From: Gymnothorax reevesii
Lineage: Eukaryota; Chordata; Actinopteri; Anguilliformes; Muraenidae
Assembly: GCA_029721435.1 (NCBI GenBank)
Contig: CM056574.1
Span: 434,001 to 498,000, forward strand
Reading direction: 5' to 3'
DNA: 64,000 nt
Below, piece by piece: positions 1-64,000 of the stretch. The notes under the pieces are model-generated. The model was not told the DNA's origin. It saw only the letters and a program-made list of their open reading frames with translations, and did no database searches. How positions within the stretch are numbered: position 1 is the stretch's first letter; the number at the start of each line of letters is the position of its first letter. The position numbers were made by a program, and so were the translations under genes.

Positions 1-102
1 TGCACTGCTACTTCAGAATCAGCTGTAGTCACTTCATCTGAACCTGACCCAGCAATAGATCCTCACCACCAGCAGTCTGAATATGTTTTTAATGATGAAT
101 AA
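1..102 (+). other. Short open reading tail, unidentified
   Basis: The window opens inside a reading frame of 33 codons that is open from base 1 to a TAA at 100-102 and is rich in Ser, Glu, Asp and Pro. It could be the C-terminal end of a host or transposase gene that starts upstream, or chance. GGCCC-rich stretches at about 385-430, of the kind I associate with degenerate hAT-type 3' regions, give weak support for a transposon. I do not recognise the peptide. Confidence 0.2.
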
Positions 103-120
103 ATTAGTGGATAAGACAAC

Positions 121-212
121 TATCCATCCATCCATCCATCCATTTTCAACCGCTTATCCGGGGCCGGGTCGCGGGGGCAGCAGTCTAAGTAGGGATGCCC
201 AGACTTCACAGG
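121..212. repeat. (ATCC)n microsatellite with attached fish interspersed repeat
   Basis: About five ATCC units run into a segment containing CCGCTTATCCGGGGCCGGGT and a GGGGGCAGCAG motif. This combination is very common in teleost genomes as a short interspersed fragment next to ATCC repeats. It has no coding potential and supports a fish origin. Confidence 0.6.
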
Positions 213-689
213 ATAAGACAACTAGTAATTCATAATTCACGTATTGATACTCTCTTTGTTGAGTGGTTAATTTTAAAAAAGGAAAAATTGGGTGTATTGC
301 ATTAGGCACTGTCAAGAACACTGAGAAATAGAAAAATAATGAATAACATCATGATATATTGTCGTTAAAGAGTGGCAATGAAAAGTCGGGCGTGGGGGCC
401 CACACCGATATTCTGTCAGGGGCCCCAGAATTCCAAGCAACTGCCTTGCGCACATTCAGTGTAGAAGATGGTTAGCTCTCAAACATGGCAAAAGCTGTGG
501 AAATAACCGAGCATGATGACTGTATGGGGTGAGATGGATTGGATTTTTTTTTCCCCCAGTTATATTAGTATCATCAGTGTCACATGTTAAAAAAGATGAT
601 GGTTAAAGAATACGGGGTTAATAAAGGACTTGGCCAAAACATATTAGCTGTCATACATTCTTTTATCCTTGTCAGCTTCTACAAATTAA
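213..689. other. Non-coding stretch, nothing identified
   Basis: AT-rich sequence with no convincing reading frame, RNA gene or terminal repeats. A GGCCC-rich patch near 385-430 may be a decayed transposon 3' region, but I cannot place it. Confidence 0.4.
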
Positions 690-868
690 GGCCTTCCTCC
701 TAATAGCTGAAAAACTAAAACTAAGACTAAAACTAAATAAAAACTAAACTGAAACTAGTGAATTCCTCAAAATAAAAAACTAAAACTAAACTGAAATAAA
801 AAAGCAAACTGTAAAACTAAATAGAAATAAAAACTAATGAAAATTTCAAAACTATAATAACCTTGATC
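690..868. repeat. AAACTAA-rich low-complexity repeat
   Basis: Imperfect repeats of ACTAAA/AAACTAAA type, ending in a segment that reads TTATTATAG-like on one side. Such A-rich ACTAA tracts are frequent in fish DNA, often at the ends of decayed elements. Here the tract abuts the end of the broken gag to its right and may mark where that element was truncated. Confidence 0.6.
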
Positions 869-1620
869 CCATGTACATGACATCATCTTTTTCTTCATGT
901 TCCATCTCAGACTTTTCTCTCGGTTTTCCATGGTTTTAACGTGGTGTTTGAGACCTACACTTGCGACTGAAGTGGTTCTTTAATTTGCACTGGTTACATA
1001 TTTTTCCATATGCTGGACACTTCTTTGGCTCGTGGCTGTCACCACACCTCTGACATTCTGTCTTCTCATTTTCAGTCTCAGACTGCTTGCTACTGGGTTT
1101 CTTTGTTTTGGTAACTTTTAATTTATTCACGCCTACATCTGCTTCCACGTGTAGTGCTTTCATGTGACTTTGAGTTACCTCACTCGCCAGATATTCACAG
1201 CCTTTGCCAAGTCTAAATTCGTCTCCCTGAGCAGCCTAGCCCTCACAGTTTCATTGATAATGCCACAAACAATGCAGTCTTTTATCAGTTCATCAGTTAG
1301 CTCTGCAAACTCACAATCCTTTGCCTTATTCTTTAGATCCGTCACGTAAGCATCAATCGGCTCATTCGGTCCCTGCGCTCTTGTAAAGAACACATGCCTC
1401 AGGTACGTATTGTTCTTCCGCGGCTCACAGTAGTTTCTAAACATTTCTTTCAGTCCACTAAAACCATCGACATCATTGTCAAATTCCATGGTATTAAATA
1501 CCTTTATCGCTTAGTCTCCAGCAACATGAAGGAATGTCGCGCATTTCACCTTCTCACTCCTCTTCAATGCCTGTCGCGGTGAGATAGAGTTCAAACTTTT
1601 GAATCCACGTTCGCCAGTTT
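869..1620 (-). pseudogene. Broken Ty3/Gypsy gag with zinc knuckle
   Basis: On the minus strand the region encodes a retrotransposon Gag. It starts near 1620 with a WRTWIQKFELYL-like N-terminal core, continues through 1489-1175 (capsid-like core with KDCIVCGI and ARLLRE, characteristic of fish Ty3/Gypsy Gag) and ends in 1163-936 with CQRCGDSHEPKKCPAYG and CNQCKLKNHFSRKC, a double cysteine knuckle. The frame is broken at least twice, near 1510-1530 and near 1175-1185, each time by a single-base shift, and no proper start codon precedes it. Protease and pol are missing, because an ACTAA-rich repeat follows directly. It lies next to an LTR-like sequence on its 5' side. It is a dead remnant; family assignment to Ty3/Gypsy is from motif recognition. 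Confidence 0.75.
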
Positions 1621-1652
1621 TCTGCCAGTTTCGTTTGTGCTAGTTAAAACAG

Positions 1653-2458
1653 TGTTTGAAAGGAACGGGCTTAGACTCCAAATGCAGTTCAGCATCGGCA
1701 GGTTGTTTATTAGGATTAATACAGCTCATGGTCAGAAACAGAAACAGATCGATAGCCAGGCAAACAGGGTGATGCAGAATAGTCAGAATCAGAGTCAGGG
1801 GACAAGCAAGTAGTTCAGTAACCAGAGAATCAATCCACACAAAGACCGTAACAAAAGGGGTAGATCTAAGGGAATGGAAGGGGAAGGAAAAGGGAGTTGG
1901 ATGGGATAAGGGAGAAACACAGGAGAATCTAAACAGATGGGTACAAAATGGGAATAAGGGAGAACAGAGTACTAATCAATCAACCAGCAATCAAACAACG
2001 TAATACAAACAATCAATAACGAGACTTACGGGAGAATTCACAGAAAACAAGCAATCAACAGTCGAAACTCAGAAAGCGCAGAAACGAGACAATCACAGCG
2101 AGCTGTGGGAAGAATCGAGTCGACAGGGACCTGCGGTAAAAATACGTCTTTTAAACACATACTAATCAGTGTAATCCCAGCTAGAATGCAGGACAGCTGT
2201 AGAGAAGGGCGGAACTAGTAAAGCAAGGACGGTGATAGGAAAGCGAGGGGAAACAGGTGGAGTTCTAACTCTGATCTAACTAATCACCCGTGCCTCGCTA
2301 ACTATTCTTCGGTGCGGATAGCCAATGAGAACAGCCAGAGAGAAGGAAGTGGATATACCTCACCGAAGTATAGGGAAGAGAGTGTGAAGACTGACAAGAC
2401 GCGACAAGACTGAAACAAAAGGAAAACGTTTAAGACTAAAGACAGCGCAATCGTAACA
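1653..2458 (-). repeat. Probable 5' LTR of the broken Gypsy element
   Basis: Read on the minus strand this ~806-bp segment begins TGTTACGATTG and can end in AAACA, fitting TG...CA termini. It contains an AATAAA signal near 1705 followed by a GCATTTGGAGTC-type R/U5 region, an arrangement seen in many teleost Gypsy LTRs. It lies immediately upstream of the gag remnant in the same orientation, with only about 30 bases between them. No second LTR copy is in view, so the boundaries are inferred. Confidence 0.5.
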
Positions 2459-2700
2459 GAAACATACATACTCTAAACGAATAAATATGATAAATAAATA
2501 AAGAGCAATAAAAATTACAAAAACATACTAAAAACAAACATATAAATCAGCGATTTCTAACAGTGTTTACTTCCTGGTTCTTGTTCATGAATCTCCTATT
2601 CAATTAACACCAACAAAGGTGACAGACTTCACTTAGTGGTCGGAGTAATAACTACACATAAATCACAGCATGGACATGTTACACTTCACTTCAAACAACT
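2459..2700. other. AT-rich flank, nothing identified
   Basis: No reading frame, RNA gene or inverted repeats that I can support. A/T-rich with short A-runs. Confidence 0.4.
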
Positions 2701-2965
2701 ATCAACTTTTGATGCCACGGTGACAGTATTGGCCGAATAATGTGCAACTTTATGCTGAAACATACACTCTTCCTTTTGGACGCTGTGTAGGCTGCAATTT
2801 TTGACCGATTACTTTCATATTTGGCGTGGACATGTGATGTACTTCACTTATAACACCTATCGATTTGGGTTGCCATGGCGACAGTATTGGCCGAATACTG
2901 CACAAGAAGGGGGAGGAGACTGCTTTCGGGGGCTTCACCCATGCAGTTGTCTAGTTACTCCAGCC
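2688..2965. repeat. Diverged direct duplication, ~160 bp apart
   Basis: The motif GACAGTATTGGCCGAATA occurs twice (about 2720 and 2880), each preceded by a related CTTCACTT...CTATC segment and a GCCA(C/T)GG(T/C) core. The spacing is about 160 bases. It is a decayed two-copy tandem duplication of unknown origin. Confidence 0.6.
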
Positions 2966-2971
2966 TTCAAA

Positions 2972-3117
2972 CTGTGGCAAAACTGGCTTATTATTCCATA
3001 CCCCAGACTGTGGCAATATAGGCTCATTATTCCCTACCCCAGACTGGGGCAATAATGGCTTATTATTCCATACCCCAGACTGTGACAATATTAGCTTATT
3101 ATTTCATACCTCAGACT
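2972..3117. repeat. 36-bp minisatellite, four copies
   Basis: Four head-to-tail units of about 36 bp with the core CCCAGACTGTGGCAATA followed by GGCTTATTATTCC. Copies differ at several positions, so the array is old and short. Confidence 0.8.
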
Positions 3118-3665
3118 ACAAAGAAAAAAAAATTCAGGTAACATTCACACCTACAGGGACCTAGTCGTGTTCAGTCATCGTCCCATCAAGGCAATACTAG
3201 ATCCCACTGGGATCTGCTCCAGTTTAGCTGCTATTCCTCTGAGGTAATACTGTCTCCATCTGGGATCTAGTCCAGTTCAGTTGCAATTGAAGCACCTATT
3301 ACACACTTGACTTGACTTGACTTGTGGGGTTTTAGTAATCAGTGCTTCAATTCAATTTAGTTGATTCTTACTTTTGCAGGAATGTAGTCTATGTAGTTCT
3401 CTCTTTCACTGAGACGATGCTAACTCTCATTGGGACCTAGTCGCTATTATCTAGTTTTTGTACTACTGATGTGATCTGTAATTTTGGTAAATTTTTTCAA
3501 AGGGTTCATTTTTCTGAATCCAAACCTTCCTGACAACATCGGAACAGTGAAATCGCAAATAAATTGACCTTTGGGCCTGGTCCTTGTGTACGTGGGTATT
3601 TTAAAAACATAGCAATTTTTTTTCTCTCTCTCTGTGGGTTGGCCTTTTGTACACATTCAAATGGT
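3118..3665. other. Unassigned sequence
   Basis: No supported gene. It contains a small (TTGAC)n run near 3306-3326 and a short CT run near 3620. The segment from about 3460 may belong to a decayed element, but I see no diagnostic ends. Confidence 0.4.
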
Positions 3666-3689
3666 GTTTAGGGTCACTTTAAAACAATG

Positions 3690-6600
3690 ATCACTCTGCT
3701 GTTAATTTTAATGTTTCATGGGAAGTTAAAAAGGTGTATTCTAAAACAAAAATGTTCAATTTTAGGTGAGCAAACTTTGACAGGATGCGCTCATATCTTA
3801 GTGAAATAAAATGGGAGACACTCCTGGACTGTGAGTCCGTAAATGAGATGTGGGAAAGATTTAAGGGGGTTGTACTTGAATCACAATGCAGATTCATTCC
3901 AAAGGTGTCCAAAAGTAAGCTGAAAAAGCAGAATCCTCAGTGGATGACCAAAAGTATTTGTAGGATTTTGAGGGAAAAGAGGAATCTTTACAAGAAGTAC
4001 ATAAAGGATAATAATGAGACAACTCAGGCTGAATACTGTAAAATGCTGACTGTGGTCAAAAAAGAGCTGAGGAATGCTAGAAGACTGTATGAAAGACAAA
4101 TTGCAGAGAGGGCAAAAACTAACCCTAAGCGGTTCTTTCAGTACTGTAGCAGAATAAGTTAAGTCAAAGAGCTGGTTATGTGCATAAAGAATAAAAACAG
4201 ATCACTGCTATATGATAACAAGGACATTGCGGATGCCTTAAACAGTTACTTTGTTGAGAATTTTACCTCAGAGGGGGGTCTTTATTTAGCCAGAGGGCAT
4301 GTCAATGCTCAAGATTATTTAGCGGAAATTGAGGTTTGGGATAACAAAGTATTAGACAAGTTGCATAAACTAAAGGCAGATAAGGCGGCGGGTCCTGATG
4401 GCTTACATCTCCTAGAGTGCTTAGGGAAGTTGGTGAGATAATCTTTAAGCCATTGGCGGAAAGATAATCTTTCCGCCATCTTCAGACGGTCTTTAGAAAC
4501 TGGAGAAATACCAAATGATTGGAAACAGGGCAATATAATACCAATATATCAGAAAGGGGACCGTACTGAGCCAGGAAATTATAAGCCAGCGAGTTTAACA
4601 TGCATTGCGTGCAAAATATTGGAATCTATCATAAAAGATGAGCTGGACTTATTTCTTGAACGTAACAGTATCTTGAGGGATAGCCAACATGGTTTTCGTA
4701 AGGGAAGGTCATGCCTGACAAACCTTCTGGAGTCTTTTGAAGAGGCCACCAAGACTTATGACCAGAGGAGGGCTTATGACATCACATACTTGGATTTTCA
4801 GAAAGCATTTGATACAGTACCACACGAGACTAATTTTTAAAATGAGGTTACAGGAGGTATTCTGGAGTGGATTCAAAACTGGTTACAGGACAGAACAGAG
4901 TGGTGGTCAGTGGTATCTCATCTGAACTAGGTATGGTGGGGAGTGGCGTCCCCCAGGGATCGGTGTTGGGACCCCTGCTGTTCCTCCTCTACATTAATGA
5001 CCTTGATAGGAATATTGAGAGCAGATTGTTATGATCCTGATCTGCCTGACCATGTTTTCATTGTGATTCTGCCTTGTTTGCCATGTCTGTTTATTCTGCT
5101 TTGCCTGATTTCGTATTGTGATTTAGATTCTATGCCATGTTTTGTTTTTGCCTTGTCGCCGTTTGGTTCCATATTCCATCTTTGCAGTTTTACTCCGGTC
5201 CATGTTTTGTTTTTCACCATGCATTGCACTTCGTCTTGCCCTGTCTGGTCTTGCCCTGTCTGATGTCTTGTAATCACTCTGCCCCAGTATTGCGTGCCAC
5301 ACTTTCGGGTCATTTAATGGTTTCTGGGATTTCAATCATCCCTTCCAATCTCGTTTACTTCCTTCACCTTGCTTTTCTACAAAATATATTTCTAAAAATG
5401 CTAACAGTTTGTTGTTTTAGTTAAATTTACTAACCAAAACTAACATTGTTTATAGTATTAACTTACTAACGAGCACTAGGGATTGTATAACTGCACTTTA
5501 CTAATTGACTAACGACTTCTCAGCATTCGCCCTATTCTAGTCTCAGCCTCTTGTCTTTTCTCAATTTACTTTGCTGTGCTTCAGCAGATCTTATGCACCT
5601 TGTTAATCACTGTTCTGCCTCTCACTTTGTGTACGGTAGAACTCCCTAACCGGAGCCATATGTTTGTCAGTAGGCTGTCTCTGTGATCCCTGTCCGCGTT
5701 TTGGCTTTTGCCAATTTCTTTTAACCAGGAACCTCCTCATGTTCTCTCCTTTGTAATTAGTCTGACCCATATCACCGGCTTGTCCTTTGTAGCATGTGAC
5801 TTCCCCTATGTGTATTTAAGCAGTCATTTCATTCGCAGCTCTTGTCAGAACGTTTTCCCTGTGCTGCAATTGTTTATGCCTTGTACTCTTAGTGTTATAC
5901 TTCTGACTGGAACATCCCGGATTCTGGTTTTGTCTTTACCTTTGATATTCCTGTGCCCGTGTACCATACCTGTTTTGCCCTACTCTGAGTTTTGTGTTTT
6001 CTGCCCTGTTAATGGTTGGGATTTCAGCCACTGGATTTTGGCTTTGGACTCTCTGACAAACCCGTGCCTGTGTACTGAACCTGTTTTGCCCGACTCTGAG
6101 TTTTGTGTTTGCTGCCCTGTGTACAGAGTGGATTACGTCCCTGGGATTCTGATTTTGGATTGTGGACTCTGTACCGCTGCCTTCTGCCCTGTGGGGGTTA
6201 ACCCCCCAATCTCAATAAAACTCATCTTTGCTGAAACTTCCGGGTCTTGCATTTGGTTCCTGAACGATACCTCACACAGATTAGTTAAATTTGCAGATGA
6301 TACTAAATTGGGGGGTTTGGCAAATGGTTTGGAATCCACTAAAGTGATTCAGGATGATTTGGATAGAATCCAGAATTGGGCAGAAATGTGGCAAATGAGA
6401 TTTAATGTAGCGAAATGTAAAATTGTACATGTAGGTAATAAAAACATTAGATGGGATTACTTCATGAGAGGTTTAAAACTGGAATGTGCTGCACACAAGA
6501 AAGATCTGGGAGTGATTGTTGACCAAACCCTCACAGGTTCTAGCCATTGTGCTGTAGCAGTTAAAAAAAGCCAATCAGATGCAGGGATTCATTGCCAAAC

Positions 6601-7050
6601 GTATTGAATACAAATCTAAGGAGGTGATGCTTCTTTTGAACAACACATTCGTCAGACCACATCTGGAGTATTGTGTATAGTCCTGGGGACCATACTTTAA
6701 GAAAGATATAGAGGCTCTAGAGAAAGTTCAGAGAAGAGCCACTAAGCTAATTCCAGGTATAAAAGATGAAAGCCATGAGAAGAGGCTGCAGATCCTTAAT
6801 CTCTTTAGTCTTAAGAAAAGGAGACTACGGTGTGATTTGCTTGAGGTCTTTAAATATGTTAAAGGGATTTACAAAGTGAATTCAGTAGGACTCCTTCAAC
6901 TAAGTGTTGGGAGTAGAACTCGGGGTCACAAATGGAAGTTGACCAAAGGTAAATTTAGCACTGATATTCTGAAATATTTCTTCACTCAAAGAGTAATTTC
7001 AATGTGGAATAGCTTACCTGACCATATTGTTGAGGCAGAGACCTTGGGGG
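3690..7050 (+). pseudogene. CR1-like ORF2 remnant (endonuclease end, RT)
   Basis: The reading frame is recognisable but broken. In-frame stops lie near 3770, 4160 and 4440. A frameshift near 4838 follows the DFQKAFDTVPHE motif, and the LTR insertion follows at 5027. Recognisable RT parts include QHGFRKGRSCLTNL (about 4690-4730), LDFQKAFDTVPH (4795-4830), the QGSVLGPLLF region (4955-4990, in another frame) and FADDTKL (6292-6312) with the catalytic DD. The C-terminal half is open in 6837-7050 and upstream with one stop near 6680. A reading frame of 299 codons at 5708-6607 is a chance fusion of solo-LTR sequence with the tail of the RT and is not a gene. Confidence 0.8.
5027..6276 (+). mobile_element. 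Solo LTR of a Ty3/Gypsy element
   Basis: A 1250-bp segment with termini TGTTATGATCC...CCTCACA is flanked by a perfect 5-bp target duplication CAGAT (5022-5026 and 6277-6281). It has an AATAAA signal near 6213 and no internal coding region, so it is a solo LTR left by LTR-LTR recombination. Its middle part (about 5440-5560) is clearly related to the LTRs of the intact chromovirus at 16228-22719, which share the CTTACTAAC and ACTAATTGACTAA stretches. It therefore belongs to an older member of the same family. It lies inside the CR1 RT gene. Confidence 0.93.
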
Positions 7051-7077
7051 TTATGTTATGTTATGTTATCTTATGTT

Positions 7078-7319
7078 AAAACAAATATTTTAGAAAACTC
7101 TCTCCTGGGTGAAGATTTGTACAAACACCGGTTTAATTGTTTTCGTGTGGACATGCTTTTGGAAAGCAATGATGTTACAGGTCATTTTGCACAAGCCCAC
7201 TGCTGCATTATGTGAGTTTCTTCTCTGGTAGTAGACCATTTAAATGTAGATGTCGCCACCTAATGCCTCGGAAAACTTAATTGGAGCGTTTGTAGCCATT
7301 TTTGCATTCTCGCGTGGAC
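7078..7319. other. Short unannotated flank
   Basis: Non-coding sequence between the LINE tail and the next element; no feature identified. Confidence 0.4.
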
Positions 7320-8055
7320 CAGTGGTGTAGCCAGCGGGTATGCCAAGACGCCTTCCTGTATGACAGCAATTAGTCCTGGCTGGTTCTCAATCATTTTTCT
7401 TTATTGACACGTTTTCCAATTATCGTAATTTGCAACTGAAGACACGGTTTCTCTCCATATGCGATCTAACAGCAATTAAATCATGGGCAAAACTAGTACA
7501 GTTGCGGAACAAGTACAGAGAACTGGGTTGCACAAAACATCCGTTTTGAACAATTATTAGTCCTGACCTGTTTTCAGTCATTTTCATAATTACGTTCTCT
7601 GTAACAGGTGCTGCTTGTTCTCCCTGATTAGGTAAGACGACAATTATTCCTCTGGACGCGTATTTGCTGTATTTAAATCAAAGTTATTCAAAATTGCATA
7701 CCTGTCGAGTCTCTCACAAATAGCTGGAGACGCACGCTTTTTATAGACTATTGAACTGCTGAATGTCACTTTTTTTTTTTAAGCAACCCACACAATACCG
7801 AGAGTGAAAGTCCGCGTGTCATTGGAACATGGACCAATTCAATCAACCTGAAGCATTTAGTAAATTATTTTGCTGTACTGAATTTAGCCCATGATTTCAT
7901 TGTTGTTAGATTGCATATGGAGAGAAACCGTGTCTTCAGTTGCCAATTACGATAATTGGAAAACACGTCAATAAAGGAAAATGATTGAGAACTAGCCAGG
8001 ACTAATGACTGTCATAAAGTAACGTGTCTTGGCCCACCTGTTGGCTTCGCCACTG
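7320..8055. mobile_element. hAT-like non-autonomous element with long inverted repeats
   Basis: Arms of about 165 bp at 7320-7487 and 7885-8055 are inverted copies of each other. Both arms contain a TATGGAGAGAAACCGTG-type block and the GGTTCTCAATCATTTT block in opposite orientations. The ends read CAGTGGTGTAGCC and, inverted, CAGTGGCGAAGCC, a CAGNGGCG-type terminus typical of hAT elements. The 8-bp flanks GCGTGGAC and GTGTGGAA match at 6 of 8 positions, consistent with a decayed hAT target duplication. The ~400-bp interior has no transposase. The assignment to hAT is inferred from ends and flank length. Confidence 0.7.
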
Positions 8056-8063
8056 GTGTGGAA

Positions 8064-8603
8064 GGGGATATATATGTGTGGACAACATATATTTTTTTAA
8101 TGCATAGAAAAATATCAGTTTAAAAAAATACTGTAACAGTGTACATGTTGACTAGGCCTTAGAGCGCCAAAATAAATTTTAGAATATACATAAATATGTA
8201 AATGTAGTTATCTTGTGTTGTTGAAAACCTATCATGTGGCCACTTGTTTTAAAGAGCTCCCCTGTGAATTTGACTTTGGTTTCTTAAATCATTGAGAAAC
8301 AATAGTTGCATTTAGTGCTCTTGGGGTTAATGTAATAAAATAAAATTCTCATAAAAAATAAAAATCATCGGCAAGGTGTGTTGAATTTACCAATACAAAT
8401 AATTTCACGGGCAGGTGGTTGGCCCCCAGAAAAATCTAAATTAAAAAGTCCTGCTTTAGTTTGTTTATTTGAAGAGATTTAATTCATTTGTATAATTCAT
8501 GTAATTATTTTGATGTGGGATTTGTTTTAAAAATACAATATTATTTATTTTTTTGTTATTTAAGATGAAATGTAATTTCAGTTGCTCTTTTAAGAAGAGG
8601 ATA
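8064..8603. other. AT-rich non-coding sequence
   Basis: No supported gene or RNA. AT-rich with several poly-A/T runs and one GGCCCCCAG-type patch near 8415 resembling that at 385-430. Confidence 0.4.
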
Positions 8604-8857
8604 GCATTAGTGTCAGCACTGGCCCTGAGCTGCAGTGGGTCTCCCTAAGGGCAGCTGTGCTCAGTGGGGTCAGCATTAGTGTCAGCACTGGCCCTGAGCT
8701 GCAGTGGGTCTCCCTAAGGACAGCTGTGCTCAGTGGGGTCAGCATTAGTGTCAGCACTGGCCCTGAGCTGCAGTGGGTCTCCCTAAGGGCAGCTGTGCTC
8801 AGAGGGGTCAGCATTAGTGTCAGCACTGGCCCTGAGCTGCAGTGTGTCTACAGTGGA
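8604..8857. repeat. 69-bp minisatellite, ~3.7 copies
   Basis: Units start at 8604, 8673, 8742 and 8811, exactly 69 bases apart, each with GCATTAGTGTCAGCACTGGC and a CTCCCTAAGGGCAGCTGTGC segment. Copies are nearly identical, so the array is young. Because 69 is a multiple of three, short open frames run through it on both strands; they are not genes. It ends about 55 bases before the first host exon. Confidence 0.95.
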
Positions 8858-8912
8858 GTCGGCATCAGAGCTGAGATGTAGGCATGAGGCCAATTTATTT
8901 TTCTGCATGTAG

Positions 8913-8982
8913 GCTCCTCGTCTCCATCAAACCAGGATTGGTCAAGAAGATCAACCGCCTTCCAACTCCTATCGCTGGACTG
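8913..8982 (+). CDS. limch1: Host exon A: CH domain of a LIMCH1/LMO7-family gene
   Basis: A 70-base exon bounded by TTTTTCTGCATGTAG before 8913 and GTGAGC from 8983. The first base completes a split codon. The next 23 codons read [12 protein letters not shown] and [11 protein letters not shown], a highly conserved part of the single calponin-homology domain of LIMCH1 and LMO7, actin-associated proteins of stress fibres and junctions. The exon is phase-compatible with exon B (ends on a complete codon). The preceding CH exon is not seen in the window. The surrounding sequence is repeat DNA without this conservation, which strengthens the call. The choice of LIMCH1 over LMO7 rests on residues in exons B and C and is from memory of the families, not a search. 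Confidence 0.85.
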
Positions 8983-9315
8983 GTGAGCTAGTGAGCATGT
9001 GACTGCTTGTGTGCGTGTGTGTATATGCGTGTTTGCAATTGTATGTTTTTACAGTATATGCACACGTTTGCATGTTGATCTGTGAGCAGAGTTTGCCCCG
9101 GCTTCTGTGTAAAAGCAGCTGGTCTTTTGAGGATCTGTGTGCAGGATAACCTGACTGTGCTTCTCTGTGCTTTTATCCTGTGTGTGTTTCTTTGTGGGAT
9201 AAAATGACTGCTTCTCTCTGTGCTATAAACCTGATCTGAGTTTCTCTGCACTTCACAATCCTGACTGTATTTCTTTTAGCAGAATCATTTGGGCCTAATT
9301 CTTTTTTCATTTCTA
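8983..9315 (+). other. Ancestral part of intron A with degenerate repeats
   Basis: Intronic sequence with a TG-rich start (about 8996-9060) followed by several degenerate copies of a CTGACTGTGCTTCTCTGTGC-like unit (about 9143-9290). One copy, at about 9134-9165, reads GTGTGCAG then GATAACCTGACTGTGCTTCT. That resembles the acceptor and beginning of exon B (GCGCAG then GACAACCTGACGG). Without the inserted elements this intron would be only about 380 bases long. Confidence 0.55.
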
Positions 9316-9362
9316 CAGTCCTGTGCAAAAGCCTTAGGCTCCCTGCACTTATCAATATTTAA

Positions 9363-9692
9363 CCCTAGAACACTATTGCTAAAATTAGCAACACCATCAC
9401 TAACGCCGGGTGATTTTTCCCGATATAGTAAAATACCCAATAAAAAGTACTTGTCATCAAAATATGACAATACATGACAAATTAGAGTAGTGTTCTTTTA
9501 TTTTCAACTGTGCCATGTCTAACAAAATGAAAAAAAGTACCCTGAGGTAAACAAAACACCCATGTCTTCAAAGATGCCAAAGACAATGCTGAAGCTGCCC
9601 AGGGACCCATAACACTCAGACAAACGCAACATCATGAAAATCACGAAACACGTTTGCTCGGGTGAAAATCACCCGCCAATAGTGTTCTAGGG
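9363..9692. mobile_element. piggyBac-like MITE
   Basis: A 330-bp element with perfect 16-bp terminal inverted repeats CCCTAGAACACTATTG (9363-9378 and, inverted, 9677-9692), flanked on both sides by TTAA (9359-9362 and 9693-9696). TTAA target sites and CCYT-type ends are the signature of the piggyBac superfamily. Subterminal CGGGTGATTTT motifs occur near both ends in opposite orientation (about 9406-9421 and 9658-9675), and each is itself close to a palindrome. It has no coding capacity, so it would depend on a transposase encoded elsewhere. Confidence 0.93.
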
Positions 9693-9939
9693 TTAAATCT
9701 GCTTTAGATCTTCACTCTTTGTTTTCCACATTAGAGTTGCTGAAGGCAAGAAGTAAATTTGAAATTCCAAATGCTAACTCAAAGAAAAGTTTTATAAATA
9801 AATGCTTGTATTTCATTTTTAGCCACTAACACAGCTAGAGACCCGGATCACCCAGCCTCCCACTTGTTTGTTCCTCTGCCTTCATGTAGACGTCAGAGGG
9901 AATGTTTTCTCTTAGGCTGGTCATGTTTCATGTATTTCT

Positions 9940-10215
9940 CATGTCCTCGTGCACCAGCACTTCAATACCTGCACTTACTGTGTGTCATGATTGTTGCTGT
10001 GTTACCATGACATGTTTTTATGCTTGATTTCTATATGACCATGTGTGCTGTTTTGACCAATGGATGTTCATGTGCCCTTGCACTAGCACTTTAATACTTG
10101 CACTTACTGTGCTTAATGATTATTGTTGTGTTGTTTTTTGTTGTTATATGTATGCTGAGCTCTCCAATGTGTTTCCCAAATGGCAATGAATACTACTACT
10201 ACTTCTACTACATTA
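9940..10215. repeat. Diverged direct duplication with (ACT)n tail
   Basis: Two related segments begin near 9940 and 10069, sharing GCAC(C/T)AGCACTT(C/T)AATAC and TGCACTTACTGTG, and run into a TACTACTACT tract at about 10190-10211. The layout (AATG...short-repeat tail) resembles the 3' end of a non-LTR element, but no coding part is present and the assignment is open. Confidence 0.5.
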
Positions 10216-10652
10216 AAAAAATAGCCAGTACAGATAATACAGCCTTGATAGAGCCCTGACGTCAGCATCATCAGGGCTGCCTGCAGTTACAAACCCCAAT
10301 AACTGTGAAGTTGGGACGTTGTGTAAAACGTGAATAAAAACAGAATACAATGATTTGCAAATCCTTTTTGTATCCTATATTCAATTAAGTACACTAAAAA
10401 GACAAGATATTTAATGTTCAAACATAAACTTTCTTGTGTTTTTGGAAATATTCATTCATTTTGAATTTGATGTCTGCAACGGTTCCAAAAAAGCTGGGAC
10501 AGGGGCAACAAAAGACTGGGAAAGATGAGGAATGCCCAAAAAACACCTGCTTGGAACATTTCTCAGGTGAACAGGTTAATTGGAAACAGGTGAGTGTCAT
10601 GATTAGGTATAAAAGGAGCATCTGCGAAAGGCTCAGTCGTTCACATGCAGTG

Positions 10653-12075
10653 ATGGGGCGAGGTTTACCACTTTGTGAACAACTGTGTGAGCAAATGGTT
10701 GAACAGTTTAAGGACAACGTTTCTCAATGTGCAATTACAAGGAATTTAGGGATTTCATCATCTACCGTCCATAATATCATCAAAAGATTCAGAGAATCTG
10801 GAGAAATCCCAACACGTAAGCAGCAGGGCCGAAAACCGACATTTAATGCCCGTAACCGTCGGTCCCTCAGGCGACACTGCTTTAAAAACTGATATTATTC
10901 TGGGAAGGATATCACCATGTGGGCTCAGGAACGCTACAGAAAGACATTATCAGTGAACACAGTTCGTCGCTACATCTACAAGTGCAAGTTAGAACTCTAC
11001 CATGGAAAGCAAAAGCCGTATATGAGCCCCTAAGAGCCATACTGGGCCAACCCATGTTTGGGAACTTTTGAGAAAATGGGACTCAAAGTTGCCAGCCTCC
11101 TGTGTCATCTAGAGTATCTGGGAACTAGAAACACAGCTTAAGTTAAAAACTCGAGGTATGTAAAATTATGTATATGCACTTCTTATGCGGGTTTTCAACG
11201 TCCTGTCTCATTTAAAGTGAAGGGTACCTCCTTCTGAAGAGGAACCATCATCTGATTCATGTGGGACAAACTCTGGATCCCTGTCATCTTCCACTTCACC
11301 ATCATCATCCATCATAGCAAACAGTTCCACATCAGTGAGATACCGAGCTGCCATGTTTACACTGAATTATGGGAAGGTTGTGGGACGGTCCACTATGGCT
11401 AAGGCAGTGCAGTGCATGTGTACTGTGGCAGAGCGGACATTTGCTTGTATGAAGAATCCATGTGGGCAGATTGGGTTGGCTCATTTGGGAAATGTAGATC
11501 TCAGTTTTCTGCACATGCTCACAACCTCAACTCTATTTCTCTAAGAGTGCGGGACGGCCCGGTATGGTTCTTAGGTTTCTCATATCAACAACACCCACAA
11601 ACGCCACCGGCTTCTCTGGGTCGCTAAGTGGAAAAGTGTGGTGTACTCTGACGAGTCCACATTTCAAATTGTTTTTGGAAATCATGGACGTCGTGTCCTC
11701 TGGGCTAAAGAGGAAAAGGACCATCCGGAGCACAAAGTTCAAAAGCCAGCATCAGTGATGGTATGGGGGTGTATTAGTGCCCATGACATGGGTAACCTGC
11801 ACATCTGTGAAGGCACCATTAATGCTGAAAGGTACATACAGGTTTTGGAGTAAAATATGCTGCCATCCGAGCAACGTCTTTTTCAGGGATGTCCCTGCTT
11901 ATATCAGTAAGACAATGCCAAGCCACATTCTGCACGTGTTACAACAACGACTTTGGAGTAAAAGAGTGCAGATAATAGACTGGCCTGCCTGCAGTCCAGA
12001 CCTGTCTCCCATTGAAAATGTGTGGCGCTTTTTATTGAATGTGCTGCATGTACAAAATTCAAGATGAGTGAATAT
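10653..12075 (+). pseudogene. Decayed Tc1-type DDE transposase
   Basis: The likely start is the ATG at 10653, opening MGRGLPLCEQLCEQ. A paired-like helix-turn-helix region follows (AITRNLGISSSTVHNIIKRF, about residues 30-49) and then a basic GRKP linker. The DDE core appears after the inserted MITE: YSDEST (first Asp, about 11646), QDNAKPHSA-like (second Asp, near 11912) and SPDLSPIENVW (Glu, about 11995-12025). Defects are a TGA at 10890, the MITE at 11024-11581, TAA codons near 11852 and 11910, and a single-base frameshift near 11960. The core residues remain readable, so the copy is dead but not ancient. Such proteins act in the nucleus by cut-and-paste at TA sites. Confidence 0.88.
11024..11581. 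mobile_element. Unclassified 558-bp MITE inside the Tc1 transposase
   Basis: It interrupts the transposase exactly: the coding sequence resumes in frame after removing this segment plus one copy of the ATAT duplication (11020-11023 and 11582-11585). Its imperfect inverted ends read GAGCCCCTAAGAGCCATACT and, from the right, GAGAAACCTAAGAACCATAC, followed by GGGCC on both arms. A related subterminal motif GGGACGGTCCACTATGG lies near 11380, similar to GGGACGGCCCGGTATGG near the right end. There is no transposase. The superfamily is not clear: a 4-bp ATAT duplication fits no common family well, though the GGGCC ends recall Harbinger-type elements. Confidence 0.82.
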
Positions 12076-12592
12076 CTCCAAAAAACAAAGCTAATCAATT
12101 TGAACATTTAATATCTTTTCTTTGTAGTGTACTCAATTGAATATAGGTCAAAAAGGATTTGCAAATCATTGTATTCAGTTTTTATTCACGTTTTGCACAA
12201 CGTCCCAACTTCATTGGAATTGGGGTTTGTACCTGGAGGGACAGACGCAAGTGAGACTGTCAGTCTGCAGAAGAACAGTGACAAGCTTTCCGCTCAGTGA
12301 CAAGTTTTTTGCTTCCAACAAGCAAAAAGCCTATAATCTTTTAAACTATAGTACAACAGGACTGTGTCCCAGATTTTTTGGCAAATTTTTTGTTACATCA
12401 GATATTGGTTTGATATAGTTTTTAACAGTTTACAGCTCTGTTTAGTACAATTCTCAGTTATTAGGAACTTTAAATTTCGTCATTTCTGGAAGCATATTTG
12501 CCCTTAGAAATTGCCATAAATGCGCCTAAGCCTTTTGTGCAGTACTTTATGTTTCTGTGTGCAGCACATCCTCACTGCGTGTCTCTGCGCAG

Positions 12593-12699
12593 GACAACCT
12601 GACGGTTTTTCTGAGGGGTTGTGAGAGCTTGGGTCTGAGGGACAGTCAGTTGTTTGATCCCGGAGACCTGCAGGACACGTCTGTACGTGCCAACCTCAG
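12593..12699 (+). CDS. limch1: Host exon B: CH domain of a LIMCH1/LMO7-family gene
   Basis: A 107-base exon between GTCTCTGCGCAG and GTCAGT. Its 35 complete codons start DNLTVFLRGCESLGLRD and go on SQLFDPGDLQDTSVRANL; the last two bases AG are completed in exon C. The FL(R/K)xC...LGL...QLF(D/H)PGDLQD block is diagnostic for the LIMCH1/LMO7 CH domain. FLRGC, FDP and QDTS favour LIMCH1 over LMO7 (from memory). It follows exon A in phase. The upstream intron has been lengthened by the nest of transposons at 9316-12547 and the downstream intron by a Tc1-like element that begins only 21 bases after the donor site. Confidence 0.9.
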
Positions 12700-12720
12700 G
12701 TCAGTCTCTCCGCCTGCCTA

Positions 12721-14441
12721 AAGTGCTGTGAAAAATTATTTGCTCCCTTCCCAATTGCTTAGATTTTTTTTGTGTTTCTCATATTTAAATGTTTCAGATA
12801 AACAAACTAATGTTCATATGAAACCAAGACAACCCAAGTAAACCAACAAGTGAACCCAGGCACAACAAACCCCGCCCCTCGCACATCCTTTTACTTACTT
12901 GTACGAAATTCAATAGGGATCTATTCTGGGTCAGTGGCGAATCCCTATACCGAATTTGGGGTGAATCTGGCCATTAGCTTTGCCACTAAAGTGTTAACAA
13001 ACAAACAAACAGAAACAAATCGAACCGAAAACAACACCCCTTGCCCTCACCCTTCTGGTGGGGCAGAGTAATATTGCAGTGTTTAAATGATGATTTGATT
13101 TATTGAAGGAAAAAGGATACGTATCCAATCCTACCTCGCCTTATGTCAAAAAGTAATTCCACCCTCCGCAACTAAGTCAACTAATAAAAATTTTAAGAAG
13201 ATACTTGGGCTCAATTTCAATAAACGCACCCAGACTTGATTACTCCCAGCCCCGTTGAATCGAGGCATCATGTCTCACAATATTAATTAGGCAAAAGGCA
13301 GCACATGATGCCGTGACCAATAGAAATTCAAAAACACAGGCGAAACAAACTTGTTGACATCTCTTAGACTGAAAAGGGTTGCAAAGCCATTCAGAAGACT
13401 TTCTGACTCCAGCGAATCACAAATGGAGAAAACTTATAACAGTGGTGAACCCTCCTAAGAATGGTCACCTTATCAAAATCCCTCTAAGAGAGCATCAGTG
13501 ACTCACCCAGGAGGGCACAGAAGAACCCAGACTGTTATCTGAAGAACTGCGGGCCTCACCTGCCTCAGTTAAGCAATTCTTACCTTTCTGGCATGTGGAA
13601 CAGCACTTAGTAAAAATTTGAATATGAACAACTCCGCCTCCCTCCAAAGTCCCTCCCTCTTCCCCCCCAATTACTAGACTTCTCCTATGAAAAAAATTTA
13701 GCTAATTTATGATAGTTTGTCAGACTACAAAGGTAACTAAATGTTAGGAGGGCATTTTATTTCATACCACATATAGAATTGAATATTATGTAATTACTGT
13801 TGGTTAGTTTTCACTTACTGGTACCCCGTTTCACTCGCGCTGCTCACTTCCTTGCTCCGCATGCTATATTTTTTTCGTAGTAATGAAACAGGTCAATGGA
13901 GTCAGATTCAGAGTAAGTGAAACGGTAGGTGAAAACTAACCAACAGTAATTACATAATATTCAATTCTATATGTGGTATGAAATAAAATGCCCTCCTAAC
14001 GTTTAGCTACCTTTGTAGTCTGACCTACCATTAACGTTATTGTCATAATTATAGCATTTCAGCACCCGTTTTTTTGCAGTCAAATACGTCGTTTTTATTT
14101 CTGCCAGAGAGGCACACAACTGCCAAATGTGTACAAATGCCAGAAAGGTAAAAATTCATTTAAGATCAGCGTTCACAATTCTGCAATAAGATGGAAGCAG
14201 AAATAGCTTCCAATAGAGAGCTGTGAGGCTAAAACCACAGGTGACCAAAAATAAAACAAAGGCTTGTCTCATATTTGACCAAAAAAAAAAGTGTTGTTGA
14301 TAATATTCTGTGGACTGCTGAGTCAAACGTGGAACTTTTTTCAAGGCTTGGTCCTGTTACATCTAAAAAAAACACCGCATTTCACTTACCATTATTTCAC
14401 ATACCAACAAAATCAGGGGGAGAATACTTTTCACAGCACTC
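12721..14441 (+). mobile_element. Decayed Tc1-like element
   Basis: Ends read AAGTGCTGTGAAAAATTATT at 12721 (preceded by TA) and, inverted, GAGTGCTGTGAAAAGTATTC from about 14441. These are the CTGTGAAAAAGTATT-type ends of a common fish Tc1 family. Transposase remnants are visible: about 13370-13600 corresponds to the helix-turn-helix and linker part (CACAAATGGAGAAAACTT), and about 14260-14400 to the first catalytic block, where the expected WTDE is WTAES, so the catalytic Asp is lost. The middle of the gene is replaced by unrelated sequence including a palindromic element. Non-functional. The right boundary lacks a TA, so it is approximate. Confidence 0.72.
13720..14024. mobile_element. Palindromic foldback element
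   Basis: Arms of about 100 bp (13720-13822 and 13920-14024) are inverted copies sharing GTCAGACTACAAAGGTA at the outer ends and TTCAATTCTATATGTGG within. They flank a loop of about 95 bp. The near-perfect arms would form a long hairpin. There is no coding sequence, and no clear target duplication was found beside GTCAGAC/GTCTGAC. It lies inside the decayed Tc1-like element. Confidence 0.75.
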
Positions 14442-15346
14442 CACCTGCTTTTTTTGCTTTCGGTAAAGAGTAAAATTAATGCTATAACCCATCACTATAA
14501 CATTTTAACGCATGTTTTCTGTGAACAAACCAAATATAAACTGCTTTATGGGGATAGAATCTGCCTGTCAAGCAAACAGGAATTATTCTGCAAATACAAA
14601 AAAACATTTGGAAGGAGGTGCGGGATGAGTCTTTCATTTTCAAATAATTTTACAATTCACCATTTCTGTAATAAATCTGCATTGGCACATTAATGAGAGA
14701 CTGTTGTTCAATCTGAGAGAAGGGTGTTTGCCAAACAATCTTCTTCCGTCTGGGAAAAAATCTGAAAAGTACCGTCATGGTACCAGAACTACAACTTTTA
14801 AAACAGTAGATGGCGCTAAATCTCTGTACTGCAGAATCATCAGAAAAGTGTCTACAAAGCGTGGTTGTTAGCAATGCTGAATTGCGCAGTGTTTTTGGTG
14901 CATATTTCGTGGAGTGAATTATTGTAATTGGAAAATTTAGATATTGAGCTGATAATAATAATAATTATTATTATTATTATTATTGTACAACACTATTGTG
15001 ACACTTTTTAGATTTTCTCAGAAATCGAGCAATAGTGTCTGATAAATAAAATCATCTCACATATAGAACAATATTATCTCACTGATCTGTTAATTCACAC
15101 AAATGGAGCAGAGAGAAATTAAACTATTTCGGTAATTATCCTGCCCTTTCTGTCAAATGTCCTGTATTTGCAGAATGATTTATTTTTGTTTGACCATTAG
15201 ATTTTACCTTTTCAAGCAGAATATATTTGTTTGAAAATAGAAATGCTTGTTTTAAAAATGTTCCCATTGATTGTTAGGTTCTGACGCCAATTTAGCTTTT
15301 CATTCGTTTGAGTTTCACTGACGACACCAGTTCTGTCTTCCTTTAG
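14442..15346 (+). other. Remainder of intron B, with AAT/ATT microsatellite
   Basis: Non-coding intron sequence. A short (AAT)n/(ATT)n microsatellite lies at about 14953-14985. No gene found. Confidence 0.6.
14803..14817 (+). promoter_or_regulatory. Candidate CTCF motif
   Basis: ACAGTAGATGGCGCT matches the vertebrate CTCF core consensus CCASYAGRKGGCRSY at 14 of 15 positions. A motif match alone does not show binding. Confidence 0.35.
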
Positions 15347-15377
15347 TGGCTCCGACTGCAGCAGGAAGCTGAAAAAT
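15347..15377 (+). CDS. limch1: Host exon C: CH domain of a LIMCH1/LMO7-family gene
   Basis: A 31-base micro-exon between TTCCTTTAG and GTGAGTAA. Its first base completes the Ser codon begun in exon B; ten codons follow, GSDCSRKLKN, ending on a codon boundary. In the family this is followed by the strongly conserved VL(V/I)TIYWLG segment on the next exon, which I could not find in the rest of the window. SRKLKN favours LIMCH1. The next intron is therefore at least 48.6 kb and contains the large LINE, the LTR elements and the 51-bp array. On its own the exon would be too short to call. The phase, splice sites and continuity with exon B make it convincing. Confidence 0.8.
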
Positions 15378-15384
15378 GTGAGTA

Positions 15385-15468
15385 AACTCCTCCCTCTCTC
15401 TTTCTCTCTCTCTCTCTCTCCTGCTGTTCCACTCTTCCGTCTTCCTCTGTCCCTCTCTCTCTCTCTCT
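15385..15468. repeat. CT-rich minisatellite, left fragment
   Basis: CT runs around one CCTGCTGTTCCACTCTTCCG unit, the same unit that is repeated 13 times at 28366-29138. The large LINE begins directly after it, so the LINE appears to have inserted into this CT minisatellite and separated this fragment from the main part. Confidence 0.8.
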
Positions 15469-15709
15469 CAATTTCAATTTCAATTTCAGATGCTTTATTG
15501 GCATGACATATAGGCATGTATTGCCAAAGCATTAAAGAAACAGTACACACATACATAAAACATGGTAACTTTAGAAACAGCAGTTACAATAGTACTATAG
15601 CAACTAATAACTATATACATATACTATTTACAGTATTTGGAATGATCTAAATAAAGATAAAAATGGAGAGAATTTACAGTAACAACTTTCATGAGTGTAA
15701 GATTATTGG

Positions 15710-16227
15710 TTATAATGGGCTAGTGCTGTCCCTCCGGCTGTGGCAGGTGGCTACATATTGTGCTGCCAAGGTTTGGCAGCATCGTTCTTCTGCCAGAAGG
15801 ATTTTCATTTTGTGGGAGTCAGGTAGGTTGGGGAAATTTGGTATCAGTCCCGTGAATTTTGGGAAGAAATTTTTTCTAATTTGTACGTATTTATCGCATT
15901 TGAGGAGGAAGTGCAGCTCTGTCTCTACTTGCTCTCGGTCGCAGTGAGAGCACAGCCTCTCCTCCCTGGGCAGCCAAGCCTGCCTGCGTCGACCCATCTC
16001 TATCGCCAGGCTGTGGTCACTGAGTCTGTACATCGTCACTATTTTCCCGTATTTGTAATTTTTCACTGTGGTCAGGTAGTCTGCCACAGTATAGTCTCTT
16101 TTTAGGGCCAAATAACACGTTAATTTGCTTTGAAGTTTTGTTTGATTTTCCCAATAGGTGATATAATTTTGTTTTTGTTGTGTTATAATTTGGTTGGGTC
16201 GAATTGAGTTGGTGTTGATGCTGTCCT
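15710..16227 (-). pseudogene. LINE ORF2, C-terminal part
   Basis: Minus-strand frame ending at 15710. It contains CSHCDREQVETELHFLLKC (15909-15965 region), a Cys-Cys-His-Cys zinc-binding motif common at the C-terminus of LINE ORF2 proteins. The frame is open up to the chromovirus insertion site and continues on the far side (22720 upward), so the insertion split an open region. Upstream frameshifts already exist, so the LINE was probably defective in any case. Confidence 0.8.
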
Positions 16228-17323
16228 TGTTGGGATTCTGGATTCTGCTGTCATGTTTAGTTCTGTGCCTGGCCTAGCCATGTTTTCATTTTCATGCTTT
16301 GCACTTTGTCTCCCCTGTCTTGTCATGTGTGTATCCTTGCTCACGGTCCCTTGTCTTGTGTGCCACTCATTCGGGTGATTTATTGGTTTCTGGGTTTCAA
16401 TCTTCTTTCATTATCTCGTGTTCTTCCTTCCTCTCTCTTTTACTGTCTTACTAACACATACTAACAGTTTATTGTTTTTGCTAAATACTAACCCACACTA
16501 ACCTTGTATATTTGGACTAACTTACTAACAAGCACTTGGGATTGTATAGCTGCACTTACTAATTGACTAATGATCTCTCAGCTGTCGCCCAATTCTAGTC
16601 TCCGCCTCCTTGCCTATCCCTAATTATCTCTGCTGCAGTTTTCCACTTATCTCATGCTTTCCTTTTCTTTAGACTATGCACTTTTAGTACTCCTTAACCG
16701 GAGCTGTTGTTTGTACTTAGGTTTGTCTTGTGATCCCTGTCTGCGTTTTGGCTACAGCCAAATTCATGTAATTAGTTTATCCCTCATGTGTCTCTCCCTA
16801 ATCATTGTCACCATTGATTGCACCTGTTCTCCCTGGTCATGTGTTCTCCTGGATGTGTATATAAGATGTGCTTCACACTCTTGTCAGATCGTTCTCCCTA
16901 GTTTTCTCGTGCCACGTTTATCGCCTTGATTTCTCAGTGTTTATCTTTCTGACTGGATTGCCCGACTATCGTTTTTGGTTTGCCTTTTTTTTTGGATATT
17001 GTTGCATCTGTGAGTTTTGACCTTTTTCCGCCCGACCTTGAGTTTGTGATTACTGCCCTGGTTTTGGATTCGGACTGTCTTTGGCTTATGAGTTTGTTTC
17101 TCCTCCAAACCTACGCCTGTGTACCGAACCCTTTTTGTCTGACCACGAACTTTGTTATTGGTGCCCTGGTTACGATTCTGGATTACGCCCATTGGATACT
17201 GTTTTTGGATTGTGGACTTTGTACCGTTGCCAGCTCTGTTGGGGGGTTTCCCACTTCAGAAATAAAGCCTCCTTTTTGCATTCTACTGGTTGTCGCACTT
17301 GGTTCATTTCGTAAATCACAACA
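16228..17323 (+). repeat. 5' LTR of the chromovirus
   Basis: Starts TGTTGGGATTCTGG and ends AAATCACAACA. It contains a TATATAAG promoter box at about 16858 and an AATAAAG polyadenylation signal at about 17261, giving a normal U3-R-U5 layout. It is related to the solo LTR at 5027-6276. Confidence 0.95.
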
Positions 17324-17336
17324 TTACGATCTGACC

Positions 17337-18791
17337 ATGACGGAGCCAGCGTCAGACCAGTCTCTGCAGGAGGCAGTGCACCAACAGGGCGCTCAGTTAG
17401 AGTTCCAAGAGCGTCAGCTTCGGGCTCTTATGCAACATATGCAAACCATGAGTCTTCAGATGGCGGATCTCACTCGCTCTGTGCAAGACGCTCAGCGGCT
17501 ACAGTATCCCCAGCCTGCCGTCCATGCCACTCCTGCTCCTGCGTCTGCTCTGCCACTGCCAGTCTGCGAGCCACGCCTGCCACCGCCTGAGAGGTACGAC
17601 GGGAACCCGGGAGCATGTCGGGCGTTTCTCACCCAGTGCAAGCTCATTTTCAGCCTACAGCCTTCGTCATTCCCCACCGAAACAGCTCGGGTTGCTTACA
17701 TCATCACGCAACTGACGGGAAGGGCCAAGCAGTGGGCTACGGCTGCATGGGAAGCAGATCTACCCTGCGTGCAAATGTCTAATTTGCTGGGTGAGGAGAT
17801 GAGGCGCATCTTTGACCGCACGAAGCTGGGTCACGAGGCGGGACGAGAAATTCTGCGCATTCGACAGGGAAGCCGTTCCGTGGCCGACTACGCCATCGAT
17901 TTCCAGACACTGGCTACCAACAGCAGGTGGGGACATAGAGCTTTGTTCGATGCGTTTTTTAACGGGCTTTCTGAAGCGTTAAAGGATGAGCTGGTTTCCC
18001 GGGAGTTACCGGAGGACTTGGATGACTTGGTCGACTTGGCTATTCGCGTGGATTCGCGATTGGAAGAACGCAGACGCTTCGCCTCCCGCAGACTACCTAA
18101 CCCACTCCTCCATAGCACTCCGCCTCTACCACCCCCTACTGGCGACAGTCCTCCTGAGCCAGAACCCATGCAACTGGGCCGTACTCGCATCCCTGTGGAG
18201 GAGAAGAACCGCCGTCGCAGAGAAGGGGCCTGCTTCTACTGTGGCAAGGGGGGACACCACATTGCTCAGTGTCCCAACAAGAGAAGCTCCCCTGGTGCCC
18301 AGAGAAGAGTAGTGATTGGAGTGACGCCAGTGCAGGAGACTAAGAACCGTACGTGCCTCCCAGTTATCCTGGAGTGGGGAGGAGGGAGTAAGTCCACCCT
18401 AGCCCTCATTGATACCGGCGCTGAGGAGAACCTCATCGATGTAGAGCTGGCTCAAGAATGGGGAATCCCTACGGAGAGGATCTTTCCTGACCGGGTGGCC
18501 AATTCACTCAGTGGCCAGAAAATAGCCCAGATAACTCACGCTACCCCATCAAACTCAAAACCTCAGGAAACCACCACAAAACCATTCAGCTCCTCCTCTT
18601 ACATTCTCCCCATGCTCCCATTGTTTTGGGCCATCCATGGATGGCCAAACACCTCCCAAATATTGATTGGCGGAAGAATGAGGTTAAGGGTTGGAGCCCC
18701 AACTGCTCCCTGGCATGCCTCCACAACGCCCGCGAACCTCAACACAGCCCATCCCAAGAAGAAATACCAGACCTTGAGAAGGTCCCCCTAG
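17337..18791 (+). CDS. gag: Chromovirus Gag and protease
   Basis: The ATG at 17337, 13 bases after the LTR, opens [18 protein letters not shown]. Although the frame is open back into the LTR, this is the first sensible start. The 484-residue product has a coiled-coil N-terminus (about 20-55), the Gag core (about 85-240, with [18 protein letters not shown]), one CCHC knuckle [14 protein letters not shown] at about 299-312 and the protease active site [13 protein letters not shown] at about 356-368. Homology to protease-RT linker stops at about codon 400 (near 18540). From there the family sequence continues in the pol frame, so the last ~80 residues are out-of-frame sequence. Gag packages the RNA in cytoplasmic particles and the protease matures it. 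Confidence 0.9.
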
Positions 18792-21586
18792 AGTTCCGTG
18801 ACCTTAAGGAGGTGTTCTCCAAATCCCGGGCCACCAGTTTGCCTCCTCACCGACCATATTACTGTTGTATTGACCTGAAGCCAGGTACTATGCCCCCTAG
18901 AGGTCGACTATATTCCCTCTCCAGACCAGAAACCCAGGCCATGGAAAAATACCTTTCTGAGTCACTTGCTGCTGGCATTATTCGACCATCGTCCTCTCCC
19001 GCTGGTGCTGGGTTTTTCTTTGTGGCCAAAAAGGACGGGATGTTGAGGCCCTGTATAGATTACCGTGGACTGAATGAAATAACTATCAAGAACCGCTACC
19101 CACTTCCACTCATGAATACTGCCTTCGATCTCCTGCAAGGAGCTAAGATTTTCACTAAGCTCGACCTCCGTAATGCCTATCACCTGGTACGCATCAGAGA
19201 GGGGGACGAATGGAAGACTGCCTTTAACACTCCCACGGGACACTGGGAGTATTTAGTTCTTCCTTTCGGGCTTACTAACGCTCCAGCAGTGTTTCAAAAC
19301 CTTGTCAACGATGTTTTAAGAGACATGATAAATAAGTTTGTGTTTGTGTATCTTGACGATATCCTGATTTTTTCAGAGTCCCAGGAGGCCCATGTCAAAC
19401 ATGTTCGCCAAGTGCTCCGTCGCCTCCTGGAGAACCGCCTCTTTGTTAAAGCTGAAAAATGTGAATTTAATGTGGAAACCACTACGTTTTTGGGTTACAT
19501 CATCTCCCCAGACACCATCCGGATGGACCCCCTAAAGGTGGAAGCTGTCACTAATTGGCCCAGACCAGAGGACCGTAAGTCTCTCCAGCGATTTTTGGGC
19601 TTCGCTAACTTTTACCGCCGGTTCATCCGGAATTATAGTTCTGTTGCCGCTCCTCTTACTGCTCTCACCTCTTCTAAATCCAAGTTTCTGTGGTCCGAAA
19701 AGGCCTTCAATGACTTAAAAGCTCGTTTCACCTCTGCACCTATCCTAACCATTCCCAATCCAGAACTCCAGTTTATTGTTGAAGTGGACGCCTCCAATAT
19801 CGGAGCTGGAGCCATCCTGTCGCAGAGGTCCACAGAAGATGGTAAGGTCCATCCTTGTGCCTTCTTTTCTCGCCGCCTCAGCTCTGCAGAAAGAAACTAC
19901 GACATTGGGAATCGGGAGCTGTTGGCGGTAAAGTTGACCTTAGAGGAGTGGAGACAATGGCTGGAGGGCTCCAAGGTACCCTTCATCGTCTGGACAGACT
20001 ACAAGAACCTGGAATATCTACAAACGGCCAAAAGACTCAATCCGCGACAAGCCAGGTGGGCACTTTTCTTTTCACGATTCAACTTTCATATTGCCTATCG
20101 ACCTGGAAGTAAGAATGTCAAGCCTGATGCCCTCTCCCGTTGTTTTGAAATCCAGGAAGAGGAAATTAACAAAGATACCATCCTCCCTAAAGAAGCGTTC
20201 ATCAATGCATTATTTCTTGATATTGAGAGAGAAGTCAGAAATGCCCAAAACAATGCTGCTACTCCCAGTGCGTGTCCCACCAATTGTTTATATGTGCCAG
20301 CTACCTTACGCTCCAAAGTCCTGGAATGGGGACACGCATCCAGACTGTCCTGCCACCCTGGTATCCGCCGCACTAAGAACTTTATTCTTCAGAGGTTTTG
20401 GTGGCCAGAACTCACTCAAGATGTCCAGGGCTTCGTTGCTGCTTGCTCGGTCTGTGCCCAGGCTAAGACTTCTCACCAACCACCTCAAGGTTTATTGCAG
20501 CCCCTTCCTACACCACACCGCCCCTGGTCCCATATTGCTCTTGATTTTATCACAGGCCTTCCCTCATCCAATCACCACACCACCATTCTCACAATTGTTG
20601 ATAGATTCTCCAAAGCAGTTCACTTAGTTCCCCTCACTAAACTCCCTTCTGCTCAAGACACTGCCAACCTAGTAATCCAACATGTCATTAGACTCCACGG
20701 CATACCCACTGATATCACTTCCGATCGCGGCCCCCAGTTCACTGCACATTTTTGGAGAACATTCTTTAAAGCTTTAGGCACTTCAGTCAGTTTGTCATCA
20801 GGTTTCCACCCCCAGACTAATGGCCAGACCGAGCGAGCTAACCAGTGTGTGGAAAGTGTTTTACGATGTCTCTGTATTAGGAACCCCTCCTCCTGGAGCT
20901 ATCAGTTGCCGTGGGTGGAATACGCGTTGAACAGCCACACCTCTGCTGCCTCCGGCGTCTCCCCCTTCAAAGCCTGCCTGGGCTACCAGCCCCCTTTGTT
21001 CCCGTCCCAGGAGGAGGAGGTAGCTGTTCCCTCAGTCCGCGAATTCGTCCGTAGGTGCAGACGCACCTGGACTGCCACCCGCCAGGCCCTGCTCAGGTCG
21101 GTCGCTCGGATGAAAGAACAGGCCGACAAGAGACGCACCGCGGCGCCCATGTACCGACCTGGGCAGCGGGTCTGGTTGTCTTCAAGGGACATTCCCCTCA
21201 GAGGTAACGGGGGTAAGCTTTTCCCCAAATTCCTGGGCCCTTTCACCATTGAAAGGGTCCTAAGTCCCACTGCCGTTCGCCTCCGTCTCCCCCTGTCCAT
21301 GCGACGCATACACCCCACTTTCCATGTGTCCCAGTTAAAACCTGCAGTAACCCACCCCCTGTCCTCTGGACCTGATCCCCCACCACCCGCCCGGATCATC
21401 AACGGAGGCGAAGCCTACACGGTCCGTGCCCTCCTGGACTCTCGTCGACGAGGCAGAGGACTGCAGTACCTCGTCGACTGGGAGGGTTACGGACCTGAAC
21501 ATCGCAGTTGGGTGCCAGCAAGGCACATATTGGATAAAAACCTCATCAAAGACTTTCATGCTAGTCACCAGAGACTTTCAGGTTGA
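18626..21586 (+). CDS. pol: Chromovirus Pol: RT, RNase H, integrase, chromodomain
   Basis: An uninterrupted 986-codon frame, open back to about 18494. RT has the YLDD catalytic motif at about residues 241-244. RNase H has [12 protein letters not shown] near 387. Integrase has the HHCC zinc finger (about 570-612, ending CSVCAQ) and the DDE triad: LDFITG near 639, SDRGPQF near 698 and NGQTERANQ near 735. A C-terminal chromodomain follows (about 930-977, with [15 protein letters not shown]), thought to steer integration by reading histone marks. The frame lies one base back relative to gag and overlaps it after the protease. A protease-RT boundary is an unusual place for programmed frameshifting, so a recent indel near 18540 is more likely. 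All catalytic residues seen are intact. Confidence 0.95.
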
Positions 21587-21618
21587 ACGCCAGGAGGCGT
21601 TCGTTGGGAGGGGGGTTC

Positions 21619-22719
21619 TGTTGGGATTCTGGATTCTGCTGTCATGTTTAGTTCTGTGCCTGGCCTAGCCATGTTTTCATTTTCATGCTTTGCACTTTGT
21701 CTCCCCTGTCTTGTCATGTGTGTATCTTTGCTCACGGTCCCTTGTCTTGTGTGCCACTCATTCGGGTGATTTATTGGTTTCTGGGTTTCAATCTTCTTTC
21801 ATTATCTCGTGTTCTTCCTTCCTCTCTCTTTTACTGTCTTACTAACACATACTAACAGTTAATTGTTTTTGCTAAATACTAACCCACACTAACCTTGTAT
21901 ATTTGGACTAACTTACTAACAAGCACTTGGGATTGTATAGCTGCACTTACTAATTGACTAATGATCTCTCAGCTGTCGCCCAATTCTAGTCTCCGCCTCC
22001 TTGCCTATCCCTAATTATCTCTGCTGCAGTTTTCCACTTATCTCATGCTTTCCTTTTCTTTAGACTATGCACTTTTAGTACTCCTTAACCGGAGCTGTTG
22101 TTTGTACTTAGGTTTGTCTTGTGATCCCTGTCTGCGTTTTGGCTACAGCCAAATTCATGTAATTAGTTTATCCCTCATGTGTCTCTCCCTAATCATTGTC
22201 ACCATTGATTGCACCTGTTCTCCCTGGTCATGTGTTCTCCTGGATGTGTATATAAGATGTCTGTTTGCTTCACACTCTTGTCAGATCGTTCTCCCTAGTT
22301 TTCTCGTGCCACGTTTATCGCCTTGATTTCTCAGTGTTTATCTTTCTGACTGGATTGCCCGACTATCGTTTTTGGTTTGCCTTTTTTTTGGATATTGTTG
22401 CATCTGTGAGTTTTGACCTTTTTCCGCCCGACCTTGAGTTTGTGATTACTGCCCTGGTTTTGGATTCGGACTGTCTTTGGCTTATGAGTTTGTTTCTCCT
22501 CCAAACCTACGCCTGTGTACCGAACCCTTTTTGTCTGACCACGAACTTTGTTATTGGTGCCCTGGTTACGATTCTGGATTACGCCCATTGGATACTGTTT
22601 TTGGATTGTGGACTTTGTACCGTTGCCAGCTCTGTTGGGGGGTTTCCCCCTTCAGAAATAAAGCCTCCTTTTTGCATTCTACTGGTTGTCGCACTTGGTT
22701 CATTTCGTAAATCACAACA
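21619..22719 (+). repeat. 3' LTR of the chromovirus
   Basis: Same termini as the 5' LTR. It carries six extra bases at the ATAAGATG position near 22257 and one T fewer in the T-run near 22383, plus a few substitutions. It is followed directly by the GTCCT target duplication. Confidence 0.96.
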
Positions 22720-22724
22720 GTCCT

Positions 22725-25647
22725 GAGGCTGGATGGGGTTAGTGGGGGTTAGTGTTGGTGAACTGAGCCTCAGGACCAACTGTGTGAGGGGACTCTTCTC
22801 TGGGCTCAGCTCATCTTAGGGCTTCATAATGATAGGAGTGGGGGTCGCTGTTTTTTAGGTGTTTCCAGAATTTGATGGCTCTTTTTTGTATATTGATGAG
22901 TAGAGGATATTGGCCTAATTCTGCCCTGCACGCATTGTTCGGTGTTTTCCTCTGCACGCGGAGGATGTTTCTGCAGAACTCTGCATGCAGGGTTTCAGTT
23001 GGATGTTTGTCCCAATGAGCAAAATCTTGCTTTGTAAGCGGACCCCACACTTCACTGCCATTCACTGCAATTGGTTCAATTATGGATTTGAATATTTTGA
23101 GCCAGATCCTGATTGGTATATCTAGTTTAATTTGTTTCTTGATGGCGTAGAAAGCCCGACGTGCTTTCTCTTTCAGTTCATTCACAGCCAGGTTGAAGCT
23201 CCCTGTTGAGCTTAGCTTTAATCCGAGGTATGTGTTGTTTTTTGTGTTTTCAATGTTTGTGTTCCCTAGTGTGAAGTTGTATCTGGTTTCCTGAGATCTA
23301 GATCTTTTCTGGAAAATCATGATTTTTTGTCTTTTTCATATTTACTGCAAGGGCCCAGGTCTTGCAGAACTGATCCAGCAAGTCTAGGTGCTGCTGCAGC
23401 CCCTGTGTGGTGGGTGACAGCAGGACCAGGTCATCTGCGTATAACAGAGATGTGATTCCCTGTCCTGTAGAGTGAGGCCAGGGGCAGCTGATTGTTCCAG
23501 AGATTTGGCCAATTCATTAATATAAATGTTAAACAGTGTTGGGCTCAGACTGCAGCCCTGTCTCACTCCACGCCCCTGAGTGAAGAATTTTGTTAGTTTG
23601 TTTCCAATTTTAATCGCACATTTATTTCCTGTATACATTGATTTAATAATATCATATATTTTACCCCCTACACTACTTTCCAGGAGTTTATATAATAATC
23701 CATCATGCCAGATTGAATCGAAAGCTTTATGGAAGTCAATAAAGCAGGCAAATATTTTCTTGTTGTTTTGGTGGACATGTTTATTTATTAGGGTGTGTAG
23801 GGTGTAGATATGATCGGTTGTGCGGTGTTTTGGTAAAAATCCAATTTGACTTTTACCCGACATTGTGCTTGTTAAGGAAGTTCAAAATTCTTGTATTTAA
23901 TATACTGCATAAAACCTTCCCCAGATTACTGTTCACACAAATGCCTCGGAGTCCTTGATTCCAGATTTCAGGAAAGTAGCCGACACTCAGAACCAGATTG
24001 AACAGTTTCATAATTGCCATCTTAAATTTATCATCCGTGTGTGTGAGCATCTCATTTAAGATCCCGTCTGGCCCACAGGCTTTTTTGGGCTGCAGTTTCT
24101 GCAGGTGCTCTGTCAGCTCTTGTTCTGTAATGGGGGAGTCCAGTGGGTTTTCCTTGTTTTTAATTACTAATTCGGGTTTTGTCAATTTTTTGCTGATTAA
24201 TTTTTGTTCTTTATTTTCAGTAATTTTTCCATAAAGTTTCTCGTAATGATTTTTCCAGGTATCTCCGTTTTGAATGGCCAATTCTTCATGTTGGGGTTTG
24301 GTGAGGGACTTCCAATGATCCCAGAATTTATTACATTTTAAGGACTCCTCAATTACACCGAGTTGGTGGGTGATATGCTGTTCTTTTTTGGTTCTGAGTG
24401 TGTACTTGTATTCTTTTAAGGTCTCAAAATGACTACGGCGCAGATCCTGGTCATCTGGTTGTCTGTGCTTCTGATTGGATAGCGATCTTGAGTTTTTTTC
24501 TCATGGTTTTGCAGTCAATGTCAAACCATTTTTCTTGATTGAAGTTTTTCATTTTTGATTTACTTTTTGATGGTGTCAGATTTGAGATGATGGCCAATTT
24601 TTTAAAAATGTCATTGATATTGTTGACTGCCAGGTCTGTTCCGTATTTATTGTGAGGGTATGTGGTAACCAGAAAGGTATCTAAGAGTACCTGTATTTCT
24701 TGGTGTTTAATTGCCTTCTGGTATAGTTCTCCACTGTTTTGGGCCCATCTGTAGGGTTTGTGAATGTTGTACAGCTTACTGGGCTGTGTGGCTGTGTGGT
24801 TAGTTTCTGCCCGTTTAAGATACACAGTAATTTGGCTGTGATCTGACAGAGGGGTTAGTGGCCGGACTGTGAAGGCTCTGAAAGAGAATGGGTCTATATC
24901 TGTAACTGCGTAGTCAACAGTGCTGTTGCCAAGAGGTGAGCTGTAGGTGTATCTCCCATAAGAGTCCCCGCTGAACCTACCATTGACGATGTACAGACCC
25001 AGTCCTCGGCAGAGCTGCAGGAGTTCTTTCCCATTTCTGTTCACTGATTTATCAAAATTGTGTCTGTGGGAGAAAATGGGAAAGTTTAGGTTATTATGGC
25101 CAAGAATGTGTTTGTCACCATGGATGTTAACAGAGTCTGGTTCTTCTCCGGTCCTGGAGTTCAGATCTCCTATGATCAGCACATTCCCCTGGGCCTGGAA
25201 ATGGCTGATCTCCTGCTCTAGAACAGAAAAGGTTTCCTCTTTGAAATAGGGAGATACTGCTGGAGGGATATACTGGGCACAGAGGAAAATAATTTTTGCA
25301 AATAGTGCTTTTTCTTCAATTTTTAGCCAAATATGAAAATCTCCTTTTTTGATAGGTTCTATAGATTTTATTAGATTTGATTTGTACCAGATTAGAATTC
25401 CCCCTGAGTCCCTGCCTTGGGTGATTTTGGGTAGTTTCATTGAGAGTACTGCGAGTTCTTTGTAGCCGGAGGGGCAGCCCGTGATTGTGTCTCCTTTACA
25501 CCATGTTTCCAATAAAATCATGATGTCCAATTCTTTTACTTGTTCAAGGAATTCTGGGTTTCTGCTCTTGAGGCCAAAAGCAGAGGAATTTAGGCCTTGA
25601 ATATTCCACATCGAAATACTGAGAGATGTCATTGCATTAGGTATCAT
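22725..25647 (-). pseudogene. LINE ORF2: endonuclease and reverse transcriptase
   Basis: Minus strand. The ATG at 25647 opens an AP-endonuclease domain with SMWNIQGLNS at the N-terminus, LLETWCKG, LIIGDLNSRTG, STVDYAVTD and LSDHSQI, the set of catalytic motifs of LINE endonucleases that nick target DNA. RT follows: KKACGPDGI (24080 region), FIDFHKAFDSIWHDG (about 23745) and GVRQGCSLSPTLFNIYINEL (about 23560). The catalytic YADDLVLLSP block (about 23430) lies in a shifted frame. A thumb/C-terminal part follows at 23320-22811. Frameshifts near 24440, 23860, 23450 and 23340 make it a pseudogene, but domains are complete. The segment just after YADD is the probable ancestor of the 51-bp array unit. 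Confidence 0.9.
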
Positions 25648-25887
25648 TTAACTGTAGTTTTAAGAGTGGGTCAAACTCTAAAAACCATAGTCAGAATTAA
25701 TGTGTTAATGAAAAAGAAGATAATTAAAATAAATAAATAAATAAATAAATGAAAATAATAAATAAAAAAAATAAATACTATTGATAAGTAGGTAAAATAG
25801 TTGGATTTTTTTTTATGTAATTTTCATTAGAACTTTAGTGAACTGAAGATTGTGACAGTTTAGGAAATAGTGCTATTTTTACAGCAC
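25648..25887 (-). other. Spacer between LINE ORF1 and ORF2
   Basis: About 240 AT-rich bases between the two ORFs, including an AAATAAAT run near 25730-25770. No coding sequence seen. Confidence 0.6.
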
Positions 25888-27872
25888 CTAACACAGACGG
25901 GCACATATCAGGTTCAGCATCTTACGAATGTCTGCTAGTTCACTGGAGGCAGGGCTTGCGGAGCTGCAGAGGGCCTCGGCGTAGCTCATTGGTCCTGGCT
26001 GTGGGTTCGGCTGCTGGAGCGGGGCGGGGCTGTAAGTTGGGGGTGAGGGGGCAGGCCTGGAATGGCTGTGTCCTGTGGGTTGGGCTCCGGAGTGTGGTTG
26101 GAGGATCTTGTGGGGGTTGTACTGTGGGGGCTGCAGTGGTGGGCAGTGCAGTGGGTCCAGCGGGAGGCGCTGTAGGGGGCGCTGCATTCTGACTGTAGTG
26201 CGGTGGGCCGGTCCTGATGGGCGTGGCGCTGGTCTCTGTGTGCTGGGGGCTCGTCCACTGCTCCTGCGTGGGGGGGTTTGTCCGAGGGCTGCTCTCCTCA
26301 GGTCCTCAGCAAACACAGGGACAGCTGTTTTGTACAGGTGCACATGGTCATAGAGGCTGTCTGTGCTCAGGGTGGGGTGGTGGGCCAGGTGAACATTGGG
26401 CCGAAGGGCGCACTCCCGTGAGAGCTCAGCGTTCACCCTCACAATGGTCTGGGGGTGGAAATCTCTTCTGGGAAGAAGAGTGGAGATGATGATTTTAGCT
26501 GCAGGGAAGGTGTGGCTGGCTTTGTCGATCACTCCCCTGAGGGAGGAGACCACTCTCTCCTGCTGGGCTCTGAGGTCATTGGTGCCCGTGTGAATTAGGA
26601 TGTGACTCAAAGAGCCGAGCCTGGACACTGAAAGCAGCTCTAAAGCTGTCCTATTGTTCGGGCACCATATCTTCTTCACGTGGCGTCGTCGGTAGAGCTG
26701 CTTCTCATCAATAAATTTCCCATTTGAATCAATGAGAAGAACAATTTCAGCAGTTTCAGGTGCGGAGGCATTTTGTGACGTTGCCTCTGGCTGTGTGGGC
26801 GGGACCGAGGGTCCTGGCTGTGTGGGCGGGGCCGAGGGTCCTGGCTGTGTTGGCGGGGCTGAGGATCCTGGCTGAGTGGGCGGGGCCGAGGGTCCTGGCT
26901 GTGTGGGGGGCGCCGAGGGTCCTGGCTGTGTGGAGGGCGCCGAGGGTCCTGGCTGTGTGGAGGGCGCCGAGGGTCCTGGCTGTGTGGGGGGGTTGGGGCT
27001 GTGGCTGGAGGAGGGTAGGAGCTGCTCTTTCAGGTCCTGTATGGTCCTCTCTCTGTCCTGCTGGTGCTGTATTACTGAGGCCAGCTCTTTCCTGCTCTCC
27101 TCTCTGTCCTGCCTGAGCTGCCTGAGCTCCTCTGTCAGGGCTGCAATTTCTCCCATGAACATGTCCCTGTCCCTCTGCTGCTGCTGTAACAGGGCTGCCC
27201 GGACGCTCTCCTGTTCTGATCTCATTTGGGCGATTTGAGCTGTCTGTAGCACACAGCTGTGAGAGCACCAGCTCCCTGAGTTGCACCAGCTCTATTTCCA
27301 GCTGTGTGAAGTTGTCCCTCATTACAGAGACAGTGCCGTGGAGCTGGAGGTCCTGAGCAGAGTCTGAGCTGGGGGTGTCAGTCTCCTCAGGGCTCAGGCC
27401 TGCCTTTGGGTGACTGCTGCGGGCAGTACTGAGCTTTGCTGGGGGCTCATTTGTAGACGGGCCAGTTTTCCAGCTCTTTCACAATGAGGAAATCTTTAAG
27501 AAAAGTTTGGAGATTCCCCTGTACCATTACTGTTCCATTTTTGTACAGGTTTACAGTTGTAATGAAACTGTCAGGGTCTCCAATATCGCCAATCTGTAAT
27601 TTCCATCCGTTACAAATACCATATTTTTTAACGGATGGAAAATGCCTGCAGATTGCTGAATGGAAAGCGAGAGGTTCCTCCGTGTAAAAAATGAGGTTGC
27701 TGACGTTTCCATTCATGTACATATCAGCAATCAGGGTCTCAGGCCTCTCTCTCATGAAAGCATGTTTGTACTGTTTCCGGGCAGCTTCACTCTTTACCTC
27801 TGCTGGGTAATGCAGTTCTGTGTACTGGGGGAGGGGCTGCTGCTGCCCAGATGTGATTGGCTCTGTTGCCAT
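25888..27872 (-). pseudogene. LINE ORF1 with SGNH esterase-like domain
   Basis: Minus strand, from an ATG at 27872. The N-terminal ~140 residues (27872-27447) are of unknown fold. Then come a coiled-coil region rich in Gln, Glu and Arg (about 27250-27050), a Pro-rich tandem repeat (26785-27000), an SGNH/GDSL-like esterase domain and a Pro-rich tail. Esterase blocks visible are IVLLIDSNGKFI (nucleophile Ser), HTGTNDLR (Gly/Asn block) and DHVHL (Asp-His). Such esterase-type ORF1 proteins are known in fish LINEs of the CR1/L2 group, where they bind RNA and assemble particles. Two frame breaks, near 27447 and 27245, split what was probably one ORF of about 650 codons. Confidence 0.8.
26785..27000 (-). 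repeat. 27-bp coding minisatellite in LINE ORF1
   Basis: Eight tandem units of 27 bp, each encoding nine residues of the type APPTQPGPS, link the coiled coil to the esterase domain. Unit length is a multiple of three, so copy-number change preserves the frame. Confidence 0.9.
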
Positions 27873-28365
27873 GGTAAAATTGTTACTTTTCGAAAAGTAA
27901 AAAAAATGGCAGTTTAACTGTCACTTTTAACTGACACTTCTCCCCTCTCCAAATGCCAAAGTTAGCTGATGTGGCTAGCTGAGATTGGCAAGATTGTTTT
28001 GCTGTATATTTTCCACTTTGAAAAAGATATTAAGTATAATAAAATAGGTACTCACTGCAGAATTTCTTTATTCTTTTTGTCCTCTTAATTATCCATTGAT
28101 TGCTTTGTTTAATTATTCTTCTTTAGATTTAAAGTTGTTGTCCAATTAGTCCAGGTTGTTGTCCAGTTAGTTGATTCCTCACTCTTCTCGGGTGTGTTGA
28201 TGATTGAAATTATTTTGTCGTTCAATATTTATATATTTTGAATCTATTGCATATAAGAAAACTAGTTATGAAAAGATAACAAAGAAAATTAGAGTTTGTC
28301 TCATTTTAAAACACAATTAATAAGTTTGAATTCAGGAGCTGATGTGAAGCATGTCTGCGAACTCT
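27873..28365 (-). other. LINE 5' UTR or flank
   Basis: AT-rich non-coding sequence upstream of ORF1 and ending at the CT minisatellite. It is probably the 5' untranslated region of the LINE, but the exact 5' end is not marked by a target duplication that I can recognise in the CT-rich flanks. Confidence 0.45.
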
Positions 28366-28469
28366 CACTCTCTCTCTCTCTGTCCCCTGCTGTTCCACTC
28401 TTCCGTCCTCCTCTCTCCCTCTCTCTCTCTCTCTCTGTCCCCTGCTGTTCCCCTCTTCCGTCCTCCTCT

Positions 28470-28501
<32 letters not shown>

Positions 28502-28640
28502 CCTGCTGTTCCACTCTTCCGTCCTCCTCTCTCCCTCTCTCTCTCTCTCTCTGTCCCCTGCTGTTCCCCTCTTCCGTCCTCCTCTCTCCCTCTCTCTCTC
28601 TCTCTCTGTCCCCTGCTGTTCCCCTCTTCCGTCCTCCTCT

Positions 28641-28672
<32 letters not shown>

Positions 28673-28807
28673 CCTGCTGTTCCACTCTTCCGTCCTCCTC
28701 TCTCCCTCTCTCTCTCTCTCTCTGTCCCCTGCTGTTCCCCTCTTCCGTCCTCCTCTCTCCCTCTCTCTCTCTCTCTCTGTCCCCTGCTGTTCCACTCTTC
28801 CGTCCTC

Positions 28808-28848
<41 letters not shown>

Positions 28849-29035
28849 GCTGTTCCACTCTTCCGTCCTCCTCTCTCCCTCTCTCTCTCCCTCTCTGTCC
28901 CCTGCTGTTCCACTCTTCCGTCCTCCTCTCTCCCTCTCTCTCTCTCTCTCTGTCCCCTGCTGTTCCCCTCTTCCGTCCTCCTCTCTCCCTCTCTCTCTCT
29001 CTCTCTGTCCCCTGCTGTTCCACTCTTCCATCCTC

Positions 29036-29074
<39 letters not shown>

Positions 29075-29138
29075 GCTGTTCCACTCTTCCGTCCTCCTCT
29101 GTCCTGCTCTCTCTCCATCTCTCTCTCTCTCCCTCCCT
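28366..29138. repeat. CT-rich minisatellite, 13 copies
   Basis: Thirteen copies of a unit made of CCTGCTGTTCCACTCTTCCG, TCCTCCTCTCTCC and a (CT)n run of variable length, spaced 53-65 bases. Alternating copies differ by CCACTC or CCCCTC, so a two-unit higher order exists in places. The strand bias (pyrimidine-rich on +) gives long open frames of Ser/Leu/Pro or Arg/Glu/Gly on both strands; these are not genes. It lies between the 5' end of one LINE and the 3' end of the other. Confidence 0.95.
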
Positions 29139-30050
29139 CAATTTCAGTTTGCTTTATTAGCCTGACATATTTTAAAATCCATATTGCCAAAGCATAATTA
29201 CAATAAGAAGAACAATAAAAAATATATTAACATTAAAAAGAAAAGTTGGAGTATGCAAATGATAACAGTATTTATAAAATGAATTGCTATGTATTTTGTT
29301 ATAAAAAAGCTACGTAATGTGCACAGGTGCATGGTGTAGCTGGTGGTCATGGGGGTCAGAGGTCACTGCCGTCCCTCAGTCTGTGGCAGGCCGCTGTACG
29401 CTGTCCTGCCAGGTTCCTCTCCTACGAGGATTTTTAATATTTGGGTCATTCTATATGAAATCAAACAATTTTCAGACAGGTTCAGGGGGGGGTCTCAGGT
29501 CTTGTTCTCTATGCAATGCACTACTCTATATTTCAAAGTTGTTTTCACCCTTTTATTGTGGTTTTATTGGCTCCCAAAAATGCTACTTTTACACACTGGT
29601 GTCAAAACATACACATTTAAGGGTTCCATTTTCACACCCTTCTGAAGACGTGTGGATTCCTAGTAATGTCAGCTATTATTAATGGTCAAGAGCTTTCTAT
29701 GGCCATGTATTCATATCCTGTATCATTTATAGATCTTTGGTAATATTGACCCACATTTTAGCCCCCTATGGGGGGGTGACCCTTTTTCGACCCGTTTTTT
29801 CAGGTGTGGGTATCCTTCAATTTTAATGAAACCTTTATTTTGTGAAATCGCAACTGATTTGCAGGCCTAAATGGTTATACTATATGCAGTGTTCAATATG
29901 ATTTGTCCCTATTGTGAAGTGATATGTACTTCCCTGAGATCTGGATCTTTTTTGTAAAATCATTATCTTTGACTTATTCATGTTAACTGTGAAGGCCCAG
30001 CTCTGACAGTGTCTCTCCAGCAGATTGAGGCCCTGCTGTAAACTCTGTGA
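29139..30050 (-). mobile_element. Second LINE copy, 3' part, rearranged
   Basis: From 29139 (AATTTCAG tail, TTTATTAG(C)C(T)GACATA) to about 29430 it is homologous to the 3' end of the large LINE at 15469-15800. From about 29935 to 30050 it matches the RT gene just after the YADD block (LINE positions about 23288-23400). On the minus strand this reads CQSWAFTVNMNKSKIM preceded by LLSPSSQSLQQGLNLLERH. The ~1 kb that should lie between these parts is missing, and about 500 bp of unrelated sequence (29430-29930) is there instead. The upstream side passes directly into the 51-bp array. Confidence 0.8.
29430..29930. other. Unidentified insert in the second LINE
   Basis: About 500 bp with no match to the LINE copy at 15469-28365. 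It contains TCATTCTATATGAAATCAAA and a GGGGGGGTGACCC patch. No reading frame or terminal repeats convinced me. It is probably another repeat family. Confidence 0.5.
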
Positions 30051-32002
30051 TGAGGGAGAGAGCAGGAGGTAAAGATGGAGGCCCTGCTGAAACCGCTGTG
30101 CTGTGTGTGAGAGCAGGAAGTAAAGATTGAGGCCCTGCTGTAACCCTTTTGCTGTGGGAGAGAGCAGGAAGTAAAAATTGAGGCCTTGCTGTAACCCTTT
30201 TCCTGTGGGAGAGAGCAGGAAGTAAAAATTGAGGCCCTGCTGTAACCCCTGTGCTGTGTGAGAGAGCAGGAAGTAAAAATTGAGGCCCTGCTGTAACCCT
30301 TGTGCTGTGGGAGAGAGCAGGAAGTAAAAATTGAGGCCCTGCTGTAACCCCTGTGCTGTGGGAGAGAGCAGGAAGTAAAGACTGAGGCCCTGCTGTAACC
30401 CCTGTGCTGTGGGTGAGAGCAGGAAGTAAAGATTGAGGCCCTGCTGTAACCCCTGTGCTGTCGGTGAGAGCTGGAATTAAAGATTGAGGCCCTGCTCTAA
30501 CTCCTGTGCTGTGGCAGAGAGCAGGAAGTAAAGATTGAGGCCCTGCTGTAACCCCTGTGCTGTGGGTGAAAGCAGGAAGTAAAGACTGAGGCCCTGCTGT
30601 AACCCCTGTGCTGTGGGAGAGAGCAGGAAGTAAAAATTGCGGCCCTGCTGTAACACGTGTGCTGTGGGTGAGAGCAGGAAATAAAGACTGAGGCCCTGCT
30701 GTAACCCTTGTGCTGTGTGTGAGAGCAGGAAGTAAAGACTGAGGCCCTGCTGTAACCCCTGTGCTGTGGCAGAGAGCAGGAAGTAAAGACTGAGGCCCTG
30801 CTGTGACCCTTGTGCTGTGGGAGAGAGCAGGAAGTAGAAATTGAGGCCCTGCTGTAACCCTTGTGCTGTGTGTGATGGCAGGAAGTAAAGACTGAGGCCC
30901 TGCTGTGACCCCTGTGCTGTGGGTGAGAGCAGGAAGTAAAGACTGAGGCCCTGCTGTAACCCCTGTGCTGTGGGAGAGAGCAGGAAGTAAAAATTGAGGC
31001 CCTGCTGTAACCCTTGTGCTGGTGTGAGAGCAGGAAGTAAAGACTGAGGCCCTGCTGTGACCCCTGTGCTGTGGGTGAGAGCAGGAAGTAAAAATTGAGG
31101 CCCTGCTGTAACCCCTGTGCTGTGTGTGAGAGCAGGAAGTAAAGACTGAGGCCCTGCTGTAACCCCTGTGCTGTGGGAGAAAGCAGGAAGTAAAGACTGA
31201 GGCCCTCCTGTAACCCCTGTGCTGTGGGAGAGAGCAGGAAGTAAAGATGGAAGCCATGCTGTAACCCTTGTGCTGTCGGTGAGAGCAGGAATTAAAGATT
31301 GAGGCCCTGCTGTAACCCCTGTGCCGCGTGTGAAAGCAGGAAGTAAAGACTGAGGCCCTGCTGTAACCCCTGTGCTGTGTGTGACAGCAGGAAGTAAAGA
31401 CTGAGGCCCTGCTGTAACCCCTGTGCTGTAGGAGAGAACAGGAAGTAAAGACTGTGGCCCTGCTGTAACCCCTGTGCTGTGGGTGAGAGCAGGAAGTAAA
31501 GATGGAGGCCCTGCTGTGACCCCTGTGCTGTGGGAGAGAGCAGGAAGTAAAGACTGTGGCCCTGCTGTCACCCCTGTGCTTTATGAGAGAGCAGGAAGTA
31601 AAGACTGTGGCCCTGCTGTAACCCCTGTGCTGTGGGTGAGAGCAGGAAGTAAAGATGGAGGCCCTGCTGTAACCCCTGTGCTGTGGGAGAGAGCAGGAAG
31701 TAAAGACTGAGGCCCTGCTGAAACCCTTGTGCTGTGGGTGAGAGCGGAAAGTAAAGACTGAGGCCCTGCTGTAACCCCTGTGCTGTGGGAGAGAGCAGGA
31801 AGTGAAGACTGAGGTCCTGCTGTGACCACTGTGCTGTGGGTGAAAGCAGGAAGTAAAGACTGAGGCCCTGCTGTAACCCCTGTGCTGTGGGAGAGAGCAG
31901 GAAGTAAAGACTGAGGTCCTGCTGTGACCACTGTGCTGTGGGTGAAAGCAGGAAGTAAAGACTGAGGCCCTGCTGTAACCCCTGTGCTGTGGGTGAGAGC
32001 AG
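30017..32002 (-). repeat. 51-bp minisatellite array, first block (~39 units)
   Basis: Head-to-tail units of 51 bp with + strand core GCAGGAAGTAAAGACTGAGG then CCCTGCTGTAACCCCTGTGC and TGTGGGTGAGA. On the minus strand one frame reads LLSPTAQGLQQGLSLYF, which matches the LINE RT segment after the YADD motif (LLSPTTQGLQQHLDLL in the large LINE; LLSPSSQSLQQGLNLL at the array edge). The array grows directly out of the second LINE copy at 30017. Because 51 is a multiple of three and the unit has no stops in the three minus frames, overlapping giant open frames appear; they are by-products. The Gmr1-like insertion at 32003 interrupts the array. Confidence 0.95.
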
Positions 32003-32019
32003 TGTAATGTGAATATAGG

Positions 32020-32034
32020 CCACTAGATGGCAGT
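32020..32034 (+). promoter_or_regulatory. CTCF core motif in LTR 1
   Basis: CCACTAGATGGCAGT fits the vertebrate CTCF consensus CCASYAGRKGGCRSY at all 15 positions. The same motif is at 37431-37445 (LTR 2) and 42842-42856 (LTR 3), all in the same orientation. Binding is not shown. Confidence 0.6.
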
Positions 32035-32074
32035 ATTTACCTTTTTTTGTTAAGCTCAGACTGGAGTCATGTTT

Positions 32075-32095
32075 AGACATGTCCTGGACATGTCT
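32075..32095 (+). promoter_or_regulatory. p53-type response element in LTR 1
   Basis: Two half-sites, AGACATGTCC and GGACATGTCT, each match RRRCATGYYY perfectly and are one base apart. They lie about 65 bp upstream of the TATA box. Repeated at 37486-37506 in LTR 2; deleted from LTR 3. Functional use is inferred. Confidence 0.6.
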
Positions 32096-32498
32096 GGGGC
32101 AAGTCCCCGAAAAGTAAAAAAAAGAGGTCTAAATGTGGGTGGGGTCTGCAAACGAGGATATAAGGAAAAGAATTGAGACAGTAGTGTAGTAGGAGAAATT
32201 GCAAGAAGATGACCAGACCTGCCATTCTGTTCAAGACCTGTGACGTTTCTTTTGTGGATTTCTTTGCCTATGTTTGAGCATTTTCTTCATCCAGGACATC
32301 ACCAAGCCACCCCATTAAAAAGGGACTGTAATTATTTCAGTTTTTTTCTTATTTATCAATCTTGGTCTTTAGTTGTAGGTTGTTATTAGTCTTTGTCTTT
32401 GTTAAAAATTAAATGTGTTTTAGTTGTTAAAACTGTGTTTGTCATCCCTTGCTGTTGCTGTTGTGTTATAAATGTAATAACAAATTGGGGCCATAACA

Positions 32499-32525
32499 AA
32501 TTGGGGGCTCCAGGTCCGGGATAGA
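32499..32525 (+). promoter_or_regulatory. Primer binding site, tRNA-Pro-like with a short insertion
   Basis: Just after the LTR comes TGGGGGCTC, then CAG, then GTCCGGGAT. Without the extra bases it equals the complement of the 3' end of tRNA-Pro, the primer used by many retroelements. The same sequence follows LTR 2. Confidence 0.55.
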
Positions 32526-32581
32526 CCATTGTGTGAGTAATTTATTGAAAATCTAACATTCCAAATTGTGAAATTGTTTTT

Positions 32582-34207
32582 GTGAATTTTCCTAGATATA
32601 TATTGACAACAGCAATGGATGATTTCTTGGCATCACCAACCGTAGGGGTTTTGAAGTCTTTTAAAAAGACAGAACTGCTAGAAATTTGCAGACAGTTGGA
32701 GCTGACAGAGGTAAAACCAGCCATGCGAAAAGCAAGACTGGCTAGAGAGATAGTTGAATATTACATTGATGAAAATGTGTTTGCACCAGGAGATCTGGAA
32801 CAGTTTCCAGTGGAAAATCCAAATATAGAAATGGAACTTAAATTAAAAATGCTAGAGATTGAAAGGGAGGAAAGAGAAAAAGAAAGGGAGGAAAAAGAAA
32901 AACAAAGAGAATTTGAGAGGGAAGAAAAAGAAAAACAAAGGCAGTTTGAGTTAGAAAAATTTGCAAGACAGAGAGATTTTGAATTAGAGAAATTCGATAG
33001 AGAAGAAAGACTCCAAATGGAGCAACTAAAAATTAAAATTGAAACTAAAAATAAATTTTGTGCCAGTCAGGAGGTAAAACTGGTGCCTCCATTTTCAGAA
33101 AAGGATGTTGACAACTATTTCCAGTGTTTTGAAAAGGTAGCAAAGAGTTGCCAGTGGCCAAAGGAACACTGGCCTCTGATGTTGCAAACTGTCCTCAAGG
33201 GTAAAGCTCAACAAGCCTATTCGGCTTTGTCTGCAGATGATTCCTCTGATTATGAGGTTGTCAAAAAGGTTATTTTGAGAGCTTATGAGTTGGTTCCAGA
33301 GGCTTACCGACAGAAATTCAGAGGTCTGAAGAAATCTGAAAATCAGACTTATGTTGAATTTGCTAATGAGAAGCAGGTTTGCTTTGAGCGCTGGTGTACT
33401 TCTATGGAGGTCAAGGATGATTTCAACTCACTAAAAGAGATGGTGTTAGTTGAAGAATTCAAGAACTGTGTTAAGGATGATGTTAAGACCTACCTTAATG
33501 AGAAGCAAGCACTGAATTTGCAATCAGCTGCCAAATTTGCAGATGAATATGTTCTCACTCATAAGTCCAAATTTCAGTCTAGCAGTAACAAAAAATGGTC
33601 CCAATTTCAGAAACAGGGTTACGGTGATACCCAAGATTCCTCACCCAAAGACAAAGACAAATCTGGTGATGGTGCTCAGAAATCCAGTAACAGGTCTGAT
33701 CGAAGTGTGAAAGCTGACAGTGACAAAAGTGGTCTAGTTTGCAGTTATTGCAAGAAATCTGGTCATGTTACAACTAACTGTTGGTTCCTTAAAGCTAAGA
33801 AAGAAAAAGAAAAGGATACCAAACCAAATGCCTTTGTGAAAACAAGGTTAGAAACCCCTGTAGTAGATAACCAATCTGCTAAATTGCCTGCTTCTTGTGG
33901 GGCTAAAAAGCCTAATACAGCTGACTTTGTGAGGGAGGAATTTCTTCCATTTGTGTCAGAGGGATTTGTGGCTCTGAATGAGCATACTACTCCTGTCCCC
34001 ATATATATCCTAAGGGATACCGGAGCTTCTCAGTCACTTTTGTTGATGGACTCCTTGGAGTTACGTGATGAGACCGCTTCAGGGGATTTCATACTTGTAC
34101 AAGGTATTGAAGGGAGGACTGTATCTGTACCCCTGCGCTCTATATTCTTGAAGTCAGATTTAGTTACAGGACAGGTAAAGGCAGTGACCTGGCTTGGGGC
34201 AAAGTAG
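32582..34207 (+). pseudogene. gag: Gmr1-like Gag-protease, copy 1
   Basis: The frame opens at 32582; the ATG at 32615 (MDDFLASPTVG) is a likelier start. A highly charged coiled-coil (about residues 83-155, Glu/Lys/Arg-rich) is followed by a Gag domain resembling the SCAN fold (about 175-330, with YRQKFRGLKK, FxxWC-type segments and LVEEFKNCV). One CCHC knuckle CSYCKKSGHVTTNC lies near 385 and the protease site ILRDTGASQSLL near 476. SCAN domains of vertebrate zinc-finger proteins are known to derive from Gmr1-like Gag. The C-terminal part of protease is shortened by a deletion of some tens of bases, after which the frame meets TAG at 34205; family sequence continues in the next frame (VVPPVHLTSQP). 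The second copy has the same defect. Confidence 0.85.
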
Positions 34208-34284
34208 TTCCCCCTGTACATCTTACTTCACAGCCGAGCACTGAAAATGGGGATGAGGACCCATCTCTGTATCCTTCTTGCGCA

Positions 34285-36000
34285 GTGACTCGTGCTATGG
34301 CCAAGAAGGCTAAAGAAGATGATGTTGTGGTGCCGCCCAGTACATTGAATAGTCAGGACTCAGGTGGTTCGCCTCATGACTCTGATTGGCCTACTATGGT
34401 TTCTCCGTTTGAGGACTTATCAGATACTTTTATCAGTTCTCTATTCAGCCAGCCGGATGGGTCTGGTGATTCTGATGTGTCTGGTGACTTGTCTCTGTCC
34501 AGAAAGCGGTTGATTGAGGAGCAAACTAATGATCCTGAAATTTGTGTACTAAAGAGGAGAGCCCTTCCTGAAAAAGAAATAGATGCAGTTCCAGTTGGGT
34601 ATTATCTCAAGGATGGTGTGTTGATGCGGAAGTGGCGCCCTCCTAATATCCCTGCCAATGCAGATTGGGCAGTGGTCAGGCAAATTGTTGTTCCGAAGGT
34701 CTATAGGAATGAGATCTTAACAATGGCTCATAGTTTACCTTTAGGAGGTCATCTTGGTGTTAACAAGACTGTTGATAAGATCATGAAACACTTCTTTTGG
34801 CCTGGGCTTCGGAAAGACGTTTCCAACTTTTGCAAAACCTGTCACACTTGTCAGGTAGTTGGGAAACACCAGTTAGACCCACCTGTAGCTCCATTGCAGC
34901 CTATCCCAGCATTTGGGGAGCCATTCTCTCGGGTCATTGTTGATTGCGTTGGTCCATTACCCAAGACTAGATCTGGAAATCAGTACTTGTTGACAATCAT
35001 GTGTGCATCTACCAGATTCCCCGAAGCCATACCTCTACGTAACATCAAGGCAACTGCAATCTCGAAGGCTTTGATAAAGTTCTTCACGTTGTTTGGTCTT
35101 CCCAGGGAAATTCAGTCAGACCAAGGTAGCAATTTCACTTCAGGATTGTTTCAGCAGGTTGTGTATGAACAAGGTGCAAAACAGATTCTTTCTAGTGCCT
35201 ATCATCCAGAAAGTCAGGGTGCCTTAGAGCGGTTTCATTCCACTCTCAAGACAATGATGAGGACTTATTGTTATGACCATGAGAAAGACTGGGATGAAGG
35301 GGTTCATTTGCTGTTGTTTGCAGCTAGAGAAGCCGTGCAGGAGTCTACTGGATTCAGTCCATTTGAGCTAGTGTTTGGTCATGAAGTGAGAGGACCTTTG
35401 CTATTATTGAGTGAACAATGGCAAGAGGAAGAGCTGCAAATCAGTCTGTTAGACTATGTTAGCAAGTTCAAGGAAAGATTGCGTGCAGCTTGTGACCTTG
35501 CCAAAGCGAACTTGAAATCAAGTCAGGGAAAAATGAAAACTTGGTATGATCATAAGGCTAGAAGCCGTGAGTTTAAACCAGGAGACAAGGTCCTTGTGTT
35601 GTTTCCCTTGCAGTCCAATCCATTGCAGGCTAGATTTCATGGTCCTTATGAAATTCTGACAAAACTCAATGATCTCAATTACATTGTGAAGACTCCAGAT
35701 AGGAGAAAACCAAAACAATTGTGTCATATTAACATGCTAAAGCCTTATCATGACAGAAATGCTAGGGTTGCAGCTGTCACTTCAGATTCTCCAATGGTCG
35801 AAACGTGTGAAGATGAGGGGGAGTTTCAAGATGATGAACCAAGAATTAAAGCTGAAGTTCTTTCATGTAAATTGTCAAACACTGAAGTGTTGCAAAATCT
35901 TGATGTAAAACTCCAGCACTTAGAACCCTCACAGAGAGATCTGTTTGAAAGGTTGATCAAGTTTGTTTGTTTCCTGATGTTCCAAAGAGAGTTACTATAG
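34285..36000 (+). pseudogene. pol: Gmr1-like Pol part 1: integrase, copy 1
   Basis: The frame is open from about 34210. The ATG at 34285 is internal to pol (SCAVTRAMAKK context), not a true start. The integrase HHCC zinc finger spans about residues 148-190 (HLGVNKTVDKI...CKTCHTCQ). The DDE core follows: VDCVGPLPKTR (about 219), SDQGSNFTS (about 278) and SQGALERFHSTLK (about 308). A C-terminal domain with GDKVLVLFPLQ lies near 434. The presence of a full integrase upstream of RT shows the copia-like order. The frame ends at 36000 through a single-base shift near 35965, and RT begins in the overlapping frame. Confidence 0.9.
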
Positions 36001-37289
36001 TCTCTCATGATGTAGATGTTGGTGATGCCAAACCAATAAAACAGCATCCATACCGGATGAATCCTGAAAAGAGAAAGATTGCTGAGAAAGAGGTTGAGTA
36101 CATGTTAAAACATGATATTATCAGACCCTCCAACTCCGATTGTAGTTCACCCTGTGTGCTAGTTCCAAAACCTGATGGAAGTACTAGATTCTGTACAGAT
36201 TATCGCAAAGTCAATGCTGTAACTAAAACTGATGTGTTTCCAATACCTAGGATTGATGATTGTATTGATAGTGTAGGGCAAGCAAAGTTTCTGACCAAGA
36301 TTGATTTATTGAAGGGTTATTAGTGTGTGCCTTTAACTGAGAGGGCCAAGAGCATCTCTGCTTTTGCCACACCATCTGGATTGTACCAGTATGAAGTCCT
36401 ACCCTTTGGCATGAAAAATGCCCCAGCCACGTTCCAAAGGATGATACAGTCTACAATCGCCGGATTGCCACACACGGGTGCATACATCGATGACCTGATC
36501 ACATGGAGTGACTCCTGGGAAGAACATCTAAAAGATGTAGAGACGTTGTTCCAGCGCCTGACCCAGGCTAACCTGACTGTTAACCTGAACAAGAGTGACT
36601 TTGGTTGTGCTACTGTCACCTATCTTGGCTACGTCATAGGCCAGGGTAAGGTGGCACCCATAAATGCTAAAGTCCAAGCCATCATGGACTTTCCAGTTCC
36701 TGACAACAAAAAAGCTTTGCGCCGCTTCCTTGGAATGATCGGGTACTACCGCAAGTTCTGCAAGAACTTTGCTGAGATTGCTCTCAGTCTAACTAACCAA
36801 CTGAAGAAAGGCGTAAAGTTCACCTGGGATGATGCATGCCAGAGAGCCTTCGATCGCCTGAAGTCTCTGCTGTGTCACTTCCCCGTGCTCAAATCTCCTG
36901 ACTTCAACAAACCGTTCTCCATCGCGGTCGATGCTAGCGACCAAGCTTGTGGATCGGTGCTCCTACAGAGAAGTGACTCTGATGACATTGAGCATCCCGT
37001 GGCATACTTCTCCAGGAAGTTCAATCGCCACCAAAGGAACTATTCCACAATAGAGAAGGAACTGTTGGCTCTGGTCCTTTCTTTACAACACTTTGAGGTT
37101 TATGTTTGTACAGGACAAAAGCCAATGATTGTGTACACTGACCACAATCCGTTAATGTTTTTGAGTAAGATGAAAAACAAGAATCGGAGATTGTTGAATT
37201 GGAGTTTGATTTTACAGGAGTTTGACTTGGAAATTAAGCATGTGAAGGGTACAGACAATGTAATTGCTAATTGCTTATCCCGTGTTTGA
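35967..37289 (+). pseudogene. pol: Gmr1-like Pol part 2: RT and RNase H, copy 1
   Basis: RT starts at about 35967 with PYRMNPEKRK and RFCTDYRKVNAVT, is cut by TAG at 36321-36323 (after IDLLKGY, where Trp is expected) and resumes in frame at 36327. The second part has LPFGMKNAPATFQRM, the YIDD catalytic motif (about 36480-36491), RT thumb and RNase H with IAVDASDQACGS near 36922 and YTDHNPL near 37135. It ends in the tether-like LSRV at 37289. One stop and one frameshift separate this from an intact pol. Both are also present in copy 2, so they predate the duplication. Confidence 0.9.
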
Positions 37290-37430
37290 ATGTGTATACA
37301 ATGTGTTTGAATATTGTATGATATTATATAGACAAGTGTTCACTTAACCATTTTGTATTGAAAAGAAACATTTTGCCTTTATGAGTCAAAATTTTTCCCT
37401 TTTGGAATGGAGGTGTAATGTGAATATAGG

Positions 37431-37445
37431 CCACTAGATGGCAGT
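37431..37445 (+). promoter_or_regulatory. CTCF core motif in LTR 2
   Basis: Same 15-base perfect consensus match as in LTR 1. Confidence 0.6.
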
Positions 37446-37485
37446 ATTTACCTTTTTTTGTTAAGCTCAGACTGGAGTCATGTTT

Positions 37486-37506
37486 AGACATGTCCTGGAC
37501 ATGTCT
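37486..37506 (+). promoter_or_regulatory. p53-type response element in LTR 2
   Basis: Same two perfect half-sites with a 1-bp spacer as in LTR 1. Confidence 0.6.
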
Positions 37507-37992
37507 GGGGCAAGTCCCCGAAAAGTAAAAAAAAGAGGTCTAAATGTGGGTGGGGTCTGCAAACGAGGATATAAGGAAAAGAATTGAGACAGTAGTGTAG
37601 TAGGAGAAATTGCAAGAAGATGACCAGACCTGCCATTCTGTTCAAGACCTGTGACGTTTCTTTTGTGGATTTCTTTGCCTATGTTTGAGCATTTTCTTCA
37701 TCCAGGACATCACCAAGCCACCCCATTAAAAAGGGACTGTAATTATTTCAGTTTTTTTCTTATTTATCAATCTTGGTCTTTAGTTGTAGGTTGTTATTAG
37801 TCTTTGTCTTTGTTAAAAATTAAATGTGTTTTAGTTGTTAAAACTGTGTTTGTCATCCCTTGCTGTTGCTGTTGTGTTATAAATGTAATAACAAATTGGG
37901 GCCATAACAAATTGGGGGCTCCAGGTCCGGGATAGACCATTGTGTGAGTAATTTATTGAAAATCTAACATTCCAAATTGTGAAATTGTTTTT

Positions 37993-39618
37993 GTGAATTT
38001 TCCTAGATATATATTGACAACAGCAATGGATGATTTCTTGGCATCACCAACCGTAGGGGTTTTGAAGTCTTTTAAAAAGACAGAACTGCTAGAAATTTGC
38101 AGACAGTTGGAGCTGACAGAGGTAAAACCAGCCATGCGAAAAGCAAGACTGGCTAGAGAGATAGTTGAATATTACATTGATGAAAATGTGTTTGCACCAG
38201 GAGATCTGGAACAGTTTCCAGTGGAAAATCCAAATATAGAAATGGAACTTAAATTAAAAATGCTAGAGATTGAAAGGGAGGAAAGAGAAAAAGAAAGGGA
38301 GGAAAAAGAAAAACAAAGAGAATTTGAGAGGGAAGAAAAAGAAAAACAAAGGCAGTTTGAGTTAGAAAAATTTGCAAGACAGAGAGATTTTGAATTAGAG
38401 AAATTCGATAGAGAAGAAAGACTCCAAATGGAGCAACTAAAAATTAAAATTGAAACTAAAAATAAATTTTGTGCCAGTCAGGAGGTAAAACTGGTGCCTC
38501 CATTTTCAGAAAAGGATGTTGACAACTATTTCCAGTGTTTTGAAAAGGTAGCAAAGAGTTGCCAGTGGCCAAAGGAACACTGGCCTCTGATGTTGCAAAC
38601 TGTCCTCAAGGGTAAAGCTCAACAAGCCTATTCGGCTTTGTCTGCAGATGATTCCTCTGATTATGAGGTTGTCAAAAAGGTTATTTTGAGAGCTTATGAG
38701 TTGGTTCCAGAGGCTTACCGACAGAAATTCAGAGGTCTGAAGAAATCTGAAAATCAGACTTATGTTGAATTTGCTAATGAGAAGCAGGTTTGCTTTGAGC
38801 GCTGGTGTACTTCTATGGAGGTCAAGGATGATTTCAACTCACTAAAAGAGATGGTGTTAGTTGAAGAATTCAAGAACTGTGTTAAGGATGATGTTAAGAC
38901 CTACCTTAATGAGAAGCAAGCACTGAATTTGCAATCAGCTGCCAAATTTGCAGATGAATATGTTCTCACTCATAAGTCCAAATTTCAGTCTAGCAGTAAC
39001 AAAAAATGGTCCCAATTTCAGAAACAGGGTTACGGTGATACCCAAGATTCCTCACCCAAAGACAAAGACAAATCTGGTGATGGTGCTCAGAAATCCAGTA
39101 ACAGGTCTGATCGAAGTGTGAAAGCTGACAGTGACAAAAGTGGTCTAGTTTGCAGTTATTGCAAGAAATCTGGTCATGTTACAACTAACTGTTGGTTCCT
39201 TAAAGCTAAGAAAGAAAAAGAAAAGGATACCAAACCAAATGCCTTTGTGAAAACAAGGTTAGAAACCCCTGTAGTAGATAACCAATCTGCTAAATTGCCT
39301 GCTTCTTGTGGGGCTAAAAAGCCTAATACAGCTGACTTTGTGAGGGAGGAATTTCTTCCATTTGTGTCAGAGGGATTTGTGGCTCTGAATGAGCATACTA
39401 CTCCTGTCCCCATATATATCCTAAGGGATACCGGAGCTTCTCAGTCACTTTTGTTGATGGACTCCTTGGAGTTACGTGATGAGACCGCTTCAGGGGATTT
39501 CATACTTGTACAAGGTATTGAAGGGAGGACTGTATCTGTACCCCTGCGCTCTATATTCTTGAAGTCAGATTTAGTTACAGGACAGGTAAAGGCAGTGACC
39601 TGGCTGGGGGCAAAGTAG
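37993..39618 (+). pseudogene. gag: Gmr1-like Gag-protease, copy 2
   Basis: Same 541-codon frame as at 32582-34207, with identical protein sequence by eye, including the shortened protease end. One silent-type difference (CTGGGGG for CTTGGGG) lies just before the stop. Coiled coil, SCAN-like Gag domain, CCHC knuckle and DTGAS protease site are as in copy 1. Confidence 0.85.
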
Positions 39619-39695
39619 TTCCCCCTGTACATCTTACTTCACAGCCGAGCACTGAAAATGGGGATGAGGACCCATCTCTGTATCCTTCTTGCGCA

Positions 39696-41411
39696 GTGAC
39701 TCGTGCTATGGCCAAGAAGGCTAAAGAAGATGATGTTGTGGTGCCGCCCAGTACATTGAATAGTCAGGACTCAGGTGGTTCGCCTCATGACTCTGATTGG
39801 CCTACTATGGTTTCTCCGTTTGAGGACTTATCAGATACTTTTATCAGTTCTCTATTCAGCCAGCCGGATGGGTCTGGTGATTCTGATGTGTCTGGTGACT
39901 TGTCTCTGTCCAGAAAGCGGTTGATTGAGGAGCAAACTAATGATCCTGAAATTTGTGTACTAAAGAGGAGAGCCCTTCCTGAAAAAGAAATAGACGCAGT
40001 TCCAGTTGGGTATTATCTCAAGGATGGTGTGTTGATGCGGAAGTGGCGCCCTCCTAATATCCCTGCCAATGCAGATTGGGCAGTGGTCAGGCAAATTGTT
40101 GTTCCGAAGGTCTATAGGAATGAGATCTTAACAATGGCTCATAGTATACCTTTAGGAGGTCATCTTGGTGTTAACAAGACTGTTGATAAGATCATGAAAC
40201 ACTTCTTTTGGCCTGGGCTTCGGAAAGACGTTTCCAACTTTTGCAAAACCTGTCACACTTGTCAGGTAGTTGGGAAACACCAGTTAGACCCACCTGTAGC
40301 TCCATTGCAGCCTATCCCAGCATTTGGGGAGCCATTCTCTCGGGTCATTGTTGATTGCGTTGGTCCATTACCCAAGACTAGATCTGGAAATCAGTACTTG
40401 TTGACAATCATGTGTGCATCTACCAGATTCCCCGAAGCCATACCTCTACGTAACATCAAGGCAACTGCAATCTCGAAGGCTTTGATAAAGTTCTTCACGT
40501 TGTTTGGTCTTCCCAGGGAAATTCAGTCAGACCAAGGTAGCAATTTCACTTCAGGATTGTTTCAGCAGGTTGTGTATGAACAAGGTGCAAAACAGATTCT
40601 TTCTAGTGCCTATCATCCAGAAAGTCAGGGTGCCTTAGAGCGGTTTCATTCCACTCTCAAGACAATGATGAGGACTTATTGTTATGACCATGAGAAAGAC
40701 TGGGATGAAGGGGTTCATTTGCTGTTGTTTGCAGCTAGAGAAGCCGTGCAGGAGTCTACTGGATTCAGTCCATTTGAGCTAGTGTTTGGTCATGAAGTGA
40801 GAGGACCTTTGCTATTATTGAGTGAACAATGGCAAGAGGAAGAGCTGCAAATCAGTCTGTTAGACTATGTTAGCAAGTTCAAGGAAAGATTGCGTGCAGC
40901 TTGTGACCTTGCCAAAGCGAACTTGAAATCAAGTCAGGGAAAAATGAAAACTTGGTATGATCATAAGGCTAGAAGCCGTGAGTTTAAACCAGGAGACAAG
41001 GTCCTTGTGTTGTTTCCCTTGCAGTCCAATCCATTGCAGGCTAGATTTCATGGTCCTTATGAAATTCTGACAAAACTCAATGATCTCAATTACATTGTGA
41101 AGACTCCAGATAGGAGAAAACCAAAACAATTGTGTCATATTAACATGCTAAAGCCTTATCATGACAGAAATGCTAGGGTTGCAGCTGTCACTTCAGATTC
41201 TCCAATGGTCGAAACGTGTGAAGATGAGGGGGAGTTTCAAGATGATGAACCAAGAATTAAAGCTGAAGTTCTTTCATGTAAATTGTCAAACACTGAAGTG
41301 TTGCAAAATCTTGATGTAAAACTCCAGCACTTAGAACCCTCACAGAGAGATCAGTTTGAAAGGTTGATCAAGTTTGTTTGTTTCCTGATGTTCCAAAGAG
41401 AGTTACTATAG
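39696..41411 (+). pseudogene. pol: Gmr1-like Pol part 1: integrase, copy 2
   Basis: Same 571-codon frame as at 34285-36000. Two amino-acid differences are visible: AHSIPLGG for AHSLPLGG near residue 150, and RDQFE for RDLFE near residue 553. Integrase zinc finger and DDE residues are intact. It ends by the same single-base shift as copy 1. Confidence 0.9.
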
Positions 41412-42700
41412 CCTCTCATGATGTAGATGTTGGTGATGCCAAACCAATAAAACAGCATCCATACCGGATGAATCCTGAAAAGAGAAAGATTGCTGAGAAA
41501 GAGGTTGAGTACATGTTAAAACATGATATTATCAGACCCTCCAACTCCGATTGTAGTTCACCCTGTGTGCTAGTTCCAAAACCTGATGGAAGTACTAGAT
41601 TCTGTACAGATTATCGCAAAGTCAATGCTGTAACTAAAACTGATGTGTTTCCAATACCTAGGATTGATGATTGTATTGATAGTGTAGGGCAAGCAAAGTT
41701 TCTGACCAAGATTGATTTATTGAAGGGTTATTAGTGTGTGCCTTTAACTGAGAGGGCCAAGAGCATCTCTGCTTTTGCCACACCATCTGGATTGTACCAG
41801 TATGAAGTCCTACCCTTTGGCATGAAAAATGCCCCAGCCACGTTCCAAAGGATGATACAGTCTACAATCGCCGGATTGCCACACACGGGTGCATACATCG
41901 ATGACCTGATCACATGGAGTGACTCCTGGGAAGAACATCTAAAAGATGTAGAGACGTTGTTCCAGCGCCTGACCCAGGCTAACCTGACTGTTAACCTGAA
42001 CAAGAGTGACTTTGGTTGTGCTACTGTCACCTATCTTGGCTACGTCATAGGCCAGGGTAAGGTGGCACCCATAAATGCTAAAGTCCAAGCCATCATGGAC
42101 TTTCCAGTTCCTGACAACAAAAAAGCTTTGCGCCGCTTCCTTGGAATGATCGGGTACTACCGCAAGTTCTGCAAGAACTTTGCTGAGATTGCTCTCAGTC
42201 TAACTAACCAACTGAAGAAAGGCGTAAAGTTCACCTGGGATGATGCATGCCAGAGAGCCTTCGATCGCCTGAAGTCTCTGCTGTGTCACTTCCCCGTGCT
42301 CAAATCTCCTGACTTCAACAAACCGTTCTCCATCGCGGTCGATGCTAGCGACCAAGCTTGTGGATCGGTGCTCCTACAGAGAAGTGACTCTGATGACATT
42401 GAGCATCCCGTGGCATACTTCTCCAGGAAGTTCAATCGCCACCAAAGGAACTATTCCACAATAGAGAAGGAACTGTTGGCTCTGGTCCTTTCTTTACAAC
42501 ACTTTGAGGTTTATGTTTGTACAGGACAAAAGCCAATGATTGTGTACACTGACCACAATCCGTTAATGTTTTTGAGTAAGATGAAAAACAAGAATCGGAG
42601 ATTGTTGAATTGGAGTTTGATTTTACAGGAGTTTGACTTGGAAATTAAGCATGTGAAGGGTACAGACAATGTAATTGCTAATTGCTTATCCCGTGTTTGA
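41378..42700 (+). pseudogene. pol: Gmr1-like Pol part 2: RT and RNase H, copy 2
   Basis: Same structure as at 35967-37289, with the same TAG (41732-41734) in the RT after IDLLKGY. One substitution is visible (VTIASHD for VTIVSHD). YIDD and RNase H Asp motifs are intact. Confidence 0.9.
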
Positions 42701-42824
42701 ATGTGTATACAATGTGTTTGAATATTGTATGATATTATATAGACAAGTGTTCACGTAACCATTTTGTATTGAAAAGAAACATTTTGCCTTTATGAGTCAA
42801 AATTTTTCCCTTTTGGAATGGAGG

Positions 42825-43294
42825 TGTAATGTGAATATAGGCCACTAGATGGCAGTATTTACCTTTTTTTGTTAAGCTCAGACTGGAGTCATGTTAAAGT
42901 CCCCGAAAAGTAAAAAAAAGAGGTCTAAATGTGGGTGGGGTCTGCAAACGAGTATATAAGGAAAAGAATTGAGACAGTAAAGTAGTAGGAGAAATTGCAA
43001 GAAGATGACCAGACCTGCCATTCTGTTCAAGACCTGTGACGTTTCTTTTGTGGATTTCTTTGCCTGTGTTTGAGCATTTTCTTCATCCAGGACATCACCA
43101 AGCCACCCCACTAAAAAGGGACTGAAATTATTTATGTTTTTTTCTAATTTATCAATCTTGGTCTTTAGTTGTAGGTTGTTATTAGTCTTTGTCTTTGTTA
43201 AAAATTAAATGTGTTTTAGTTGTTAAAACTGTGTTTGTCATCCCTTGCTGTTGCTGTTGTGTTATAAATGTAATAACAAATTGGGGCCATAACA
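42825..43294 (+). repeat. LTR 3 of the Gmr1-like tandem, diverged
   Basis: 470 bp. Compared with LTRs 1 and 2 it has a net 26-bp deletion at about 42895 that removes the p53-like double site, plus about ten substitutions (for example GAGTATATAAGG for GAGGATATAAGG, and TGCCTGTG for TGCCTATG). The CTCF-like motif is kept at 42842-42856. It is followed by the GCAG duplication and then the 51-bp array. Confidence 0.93.
42842..42856 (+). promoter_or_regulatory. CTCF core motif in LTR 3
   Basis: Perfect 15-base consensus match, as in LTRs 1 and 2. Retained although the neighbouring p53-like site was lost. Confidence 0.55.
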
Positions 43295-46200
43295 GCAGGA
43301 TGTAAAGACTGAGGTCCTGCTGTGACCACTGTGCTGTGGGTGAAAGCAGGAAGTAAAGACTGAGGCCCTGCTGTAACCCCTGTGCTGTGGGAGAGAGCAG
43401 GAAGTAAAGACTGAGGCCCTGCTGTAACCCCTGTGCTGTGGGTGAGAGCAGGATGTAAAGACTGAGGTCCTGCTGTGACCACTGTGCTTTTGGAGAGAGC
43501 AGGAAGTAAAGACTGTGGCCCTGCTGTAACCCCTTTGCTGTGGGTGAGAGCAGGATGTAAAGACTGAGGTCCTGCTGTGACCACTGTGCTTTGGGAGAGA
43601 GCAGGAAGTAAAGACTGTGGCCCTGCTGTAACCCCTGTGCTGTGGGATAGAGCAGGAAGTAAAGACTGAGGTCCTGCTGTGACCACTGTGCTGTGGGAGA
43701 GAGCAGGAAGTAAAGACTGTGGCCCTGCTGTAACCCCTGTGCTGTGGGAGAGAGCAGGAAGTAAAGACTGAGGCCCTGCTGTAACCCCTGTGCTGTGGGT
43801 GAGAGCAGGATGTAAAGACTGAGGTCCTGCTGTGACCACTGTGCTGTGGGAGAGAGCAGGAAGTAAAGACTGTGGCCCTGCTGTAACCCCTGTGCTGTGG
43901 GAGAGAGCAGGATGTAAAGACTGAGGTCCTGCTGTGACCACTGTGCTGTGGGAGAGAGCAGGAAGTAAAGACTGAGGCCCTGCTGTAACCCTTGTGCTGT
44001 GGGTGAGAGCAGGAAGTAAAGACTGAGGCCCTGCTGTAACCCCTGTGCTGTGGCAGACAGCAGGAAGTAAAGACTGTGGCCCTGCTGTAACCCCTGTGCT
44101 GTGGGAGAGAGCAGGAAGTAAAGACTGAGGTCCTGCTGTAACCCCTGTGCTGTGGGTGAGAGCAGGAAGTAAAGACTGTGGCCCTGCTGTAACCCCTGTG
44201 CTGTGGGAGAGAGCAGGAAGTAAAGACTGAGGTCCTGCTGTAACCCCTGTGCTGTGGGAGAGAGCAGGAAGTAAAGACTGAGTCCCTGCTGTAACCCCTG
44301 TGCTGTGGGTGAGAGCAGGAAGTAAAGACTGAGTCCCTGCTGTAACCCTTGCGCTGTGGGTGAGAGCAGGAAGTAAAGACTGAGGTCCTGCTGTAACCCC
44401 TGTGCTGTGGGTGAAAGCAGGAAGCAAAAACTGTGGCCCTGCTGTAACCCCTGTGCTGTGGGTGAAAGCAGGAAGTAAAAACTGTTGCCCTGCTGAAACC
44501 CCTGTGCTGTGTGTGAGAGCAGGAAGTAAAGATGGGGGCCCTGCTGTAACCCTTGTCCTGTGGGTGAGAGCAGGGAGTAAAGACTGAGGCCCTGCTGTAA
44601 CCCCTGTGCTGTGGGAGAGAGCAGGAAGTAAAGACTGAGGTCCGGCTGTAACCCTTGTCCTGTGGGTGAGAGCAGGAAGTAAAGACTGAGGCCTTGCTGT
44701 AACCCCTGTGCTGTGGGTGAGAGCATCAGGTAAAGATTGAGGCCCTGCTGTAACCCCTGTGCTGTGGGAGACAGTAGGAAGTAAAGACTGAGGCCCTGCT
44801 GTAACCCCTGTGCTGTGGGAGAGAGTAGGAAGTAAAGACTGAGGCCCTGCTGTGACCACTGTGCTGTGAGAGAGAGTAAGAAAGTAAAGACTGAGGCGCT
44901 GCTGTAACCCTTTTCCTGTGGGTGAGAGCAGGAAGTGAAGACTGAGGCCCTGCTGTAACCCCTGTGCTGTGGGAGAGAGCAGGAAGTGAAGACTGAGGCC
45001 CTGCTGTAACCCCTGTACTGTGGGTGAGAGCAGGATGTAAAGACTGAAGTCCTGTTCTAACCCCTGTGCTGTGGGTGAGAGCAGGAAGTAAAGACTGAGG
45101 CCCTGCTGTAACCCCTGTGCTGTGGGTGAGAGCAGGAAATAAAGATTGTGGCCCTTCTGTAACCCCTGTGCTGTAGGAGAGAGCATCAAGTAAAGACTGA
45201 GGCCCTGCAGTTACCCCTGTGCTGTTTGTGAGAGCAGGAAGTAATGACTGAGTCCCTGCTGTAACCCCTGTGCTGTGGGTGAGAGCAGGAAGTAAAGACT
45301 GAGGCCCTGCTGTAACCCTTGTGCTGTGGATGAGAGCAGAAAGTAAAGATTGAGGCCCTGCTGTAACCCCTGTGCTGTGGGTGAGAGCAGAAAGTAAAGA
45401 TTGAGGCCCTGCTGTAACCCCTGTGCTGTGGGTGAGAGCAGGAAGTAAAGACTGAGGCCCTGCTATAACCCTTGTGCCGTGGGTGAGGGCAGGAAGTAAA
45501 GATTGAGGCCCTGCTGTAACCCCTGTGCTGTGTGTGAGAGCAGGAAGTAAAGACTGAGGCCCTGCTGTAACCCCTGTGCTGTGGGAGAGAGCAAGAAGTA
45601 AAGATTGAGGCCCTGTTGTAACCCCTGTGCTGTTTGTGAGAGCAGAAGGTAAAGACAGGGGCCCTGCTGTAACCCCTGTGCTGTTTGTGAGAGCAGGAAG
45701 TAAAGACTGAGGCCCTGCTGTAACCCTTGTCCTGTGGGTGAGAGCAGGAAGTAAAGACTGAGGCCCTGCTGTAACCCCTGTTCTGTGGGAGAGAGCAGGA
45801 AGTAAAGATGGAGGCCCTGCTGTAACCCTTGTCCTGTGGGTGAGAGCAGGAAGTTAAGACTGAGGCCCTGCTGTAACCCCTGTGCTGTGGGAGAGAGCAG
45901 GAAGTAAAGACTGAGGTCCTGCTGTAACCCCTGTGCTGTGGGTGAGAGCAGGAAGTTAAGACTGAGGCCCTGCTGTAACCCCTGTGCTGTGGGAGAGAGC
46001 AGGAAGTAAAGACTGAGGTCCTGCTGTAACCCCTGTGCTGTGGGTGAAAGCAGGCAGTAAAAACTGTGGACCTGCTGTAACCCCTGTGCTGTGGGAGAGA
46101 GCAGGAAGTAAAGACTGAGGTCCTGCTGTAACCCCTGTGCTGTTGGTGAAAGCAGGAAGTAAAGACTGTCGCCCTGCTGTAACCCCTGTGCTGTGTGTGA

Positions 46201-47869
46201 GAGCAGGAAGTAAAGATTGAGGCCCTGTTGTAACCTCTCTTCTGTGGGTGAGAGCAGGAAATATAGACTGAGGCCCTGCTAAAACCCTTGTGCCGTGGGT
46301 GAGGGCAGGAAGTAAAGATTGAGGCCCTGCTGTAACCCTTGTGCCGTGGGTGAGGGCAGGAAGTAAAGATTGAGGCCCTGCTGTATCCCCTGTGCTGTGG
46401 GTGAGAGCAGGAAGTAAAGATTGAGGCCCTTCTGTAACCCCTGTGCTGTGGGTGAGAGCAGGAAGTAAAGATTGAGGCCCTGCTATTACCCCTGTGCTGT
46501 GGGAGAGAGCAGGAAGTAAAGATTGAGGCCCTGCTGTAACCCTTGTGCTTGGGGTGAGAGCAGGAAGTAAAGACTGAGGCCCTGCTGTAACCCCTGTGCT
46601 GTGGGTGAGAGCAGGGAGTAAAGACTGAGGCCCTGCTGTAACCCCTGTGCTGTGGGAGAGAGCAGGAAGTAAAGACTGAGGCCCTGCTGTAACCCCTGGT
46701 CTGTGGGAGAGCAGGAAGTAAAGACTGAGGCCCTGCTGTAACCCCTGTGCTGTGGCGGAGAGCAGGAAGTAAAGACTGAGGCCCTGCTGTAACCCCTGTG
46801 CTGTGGGTGAGAGCAGGAAGTAGAGACTGAGGCATTGCTGTAACCCCTGTGCTGTGGGTGACAGCAGGAAGTAAAGACTGAGGCCCTGCTGTAACCCCTG
46901 TGCTGTGGCGAAGAGCAGGAAGTAAAGACTGAGGCCCTGCTGTCACCCCTGTGCTGTGGGTGAGAGCAGGAAGTAAAGACTGAGGCCCTGCTGTAACCCC
47001 TGTGCTGTGGGTGAGAGCAGGAAGTAAAGACTGAGGCCCTGCTGTAACCCCTGTGCTGTTGGTGAGAGCAGGAAGTAAAGATTGAGGCCCTGATGTAACC
47101 CCTGTGCTGTGTGTGAGAGCAGGAGGTAAAGACTGAGGCCCTGCTGTAACCCGTTTTGTGGGAGAGATCAGGAAGTAAAGACTGAGGCCCTGCTGTAACC
47201 CCTGTGCTGTGTGTGAGAGCAGGAAGTGAAGACTGAGGCCCTGCTGTAACCCCTGTGCTGTGGGAGAGAGCAGGAAGTAAAGATTGAGGCCCTGCTGTAA
47301 CCCCTGTGCTGTTTGTGAGAGCAGGAAGTGAAGACTGAGGCCCTGCTGTAACCCCTGTGCTGTGTGTGAGAGCAGGAAGTGAAGACTGAGGCCCTGCTGT
47401 AACCCCTGTGCTGTGGGAGAGAGCAGGAAGTAAAGATTGAGGCCCTGCTGTAACCCCTGTGCTGTGTGTGAGAGCAGGAGGTAAAGACTGAGGCCCTGCT
47501 GTAACCCCTGTGCTGTGTGTGAGAGCAGGAAGTGAAGACTGAGGCCCTGCTGTAACCCCTGTGCTGTGGGAGAGAGCAGGAAGTAAAGATTGAGGCCCTG
47601 CTGTAACCCCTGTGCTGTGGTTGAGAGCAGGAAGTAAAGACTGAGGCCCTGCTGTAACTCCTGTGCTGTGGGAGAGAGCATGAAGTATAGATGGAGGCCC
47701 TGCTGTAACCCCTGTGCTGTGGGAGAGCGCAGGAAGTAAAGATTGAGGCTCTGCTGTAACCCCTGTGCTGTGGGTGAGAGCAGGATGTAAAGACTGAGGT
47801 CCTGCTGTAACCCCTGTGCTGTGGGTGAGAGCAGGATGTAAAGACTGAGGTCCTGCTGTGACCACTGTG

Positions 47870-49130
47870 CTCTGTGTGAGAGCAGGAAGTAAAGACACAG
47901 GCCCTGCTGTGACCCCTGTGCTGTGGGAGAGAGCAGGAGGTAAAGACTGAGGCCCTGCTGTAACCTCTGTTTTGTGGGAGAGAGCAGGAAGTAAAGACTG
48001 AGTCCCTGCTGTAACCCCTGTGCTGTGGGTGAGAGCAGGAAGTAAAGACTGAGGCCCTGCTGTAACTCCTGTGCTGTGGGTGAGAGCAGGAAGTAAAGAC
48101 TGAGGCCCTGCTGTAACCCTTGTGCTGTGGATGAGAGCAGAAAGTAAAGATTGAGGCCCTGCTGTAACCCCTGTGCTGTGGGTGAGAGCAGGAAGTAAAG
48201 ACTGAGGCCCTGCTATAACCCTTGTGCCGTGGGTGAGGGCAGGAAGTAAAGATTGAGGCCCTGCTGTAACCCCTGTGCTGTGTGTGAGAGCAGGAAGTAA
48301 AGACTGAGGCCCTGCTGTAACCCCTGTGCTGTGGGAGAGAGCAAGAAGTAAAGATTGAGGCCCTGCTGTAACCCCTGTGCTGTTTGTGAGAGCAGAAGGT
48401 AAAGACTGAGGCCCTGCTGTAACCCCTGTGCTGTTTGTGAGAGCAGGAAGTAAAGACTGAGGCCCTGCTGTAACCCTTGTCCTGTGGGTGAGAGCAGGAA
48501 GTTAAGACTGAGGCCCTGCTGTAACCCCTGTGCTGTGGGAGAGAGCAGGAAGTAAAGACTGAGGTCCTGCTGTAACCCCTGTGCTGTGGGTGAGAGCAGG
48601 AAGTTAAGGCTGAGGCCCTGCTGTAACCCCTGTGCTGTGTGTGAGAGCAGGAAGTGAAGACTGAGGCCCTGCTGTAACCCCTGTGCTGTGGGAGAGAGCA
48701 GGAAGTAAAGATTGAGGCCCTGCTGTAACCCCTGTGCTGTGGTTGAGAGCAGGAAGTAAAGACTGAGGCCCTGCTGTAACTCCTGTGCTGTGGGAGAGAG
48801 CAGGAAGTATAGATGGAGGCCCTGCTGTAACCCCTGTGCTGTGGGAGAGAGCAGGAAGTAAAGACTGTGGCCCTGCTGTAACCCCTGTGCTGTGGGTGAG
48901 AGCAGGATGTAAAGACTGAGGTCCTGCTGTGACCACTGTGCTGTGGGTGAAAGCAGGAAGTAAAGACTGTCGCCCAGCTGTAACCCCTGTGCTCTGTGTG
49001 AGAGCAGGAAGTAAAGACACAGGCCCTGCTGTGACCCCTGTGCTGTGGGAGAGAGCAGGAGGTAAAGACTGAGGCCCTGCTGTAACCTCTGTTTTGTGGG
49101 AGAGAGCAGGAAGTAAAGACTGAGGCCCTG
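47870..49130. repeat. 1122-bp (22-unit) block duplication within the array
   Basis: The rare variant GTAAAGACACAGGCCCTG followed by a CTCTGTTTTGTGGG variant occurs at about 47890-47980 and again at 49012-49100, offset 1122 bases, exactly 22 units of 51. It shows exchange in whole-unit register. Confidence 0.8.
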
Positions 49131-52100
49131 CTGTAACCCTTGTGCTGTGGATGAGAGCAGAAAGTAAAGATTGAGGCCCTGCTGTAACCCCTGTGCTGTG
49201 GGTGAGAGCAGAAAGTAAAGATTGAGGCCCTGCTGTAACCCCTGTGCTGTGGGTGAGAGCAGGAAGTAAAGACTGAGGCCCTGCTATAACCCTTGTGCCG
49301 TGGGTGAGGGCAGGAAGTAAAGATTGAGGCCCTGCTGTAACCCCTGTGCTGTTTGTGAGAGCAGAAGGTAAAGACTGAGGCCCTGCTGTAACCCCTGTGC
49401 TGTGGGTGAGAGCAGGAAGTAAAGATGGAGGCCCTGCTGTAACCCTTGTCCTGTGGGTGAGAGCAGGAAGTAAAGACTGAAGGCCCTGCTGTAACCCCTG
49501 TGCTGTGGGAGAGAGCAGGAAGTAAAGATGGAGGCCCTGCTGTAACCCCTGTGCTGTGGGTGAGAGCAGGAAGTAAAGACTGAGGCCCTGCTGTAACCCC
49601 TGTGCTGTGGGAGAGAGCAGGAAGTAAAGACTGAGGTCCTGCTGTAACCCCTGGGCTGTGGGTGAGAGCAGAAAGTTAAGGCTGAGGCCCTGCTGTAACC
49701 CCTGTGCTGTGGGAGAGAGCAGGAAGTAAAGACTGAGGTCCTGCTGTAACCCCTGTGCTGTGGGTGAAAGCAGGCAGTAAAAACTGTGGACCTGCTGTAA
49801 CCCCTGTGCTGTGGGAGAGAGCAGGAAGTAAAGACTGAGGTCCTGCTGTAACCCCTGTGCTGTTGGTGAAAGCAGGAAGTAAAGACTGTCGCCCTGCTGT
49901 AACCCCTGTGCTGTGTGTGAGAGCAGGAAGTAAAGATTGAGGCCCTGTTGTAACCTCTCTGCTGTGGGTGAGAGCAGGAAATAAAGACTGAGGCCCTGCT
50001 ATAACCCTTGTGCCGTGGGTGAGGGCAGGAAGTAAAGATTGAGGCCCTGCTGTATCCCCTGTGCTGTGGGTGAGAGCAGGAAGTAAAGATTGAGGCCCTT
50101 CTGTAACCCCTGTGCTGTGGGTGAGAGCAGGAAGTAAAGATTGAGGCCCTGCTGTATCCCCTGTGCTGTGGGTGAGAGCAGGAAGTAAAGATTGAGGCCC
50201 TTCTGTAACCCCTGTGCTGTGGTTGAGAGCAGGAAGTGAAGATTGAGGCCCTGCTGTCACCCTTGTCCTGTGGGTGAGAGCAGGAAGTAAAGACTGAGGC
50301 CCTGCTGTAACCCCTGTGCTGTGGGAGAGAGCAGGAAGTAAAGACTGAGGCCCTGCTGTAACCCCTGTTTTGTGGGAGAGAGCAGGAACTAAAGACTGAG
50401 GCCCTGCTGTAACCCCTGTGCTGTGGGTGAGAGCAGGAAGTAAAGACTGAGGCCCTGCTGTAACTCCTGTGCTGTGGGTGAGAGCAGGAAGTAAAGACTG
50501 AGGCCCTGCTGTAACCCTTGTGCTGTGGATGAGAGCAGAAAGTAAAGATTGAGGCCCTGCTGTAACCCTTGTGCCGTGGGTGAGAGCAGGAAGTAAAGAC
50601 TGAGGCCCTGCTATAACCCTTGTGCCGTGGGTGAGGGCAGGAAGTAAAGATTGAGGCCCTGCTGTAACCCCTGTACTGTGTGTGAGAGCAGGAATTAAAG
50701 ATTGAGGCCATGCTGTAACCTCTGTGCTGTGGGAGAGAGCAGGATGTAAAGACTGAGGCCCTGCTGTACCCCCTGTGCTGTGTATGAGAGCAGGAAGTAA
50801 ACACTGAGGCCCTGCTGTAACCCCTATGCTGTGGTAGAGAGCAGGAAATAAAGATTGAGGCCCTGCTGTAACCCTTGTGCTGTGGGTGCGAGAAGGAAGT
50901 AAAGACTGAGGCCCTGATATAACCCTTGTGCCTTGGGTGAGAGCAGGAAGTAAAGATTGAGGCCCTGCTGTAACCCCTGTGCTGTTTGAGAGAGTAGGAA
51001 GTAATGACTGAGGCCCTGCTGTAACTCCTGTGCTCTGGGAGAGAGCAGGAAGTAAAGATTGAGGCCCTGTTGTAACCTCTCTGCTGTGGGTGAGAGCAGG
51101 AAATAAAGACTGAGGCCCTGCTGTAACCTCTGTGCTGTGGGAGAGAGCAGGATGTAAAGACTGAGGCCCTGCTGTACCCCCTGTGCTGTGTATGAGAGCA
51201 GGAAGTAAACACTGAGGCCCTGCTGTAACCCCTGTGCTGTGTATGAGAGCAGGAAGTAAACACTGAGGCCCTGCTGTAACCTCTGTGCTGTGGGAGAGAG
51301 CAGGAAGTAAACACTGAGGCCCTGCTGTAACCCCTGTGCTGTGTATGAGAGCAGGAAGTAAACACTGAGGCCCTGCTGTAACCCCTGTGCTGTGGTAGAG
51401 AGCAGGAAGGAAAGATTGAGGCCCTGCTGTAACCCTTGTGCTGTGGGTGAGAGAAGGAAGTAAAGACTGAGGCCCTGATATAACCCTTGTGCCATGGGTG
51501 AGAGCAGGAAGTAAAGATTGAGGCCCTGCTGTAACCCTTGTGCTGTGGGTGAGAGAAGGAAGTAAAGACTGAGGCCCTGATATAACCCTTGTGCCATGGG
51601 TGAGAGCAGGAAGTAAAGATTGAGGCCCTTCTGTAACCCTTGTGCTGTTTGAGAGAGTAGGAAGTAATGACTGAGGCCCTGCTGTAACTCCTGTGCTCTG
51701 GGAGAGAGCAGGAAGTAAAGATTGAGGCCCTGTTGTAACCTCTCTGCTGTGGGTGAGAGCCGGAAATAAAGACTGAGGCCCTGCTATAACCCTTGTGCCG
51801 TGGGTGAGGGCAGGAAGTAAAGATTGAGGCACTTCTGTAACCCTTGTGCCGTGGGTGAGGGCAGGAAGTAAAGATTGAGGCACTTCTGTAACCCTTGTGC
51901 CGTGGGTGAGGGCAGGAAGGAAAGATTGAGGCACTTCTGTAACCCTTGTGCCGTGGGTGAGAGCAGGAAGTAAAGATTGAGGCCCTGCTGTAACCCCTGT
52001 GCTGTGGTAGAGAGCAGGAAGGAAAGATTGAGGCCCTGCTGTAACCCTTGTGCTGTGGGTGAGAGAAGGAAGTAAAGACTGAGGCCCTGATATAACCCTT

Positions 52101-55100
52101 GTGCCATGGGTGAGAGCAGGAAGTAAAGATTGAGGCCCTTCTGTAACCCTTGTGCTGTTTGAGAGAGTAGGAAGTAATGACTGAGGCCCTGCTGTAACTC
52201 CTGTGCTCTGGGAGAGAGCAGGAAGTAAAGATTGAGGCCCTGTTGTAACCTCTCTGCTGTGGGTGAGAGCCGGAAATAAAGACTGAGGCCCTGCTATAAC
52301 CCTTGTGCCGTGGGTGAGGGCAGGAAGTAAAGATTGAGGCACTTCTGTAACCCTTGTGCCGTGGGTGAGGGCAGGAAGTAAAGATTGAGGCCCTGCTGTA
52401 TCCCCTGTGCTGTGGGTGAGAGCAGGAAGTAAAGATTGAGGCCCTGCTATTACCCCTGTGCTGTGGGAGAGAGCAGGAAGTAAAGATTGAGGCCCTGCTG
52501 TAACCCTTGTGCTGGGGGTGAGAGCAGGAAGTAAAGACTGAGGCCCTGCTGTAACCCTTGTGCTGTGGGTGAAGGCAGGAAGTAAAGATTGAGGCCCTGC
52601 TGTAACCCCTGTGCTGTGGGTGAGAGCAGGAAGTAAAGATTGTGGCCCTGCTGTAAATCCTGTGCTGTGGGAGAGAGCAGGAAGAAAAGATTGAGGCCCT
52701 GCTGTAACCCCTGTGCTGTGGGTGAGAGCAGGAAGTAAAGATTGAGGCCCTGCTGTAAATCCTGTGCTGTGGGAGAGAGCAGGAAGTAAAGATTGAGGCC
52801 CTGCTGTAACCCCTGTGCTGTGGGTGAGAGCAGGAAGTAAAGATTGAGGCCCTGCTATTACCCCTGTGCTGTGGGAGAGAGCAGGAAGTAAAGATTGATG
52901 CCCTGCTGTAACCCCTGTGCTGGGGGTGAGAGCAGGAAGTAAAGACTGAGGCCCTGCTGTAACCCTTGTGCTGTGGGTGAGGGCAGGAAGTAAAGATTGA
53001 GGCCCTGCTGTATCCCCTGTCCTGTGGGAGAGCAGGAAGTAAAGATTGAGGCCCTGCTATTACCCTTGTGCTGTGGGAGAGAGCAGGAAGTAAAGATTGA
53101 GGCCCTGCTGTAACCCTTGTGCTGGGGGTGAGAGCTGGAAGTAAAGACTGAGGCCCTGCTGTAACCCTTGTGCTGTGCGTGAGGGCAGGAAGTAAAGATT
53201 GAGGCCCTGCTGTAACCCCTGTGCTGTGGGTGAGAGCAGGAAGTAAAGATTGAGGCCCTGCTGTAAATCCTGTGCTGTGGGAGAGAGCAGGAAGTAAAGA
53301 TTGAGGCCCTGCTATTACCCCTGTGCTGTTGGAGAGAGCAGGAAGTAAAGATTGAGGCCCTGCTGTAACCCTTGTGCTGGGGGTGAGAGCAGGAAGTAAA
53401 GACTGAGGCCCTGCTGTAACCCTTGTGCTGTGGGTGAGGGCAGGAAGTAAAGATTGAGGCCCTGCTGTAACCATTGTGCTGTGGGTGAGAGCAGGAAGTA
53501 AAGACTGAGGCCCTGCTGTAACCCTTGTGCTGTGGGTGAGAGCAGGAAGTAAAGATGGAGGCCCTGCTGTAACCCCTGTGCTGTGGGAGAGATCAGGAAG
53601 TAAAGACTGAGACCCTGTTGTAACCCCTGTGCTGTGGGAGAGAGAAAAAAGTAATGATTGAGGCCGTGCTGTACCTCCTGTGCTGTGGAGAAGGCAGGAA
53701 GTAAAGATTGAGGCCCTGCGGTACCCCCTGTGCTGTGTATGAGAGCAGGAAGTAAACACTGAGGCCCTGCTGTAACCCCTGTGCTGTGTATGAGAGCAGG
53801 AAGTAAACACTGAGGCCCTGCTGTACCCCCTGTGCTGTGTATGAGAGCAGGAAGTAAACACTGAGGCCCTGCTGTAACCCCTATGCTGTGGTAGAGAGCA
53901 GGAAGTAAAGATTGAGGCCCTGCTGTAACCCTTGTGCTGTGGGTGAGAGAAGGAAGTAAAGACTGAGGCCCTGATATAACCCTTGTGCCTTGGGTGAGAG
54001 CAGGAAGTAAAGATTGAGGCCCTGCTGTAACCCCTGCGCTGTTTGAGAGAGTAGGAAGTAATGACTGAGGCCCTGCTGTAACTCCTGTGCTCTGGGAGAG
54101 AGCAGGAAGTAAAGATTGAGGCCCTGTTGTAACCTCTCTGCTGTGGGTGAGAGCAGGAAATAAAGACTGAGGCCCTGCTATAACCCTTGTGCCGTGGGTG
54201 AGGGCAGGAAGTAACGATTGAGGCCCTGCTGTAACCCTTGTGCCGTGGGTGAGGGCAGGAAGTAAAGATTGAGGCCCTGCTGTAACCCCTGTGCTGTGTG
54301 TGAGAGCAGGAATTAAAGATTGAGGCCATGCTGTAACCTCTGTGCTGTGGGTGAGAGCAGGAAGCAAAGATTGAGGCCCTTCTGTAACCCTTGTGCTGTT
54401 TGAGAGAGTAGGAAGTAATGACTGAGGCCCTGCTGTAACTCCTGTGCTCTGGGAGAGAGCCGGAAGTAAAGATTGAGGCCCTGTTGTAACCTCTCTGCTG
54501 TGGGTGAGAGCCGGAAATAAAGACTGAGGCCCTGCTATAACCCTTGTGCCGTGGGTGAGGGCAGGAAGTAAAGATTGAGGCACTTCTGTAACCCTTGTGC
54601 CGTGGGTGAGGGCAGGAAGTAAAGATTGAGGCCCTGCTGTATCCCCTGTGCTGTGGGTGAGAGCAGGAAGTAAAGATTGAGGCCCTGCTATTACCCCTGT
54701 GCTGTGGGAGAGAGCAGGAAGTAAAGATTGAGGCCCTGCTGTAACCCTTGTGCTGGGGGTGAGAGCAGGAATTAAAGATTGAGGCCATGCTGTAACCTCT
54801 GTGCTGTGGGAGAGAGCAGGATGTAAAGACTGAGGCCCTGCTGTACCCCCTGTGCTGTGTATGAGAGCAGGAAGTAAACACTGAGGCCCTGCTGTAACCC
54901 CTATGCTGTGGTAGAGAGCAGGAAGTAAAGATTGAGGCCCTGCTGTAACCCTTGTGCTGTGGGTGAGAGAAGGAAGTAAAGACTGAGGCCCTGATATAAC
55001 CCTTGTGCCTTGGGTGAGAGCAGGAAGTAAAGATTGAGGCCCTGCTGTAACCCCTGTGCTGTTTGAGAGAGTAGGAAGTAATGACTGAGGCCCTGCTGTA

Positions 55101-56999
55101 ACTCCTGTGCTCTGGGAGAGAGCAGGAAGTAAAGATTGAGGCCCTGTTGTAACCTCTCTGCTGTGGGTGAGAGCAGGAAATAAAGACTGAGGCCCTGCTA
55201 TAACCCTTGTGCCGTGGGTGAGGGCAGGAAGTAACGATTGAGGCCCTGCTGTAACCCTTGTGCCGTGGGTGAGGGCTGGAAGTAAACACTGAGGCCCTGC
55301 TGTAACCCCTGTGCTGTGTATGAGAGCAGGAAGTAAACACTGAGGCCCTGCTGTAACCTCTGTGCTGTGGGAGAGAGCAGGATGTAAAGACTGAGGCCCT
55401 GCTGTACCCCCTGTGCTGTGTATGAGAGCAGGAAGTAAACACTGAGGCCCTGCTGTAACCCCTGTGCTGTGGTAGAGAGCAGGAAGGAAAGATTGAGGCC
55501 CTGCTGTAACCCTTGTGCTGTGGGTGAGAGAAGGAAGTAAAGACTGAGGCCCTGATATAACCCTTGTGCCATGGGTGAGAGCAGGAAGTAAAGATTGAGG
55601 CCCTTCTGTAACCCTTGTGCTGTGGTAGAGAGCAGGAAGGAAAGATTGAGGCCCTGCTGTAACCCTTGTGCTGTGGGTGAGAGAAGGAAGTAAAGACTGA
55701 GGCCCTGATATAACCCTTGTGCCGTGGGTGAGAGCAGGAAGCAAAGATTGAGGCCCTTCTGTAACCCTTGTGCTGTTTGAGAGAGTAGGAAGTAATGACT
55801 GAGGCCCTGCTGTAACTCCTGTGCTCTGGGAGAGAGCCGGAAGTAAAGATTGAGGCCCTGTTGTAACCTCTCTGCTGTGGGTGAGAGCCGGAAATAAAGA
55901 CTGAGGCCCTGCTATAACCCTTGTGCCGTGGGTGAGGGCAGGAAGTAAAGATTGAGGCACTTCTGTAACCCTTGTGCCGTGGGTGAGGGCAGGAAGTAAA
56001 GATTGAGGCACTTCTGTAACCCTTGTGCCGTGGGTGAGGGCAGGAAGTAAAGATTGAGGCACTTCTGTAACCCTTGTGCCGTGGGTGAGAGCAGGAAGTA
56101 AAGATTGAGGCCCTGCTGTAACCCCTGTGCTGTGGTAGAGAGCAGGAAGGAAAGATTGAGGCCCTGCTGTAACCCTTGTGCTGTGGGTGAGAGCAGGAAG
56201 TAAAGATTGAGGCCCTTCTGTAACCCTTGTGCTGTTTGAGAGAGTAGGAAGTAATGACTGAGGCCCTGCTGTAACTCCTGTGCTCTGGGAGAGAGCAGGA
56301 AGTAAAGATTGAGGCCCTGTTGTAACCTCTCTGCTGTGGGTGAGAGCCGGAAATAAAGACTGAGGCCCTGCTATAACCCTTGTGCCGTGGGTGAGGGCAG
56401 GAAGTAAAGATTGAGGCACTTCTGTAACCCTCGTGCCGTGGGTGAGGGCAGGAAGTAAAGATTGAGGCCCTGCTGTATCCCCTGTGCTGTGGGTGAGAGC
56501 AGGAAGTAAAGATTGAGGCCCTGCTATTACCCCTGTGCTGTGGGAGAGAGCAGGAAGTAAAGATTGAGGCCCTGCTGTAACCCTTGTGCTGGGGGTGTGA
56601 GCAGGAAGTAAAGACTGAGGCCCTGCTGTAACCCTTCTGCTGTGGGTGAAGACAGGAAGTAAAGATTGAGGCCCTGCTGTAACCCCTGTGCTGTGGGTGA
56701 GAGCAGGAAGTAAAGATTGTGGCCCTGCTGTAAATCCTGTGCTGTGGGAGAGAGCAGGAAGAAAAGATTGAGGCCCTGCTGTAACCCCTGTGCTGTGGGT
56801 GAGAGCAGGAAGTAAAGATTGAGGCCCTGCTATAACCCTTGTGCTGTGGGTGAGAGCAGGAAGTAAAGACTGAGGCCCTGCTGTAACCCTTGTCCTGTGG
56901 GTGAGAGCAGGAAGTAAAGACTGAGGCCCTGCTGTAACCCCTGTTCTGTGGGAGAGAGCAGGAAGTAAAGACTGAGGCCCTGCTATAACCCCTGTGCTG

Positions 57000-59900
57000 T
57001 GGGTGAAAGCAGGCAGTAAAAACTGTGGACCTGCTGTCACCCCTGTGCTGTGGGAGAGAGCAGGAAGTAAAGACTGAGGTCCTGCTGTAACCCCTGTGCT
57101 GTTGGTGAAAGCAGGAAGTAAAGACTGTCGCCCTGCTGTAACCCCTGTGCTGTGTGTGAGAGCAGGAAGTAAAGATTGAGGCCCTGTTGTAACCTCTCTG
57201 CTGTGGGTGAGAGCAGGAAATAAAGACTGAGGCCCTGCTATAACCCTTGTGCCGTGGGTGAGGGCAGGAAGTAAAGATTGAGGCCCTGCTGTAACCCTTG
57301 TGCCGTGGGTGAGGGCAGGAAGTAAAGATTGAGGCCCTGCTGTATCCCCTGTGCTGTGGGTGAGAGCAGGAAGTAAAGATTGAGGCCCTTCTGTAACCCC
57401 TGTGCTGTGGGTGAGAGCAGGAAGTAAAGATTGAGGCCCTGCTATTACCCCTGTGCTGTGGGAGAGAGCAGGAAGTAAAGATTGAGGCCCTGCTGTAACC
57501 CTTGTGCTTGGGGTGAGAGCAGGAAGTAAAGATTGAGGCCCTGCTGTAACCCTTGTCCTGTGGATGAGAGCAGGAAGTAAAGACTGAGGCCCTGCTGTAA
57601 CCCCTGTGCTGTGGGAGAGAGCAGGAAGTAAAGACTGAGGCCCTGCTGTAACCCCTGGTCTGTGGGAGAGCAGGAAGTAAAGACTGAGGCCCTGCTGTAA
57701 CCCCTGTGCTGTGGCGGAGTGCAGGAAGTAAAGACTGAGGCCCTGCTGTAACTCCTGTGCTGTGGGTGAGAGCAGGAAGTAAAGACTGAGGCCCTGCTGG
57801 AACCCTTGTGCTGTGGATGAGAGCAGAAAGTAAAGATTGAGGCCCTGCTGTAACCCTTGTGCCGTGGGTGAGAGCAGGAAGTAAAGACTGAGGCCCTGCT
57901 ATAACCCTTGTGCCGTGGGTGAGGGCAGGAAGTAAAGATTGAGGCCCTGCTGTAACCCCTGTGCTGTGTGTGAGAGCAGGAAGTAAAGACTGAGGCCCTG
58001 CTGTAACCCCTGTGCTGTGGGAGAGAGCAAGAAGTAAAGATTGAGGCCCTGCTGTAACCCCTGTGCTGTTTGTGAGAGCAGAAGGTAAAGACTGAGGCCC
58101 TGCTGTAACCCCTGTGCTGTTTGTGAGAGCAGGAAGTAAAGACTGAGGCCCTGCTGTAACCCTTGTCCTGTGGGTGAGAGCAGGAAGTAAAGACTGAGGC
58201 CCTGCTGTAACCCCTGTGCTGTGGGAGAGAGCAGGAAGTAAAGATGGAGGCCCTGCTGTAACCCTTGTCCTGTGGGTGAGAGCAGGAAGTTAAGACTGAG
58301 GCCCTGCTGTAACCCCTGTGCTGTGGGAGGGAGCAGGAAGTAAAGACTGAGGTCCTGCTGTAACCCCTGTGCTATGGGTGAGAGCAGGAAGTTAAGGCTG
58401 AGGCCCTGCTGTAACCCCTGTGCTGTGTGTGAGAGCAGGAAGTGAAGACTGAGGCCCTGCCGTAACCCTTGTGCTGGGGGTGAGAGCAGGAAGTAAAGAC
58501 TGAGGCCCTGCTGTAACCCTTGTGCTGTGGGTGAGGGCAGGAAGTAAAGATTGAGGCCCTGCTGTAACCCTTGTGCTGGGGGTGAGAGCAGGAAGTAAAG
58601 ACTGAGGCCCTGCTGTAACCCTTGTGCTGTGGGTGAGGGCAGGAAGTAAAGATTGAGGCCCTGCTGTAACCCCTGTGCTGTGGGTGAGATCAGGAAGTAA
58701 AGACTGAGGCCCTGTTGTAACCCCTGTGCTGTGGGAGAGAGAAGGAAGTAATGATTGAGGCCGTGCTGTACCTCCTGTGCTGTGGGAGAAGGCAGGAAGT
58801 AAAGATTGAGGACCTGCTGTAACCCCTGTACTGTGTGTGAGAGCAGGAATTAAAGATTGAGGCCATGCTGTAACCTCTGTGCTGTGGGAGAGAGCAGGAT
58901 GTAAAGACAGGCCCTGCTGTACCCCCTGTGCTGTGTATGAGAGCAGGAAGTAAACACTGAGGCCCTGCTGTAACCCCTATGCTGTGGTAGAGAGCAGGAA
59001 GTAAAGATTGAGGCCCTGCTGTAACCCTTGTGCTGTGGGTGAGAGAAGGAAGTAAAGACTGAGGCCCTGATATAACCCTTGTGCCTTGGGTGAGAGCAGG
59101 AAGTAAAGATTGAGGCCCTGCTGTAACCCCTGTGCTGTTTGAGAGAGTAGGAAGTAATGACTGAGGCCCTGCTGTAACTCCTGTGCTCTGGGAGAGAGCA
59201 GGAAGTAAAGATTGAGGCCCTGTTGTAACCTCTCTGCTGTGGGTGAGAGCAGGAAATAAAGACTGAGGCCCTGCTATAACCCTTGTGCCGTGGGTGAGGG
59301 CAGGAAGTAACGATTGAGGCCCTGCTGTAACCCTTGTGCCGTGGGTGAGGGCAGGAAGTAAAGATTGAGGCCCTGCTGTAACCCCTGTGCTGTGTGTGAG
59401 AGCAGGAATTAAAGATTGAGGCCATGCTGTAACCTCTGTGCTGTGGGTGAGAGCAGGAAGCAAAGATTGAGGCCCTTCTGTAACCCTTGTGCTGTTTGAG
59501 AGAGTAGGAAGTAATGACTGAGGCCCTGCTGTAACTCCTGTGCTCTGGGAGAGAGCCGGAAGTAAAGATTGAGGCCCTGTTGTAACCTCTCTGCTGTGGG
59601 TGAGAGCCGGAAATAAAGACTGAGGCCCTGCTATAACCCTTGTGCCGTGGGTGAGGGCAGGAAGTAAAGATTGAGGCACTTCTGTAACCCTTGTGCCGTG
59701 GGTGAGGGCAGGAAGTAAAGATTGAGGCCCTGCTGTATCCCCTGTGCTGTGGGTGAGAGCAGGAAGTAAAGATTGAGGCCCTGCTATTACCCCTGTGCTG
59801 TGGGAGAGAGCAGGAAGTAAAGATTGAGGCCCTGCTGTAACCCTTGTGCTGGGGGTGAGAGCAGGAATTAAAGATTGAGGCCATGCTGTAACCTCTGTGC

Positions 59901-62900
59901 TGTGGGAGAGAGCAGGATGTAAAGACTGAGGCCCTGCTGTACCCCCTGTGCTGTGTATGAGAGCAGGAAGTAAACACTGAGGCCCTGCTGTAACCCCTAT
60001 GCTGTGGTAGAGAGCAGGAAGTAAAGATTGAGGCCCTGCTGTAACCCTTGTGCTGTGGGTGAGAGAAGGAAGTAAAGACTGAGGCCCTGATATAACCCTT
60101 GTGCCTTGGGTGAGAGCAGGAAGTAAAGATTGAGGCCCTGCTGTAACCCCTGTGCTGTGGGTGAGAGCAGGAAGTAAAGATTGAGGCCCTGCTATTACCC
60201 CTGTGCTGTGGGAGAGAGCAGGAAGTAAAGATTGAGGCCCTGCTGTAACCCTTGTGCTGGGGGTGAGAGCTGGAAGTAAAGACTGAGGCCCTGCTGTAAC
60301 CCTTGTGCTGTGCGTGAGGGCAGGAAGTAAAGATTGAGGCCCTGCTGTAACCCTTGTGCTGGGGGTGAGAGCTGGAAGTAAAGACTGAGGCCCTGCTGTA
60401 ACCCTTGTGCTGTGCGTGAGGGCAGGAAGTAAAGATTGAGGCCCTGCTGTAACCCCTGTGCTGTGGGTGAGAGCAGGAAGTAAAGATTGAGGCCCTGCTG
60501 TAAATCCTGTGCTGTGGGAGAGAGCAGGAAGTAAAGATTGAGGCCCTGCTATTACCCCTGTGCTGTTGGAGAGAGCAGGAAGTAAAGATTGAGGCCCTGC
60601 TGTAACCCTTGTGCTGTGGGTGAGAGCAGGAAGTAAAGACTGAGGCCCTGCTGTAACCCTTGTGCTGTGGGTGAGAGCAGGAAGTAAAGACTGAGGCCCT
60701 GCTATAACCCTTGTGCCGTGGGTGAGGGCAGGAAGTAAAGATTGAGGCCCTGCTGTAACCCCTGTGCTGTGGGTGAGAGCAGGAAGTAAAGATTGAGGCC
60801 CTGCTGTAACCCTTGTGCTGTGGGTGAGAGCAGGAAGTAAAGACTGAGGCCCTGCTGTAACCCCTGTTCTGTGGGAGAGAGCAGGAAGTAAAGACTGAGG
60901 CCCTGCTATAACCCCTGTGCTGTGGGTGAAAGCAGGCAGTAAAAACTGTGGACCTGCTGTCACCCCTGTGCTGTGGGAGAGAGCAGGAAGTAAAGACTGA
61001 GGTCCTGCTGTAACCCCTGTGCTGTTGGTGAAAGCAGGAAGTAAAGACTGTCGCCCTGCTGTAACCCCTGTGCTGTGTGTGAGAGCAGGAAGTAAAGATT
61101 GAGGCCCTGTTGTAACCTCTCTGCTGTGGGTGAGAGCAGGAAATAAAGACTGAGGCCCTGCTATAACCCTTGTGCCGTGGGTGAGGGCAGGAAGTAAAGA
61201 TTGAGGCCCTGCTGTAACCCTTGTGCCGTGGGTGAGGGCAGGAAGTAAAGATTGAGGCCCTGCTGTATCCCCTGTGCTGTGGGTGAGAGCAGGAAGTAAA
61301 GATTGAGGCCCTTCTGTAACCCCTGTGCTGTGGGTGAGAGCAGGAAGTAAAGATTGAGGCCCTGCTATTACCCCTGTGCTGTGGGAGAGAGCAGGAAGTA
61401 AAGATTGAGGCCCTGCTGTAACCCTTGTGCTTGGGGTGAGAGCAGGAAGTAAAGATTGAGGCCCTGCTGTAACCCTTGTCCTGTGGATGAGAGCAGGAAG
61501 TAAAGACTGAGGCCCTGCTGTAACCCCTGTGCTGTGGGAGAGAGCAGGAAGTAAAGACTGAGGCCCTGCTGTAACCCCTGGTCTGTGGGAGAGCAGGAAG
61601 TAAAGACTGAGGCCCTGCTGTAACCCCTGTGCTGTGGCGGAGTGCAGGAAGTAAAGACTGAGGCCCTGCTGTAACTCCTGTGCTGTGGGTGAGAGCAGGA
61701 AGTAAAGACTGAGGCCCTGCTGGAACCCTTGTGCTGTGGATGAGAGCAGAAAGTAAAGATTGAGGCCCTGCTGTAACCCTTGTGCCGTGGGTGAGAGCAG
61801 GAAGTAAAGACTGAGGCCCTGCTATAACCCTTGTGCCGTGGGTGAGGGCAGGAAGTAAAGATTGAGGCCCTGCTGTAACCCCTGTGCTGTGTGTGAGAGC
61901 AGGAAGTAAAGACTGAGGCCCTGCTGTAACCCCTGTGCTGTGGGAGAGAGCAAGAAGTAAAGATTGAGGCCCTGCTGTAACCCCTGTGCTGTTTGTGAGA
62001 GCAGAAGGTAAAGACTGAGGCCCTGCTGTAACCCCTGTGCTGTTTGTGAGAGCAGGAAGTAAAGATTGAGGCCCTGCTGTAACCCTTGTGCTTGGGGTGA
62101 GAGCAGGAAGTAAAGACTGAGGCCCTGCTGTAACCCCTGTGCTGTGGGTGAGAGCAGGAAGTAAAGATGGAGGCCCTGCTGTAACCCTTGTCCTGTGGGT
62201 GAGAGCAGGAAGTAAAGACTGAGGCCCTGCTGTAACCCCTGTGCTGTGGGAGAGAGCAGGAAGTAAAGATTGAGGCCCTGCTGTAACCCCTGTGCTGTAT
62301 GTGAGAGCAGGAAGTAAAGACTGAGGCCCTGCTGTAACCCCTGGGCTCTGTGTGAGAGCAGGAAGTGAAGACTGAGGCCCTGCTGTAACCCTTGTGCTGG
62401 GGGTGAGAGCAGGAAGTAAAGACTGAGGCCCTGCTGTAACCCTTGTGCTGTGGGTGAGGGCAGGAAGTAAAGATTGAGGCCCTGCTGTAACCCTTGTGCT
62501 GGGGGTGAGAGCAGGAAGTAAAGACTGAGGCCCTGCTGTAACCCCTGTGCTGTGGGAGAGAGCAGGAAGTAAAGACTGAGGCCCTGCTTTAACCCCTGTT
62601 TTGTGGGAGAGAGCAGGAACTAAAGACTGAGGCCCTGCTGTAACCCCTGTGCTGTGGGAGAGAGAAGGAAGTAATGATTGAGGCCGTGCTGTACCTCCTG
62701 TGCTGTGGGAGAAGGCAGGAAGTAAAGATTGAGGACCTGCTGTAACCCCTGTACTGTGTGTGAGAGCAGGAATTAAAGATTGAGGCCATGCTGTAACCTC
62801 TGTGCTGTGGGAGAGAGCAGGATGTAAAGACTGAGGCCCTGCTGTACCCCCTGTGCTGTGTATGAGAGCAGGAAGTAAACACTGAGGCCCTGCTGTAACC

Positions 62901-64000
62901 CCTATGCTGTGGTAGAGAGCAGGAAGTAAAGATTGAGGCCCTGCTGTAACCCTTGTGCTGTGGGTGAGAGAAGGAAGTAAAGACTGAGGCCCTGATATAA
63001 CCCTTGTGCCTTGGGTGAGAGCAGGAAGTAAAGATTGAGGCCCTGCTGTAACCCCTGTGCTGTTTGAGAGAGTAGGAAGTAATGACTGAGGCCCTGCTGT
63101 AACTCCTGTGCTCTGGGAGAGAGCAGGAAGTAAAGATTGAGGCCCTGTTGTAACCTCTCTGCTGTGGGTGAGAGCAGGAAATAAAGACTGAGGCCCTGCT
63201 ATAACCCTTGTGCCGTGGGTGAGGGCAGGAAGTAACGATTGAGGCCCTGCTGTAACCCTTGTGCCGTGGGTGAGGGCAGGAAGTAAAGATTGAGGCCCTG
63301 CTGTAACCCCTGTGCTGTGTGTGAGAGCAGGAATTAAAGATTGAGGCCATGCTGTAACCTCTGTGCTGTGGGTGAGAGCAGGAAGCAAAGATTGAGGCCC
63401 TGCTGTAACCCTTGTGCTGTTTGAGAGAGTAGGAAGTAATGACTGAGGCCCTGCTGTAACTCCTGTGCTCTGGGAGAGAGCCGGAAGTAAAGATTGAGGC
63501 CCTGTTGTAACCTCTCTGCTGTGGGTGAGAGCCGGAAATAAAGACTGAGGCCCTGCTATAACCCTTGTGCCGTGGGTGAGGGCAGGAAGTAAAGATTGAG
63601 GCACTTCTGTAACCCTTGTGCCGTGGGTGAGGGCAGGAAGTAAAGATTGAGGCCCTGCTGTATCCCCTGTGCTGTGGGTGAGAGCAGGAAGTAAAGATTG
63701 AGGCCCTGCTATTACCCCTGTGCTGTGGGAGAGAGCAGGAAGTAAAGATTGAGGCCCTGCTGTAACCCTTGTGCTGGGGGTGAGAGCAGGAATTAAAGAT
63801 TGAGGCCATGCTGTAACCTCTGTGCTGTGGGAGAGAGCAGGATGTAAAGACTGAGGCCCTGCTGTACCCCCTGTGCTGTGTATGAGAGCAGGAAGTAAAC
63901 ACTGAGGCCCTGCTGTAACCCCTATGCTGTGGTAGAGAGCAGGAAGTAAAGATTGAGGCCCTGCTGTAACCCTTGTGCTGTGGGTGAGAGAAGGAAGTAA
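57000..64000. repeat. 3.92-kb higher-order repeat within the array
   Basis: The order of unit variants from about 57000 onward recurs from about 60923 onward. Marker variants are offset by 3923 bases at three checked places (57031/60954, 58441/62364, 58741/62664) and by 3925 near the end, after a 2-base difference near 58909. A few units differ (for example around 58130-58250 against 62055-62175), so it is a recent but not brand-new duplication. The second copy is cut by the window edge. Confidence 0.85.

Follow-up and report, generated by a model that had tools for sequence, protein, structure and literature searches.

Several satellites with a stretch of LINE ORF2 in their tandem unit have been described, including, among those listed in PMC9659126, chicken HinfI (derived from CR1), PROsat of Phodopus and Pvc 20 of seals (both derived from LINE-1 ORF2). 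SINE-derived satellites of squamates are reported to carry the parent retroposon at either end of the array, and their units may hold extra bases of unknown origin (PMC10702118); in Lathyrus, satellites are described as having arisen from tandem repeats inside LTR retrotransposons (PMC7004042). For minisatellites, the model of Haber and Louis (1998), as cited in PMC6947457, invokes birth by slippage at flanking direct repeats of 5-10 bp.

Here we describe a 51-bp array of Gymnothorax reevesii, found in a 64,000-nucleotide stretch of contig CM056574.1 (hereafter, the window). Like the satellites described in PMC9659126, it has a tandem unit that contains part of LINE ORF2; unlike them, as characterized there, its unit combines 46 bp of the reverse transcriptase (RT) region with 5 other bp, and the array is intronic, occupies a single locus and still has LINE sequence on both sides. 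With the squamate satellites, as presented in PMC10702118, it shares the parent sequence at the ends and the extra bases in the unit, whereas those satellites derive from a SINE, not a LINE, and occur in many species. The account of Lathyrus (PMC7004042) offers another likeness, the local expansion of a tandem repeat within a retrotransposon; there, however, the short arrays belong to the elements, whereas other copies of the present LINE family show one unit only. Because LINE-ORF2-derived satellites have already been published, this kind of array is not new; it is an unusually easily traced example of a known route of array birth.

Extent of the 51-bp array

Tandem Repeats Finder (TRF) detected 51-bp arrays at 30022-32002 (38.9 copies) and 43294-64000 (406.2 copies), that is, ~445 copies and 22.7 kb in the window, close to the roughly 440 units and 22.7 kb of an earlier note made from the sequence alone, which also had the array continue beyond the window. 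Indeed, the right block runs past the window edge (64000) to ~67981, and the whole array was parsed into 522 head-to-tail units (38 in the left block and 484 in the right block; 26.7 kb), 510 of which are exactly 51 bp long. The minus-strand unit frame given earlier, LLSPTAQGLQQGLSLYF, is present, and the RT segment of the LINE itself forms the final unit of the left block (30018-30067). Near-identical blocks of 23-25 units recur within the array at distances of 75, 76, 98 and 174 units, with paired units differing at no more than one base.

The array is confined to a single locus: with two mismatches allowed, the array junction pattern has 491 matches genome-wide and 491 within the array alone, so that the search of the whole genome found no match beyond the array, and the reversed pattern, used as a control, yielded 0 matches. 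With its tandem units, homology to a transposable element and parental sequence at the edges, the array belongs with the minisatellites and satellites derived from such elements; a single locus of 26.7 kb falls short, in locus number and length, of the strict definition of satellite DNA (very long arrays, many loci, heterochromatin). Further along the contig, the 160 kb that follow contain much larger arrays.

Table 1. Features of the array locus and its surroundings (window positions; features beyond 64000 lie outside the window)
Feature	Position	Strand	Basis
Host-gene exon, part of CH domain; 3' boundary approximate	12593..12699	+	sequence reading
Host-gene exon (SDCSRKLKN), GT donor	15347..15377	+	sequence reading
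Homologous counterpart (YADD...LLSPTTQGLQQHL) in the window's other LINE, not the direct parent	23382..23441	-	73% to left flank
CT/GA-rich array of 55-bp period at LINE 3' tail	28364..29134	-	TRF
LINE family 3' part (3' UTR region), mostly 72-81% identical, one 83-bp piece 89%	28981..29443	-	blastn, 4 of 5 copies listed match
Stretch without LINE match	29444..29849	.	blastn
Another interspersed repeat within that stretch	29700-29849	.	at least 18 genome matches at 85-88%
Left flank: LINE RT segment downstream of catalytic motif, continuous with array	29850..30067	-	85.8-89.9% identity to 19/19 copies L002-L020
51-bp array, left block, 38 parsed units	30018..32002	-	TRF, unit parse
AGCAG, left copy of probable target-site duplication	31998..32002	.	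sequence
LTR retrotransposon, tandem double copy, inserted in array; LTR starts 32003, 37414, 42825	32003..43293	+	RT/RNase H/integrase domains
AGCAG, right copy of probable target-site duplication	43294..43298	.	sequence
51-bp array, right block, to ~67981 outside the window (484 parsed units in all)	43294..64000	-	TRF, unit parse
Right flank: upstream RT piece, same orientation, outside the window	67982-68195	-	alignment to LINE copies
Next host-gene exon (VLITIYWLGKAA...), outside the window	starts ~68752	+	sequence reading

Origin of the unit

Comparison of the consensus with the LINE shows a counterpart for the first 46 of the 51 bp, with 43 of these 46 positions identical; the remaining 5 bp are filler without a LINE counterpart. 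Thus, the earlier proposal that an entire 17-codon RT stretch next to the catalytic DD was amplified holds for 46 bp and fails for the filler. At the three differing positions, the LINE base is kept in 166, 16 and 240 of the 510 units, and the unit adjoining the left edge is among the 16 that retain the LINE's C in CCATCT. The earlier note had staked the RT origin on the unit aligning better than shuffled sequence, and it does: against 2 kb of RT sequence from the other LINE in the window, which encodes endonuclease and RVT_1 domains scoring above the cut-off and, as noted before, YADDLVLLSPTTQGLQQHL at the RT active site, the unit scores 27.0, whereas 200 shuffled versions average 10.5 and reach at most 19.0. 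Elsewhere in the 2.17-Gb genome, other LINE copies match the unit over up to 39/39 bases (E 1.2e-10). A search with a 201-bp piece of the array, in which the best candidates were scored and very common words skipped, listed 35 genome matches, 15 inside the array and 20 in copies of the same LINE family (the 18 loci L002-L019 plus L057 and L058); among these 35 there is no closer, non-LINE ancestor of the kind that the earlier note had named as refuting. Judged by similarity far beyond chance, the unit derives from the RT region of the LINE.

A tree of the units rooted on the LINE, as had been suggested, yielded no clear root: support of 0.9 was reached at only 37 of 218 nodes, and the units closest to the LINE are scattered, marking no founding edge. 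In the reference copy L003, direct repeats of at least 8 bp are absent at 51-bp spacing, but the 51-bp unit begins where one copy of a 9-bp repeat, TCCTGCTCT, lies. The absence of a suitably spaced repeat in L003, together with the filler, may set the unit apart from the Haber-Louis model as outlined in PMC6947457.

The probable parent LINE copy

The array had been said to grow out of the RT gene at its edge, and LINE sequence is found on both flanks. At the left edge, a unit passes into LINE RT sequence without a break, and the reading LLSPSSQSLQQGLNLLERH...CQSWAFTVN is present there in the ORF 29880-30476. The two flanks belong to the same LINE family and are correctly ordered and oriented; the array is all that separates them. 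Between them, ~288 bp of LINE RT, including the YADD codons, are absent beside the array. In 16 of the 19 sampled LINE copies, both flank pieces are present at full length, in the same order as at the array and ~288 bp apart. Because the flanks are of one family, ordered and oriented, with ~288 bp missing between them, the parent appears to be the very LINE copy in which the array sits; its subfamily shows 86-90% identity to the left flank. Previously, the larger LINE at 15-28 kb (15469-28365) had been chosen as the alignment and root reference; it is homologous and is not the nearest source, given that the left flank is only 73% identical to it, compared with 86-90% for the 19 other genomic copies. 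GA-rich tails like that of the array-bearing copy are also found in L003 and L006.

The flanks differ in their divergence: from L002, the left flank differs at 22/218 sites without a gap and the right flank at 40/215 sites plus one gap; private changes number 10 and 23, respectively, and identity to shared reference copies is 90% and 81%. In principle, therefore, two different LINE copies could be involved, the array having grown at the 5' terminus of a younger, truncated left copy next to an older, separate insertion on the right, which would also fit the ~288-bp loss. We consider this unlikely, given that both pieces are correctly ordered and oriented, with nothing but the array between, and that the 3' UTR region of the left copy, mostly 72-81% identical, is about as diverged as the right flank.

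Host intron and inserted LTR retrotransposon

The sequence supports a position of the array, in antisense orientation, within an intron of a limch1/lmo7-like gene, as the earlier note had it; comparison of the joined CH-domain pieces with solved structures gave 0 matches. The exons at 15347..15377 and ~68752 enclose the array, so that the LINE, the array and the LTR elements would share one ~53 kb intron. The gap between the two array blocks is 11.3 kb of LTR retrotransposon sequence, with two tandem copies that, as assembled, show 6 differences in 5,411 bp. The probable target-site duplication would be GCAG if the LTR ends in CA, and AGCAG also occurs within the consensus of the 51-bp unit.

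Proposed history of the array

Very probably, the array grew in place from the RT segment of its host LINE. An old LINE copy would have inserted antisense in the limch1/lmo7-like intron, where a 46-bp piece of RT coding sequence, starting in a valine codon two codons past the catalytic DD, would have been tandemly duplicated together with the 5-bp filler. Slippage and unequal exchange could then have amplified the 51-bp unit to ~520 copies; the ~288 bp of RT between the array and the upstream flank would have been lost either before or after the duplication. In further steps, an LTR retrotransposon entered the array and would have been doubled in tandem, and blocks of 23-25 units were duplicated within the array. 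The sequence itself shows the LINE on either side, the identity of the unit, the restriction to one locus, the LTR insertion inside the array and the repeated blocks; how the first duplication arose, by what mechanism units were exchanged and in which order the steps took place are what we infer here. Points that count against growth in place are the 90% versus 81% identity of the flanks, the undemonstrated source of the filler, the lack of a 51-bp-spaced repeat and the scattered unit tree.

Tandem repeats in sister LINE copies

The array does not stand alone: several tandem expansions, itself included, are found across this LINE family and the surrounding region. The same kind of expansion is seen at other places of ORF2 in 3 of the 19 other family copies, with units of 30, 55 and 187 bp: L009/L063 (30 bp x 37.9 plus 55 bp x about 4-5), L012 (55 bp x 17.4) and L015 (187 bp x 2). 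Exactly at the bounds of the 55-bp unit, the array-free copy L003 carries two copies of the 10-bp CTGCATGCAG, the longest direct repeat in 2.9 kb. The 55-bp sister arrays thus show the short direct repeat flanking the unit in the unduplicated ancestor, here 10 bp at 55-bp spacing, that the Haber-Louis model, as given in PMC6947457, expects. A third 55-bp array, suspected from an alignment gap at C8:4189447-4190213 (L062), proved on reading to be an LTR-type insertion, and a presumed long one at C7:6792659-C7:6796813 comprises about 4 to 5 units where it begins and another short run at the L063 end, with no further array detected by TRF between these two runs.

These expansions of other segments in several copies, along with the Lathyrus precedent (PMC7004042), would be compatible with a tandem repeat that belongs to the LINE family, such that copies with short arrays transposed and the present copy was merely lengthened. 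This is very improbable: among 24 LINE loci scanned (L002-L020 and L057-L061), 20 have one unit-like match, 4 have none under the cut-off (L020 and L059-L061) and 0 have more than one copy of the 51-bp unit, and a genome search allowing two mismatches found the unit junction nowhere beyond the array.

A broader generalization, that the family is a recurrent minisatellite nursery in which short direct repeats of ORF2 turn dead copies into arrays at several set positions (units of 51, 30, 55 and 187 bp observed), and do so more often than DNA of equal age in the same genome, we regard as doubtful. Tandem repeats lie under LINE reference cover in 3 of the 19 loci (L009, L012 and L015) and outside it in 8 (L003, L006, L009, L012, L014, L017, L019 and L020; at least in L003 and L006, these are the LINE's own GA-rich tail). 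This comparison, with the much larger arrays that follow on the contig, does not establish an excess over background.

Open reading frames and unit hairpin

All three minus-strand frames of the array consensus are open, and one minus-strand ORF extends over 3001 aa (49284-58289), which could suggest a coding repeat maintained by selection. We attach practically no probability to this possibility, given that 8 of the 9 possible stop-making changes occur in the RT-derived frame (108 counts over 510 units), that nonsynonymous changes are common in each of the three minus frames and that the sister arrays with 55-bp units are out of frame; the stop-making and nonsynonymous changes rule out protected coding sequence. 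The open frames are a by-product of the 17-codon period, in which few codons can become a stop by a single change, and no coding or host function need be invoked.

The unit can also form a hairpin (stem CCTGCT/AGCAGG), and its fold beats 198 of 200 shuffles on the plus strand (z -2.89) and 192 of 200 on the minus strand (z -1.88). That this hairpin drives or maintains the array is nevertheless quite unlikely, as there is no covariation, with observed pairing departing from expectation by no more than about 0.02 at the 10 pairs tested, and the ancestral LINE segment, for which only the minus strand was folded, has no advantage over shuffled sequence (84 of 200 shuffles equally good).

Implications

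Kilobase-long open frames in arrays of this type are no evidence of genes. The ancestor, the insertion site, the unit boundaries and the later history of this minisatellite can all be read from a single genome; sister LINE copies provide array-free controls, and independent arrays exist in the same family. The founding step of a minisatellite, which is usually lost, is therefore open to comparison.

Origin of the 51-bp array

The 51-bp array very probably arose in place, inside the LINE copy that surrounds it. At the left edge, the last unit continues unbroken into reverse transcriptase (RT) sequence, and this flank is 85.8-89.9% identical to all 19 sampled LINE copies from elsewhere in the genome. 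At the right edge (~67981, in the contig sequence to the right of the window), the array adjoins the upstream part of the RT, and the full right-flank piece shows 79.3-80.9% identity to 16 of the same 19 copies, the exceptions being L009 (an 86-bp match), L010 (an interrupted match, 71.5%) and L014 (no match). The two flank pieces are separated by ~288 bp in the reference copies, and this stretch, which includes the codons of the catalytic YADD motif, is missing at the array locus. Because both flanks are LINE, and the window's larger LINE is related more distantly (73% identity to the left piece and 69% to the right one), the array seems to have expanded within its own LINE copy. The private changes are unequal between the flanks (10 vs 23), which makes two LINE copies, one per flank, a minor possibility.

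As for the copy in which the array most likely expanded, fragments of the LINE family's 3' UTR region are traceable leftward to 28981. Beside the array, a different interspersed repeat interrupts the LINE at 29444-29849, with at least 18 genome matches (85-88%) to 29700-29849. At E of 1e-20 or better, the ORF2 segment of the LINE matches 591 proteins, with 68-69% identity for the best, and Sparus aurata is named among the best 120 of these; judging by such protein matches, relatives of this LINE are present in other fish.

The derivation of the unit from RT, which the earlier note had proposed, is borne out by comparison with the RT stretch of the window's larger LINE, with an alignment score of 27.0 compared to a mean of 10.5 and a maximum of 19.0 for 200 shuffled units. 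Against the nearest LINE subfamily elsewhere in the genome, 43 of 46 bp are identical; the remaining 5 bp of the unit, TTACT, have no counterpart in that subfamily. At the differing unit positions 11, 42 and 43, the LINE base is kept in 166, 16 and 240 of 510 units, respectively. The majority base of the array at position 11 also occurs in L057 and L058, copies of another, more diverged type, suggesting that the founder of the array may lie between this type and the nearest subfamily. A search of the 2.17-Gb genome (window, G000:C2:434001-498000) with a 201-bp array piece, in which the best candidates alone were scored and very common words were skipped, yielded 35 matches, 15 within the array and 20 elsewhere, namely, 18 LINE copies (L002-L019), L057 and L058.

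Coordinates of the array, its surroundings and the arrays in sister LINE copies (positions above 64000 lie to the right of the window)
Feature	Position	Strand	Unit and copies	Remark
Host gene, CH-domain pieces	~8950; 12593-12699; 15347-15377	+
GA/CT-rich tail array	28364-29134			TRF
LINE, left flank of array	29850-30067	-
51-bp array, left block	30022-32002		51 bp, 38.9 copies	TRF
Tandem double LTR retrotransposon	32003-43293			LTR starts 32003, 37414, 42825
51-bp array, right block within window	43294 to window end		51 bp, 406.2 copies	TRF
LINE, right flank of array	67982-68195	-		outside window
Host gene, next piece, VLITIYWLGKAAQSC...	start ~68752	+		outside window
Array in LINE copy L009	L009:1748-2884 (C7:6789435-6792659)		30 bp x 37.9	ORF2 (VNELKEKA-like), LINE on both sides
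Second repeat in L009	beyond the 30-bp array		55 bp, ~4-5 units together with locus L063	another ORF2 segment
Array in LINE copy L012	L012:1922-2875 (C13)		55 bp x 17.4	ORF2
Repeat in LINE copy L015	L015:2113-2487 (C16)		187 bp x 2	100% match by TRF, inside LINE copy

Confinement to one locus and evolution of the units

The array is confined to one locus. A unit-junction pattern (at most 2 mismatches) has 491 genome matches, all on one strand, compared to 0 for the backwards control; 491 is the whole count, the ~100 listed places are all at C2:464058-480885, and the fetched array sequence likewise contains 491 junctions, from 30058 to 67911. Among 24 LINE loci scanned, none has more than one unit-like match and 20 have exactly one, with none under the cut-off in L020, L059, L060 and L061.

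The array was parsed into 522 units (484 + 38), of which 510 are exactly 51 bp long and show a mean identity to the consensus of 93.3%. Blocks of 23-25 units recur at distances of 75, 76, 98 and 174 units, with at most one base difference per unit pair, a pattern that fits unequal exchange; a tree of the units was without resolution.

All three minus frames of the consensus are open, and each of them shows frequent nonsynonymous changes. A protected coding repeat was rejected: 8 of the 9 possible stop-making changes are seen in the RT-derived frame (108 counts in 510 units). The unit is predicted to form a hairpin (z of -2.89 on the plus strand and -1.88 on the minus strand); the ancestral LINE segment, for which the minus strand alone was folded, shows no advantage over shuffled sequence. 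Hairpin constraint was likewise rejected, with pairing across units within ~0.02 of the expectation at 10 pairs.

Host intron and LTR retrotransposon

Exons of a plus-strand gene are found on both sides of the array, so that the LINE, the array and the LTR elements occupy an intron of ~53 kb, antisense to the gene. For DUF4757, a later exon pair scores above the Pfam cut-off (32.5 bits vs 27), whereas the joined CH pieces match CH weakly, below the cut-off (14.2 bits vs 26, E 0.052), and a comparison of these pieces with solved structures found nothing. The putative assignment of the gene to the limch1/lmo7 family rests on the DUF4757 exons, the weak CH match and motifs that we take to be those of this family.

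The array is split by a tandem double LTR retrotransposon and, given that it flanks this element on both sides, apparently predates the insertion. AGCAG is present at each side; a target-site duplication is probable but short of proven because AGCAG also occurs within the 51-bp unit. Between the element's two copies (5,411 bp each), 6 sites differ; LTR1 matches LTR2 exactly, and LTR3 has 9 differing sites and 26 gapped positions. The double element reflects either LTR recombination or an assembly artefact.

Arrays in sister LINE copies and known systems

Internal tandem repeats of LINE sequence were detected in 3 of the 19 sampled copies (L009, L012 and L015; see the table). In L003, a copy free of the array, the two boundaries of the 55-bp unit are marked by a 10-bp direct repeat, CTGCATGCAG, at a 55-bp spacing, which matches the slippage model of PMC6947457. 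No direct repeat spaced by 15-200 bp is longer across 2.9 kb, but this one is informative solely by its position at the array boundary because direct repeats of at least 10 bp appear in 53 of 100 shuffles. The start of the 51-bp unit falls at one copy of a 9-bp repeat, TCCTGCTCT, and no direct repeat of at least 8 bp at a 51-bp spacing was found in L003.

Of the 19 sampled loci, 8 have tandem repeats outside the LINE reference, and minisatellites abound in the region: the next 160 kb of the contig include one of 44 bp x 437 (C2:527609-546828), and another, of 27 bp with at least ~1,880 copies, spans C2:607313-658000 or beyond. We therefore claim no special status for the LINE. Located less than 0.7 Mb from the start of a 179-Mb contig, the region may be subtelomeric. 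A 72-bp x 18 array (TRF) lies 14 kb to the right of the window (C2:512220-513518, locus L032); one of its frames resembles the linker between endonuclease and RT in another LINE, so this is possibly a second array derived from LINE coding sequence nearby. The ORF1-like frame of the window's larger LINE contains a 27-bp x 7.7 repeat (PPTQPGPSA-like, 26787-26992).

No report of the 51-bp unit or of a minisatellite in a limch1/lmo7-like gene was found in one open-access library. Published work describes HinfI, PROsat and Pvc 20 as satellites with LINE ORF2 sequence (PMC9659126), arrays bearing the parent SINE at either end (PMC10702118) and the expansion of tandem repeats within LTR elements (PMC7004042). 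The kind is already known, and the 51-bp array adds a clear new example to it.
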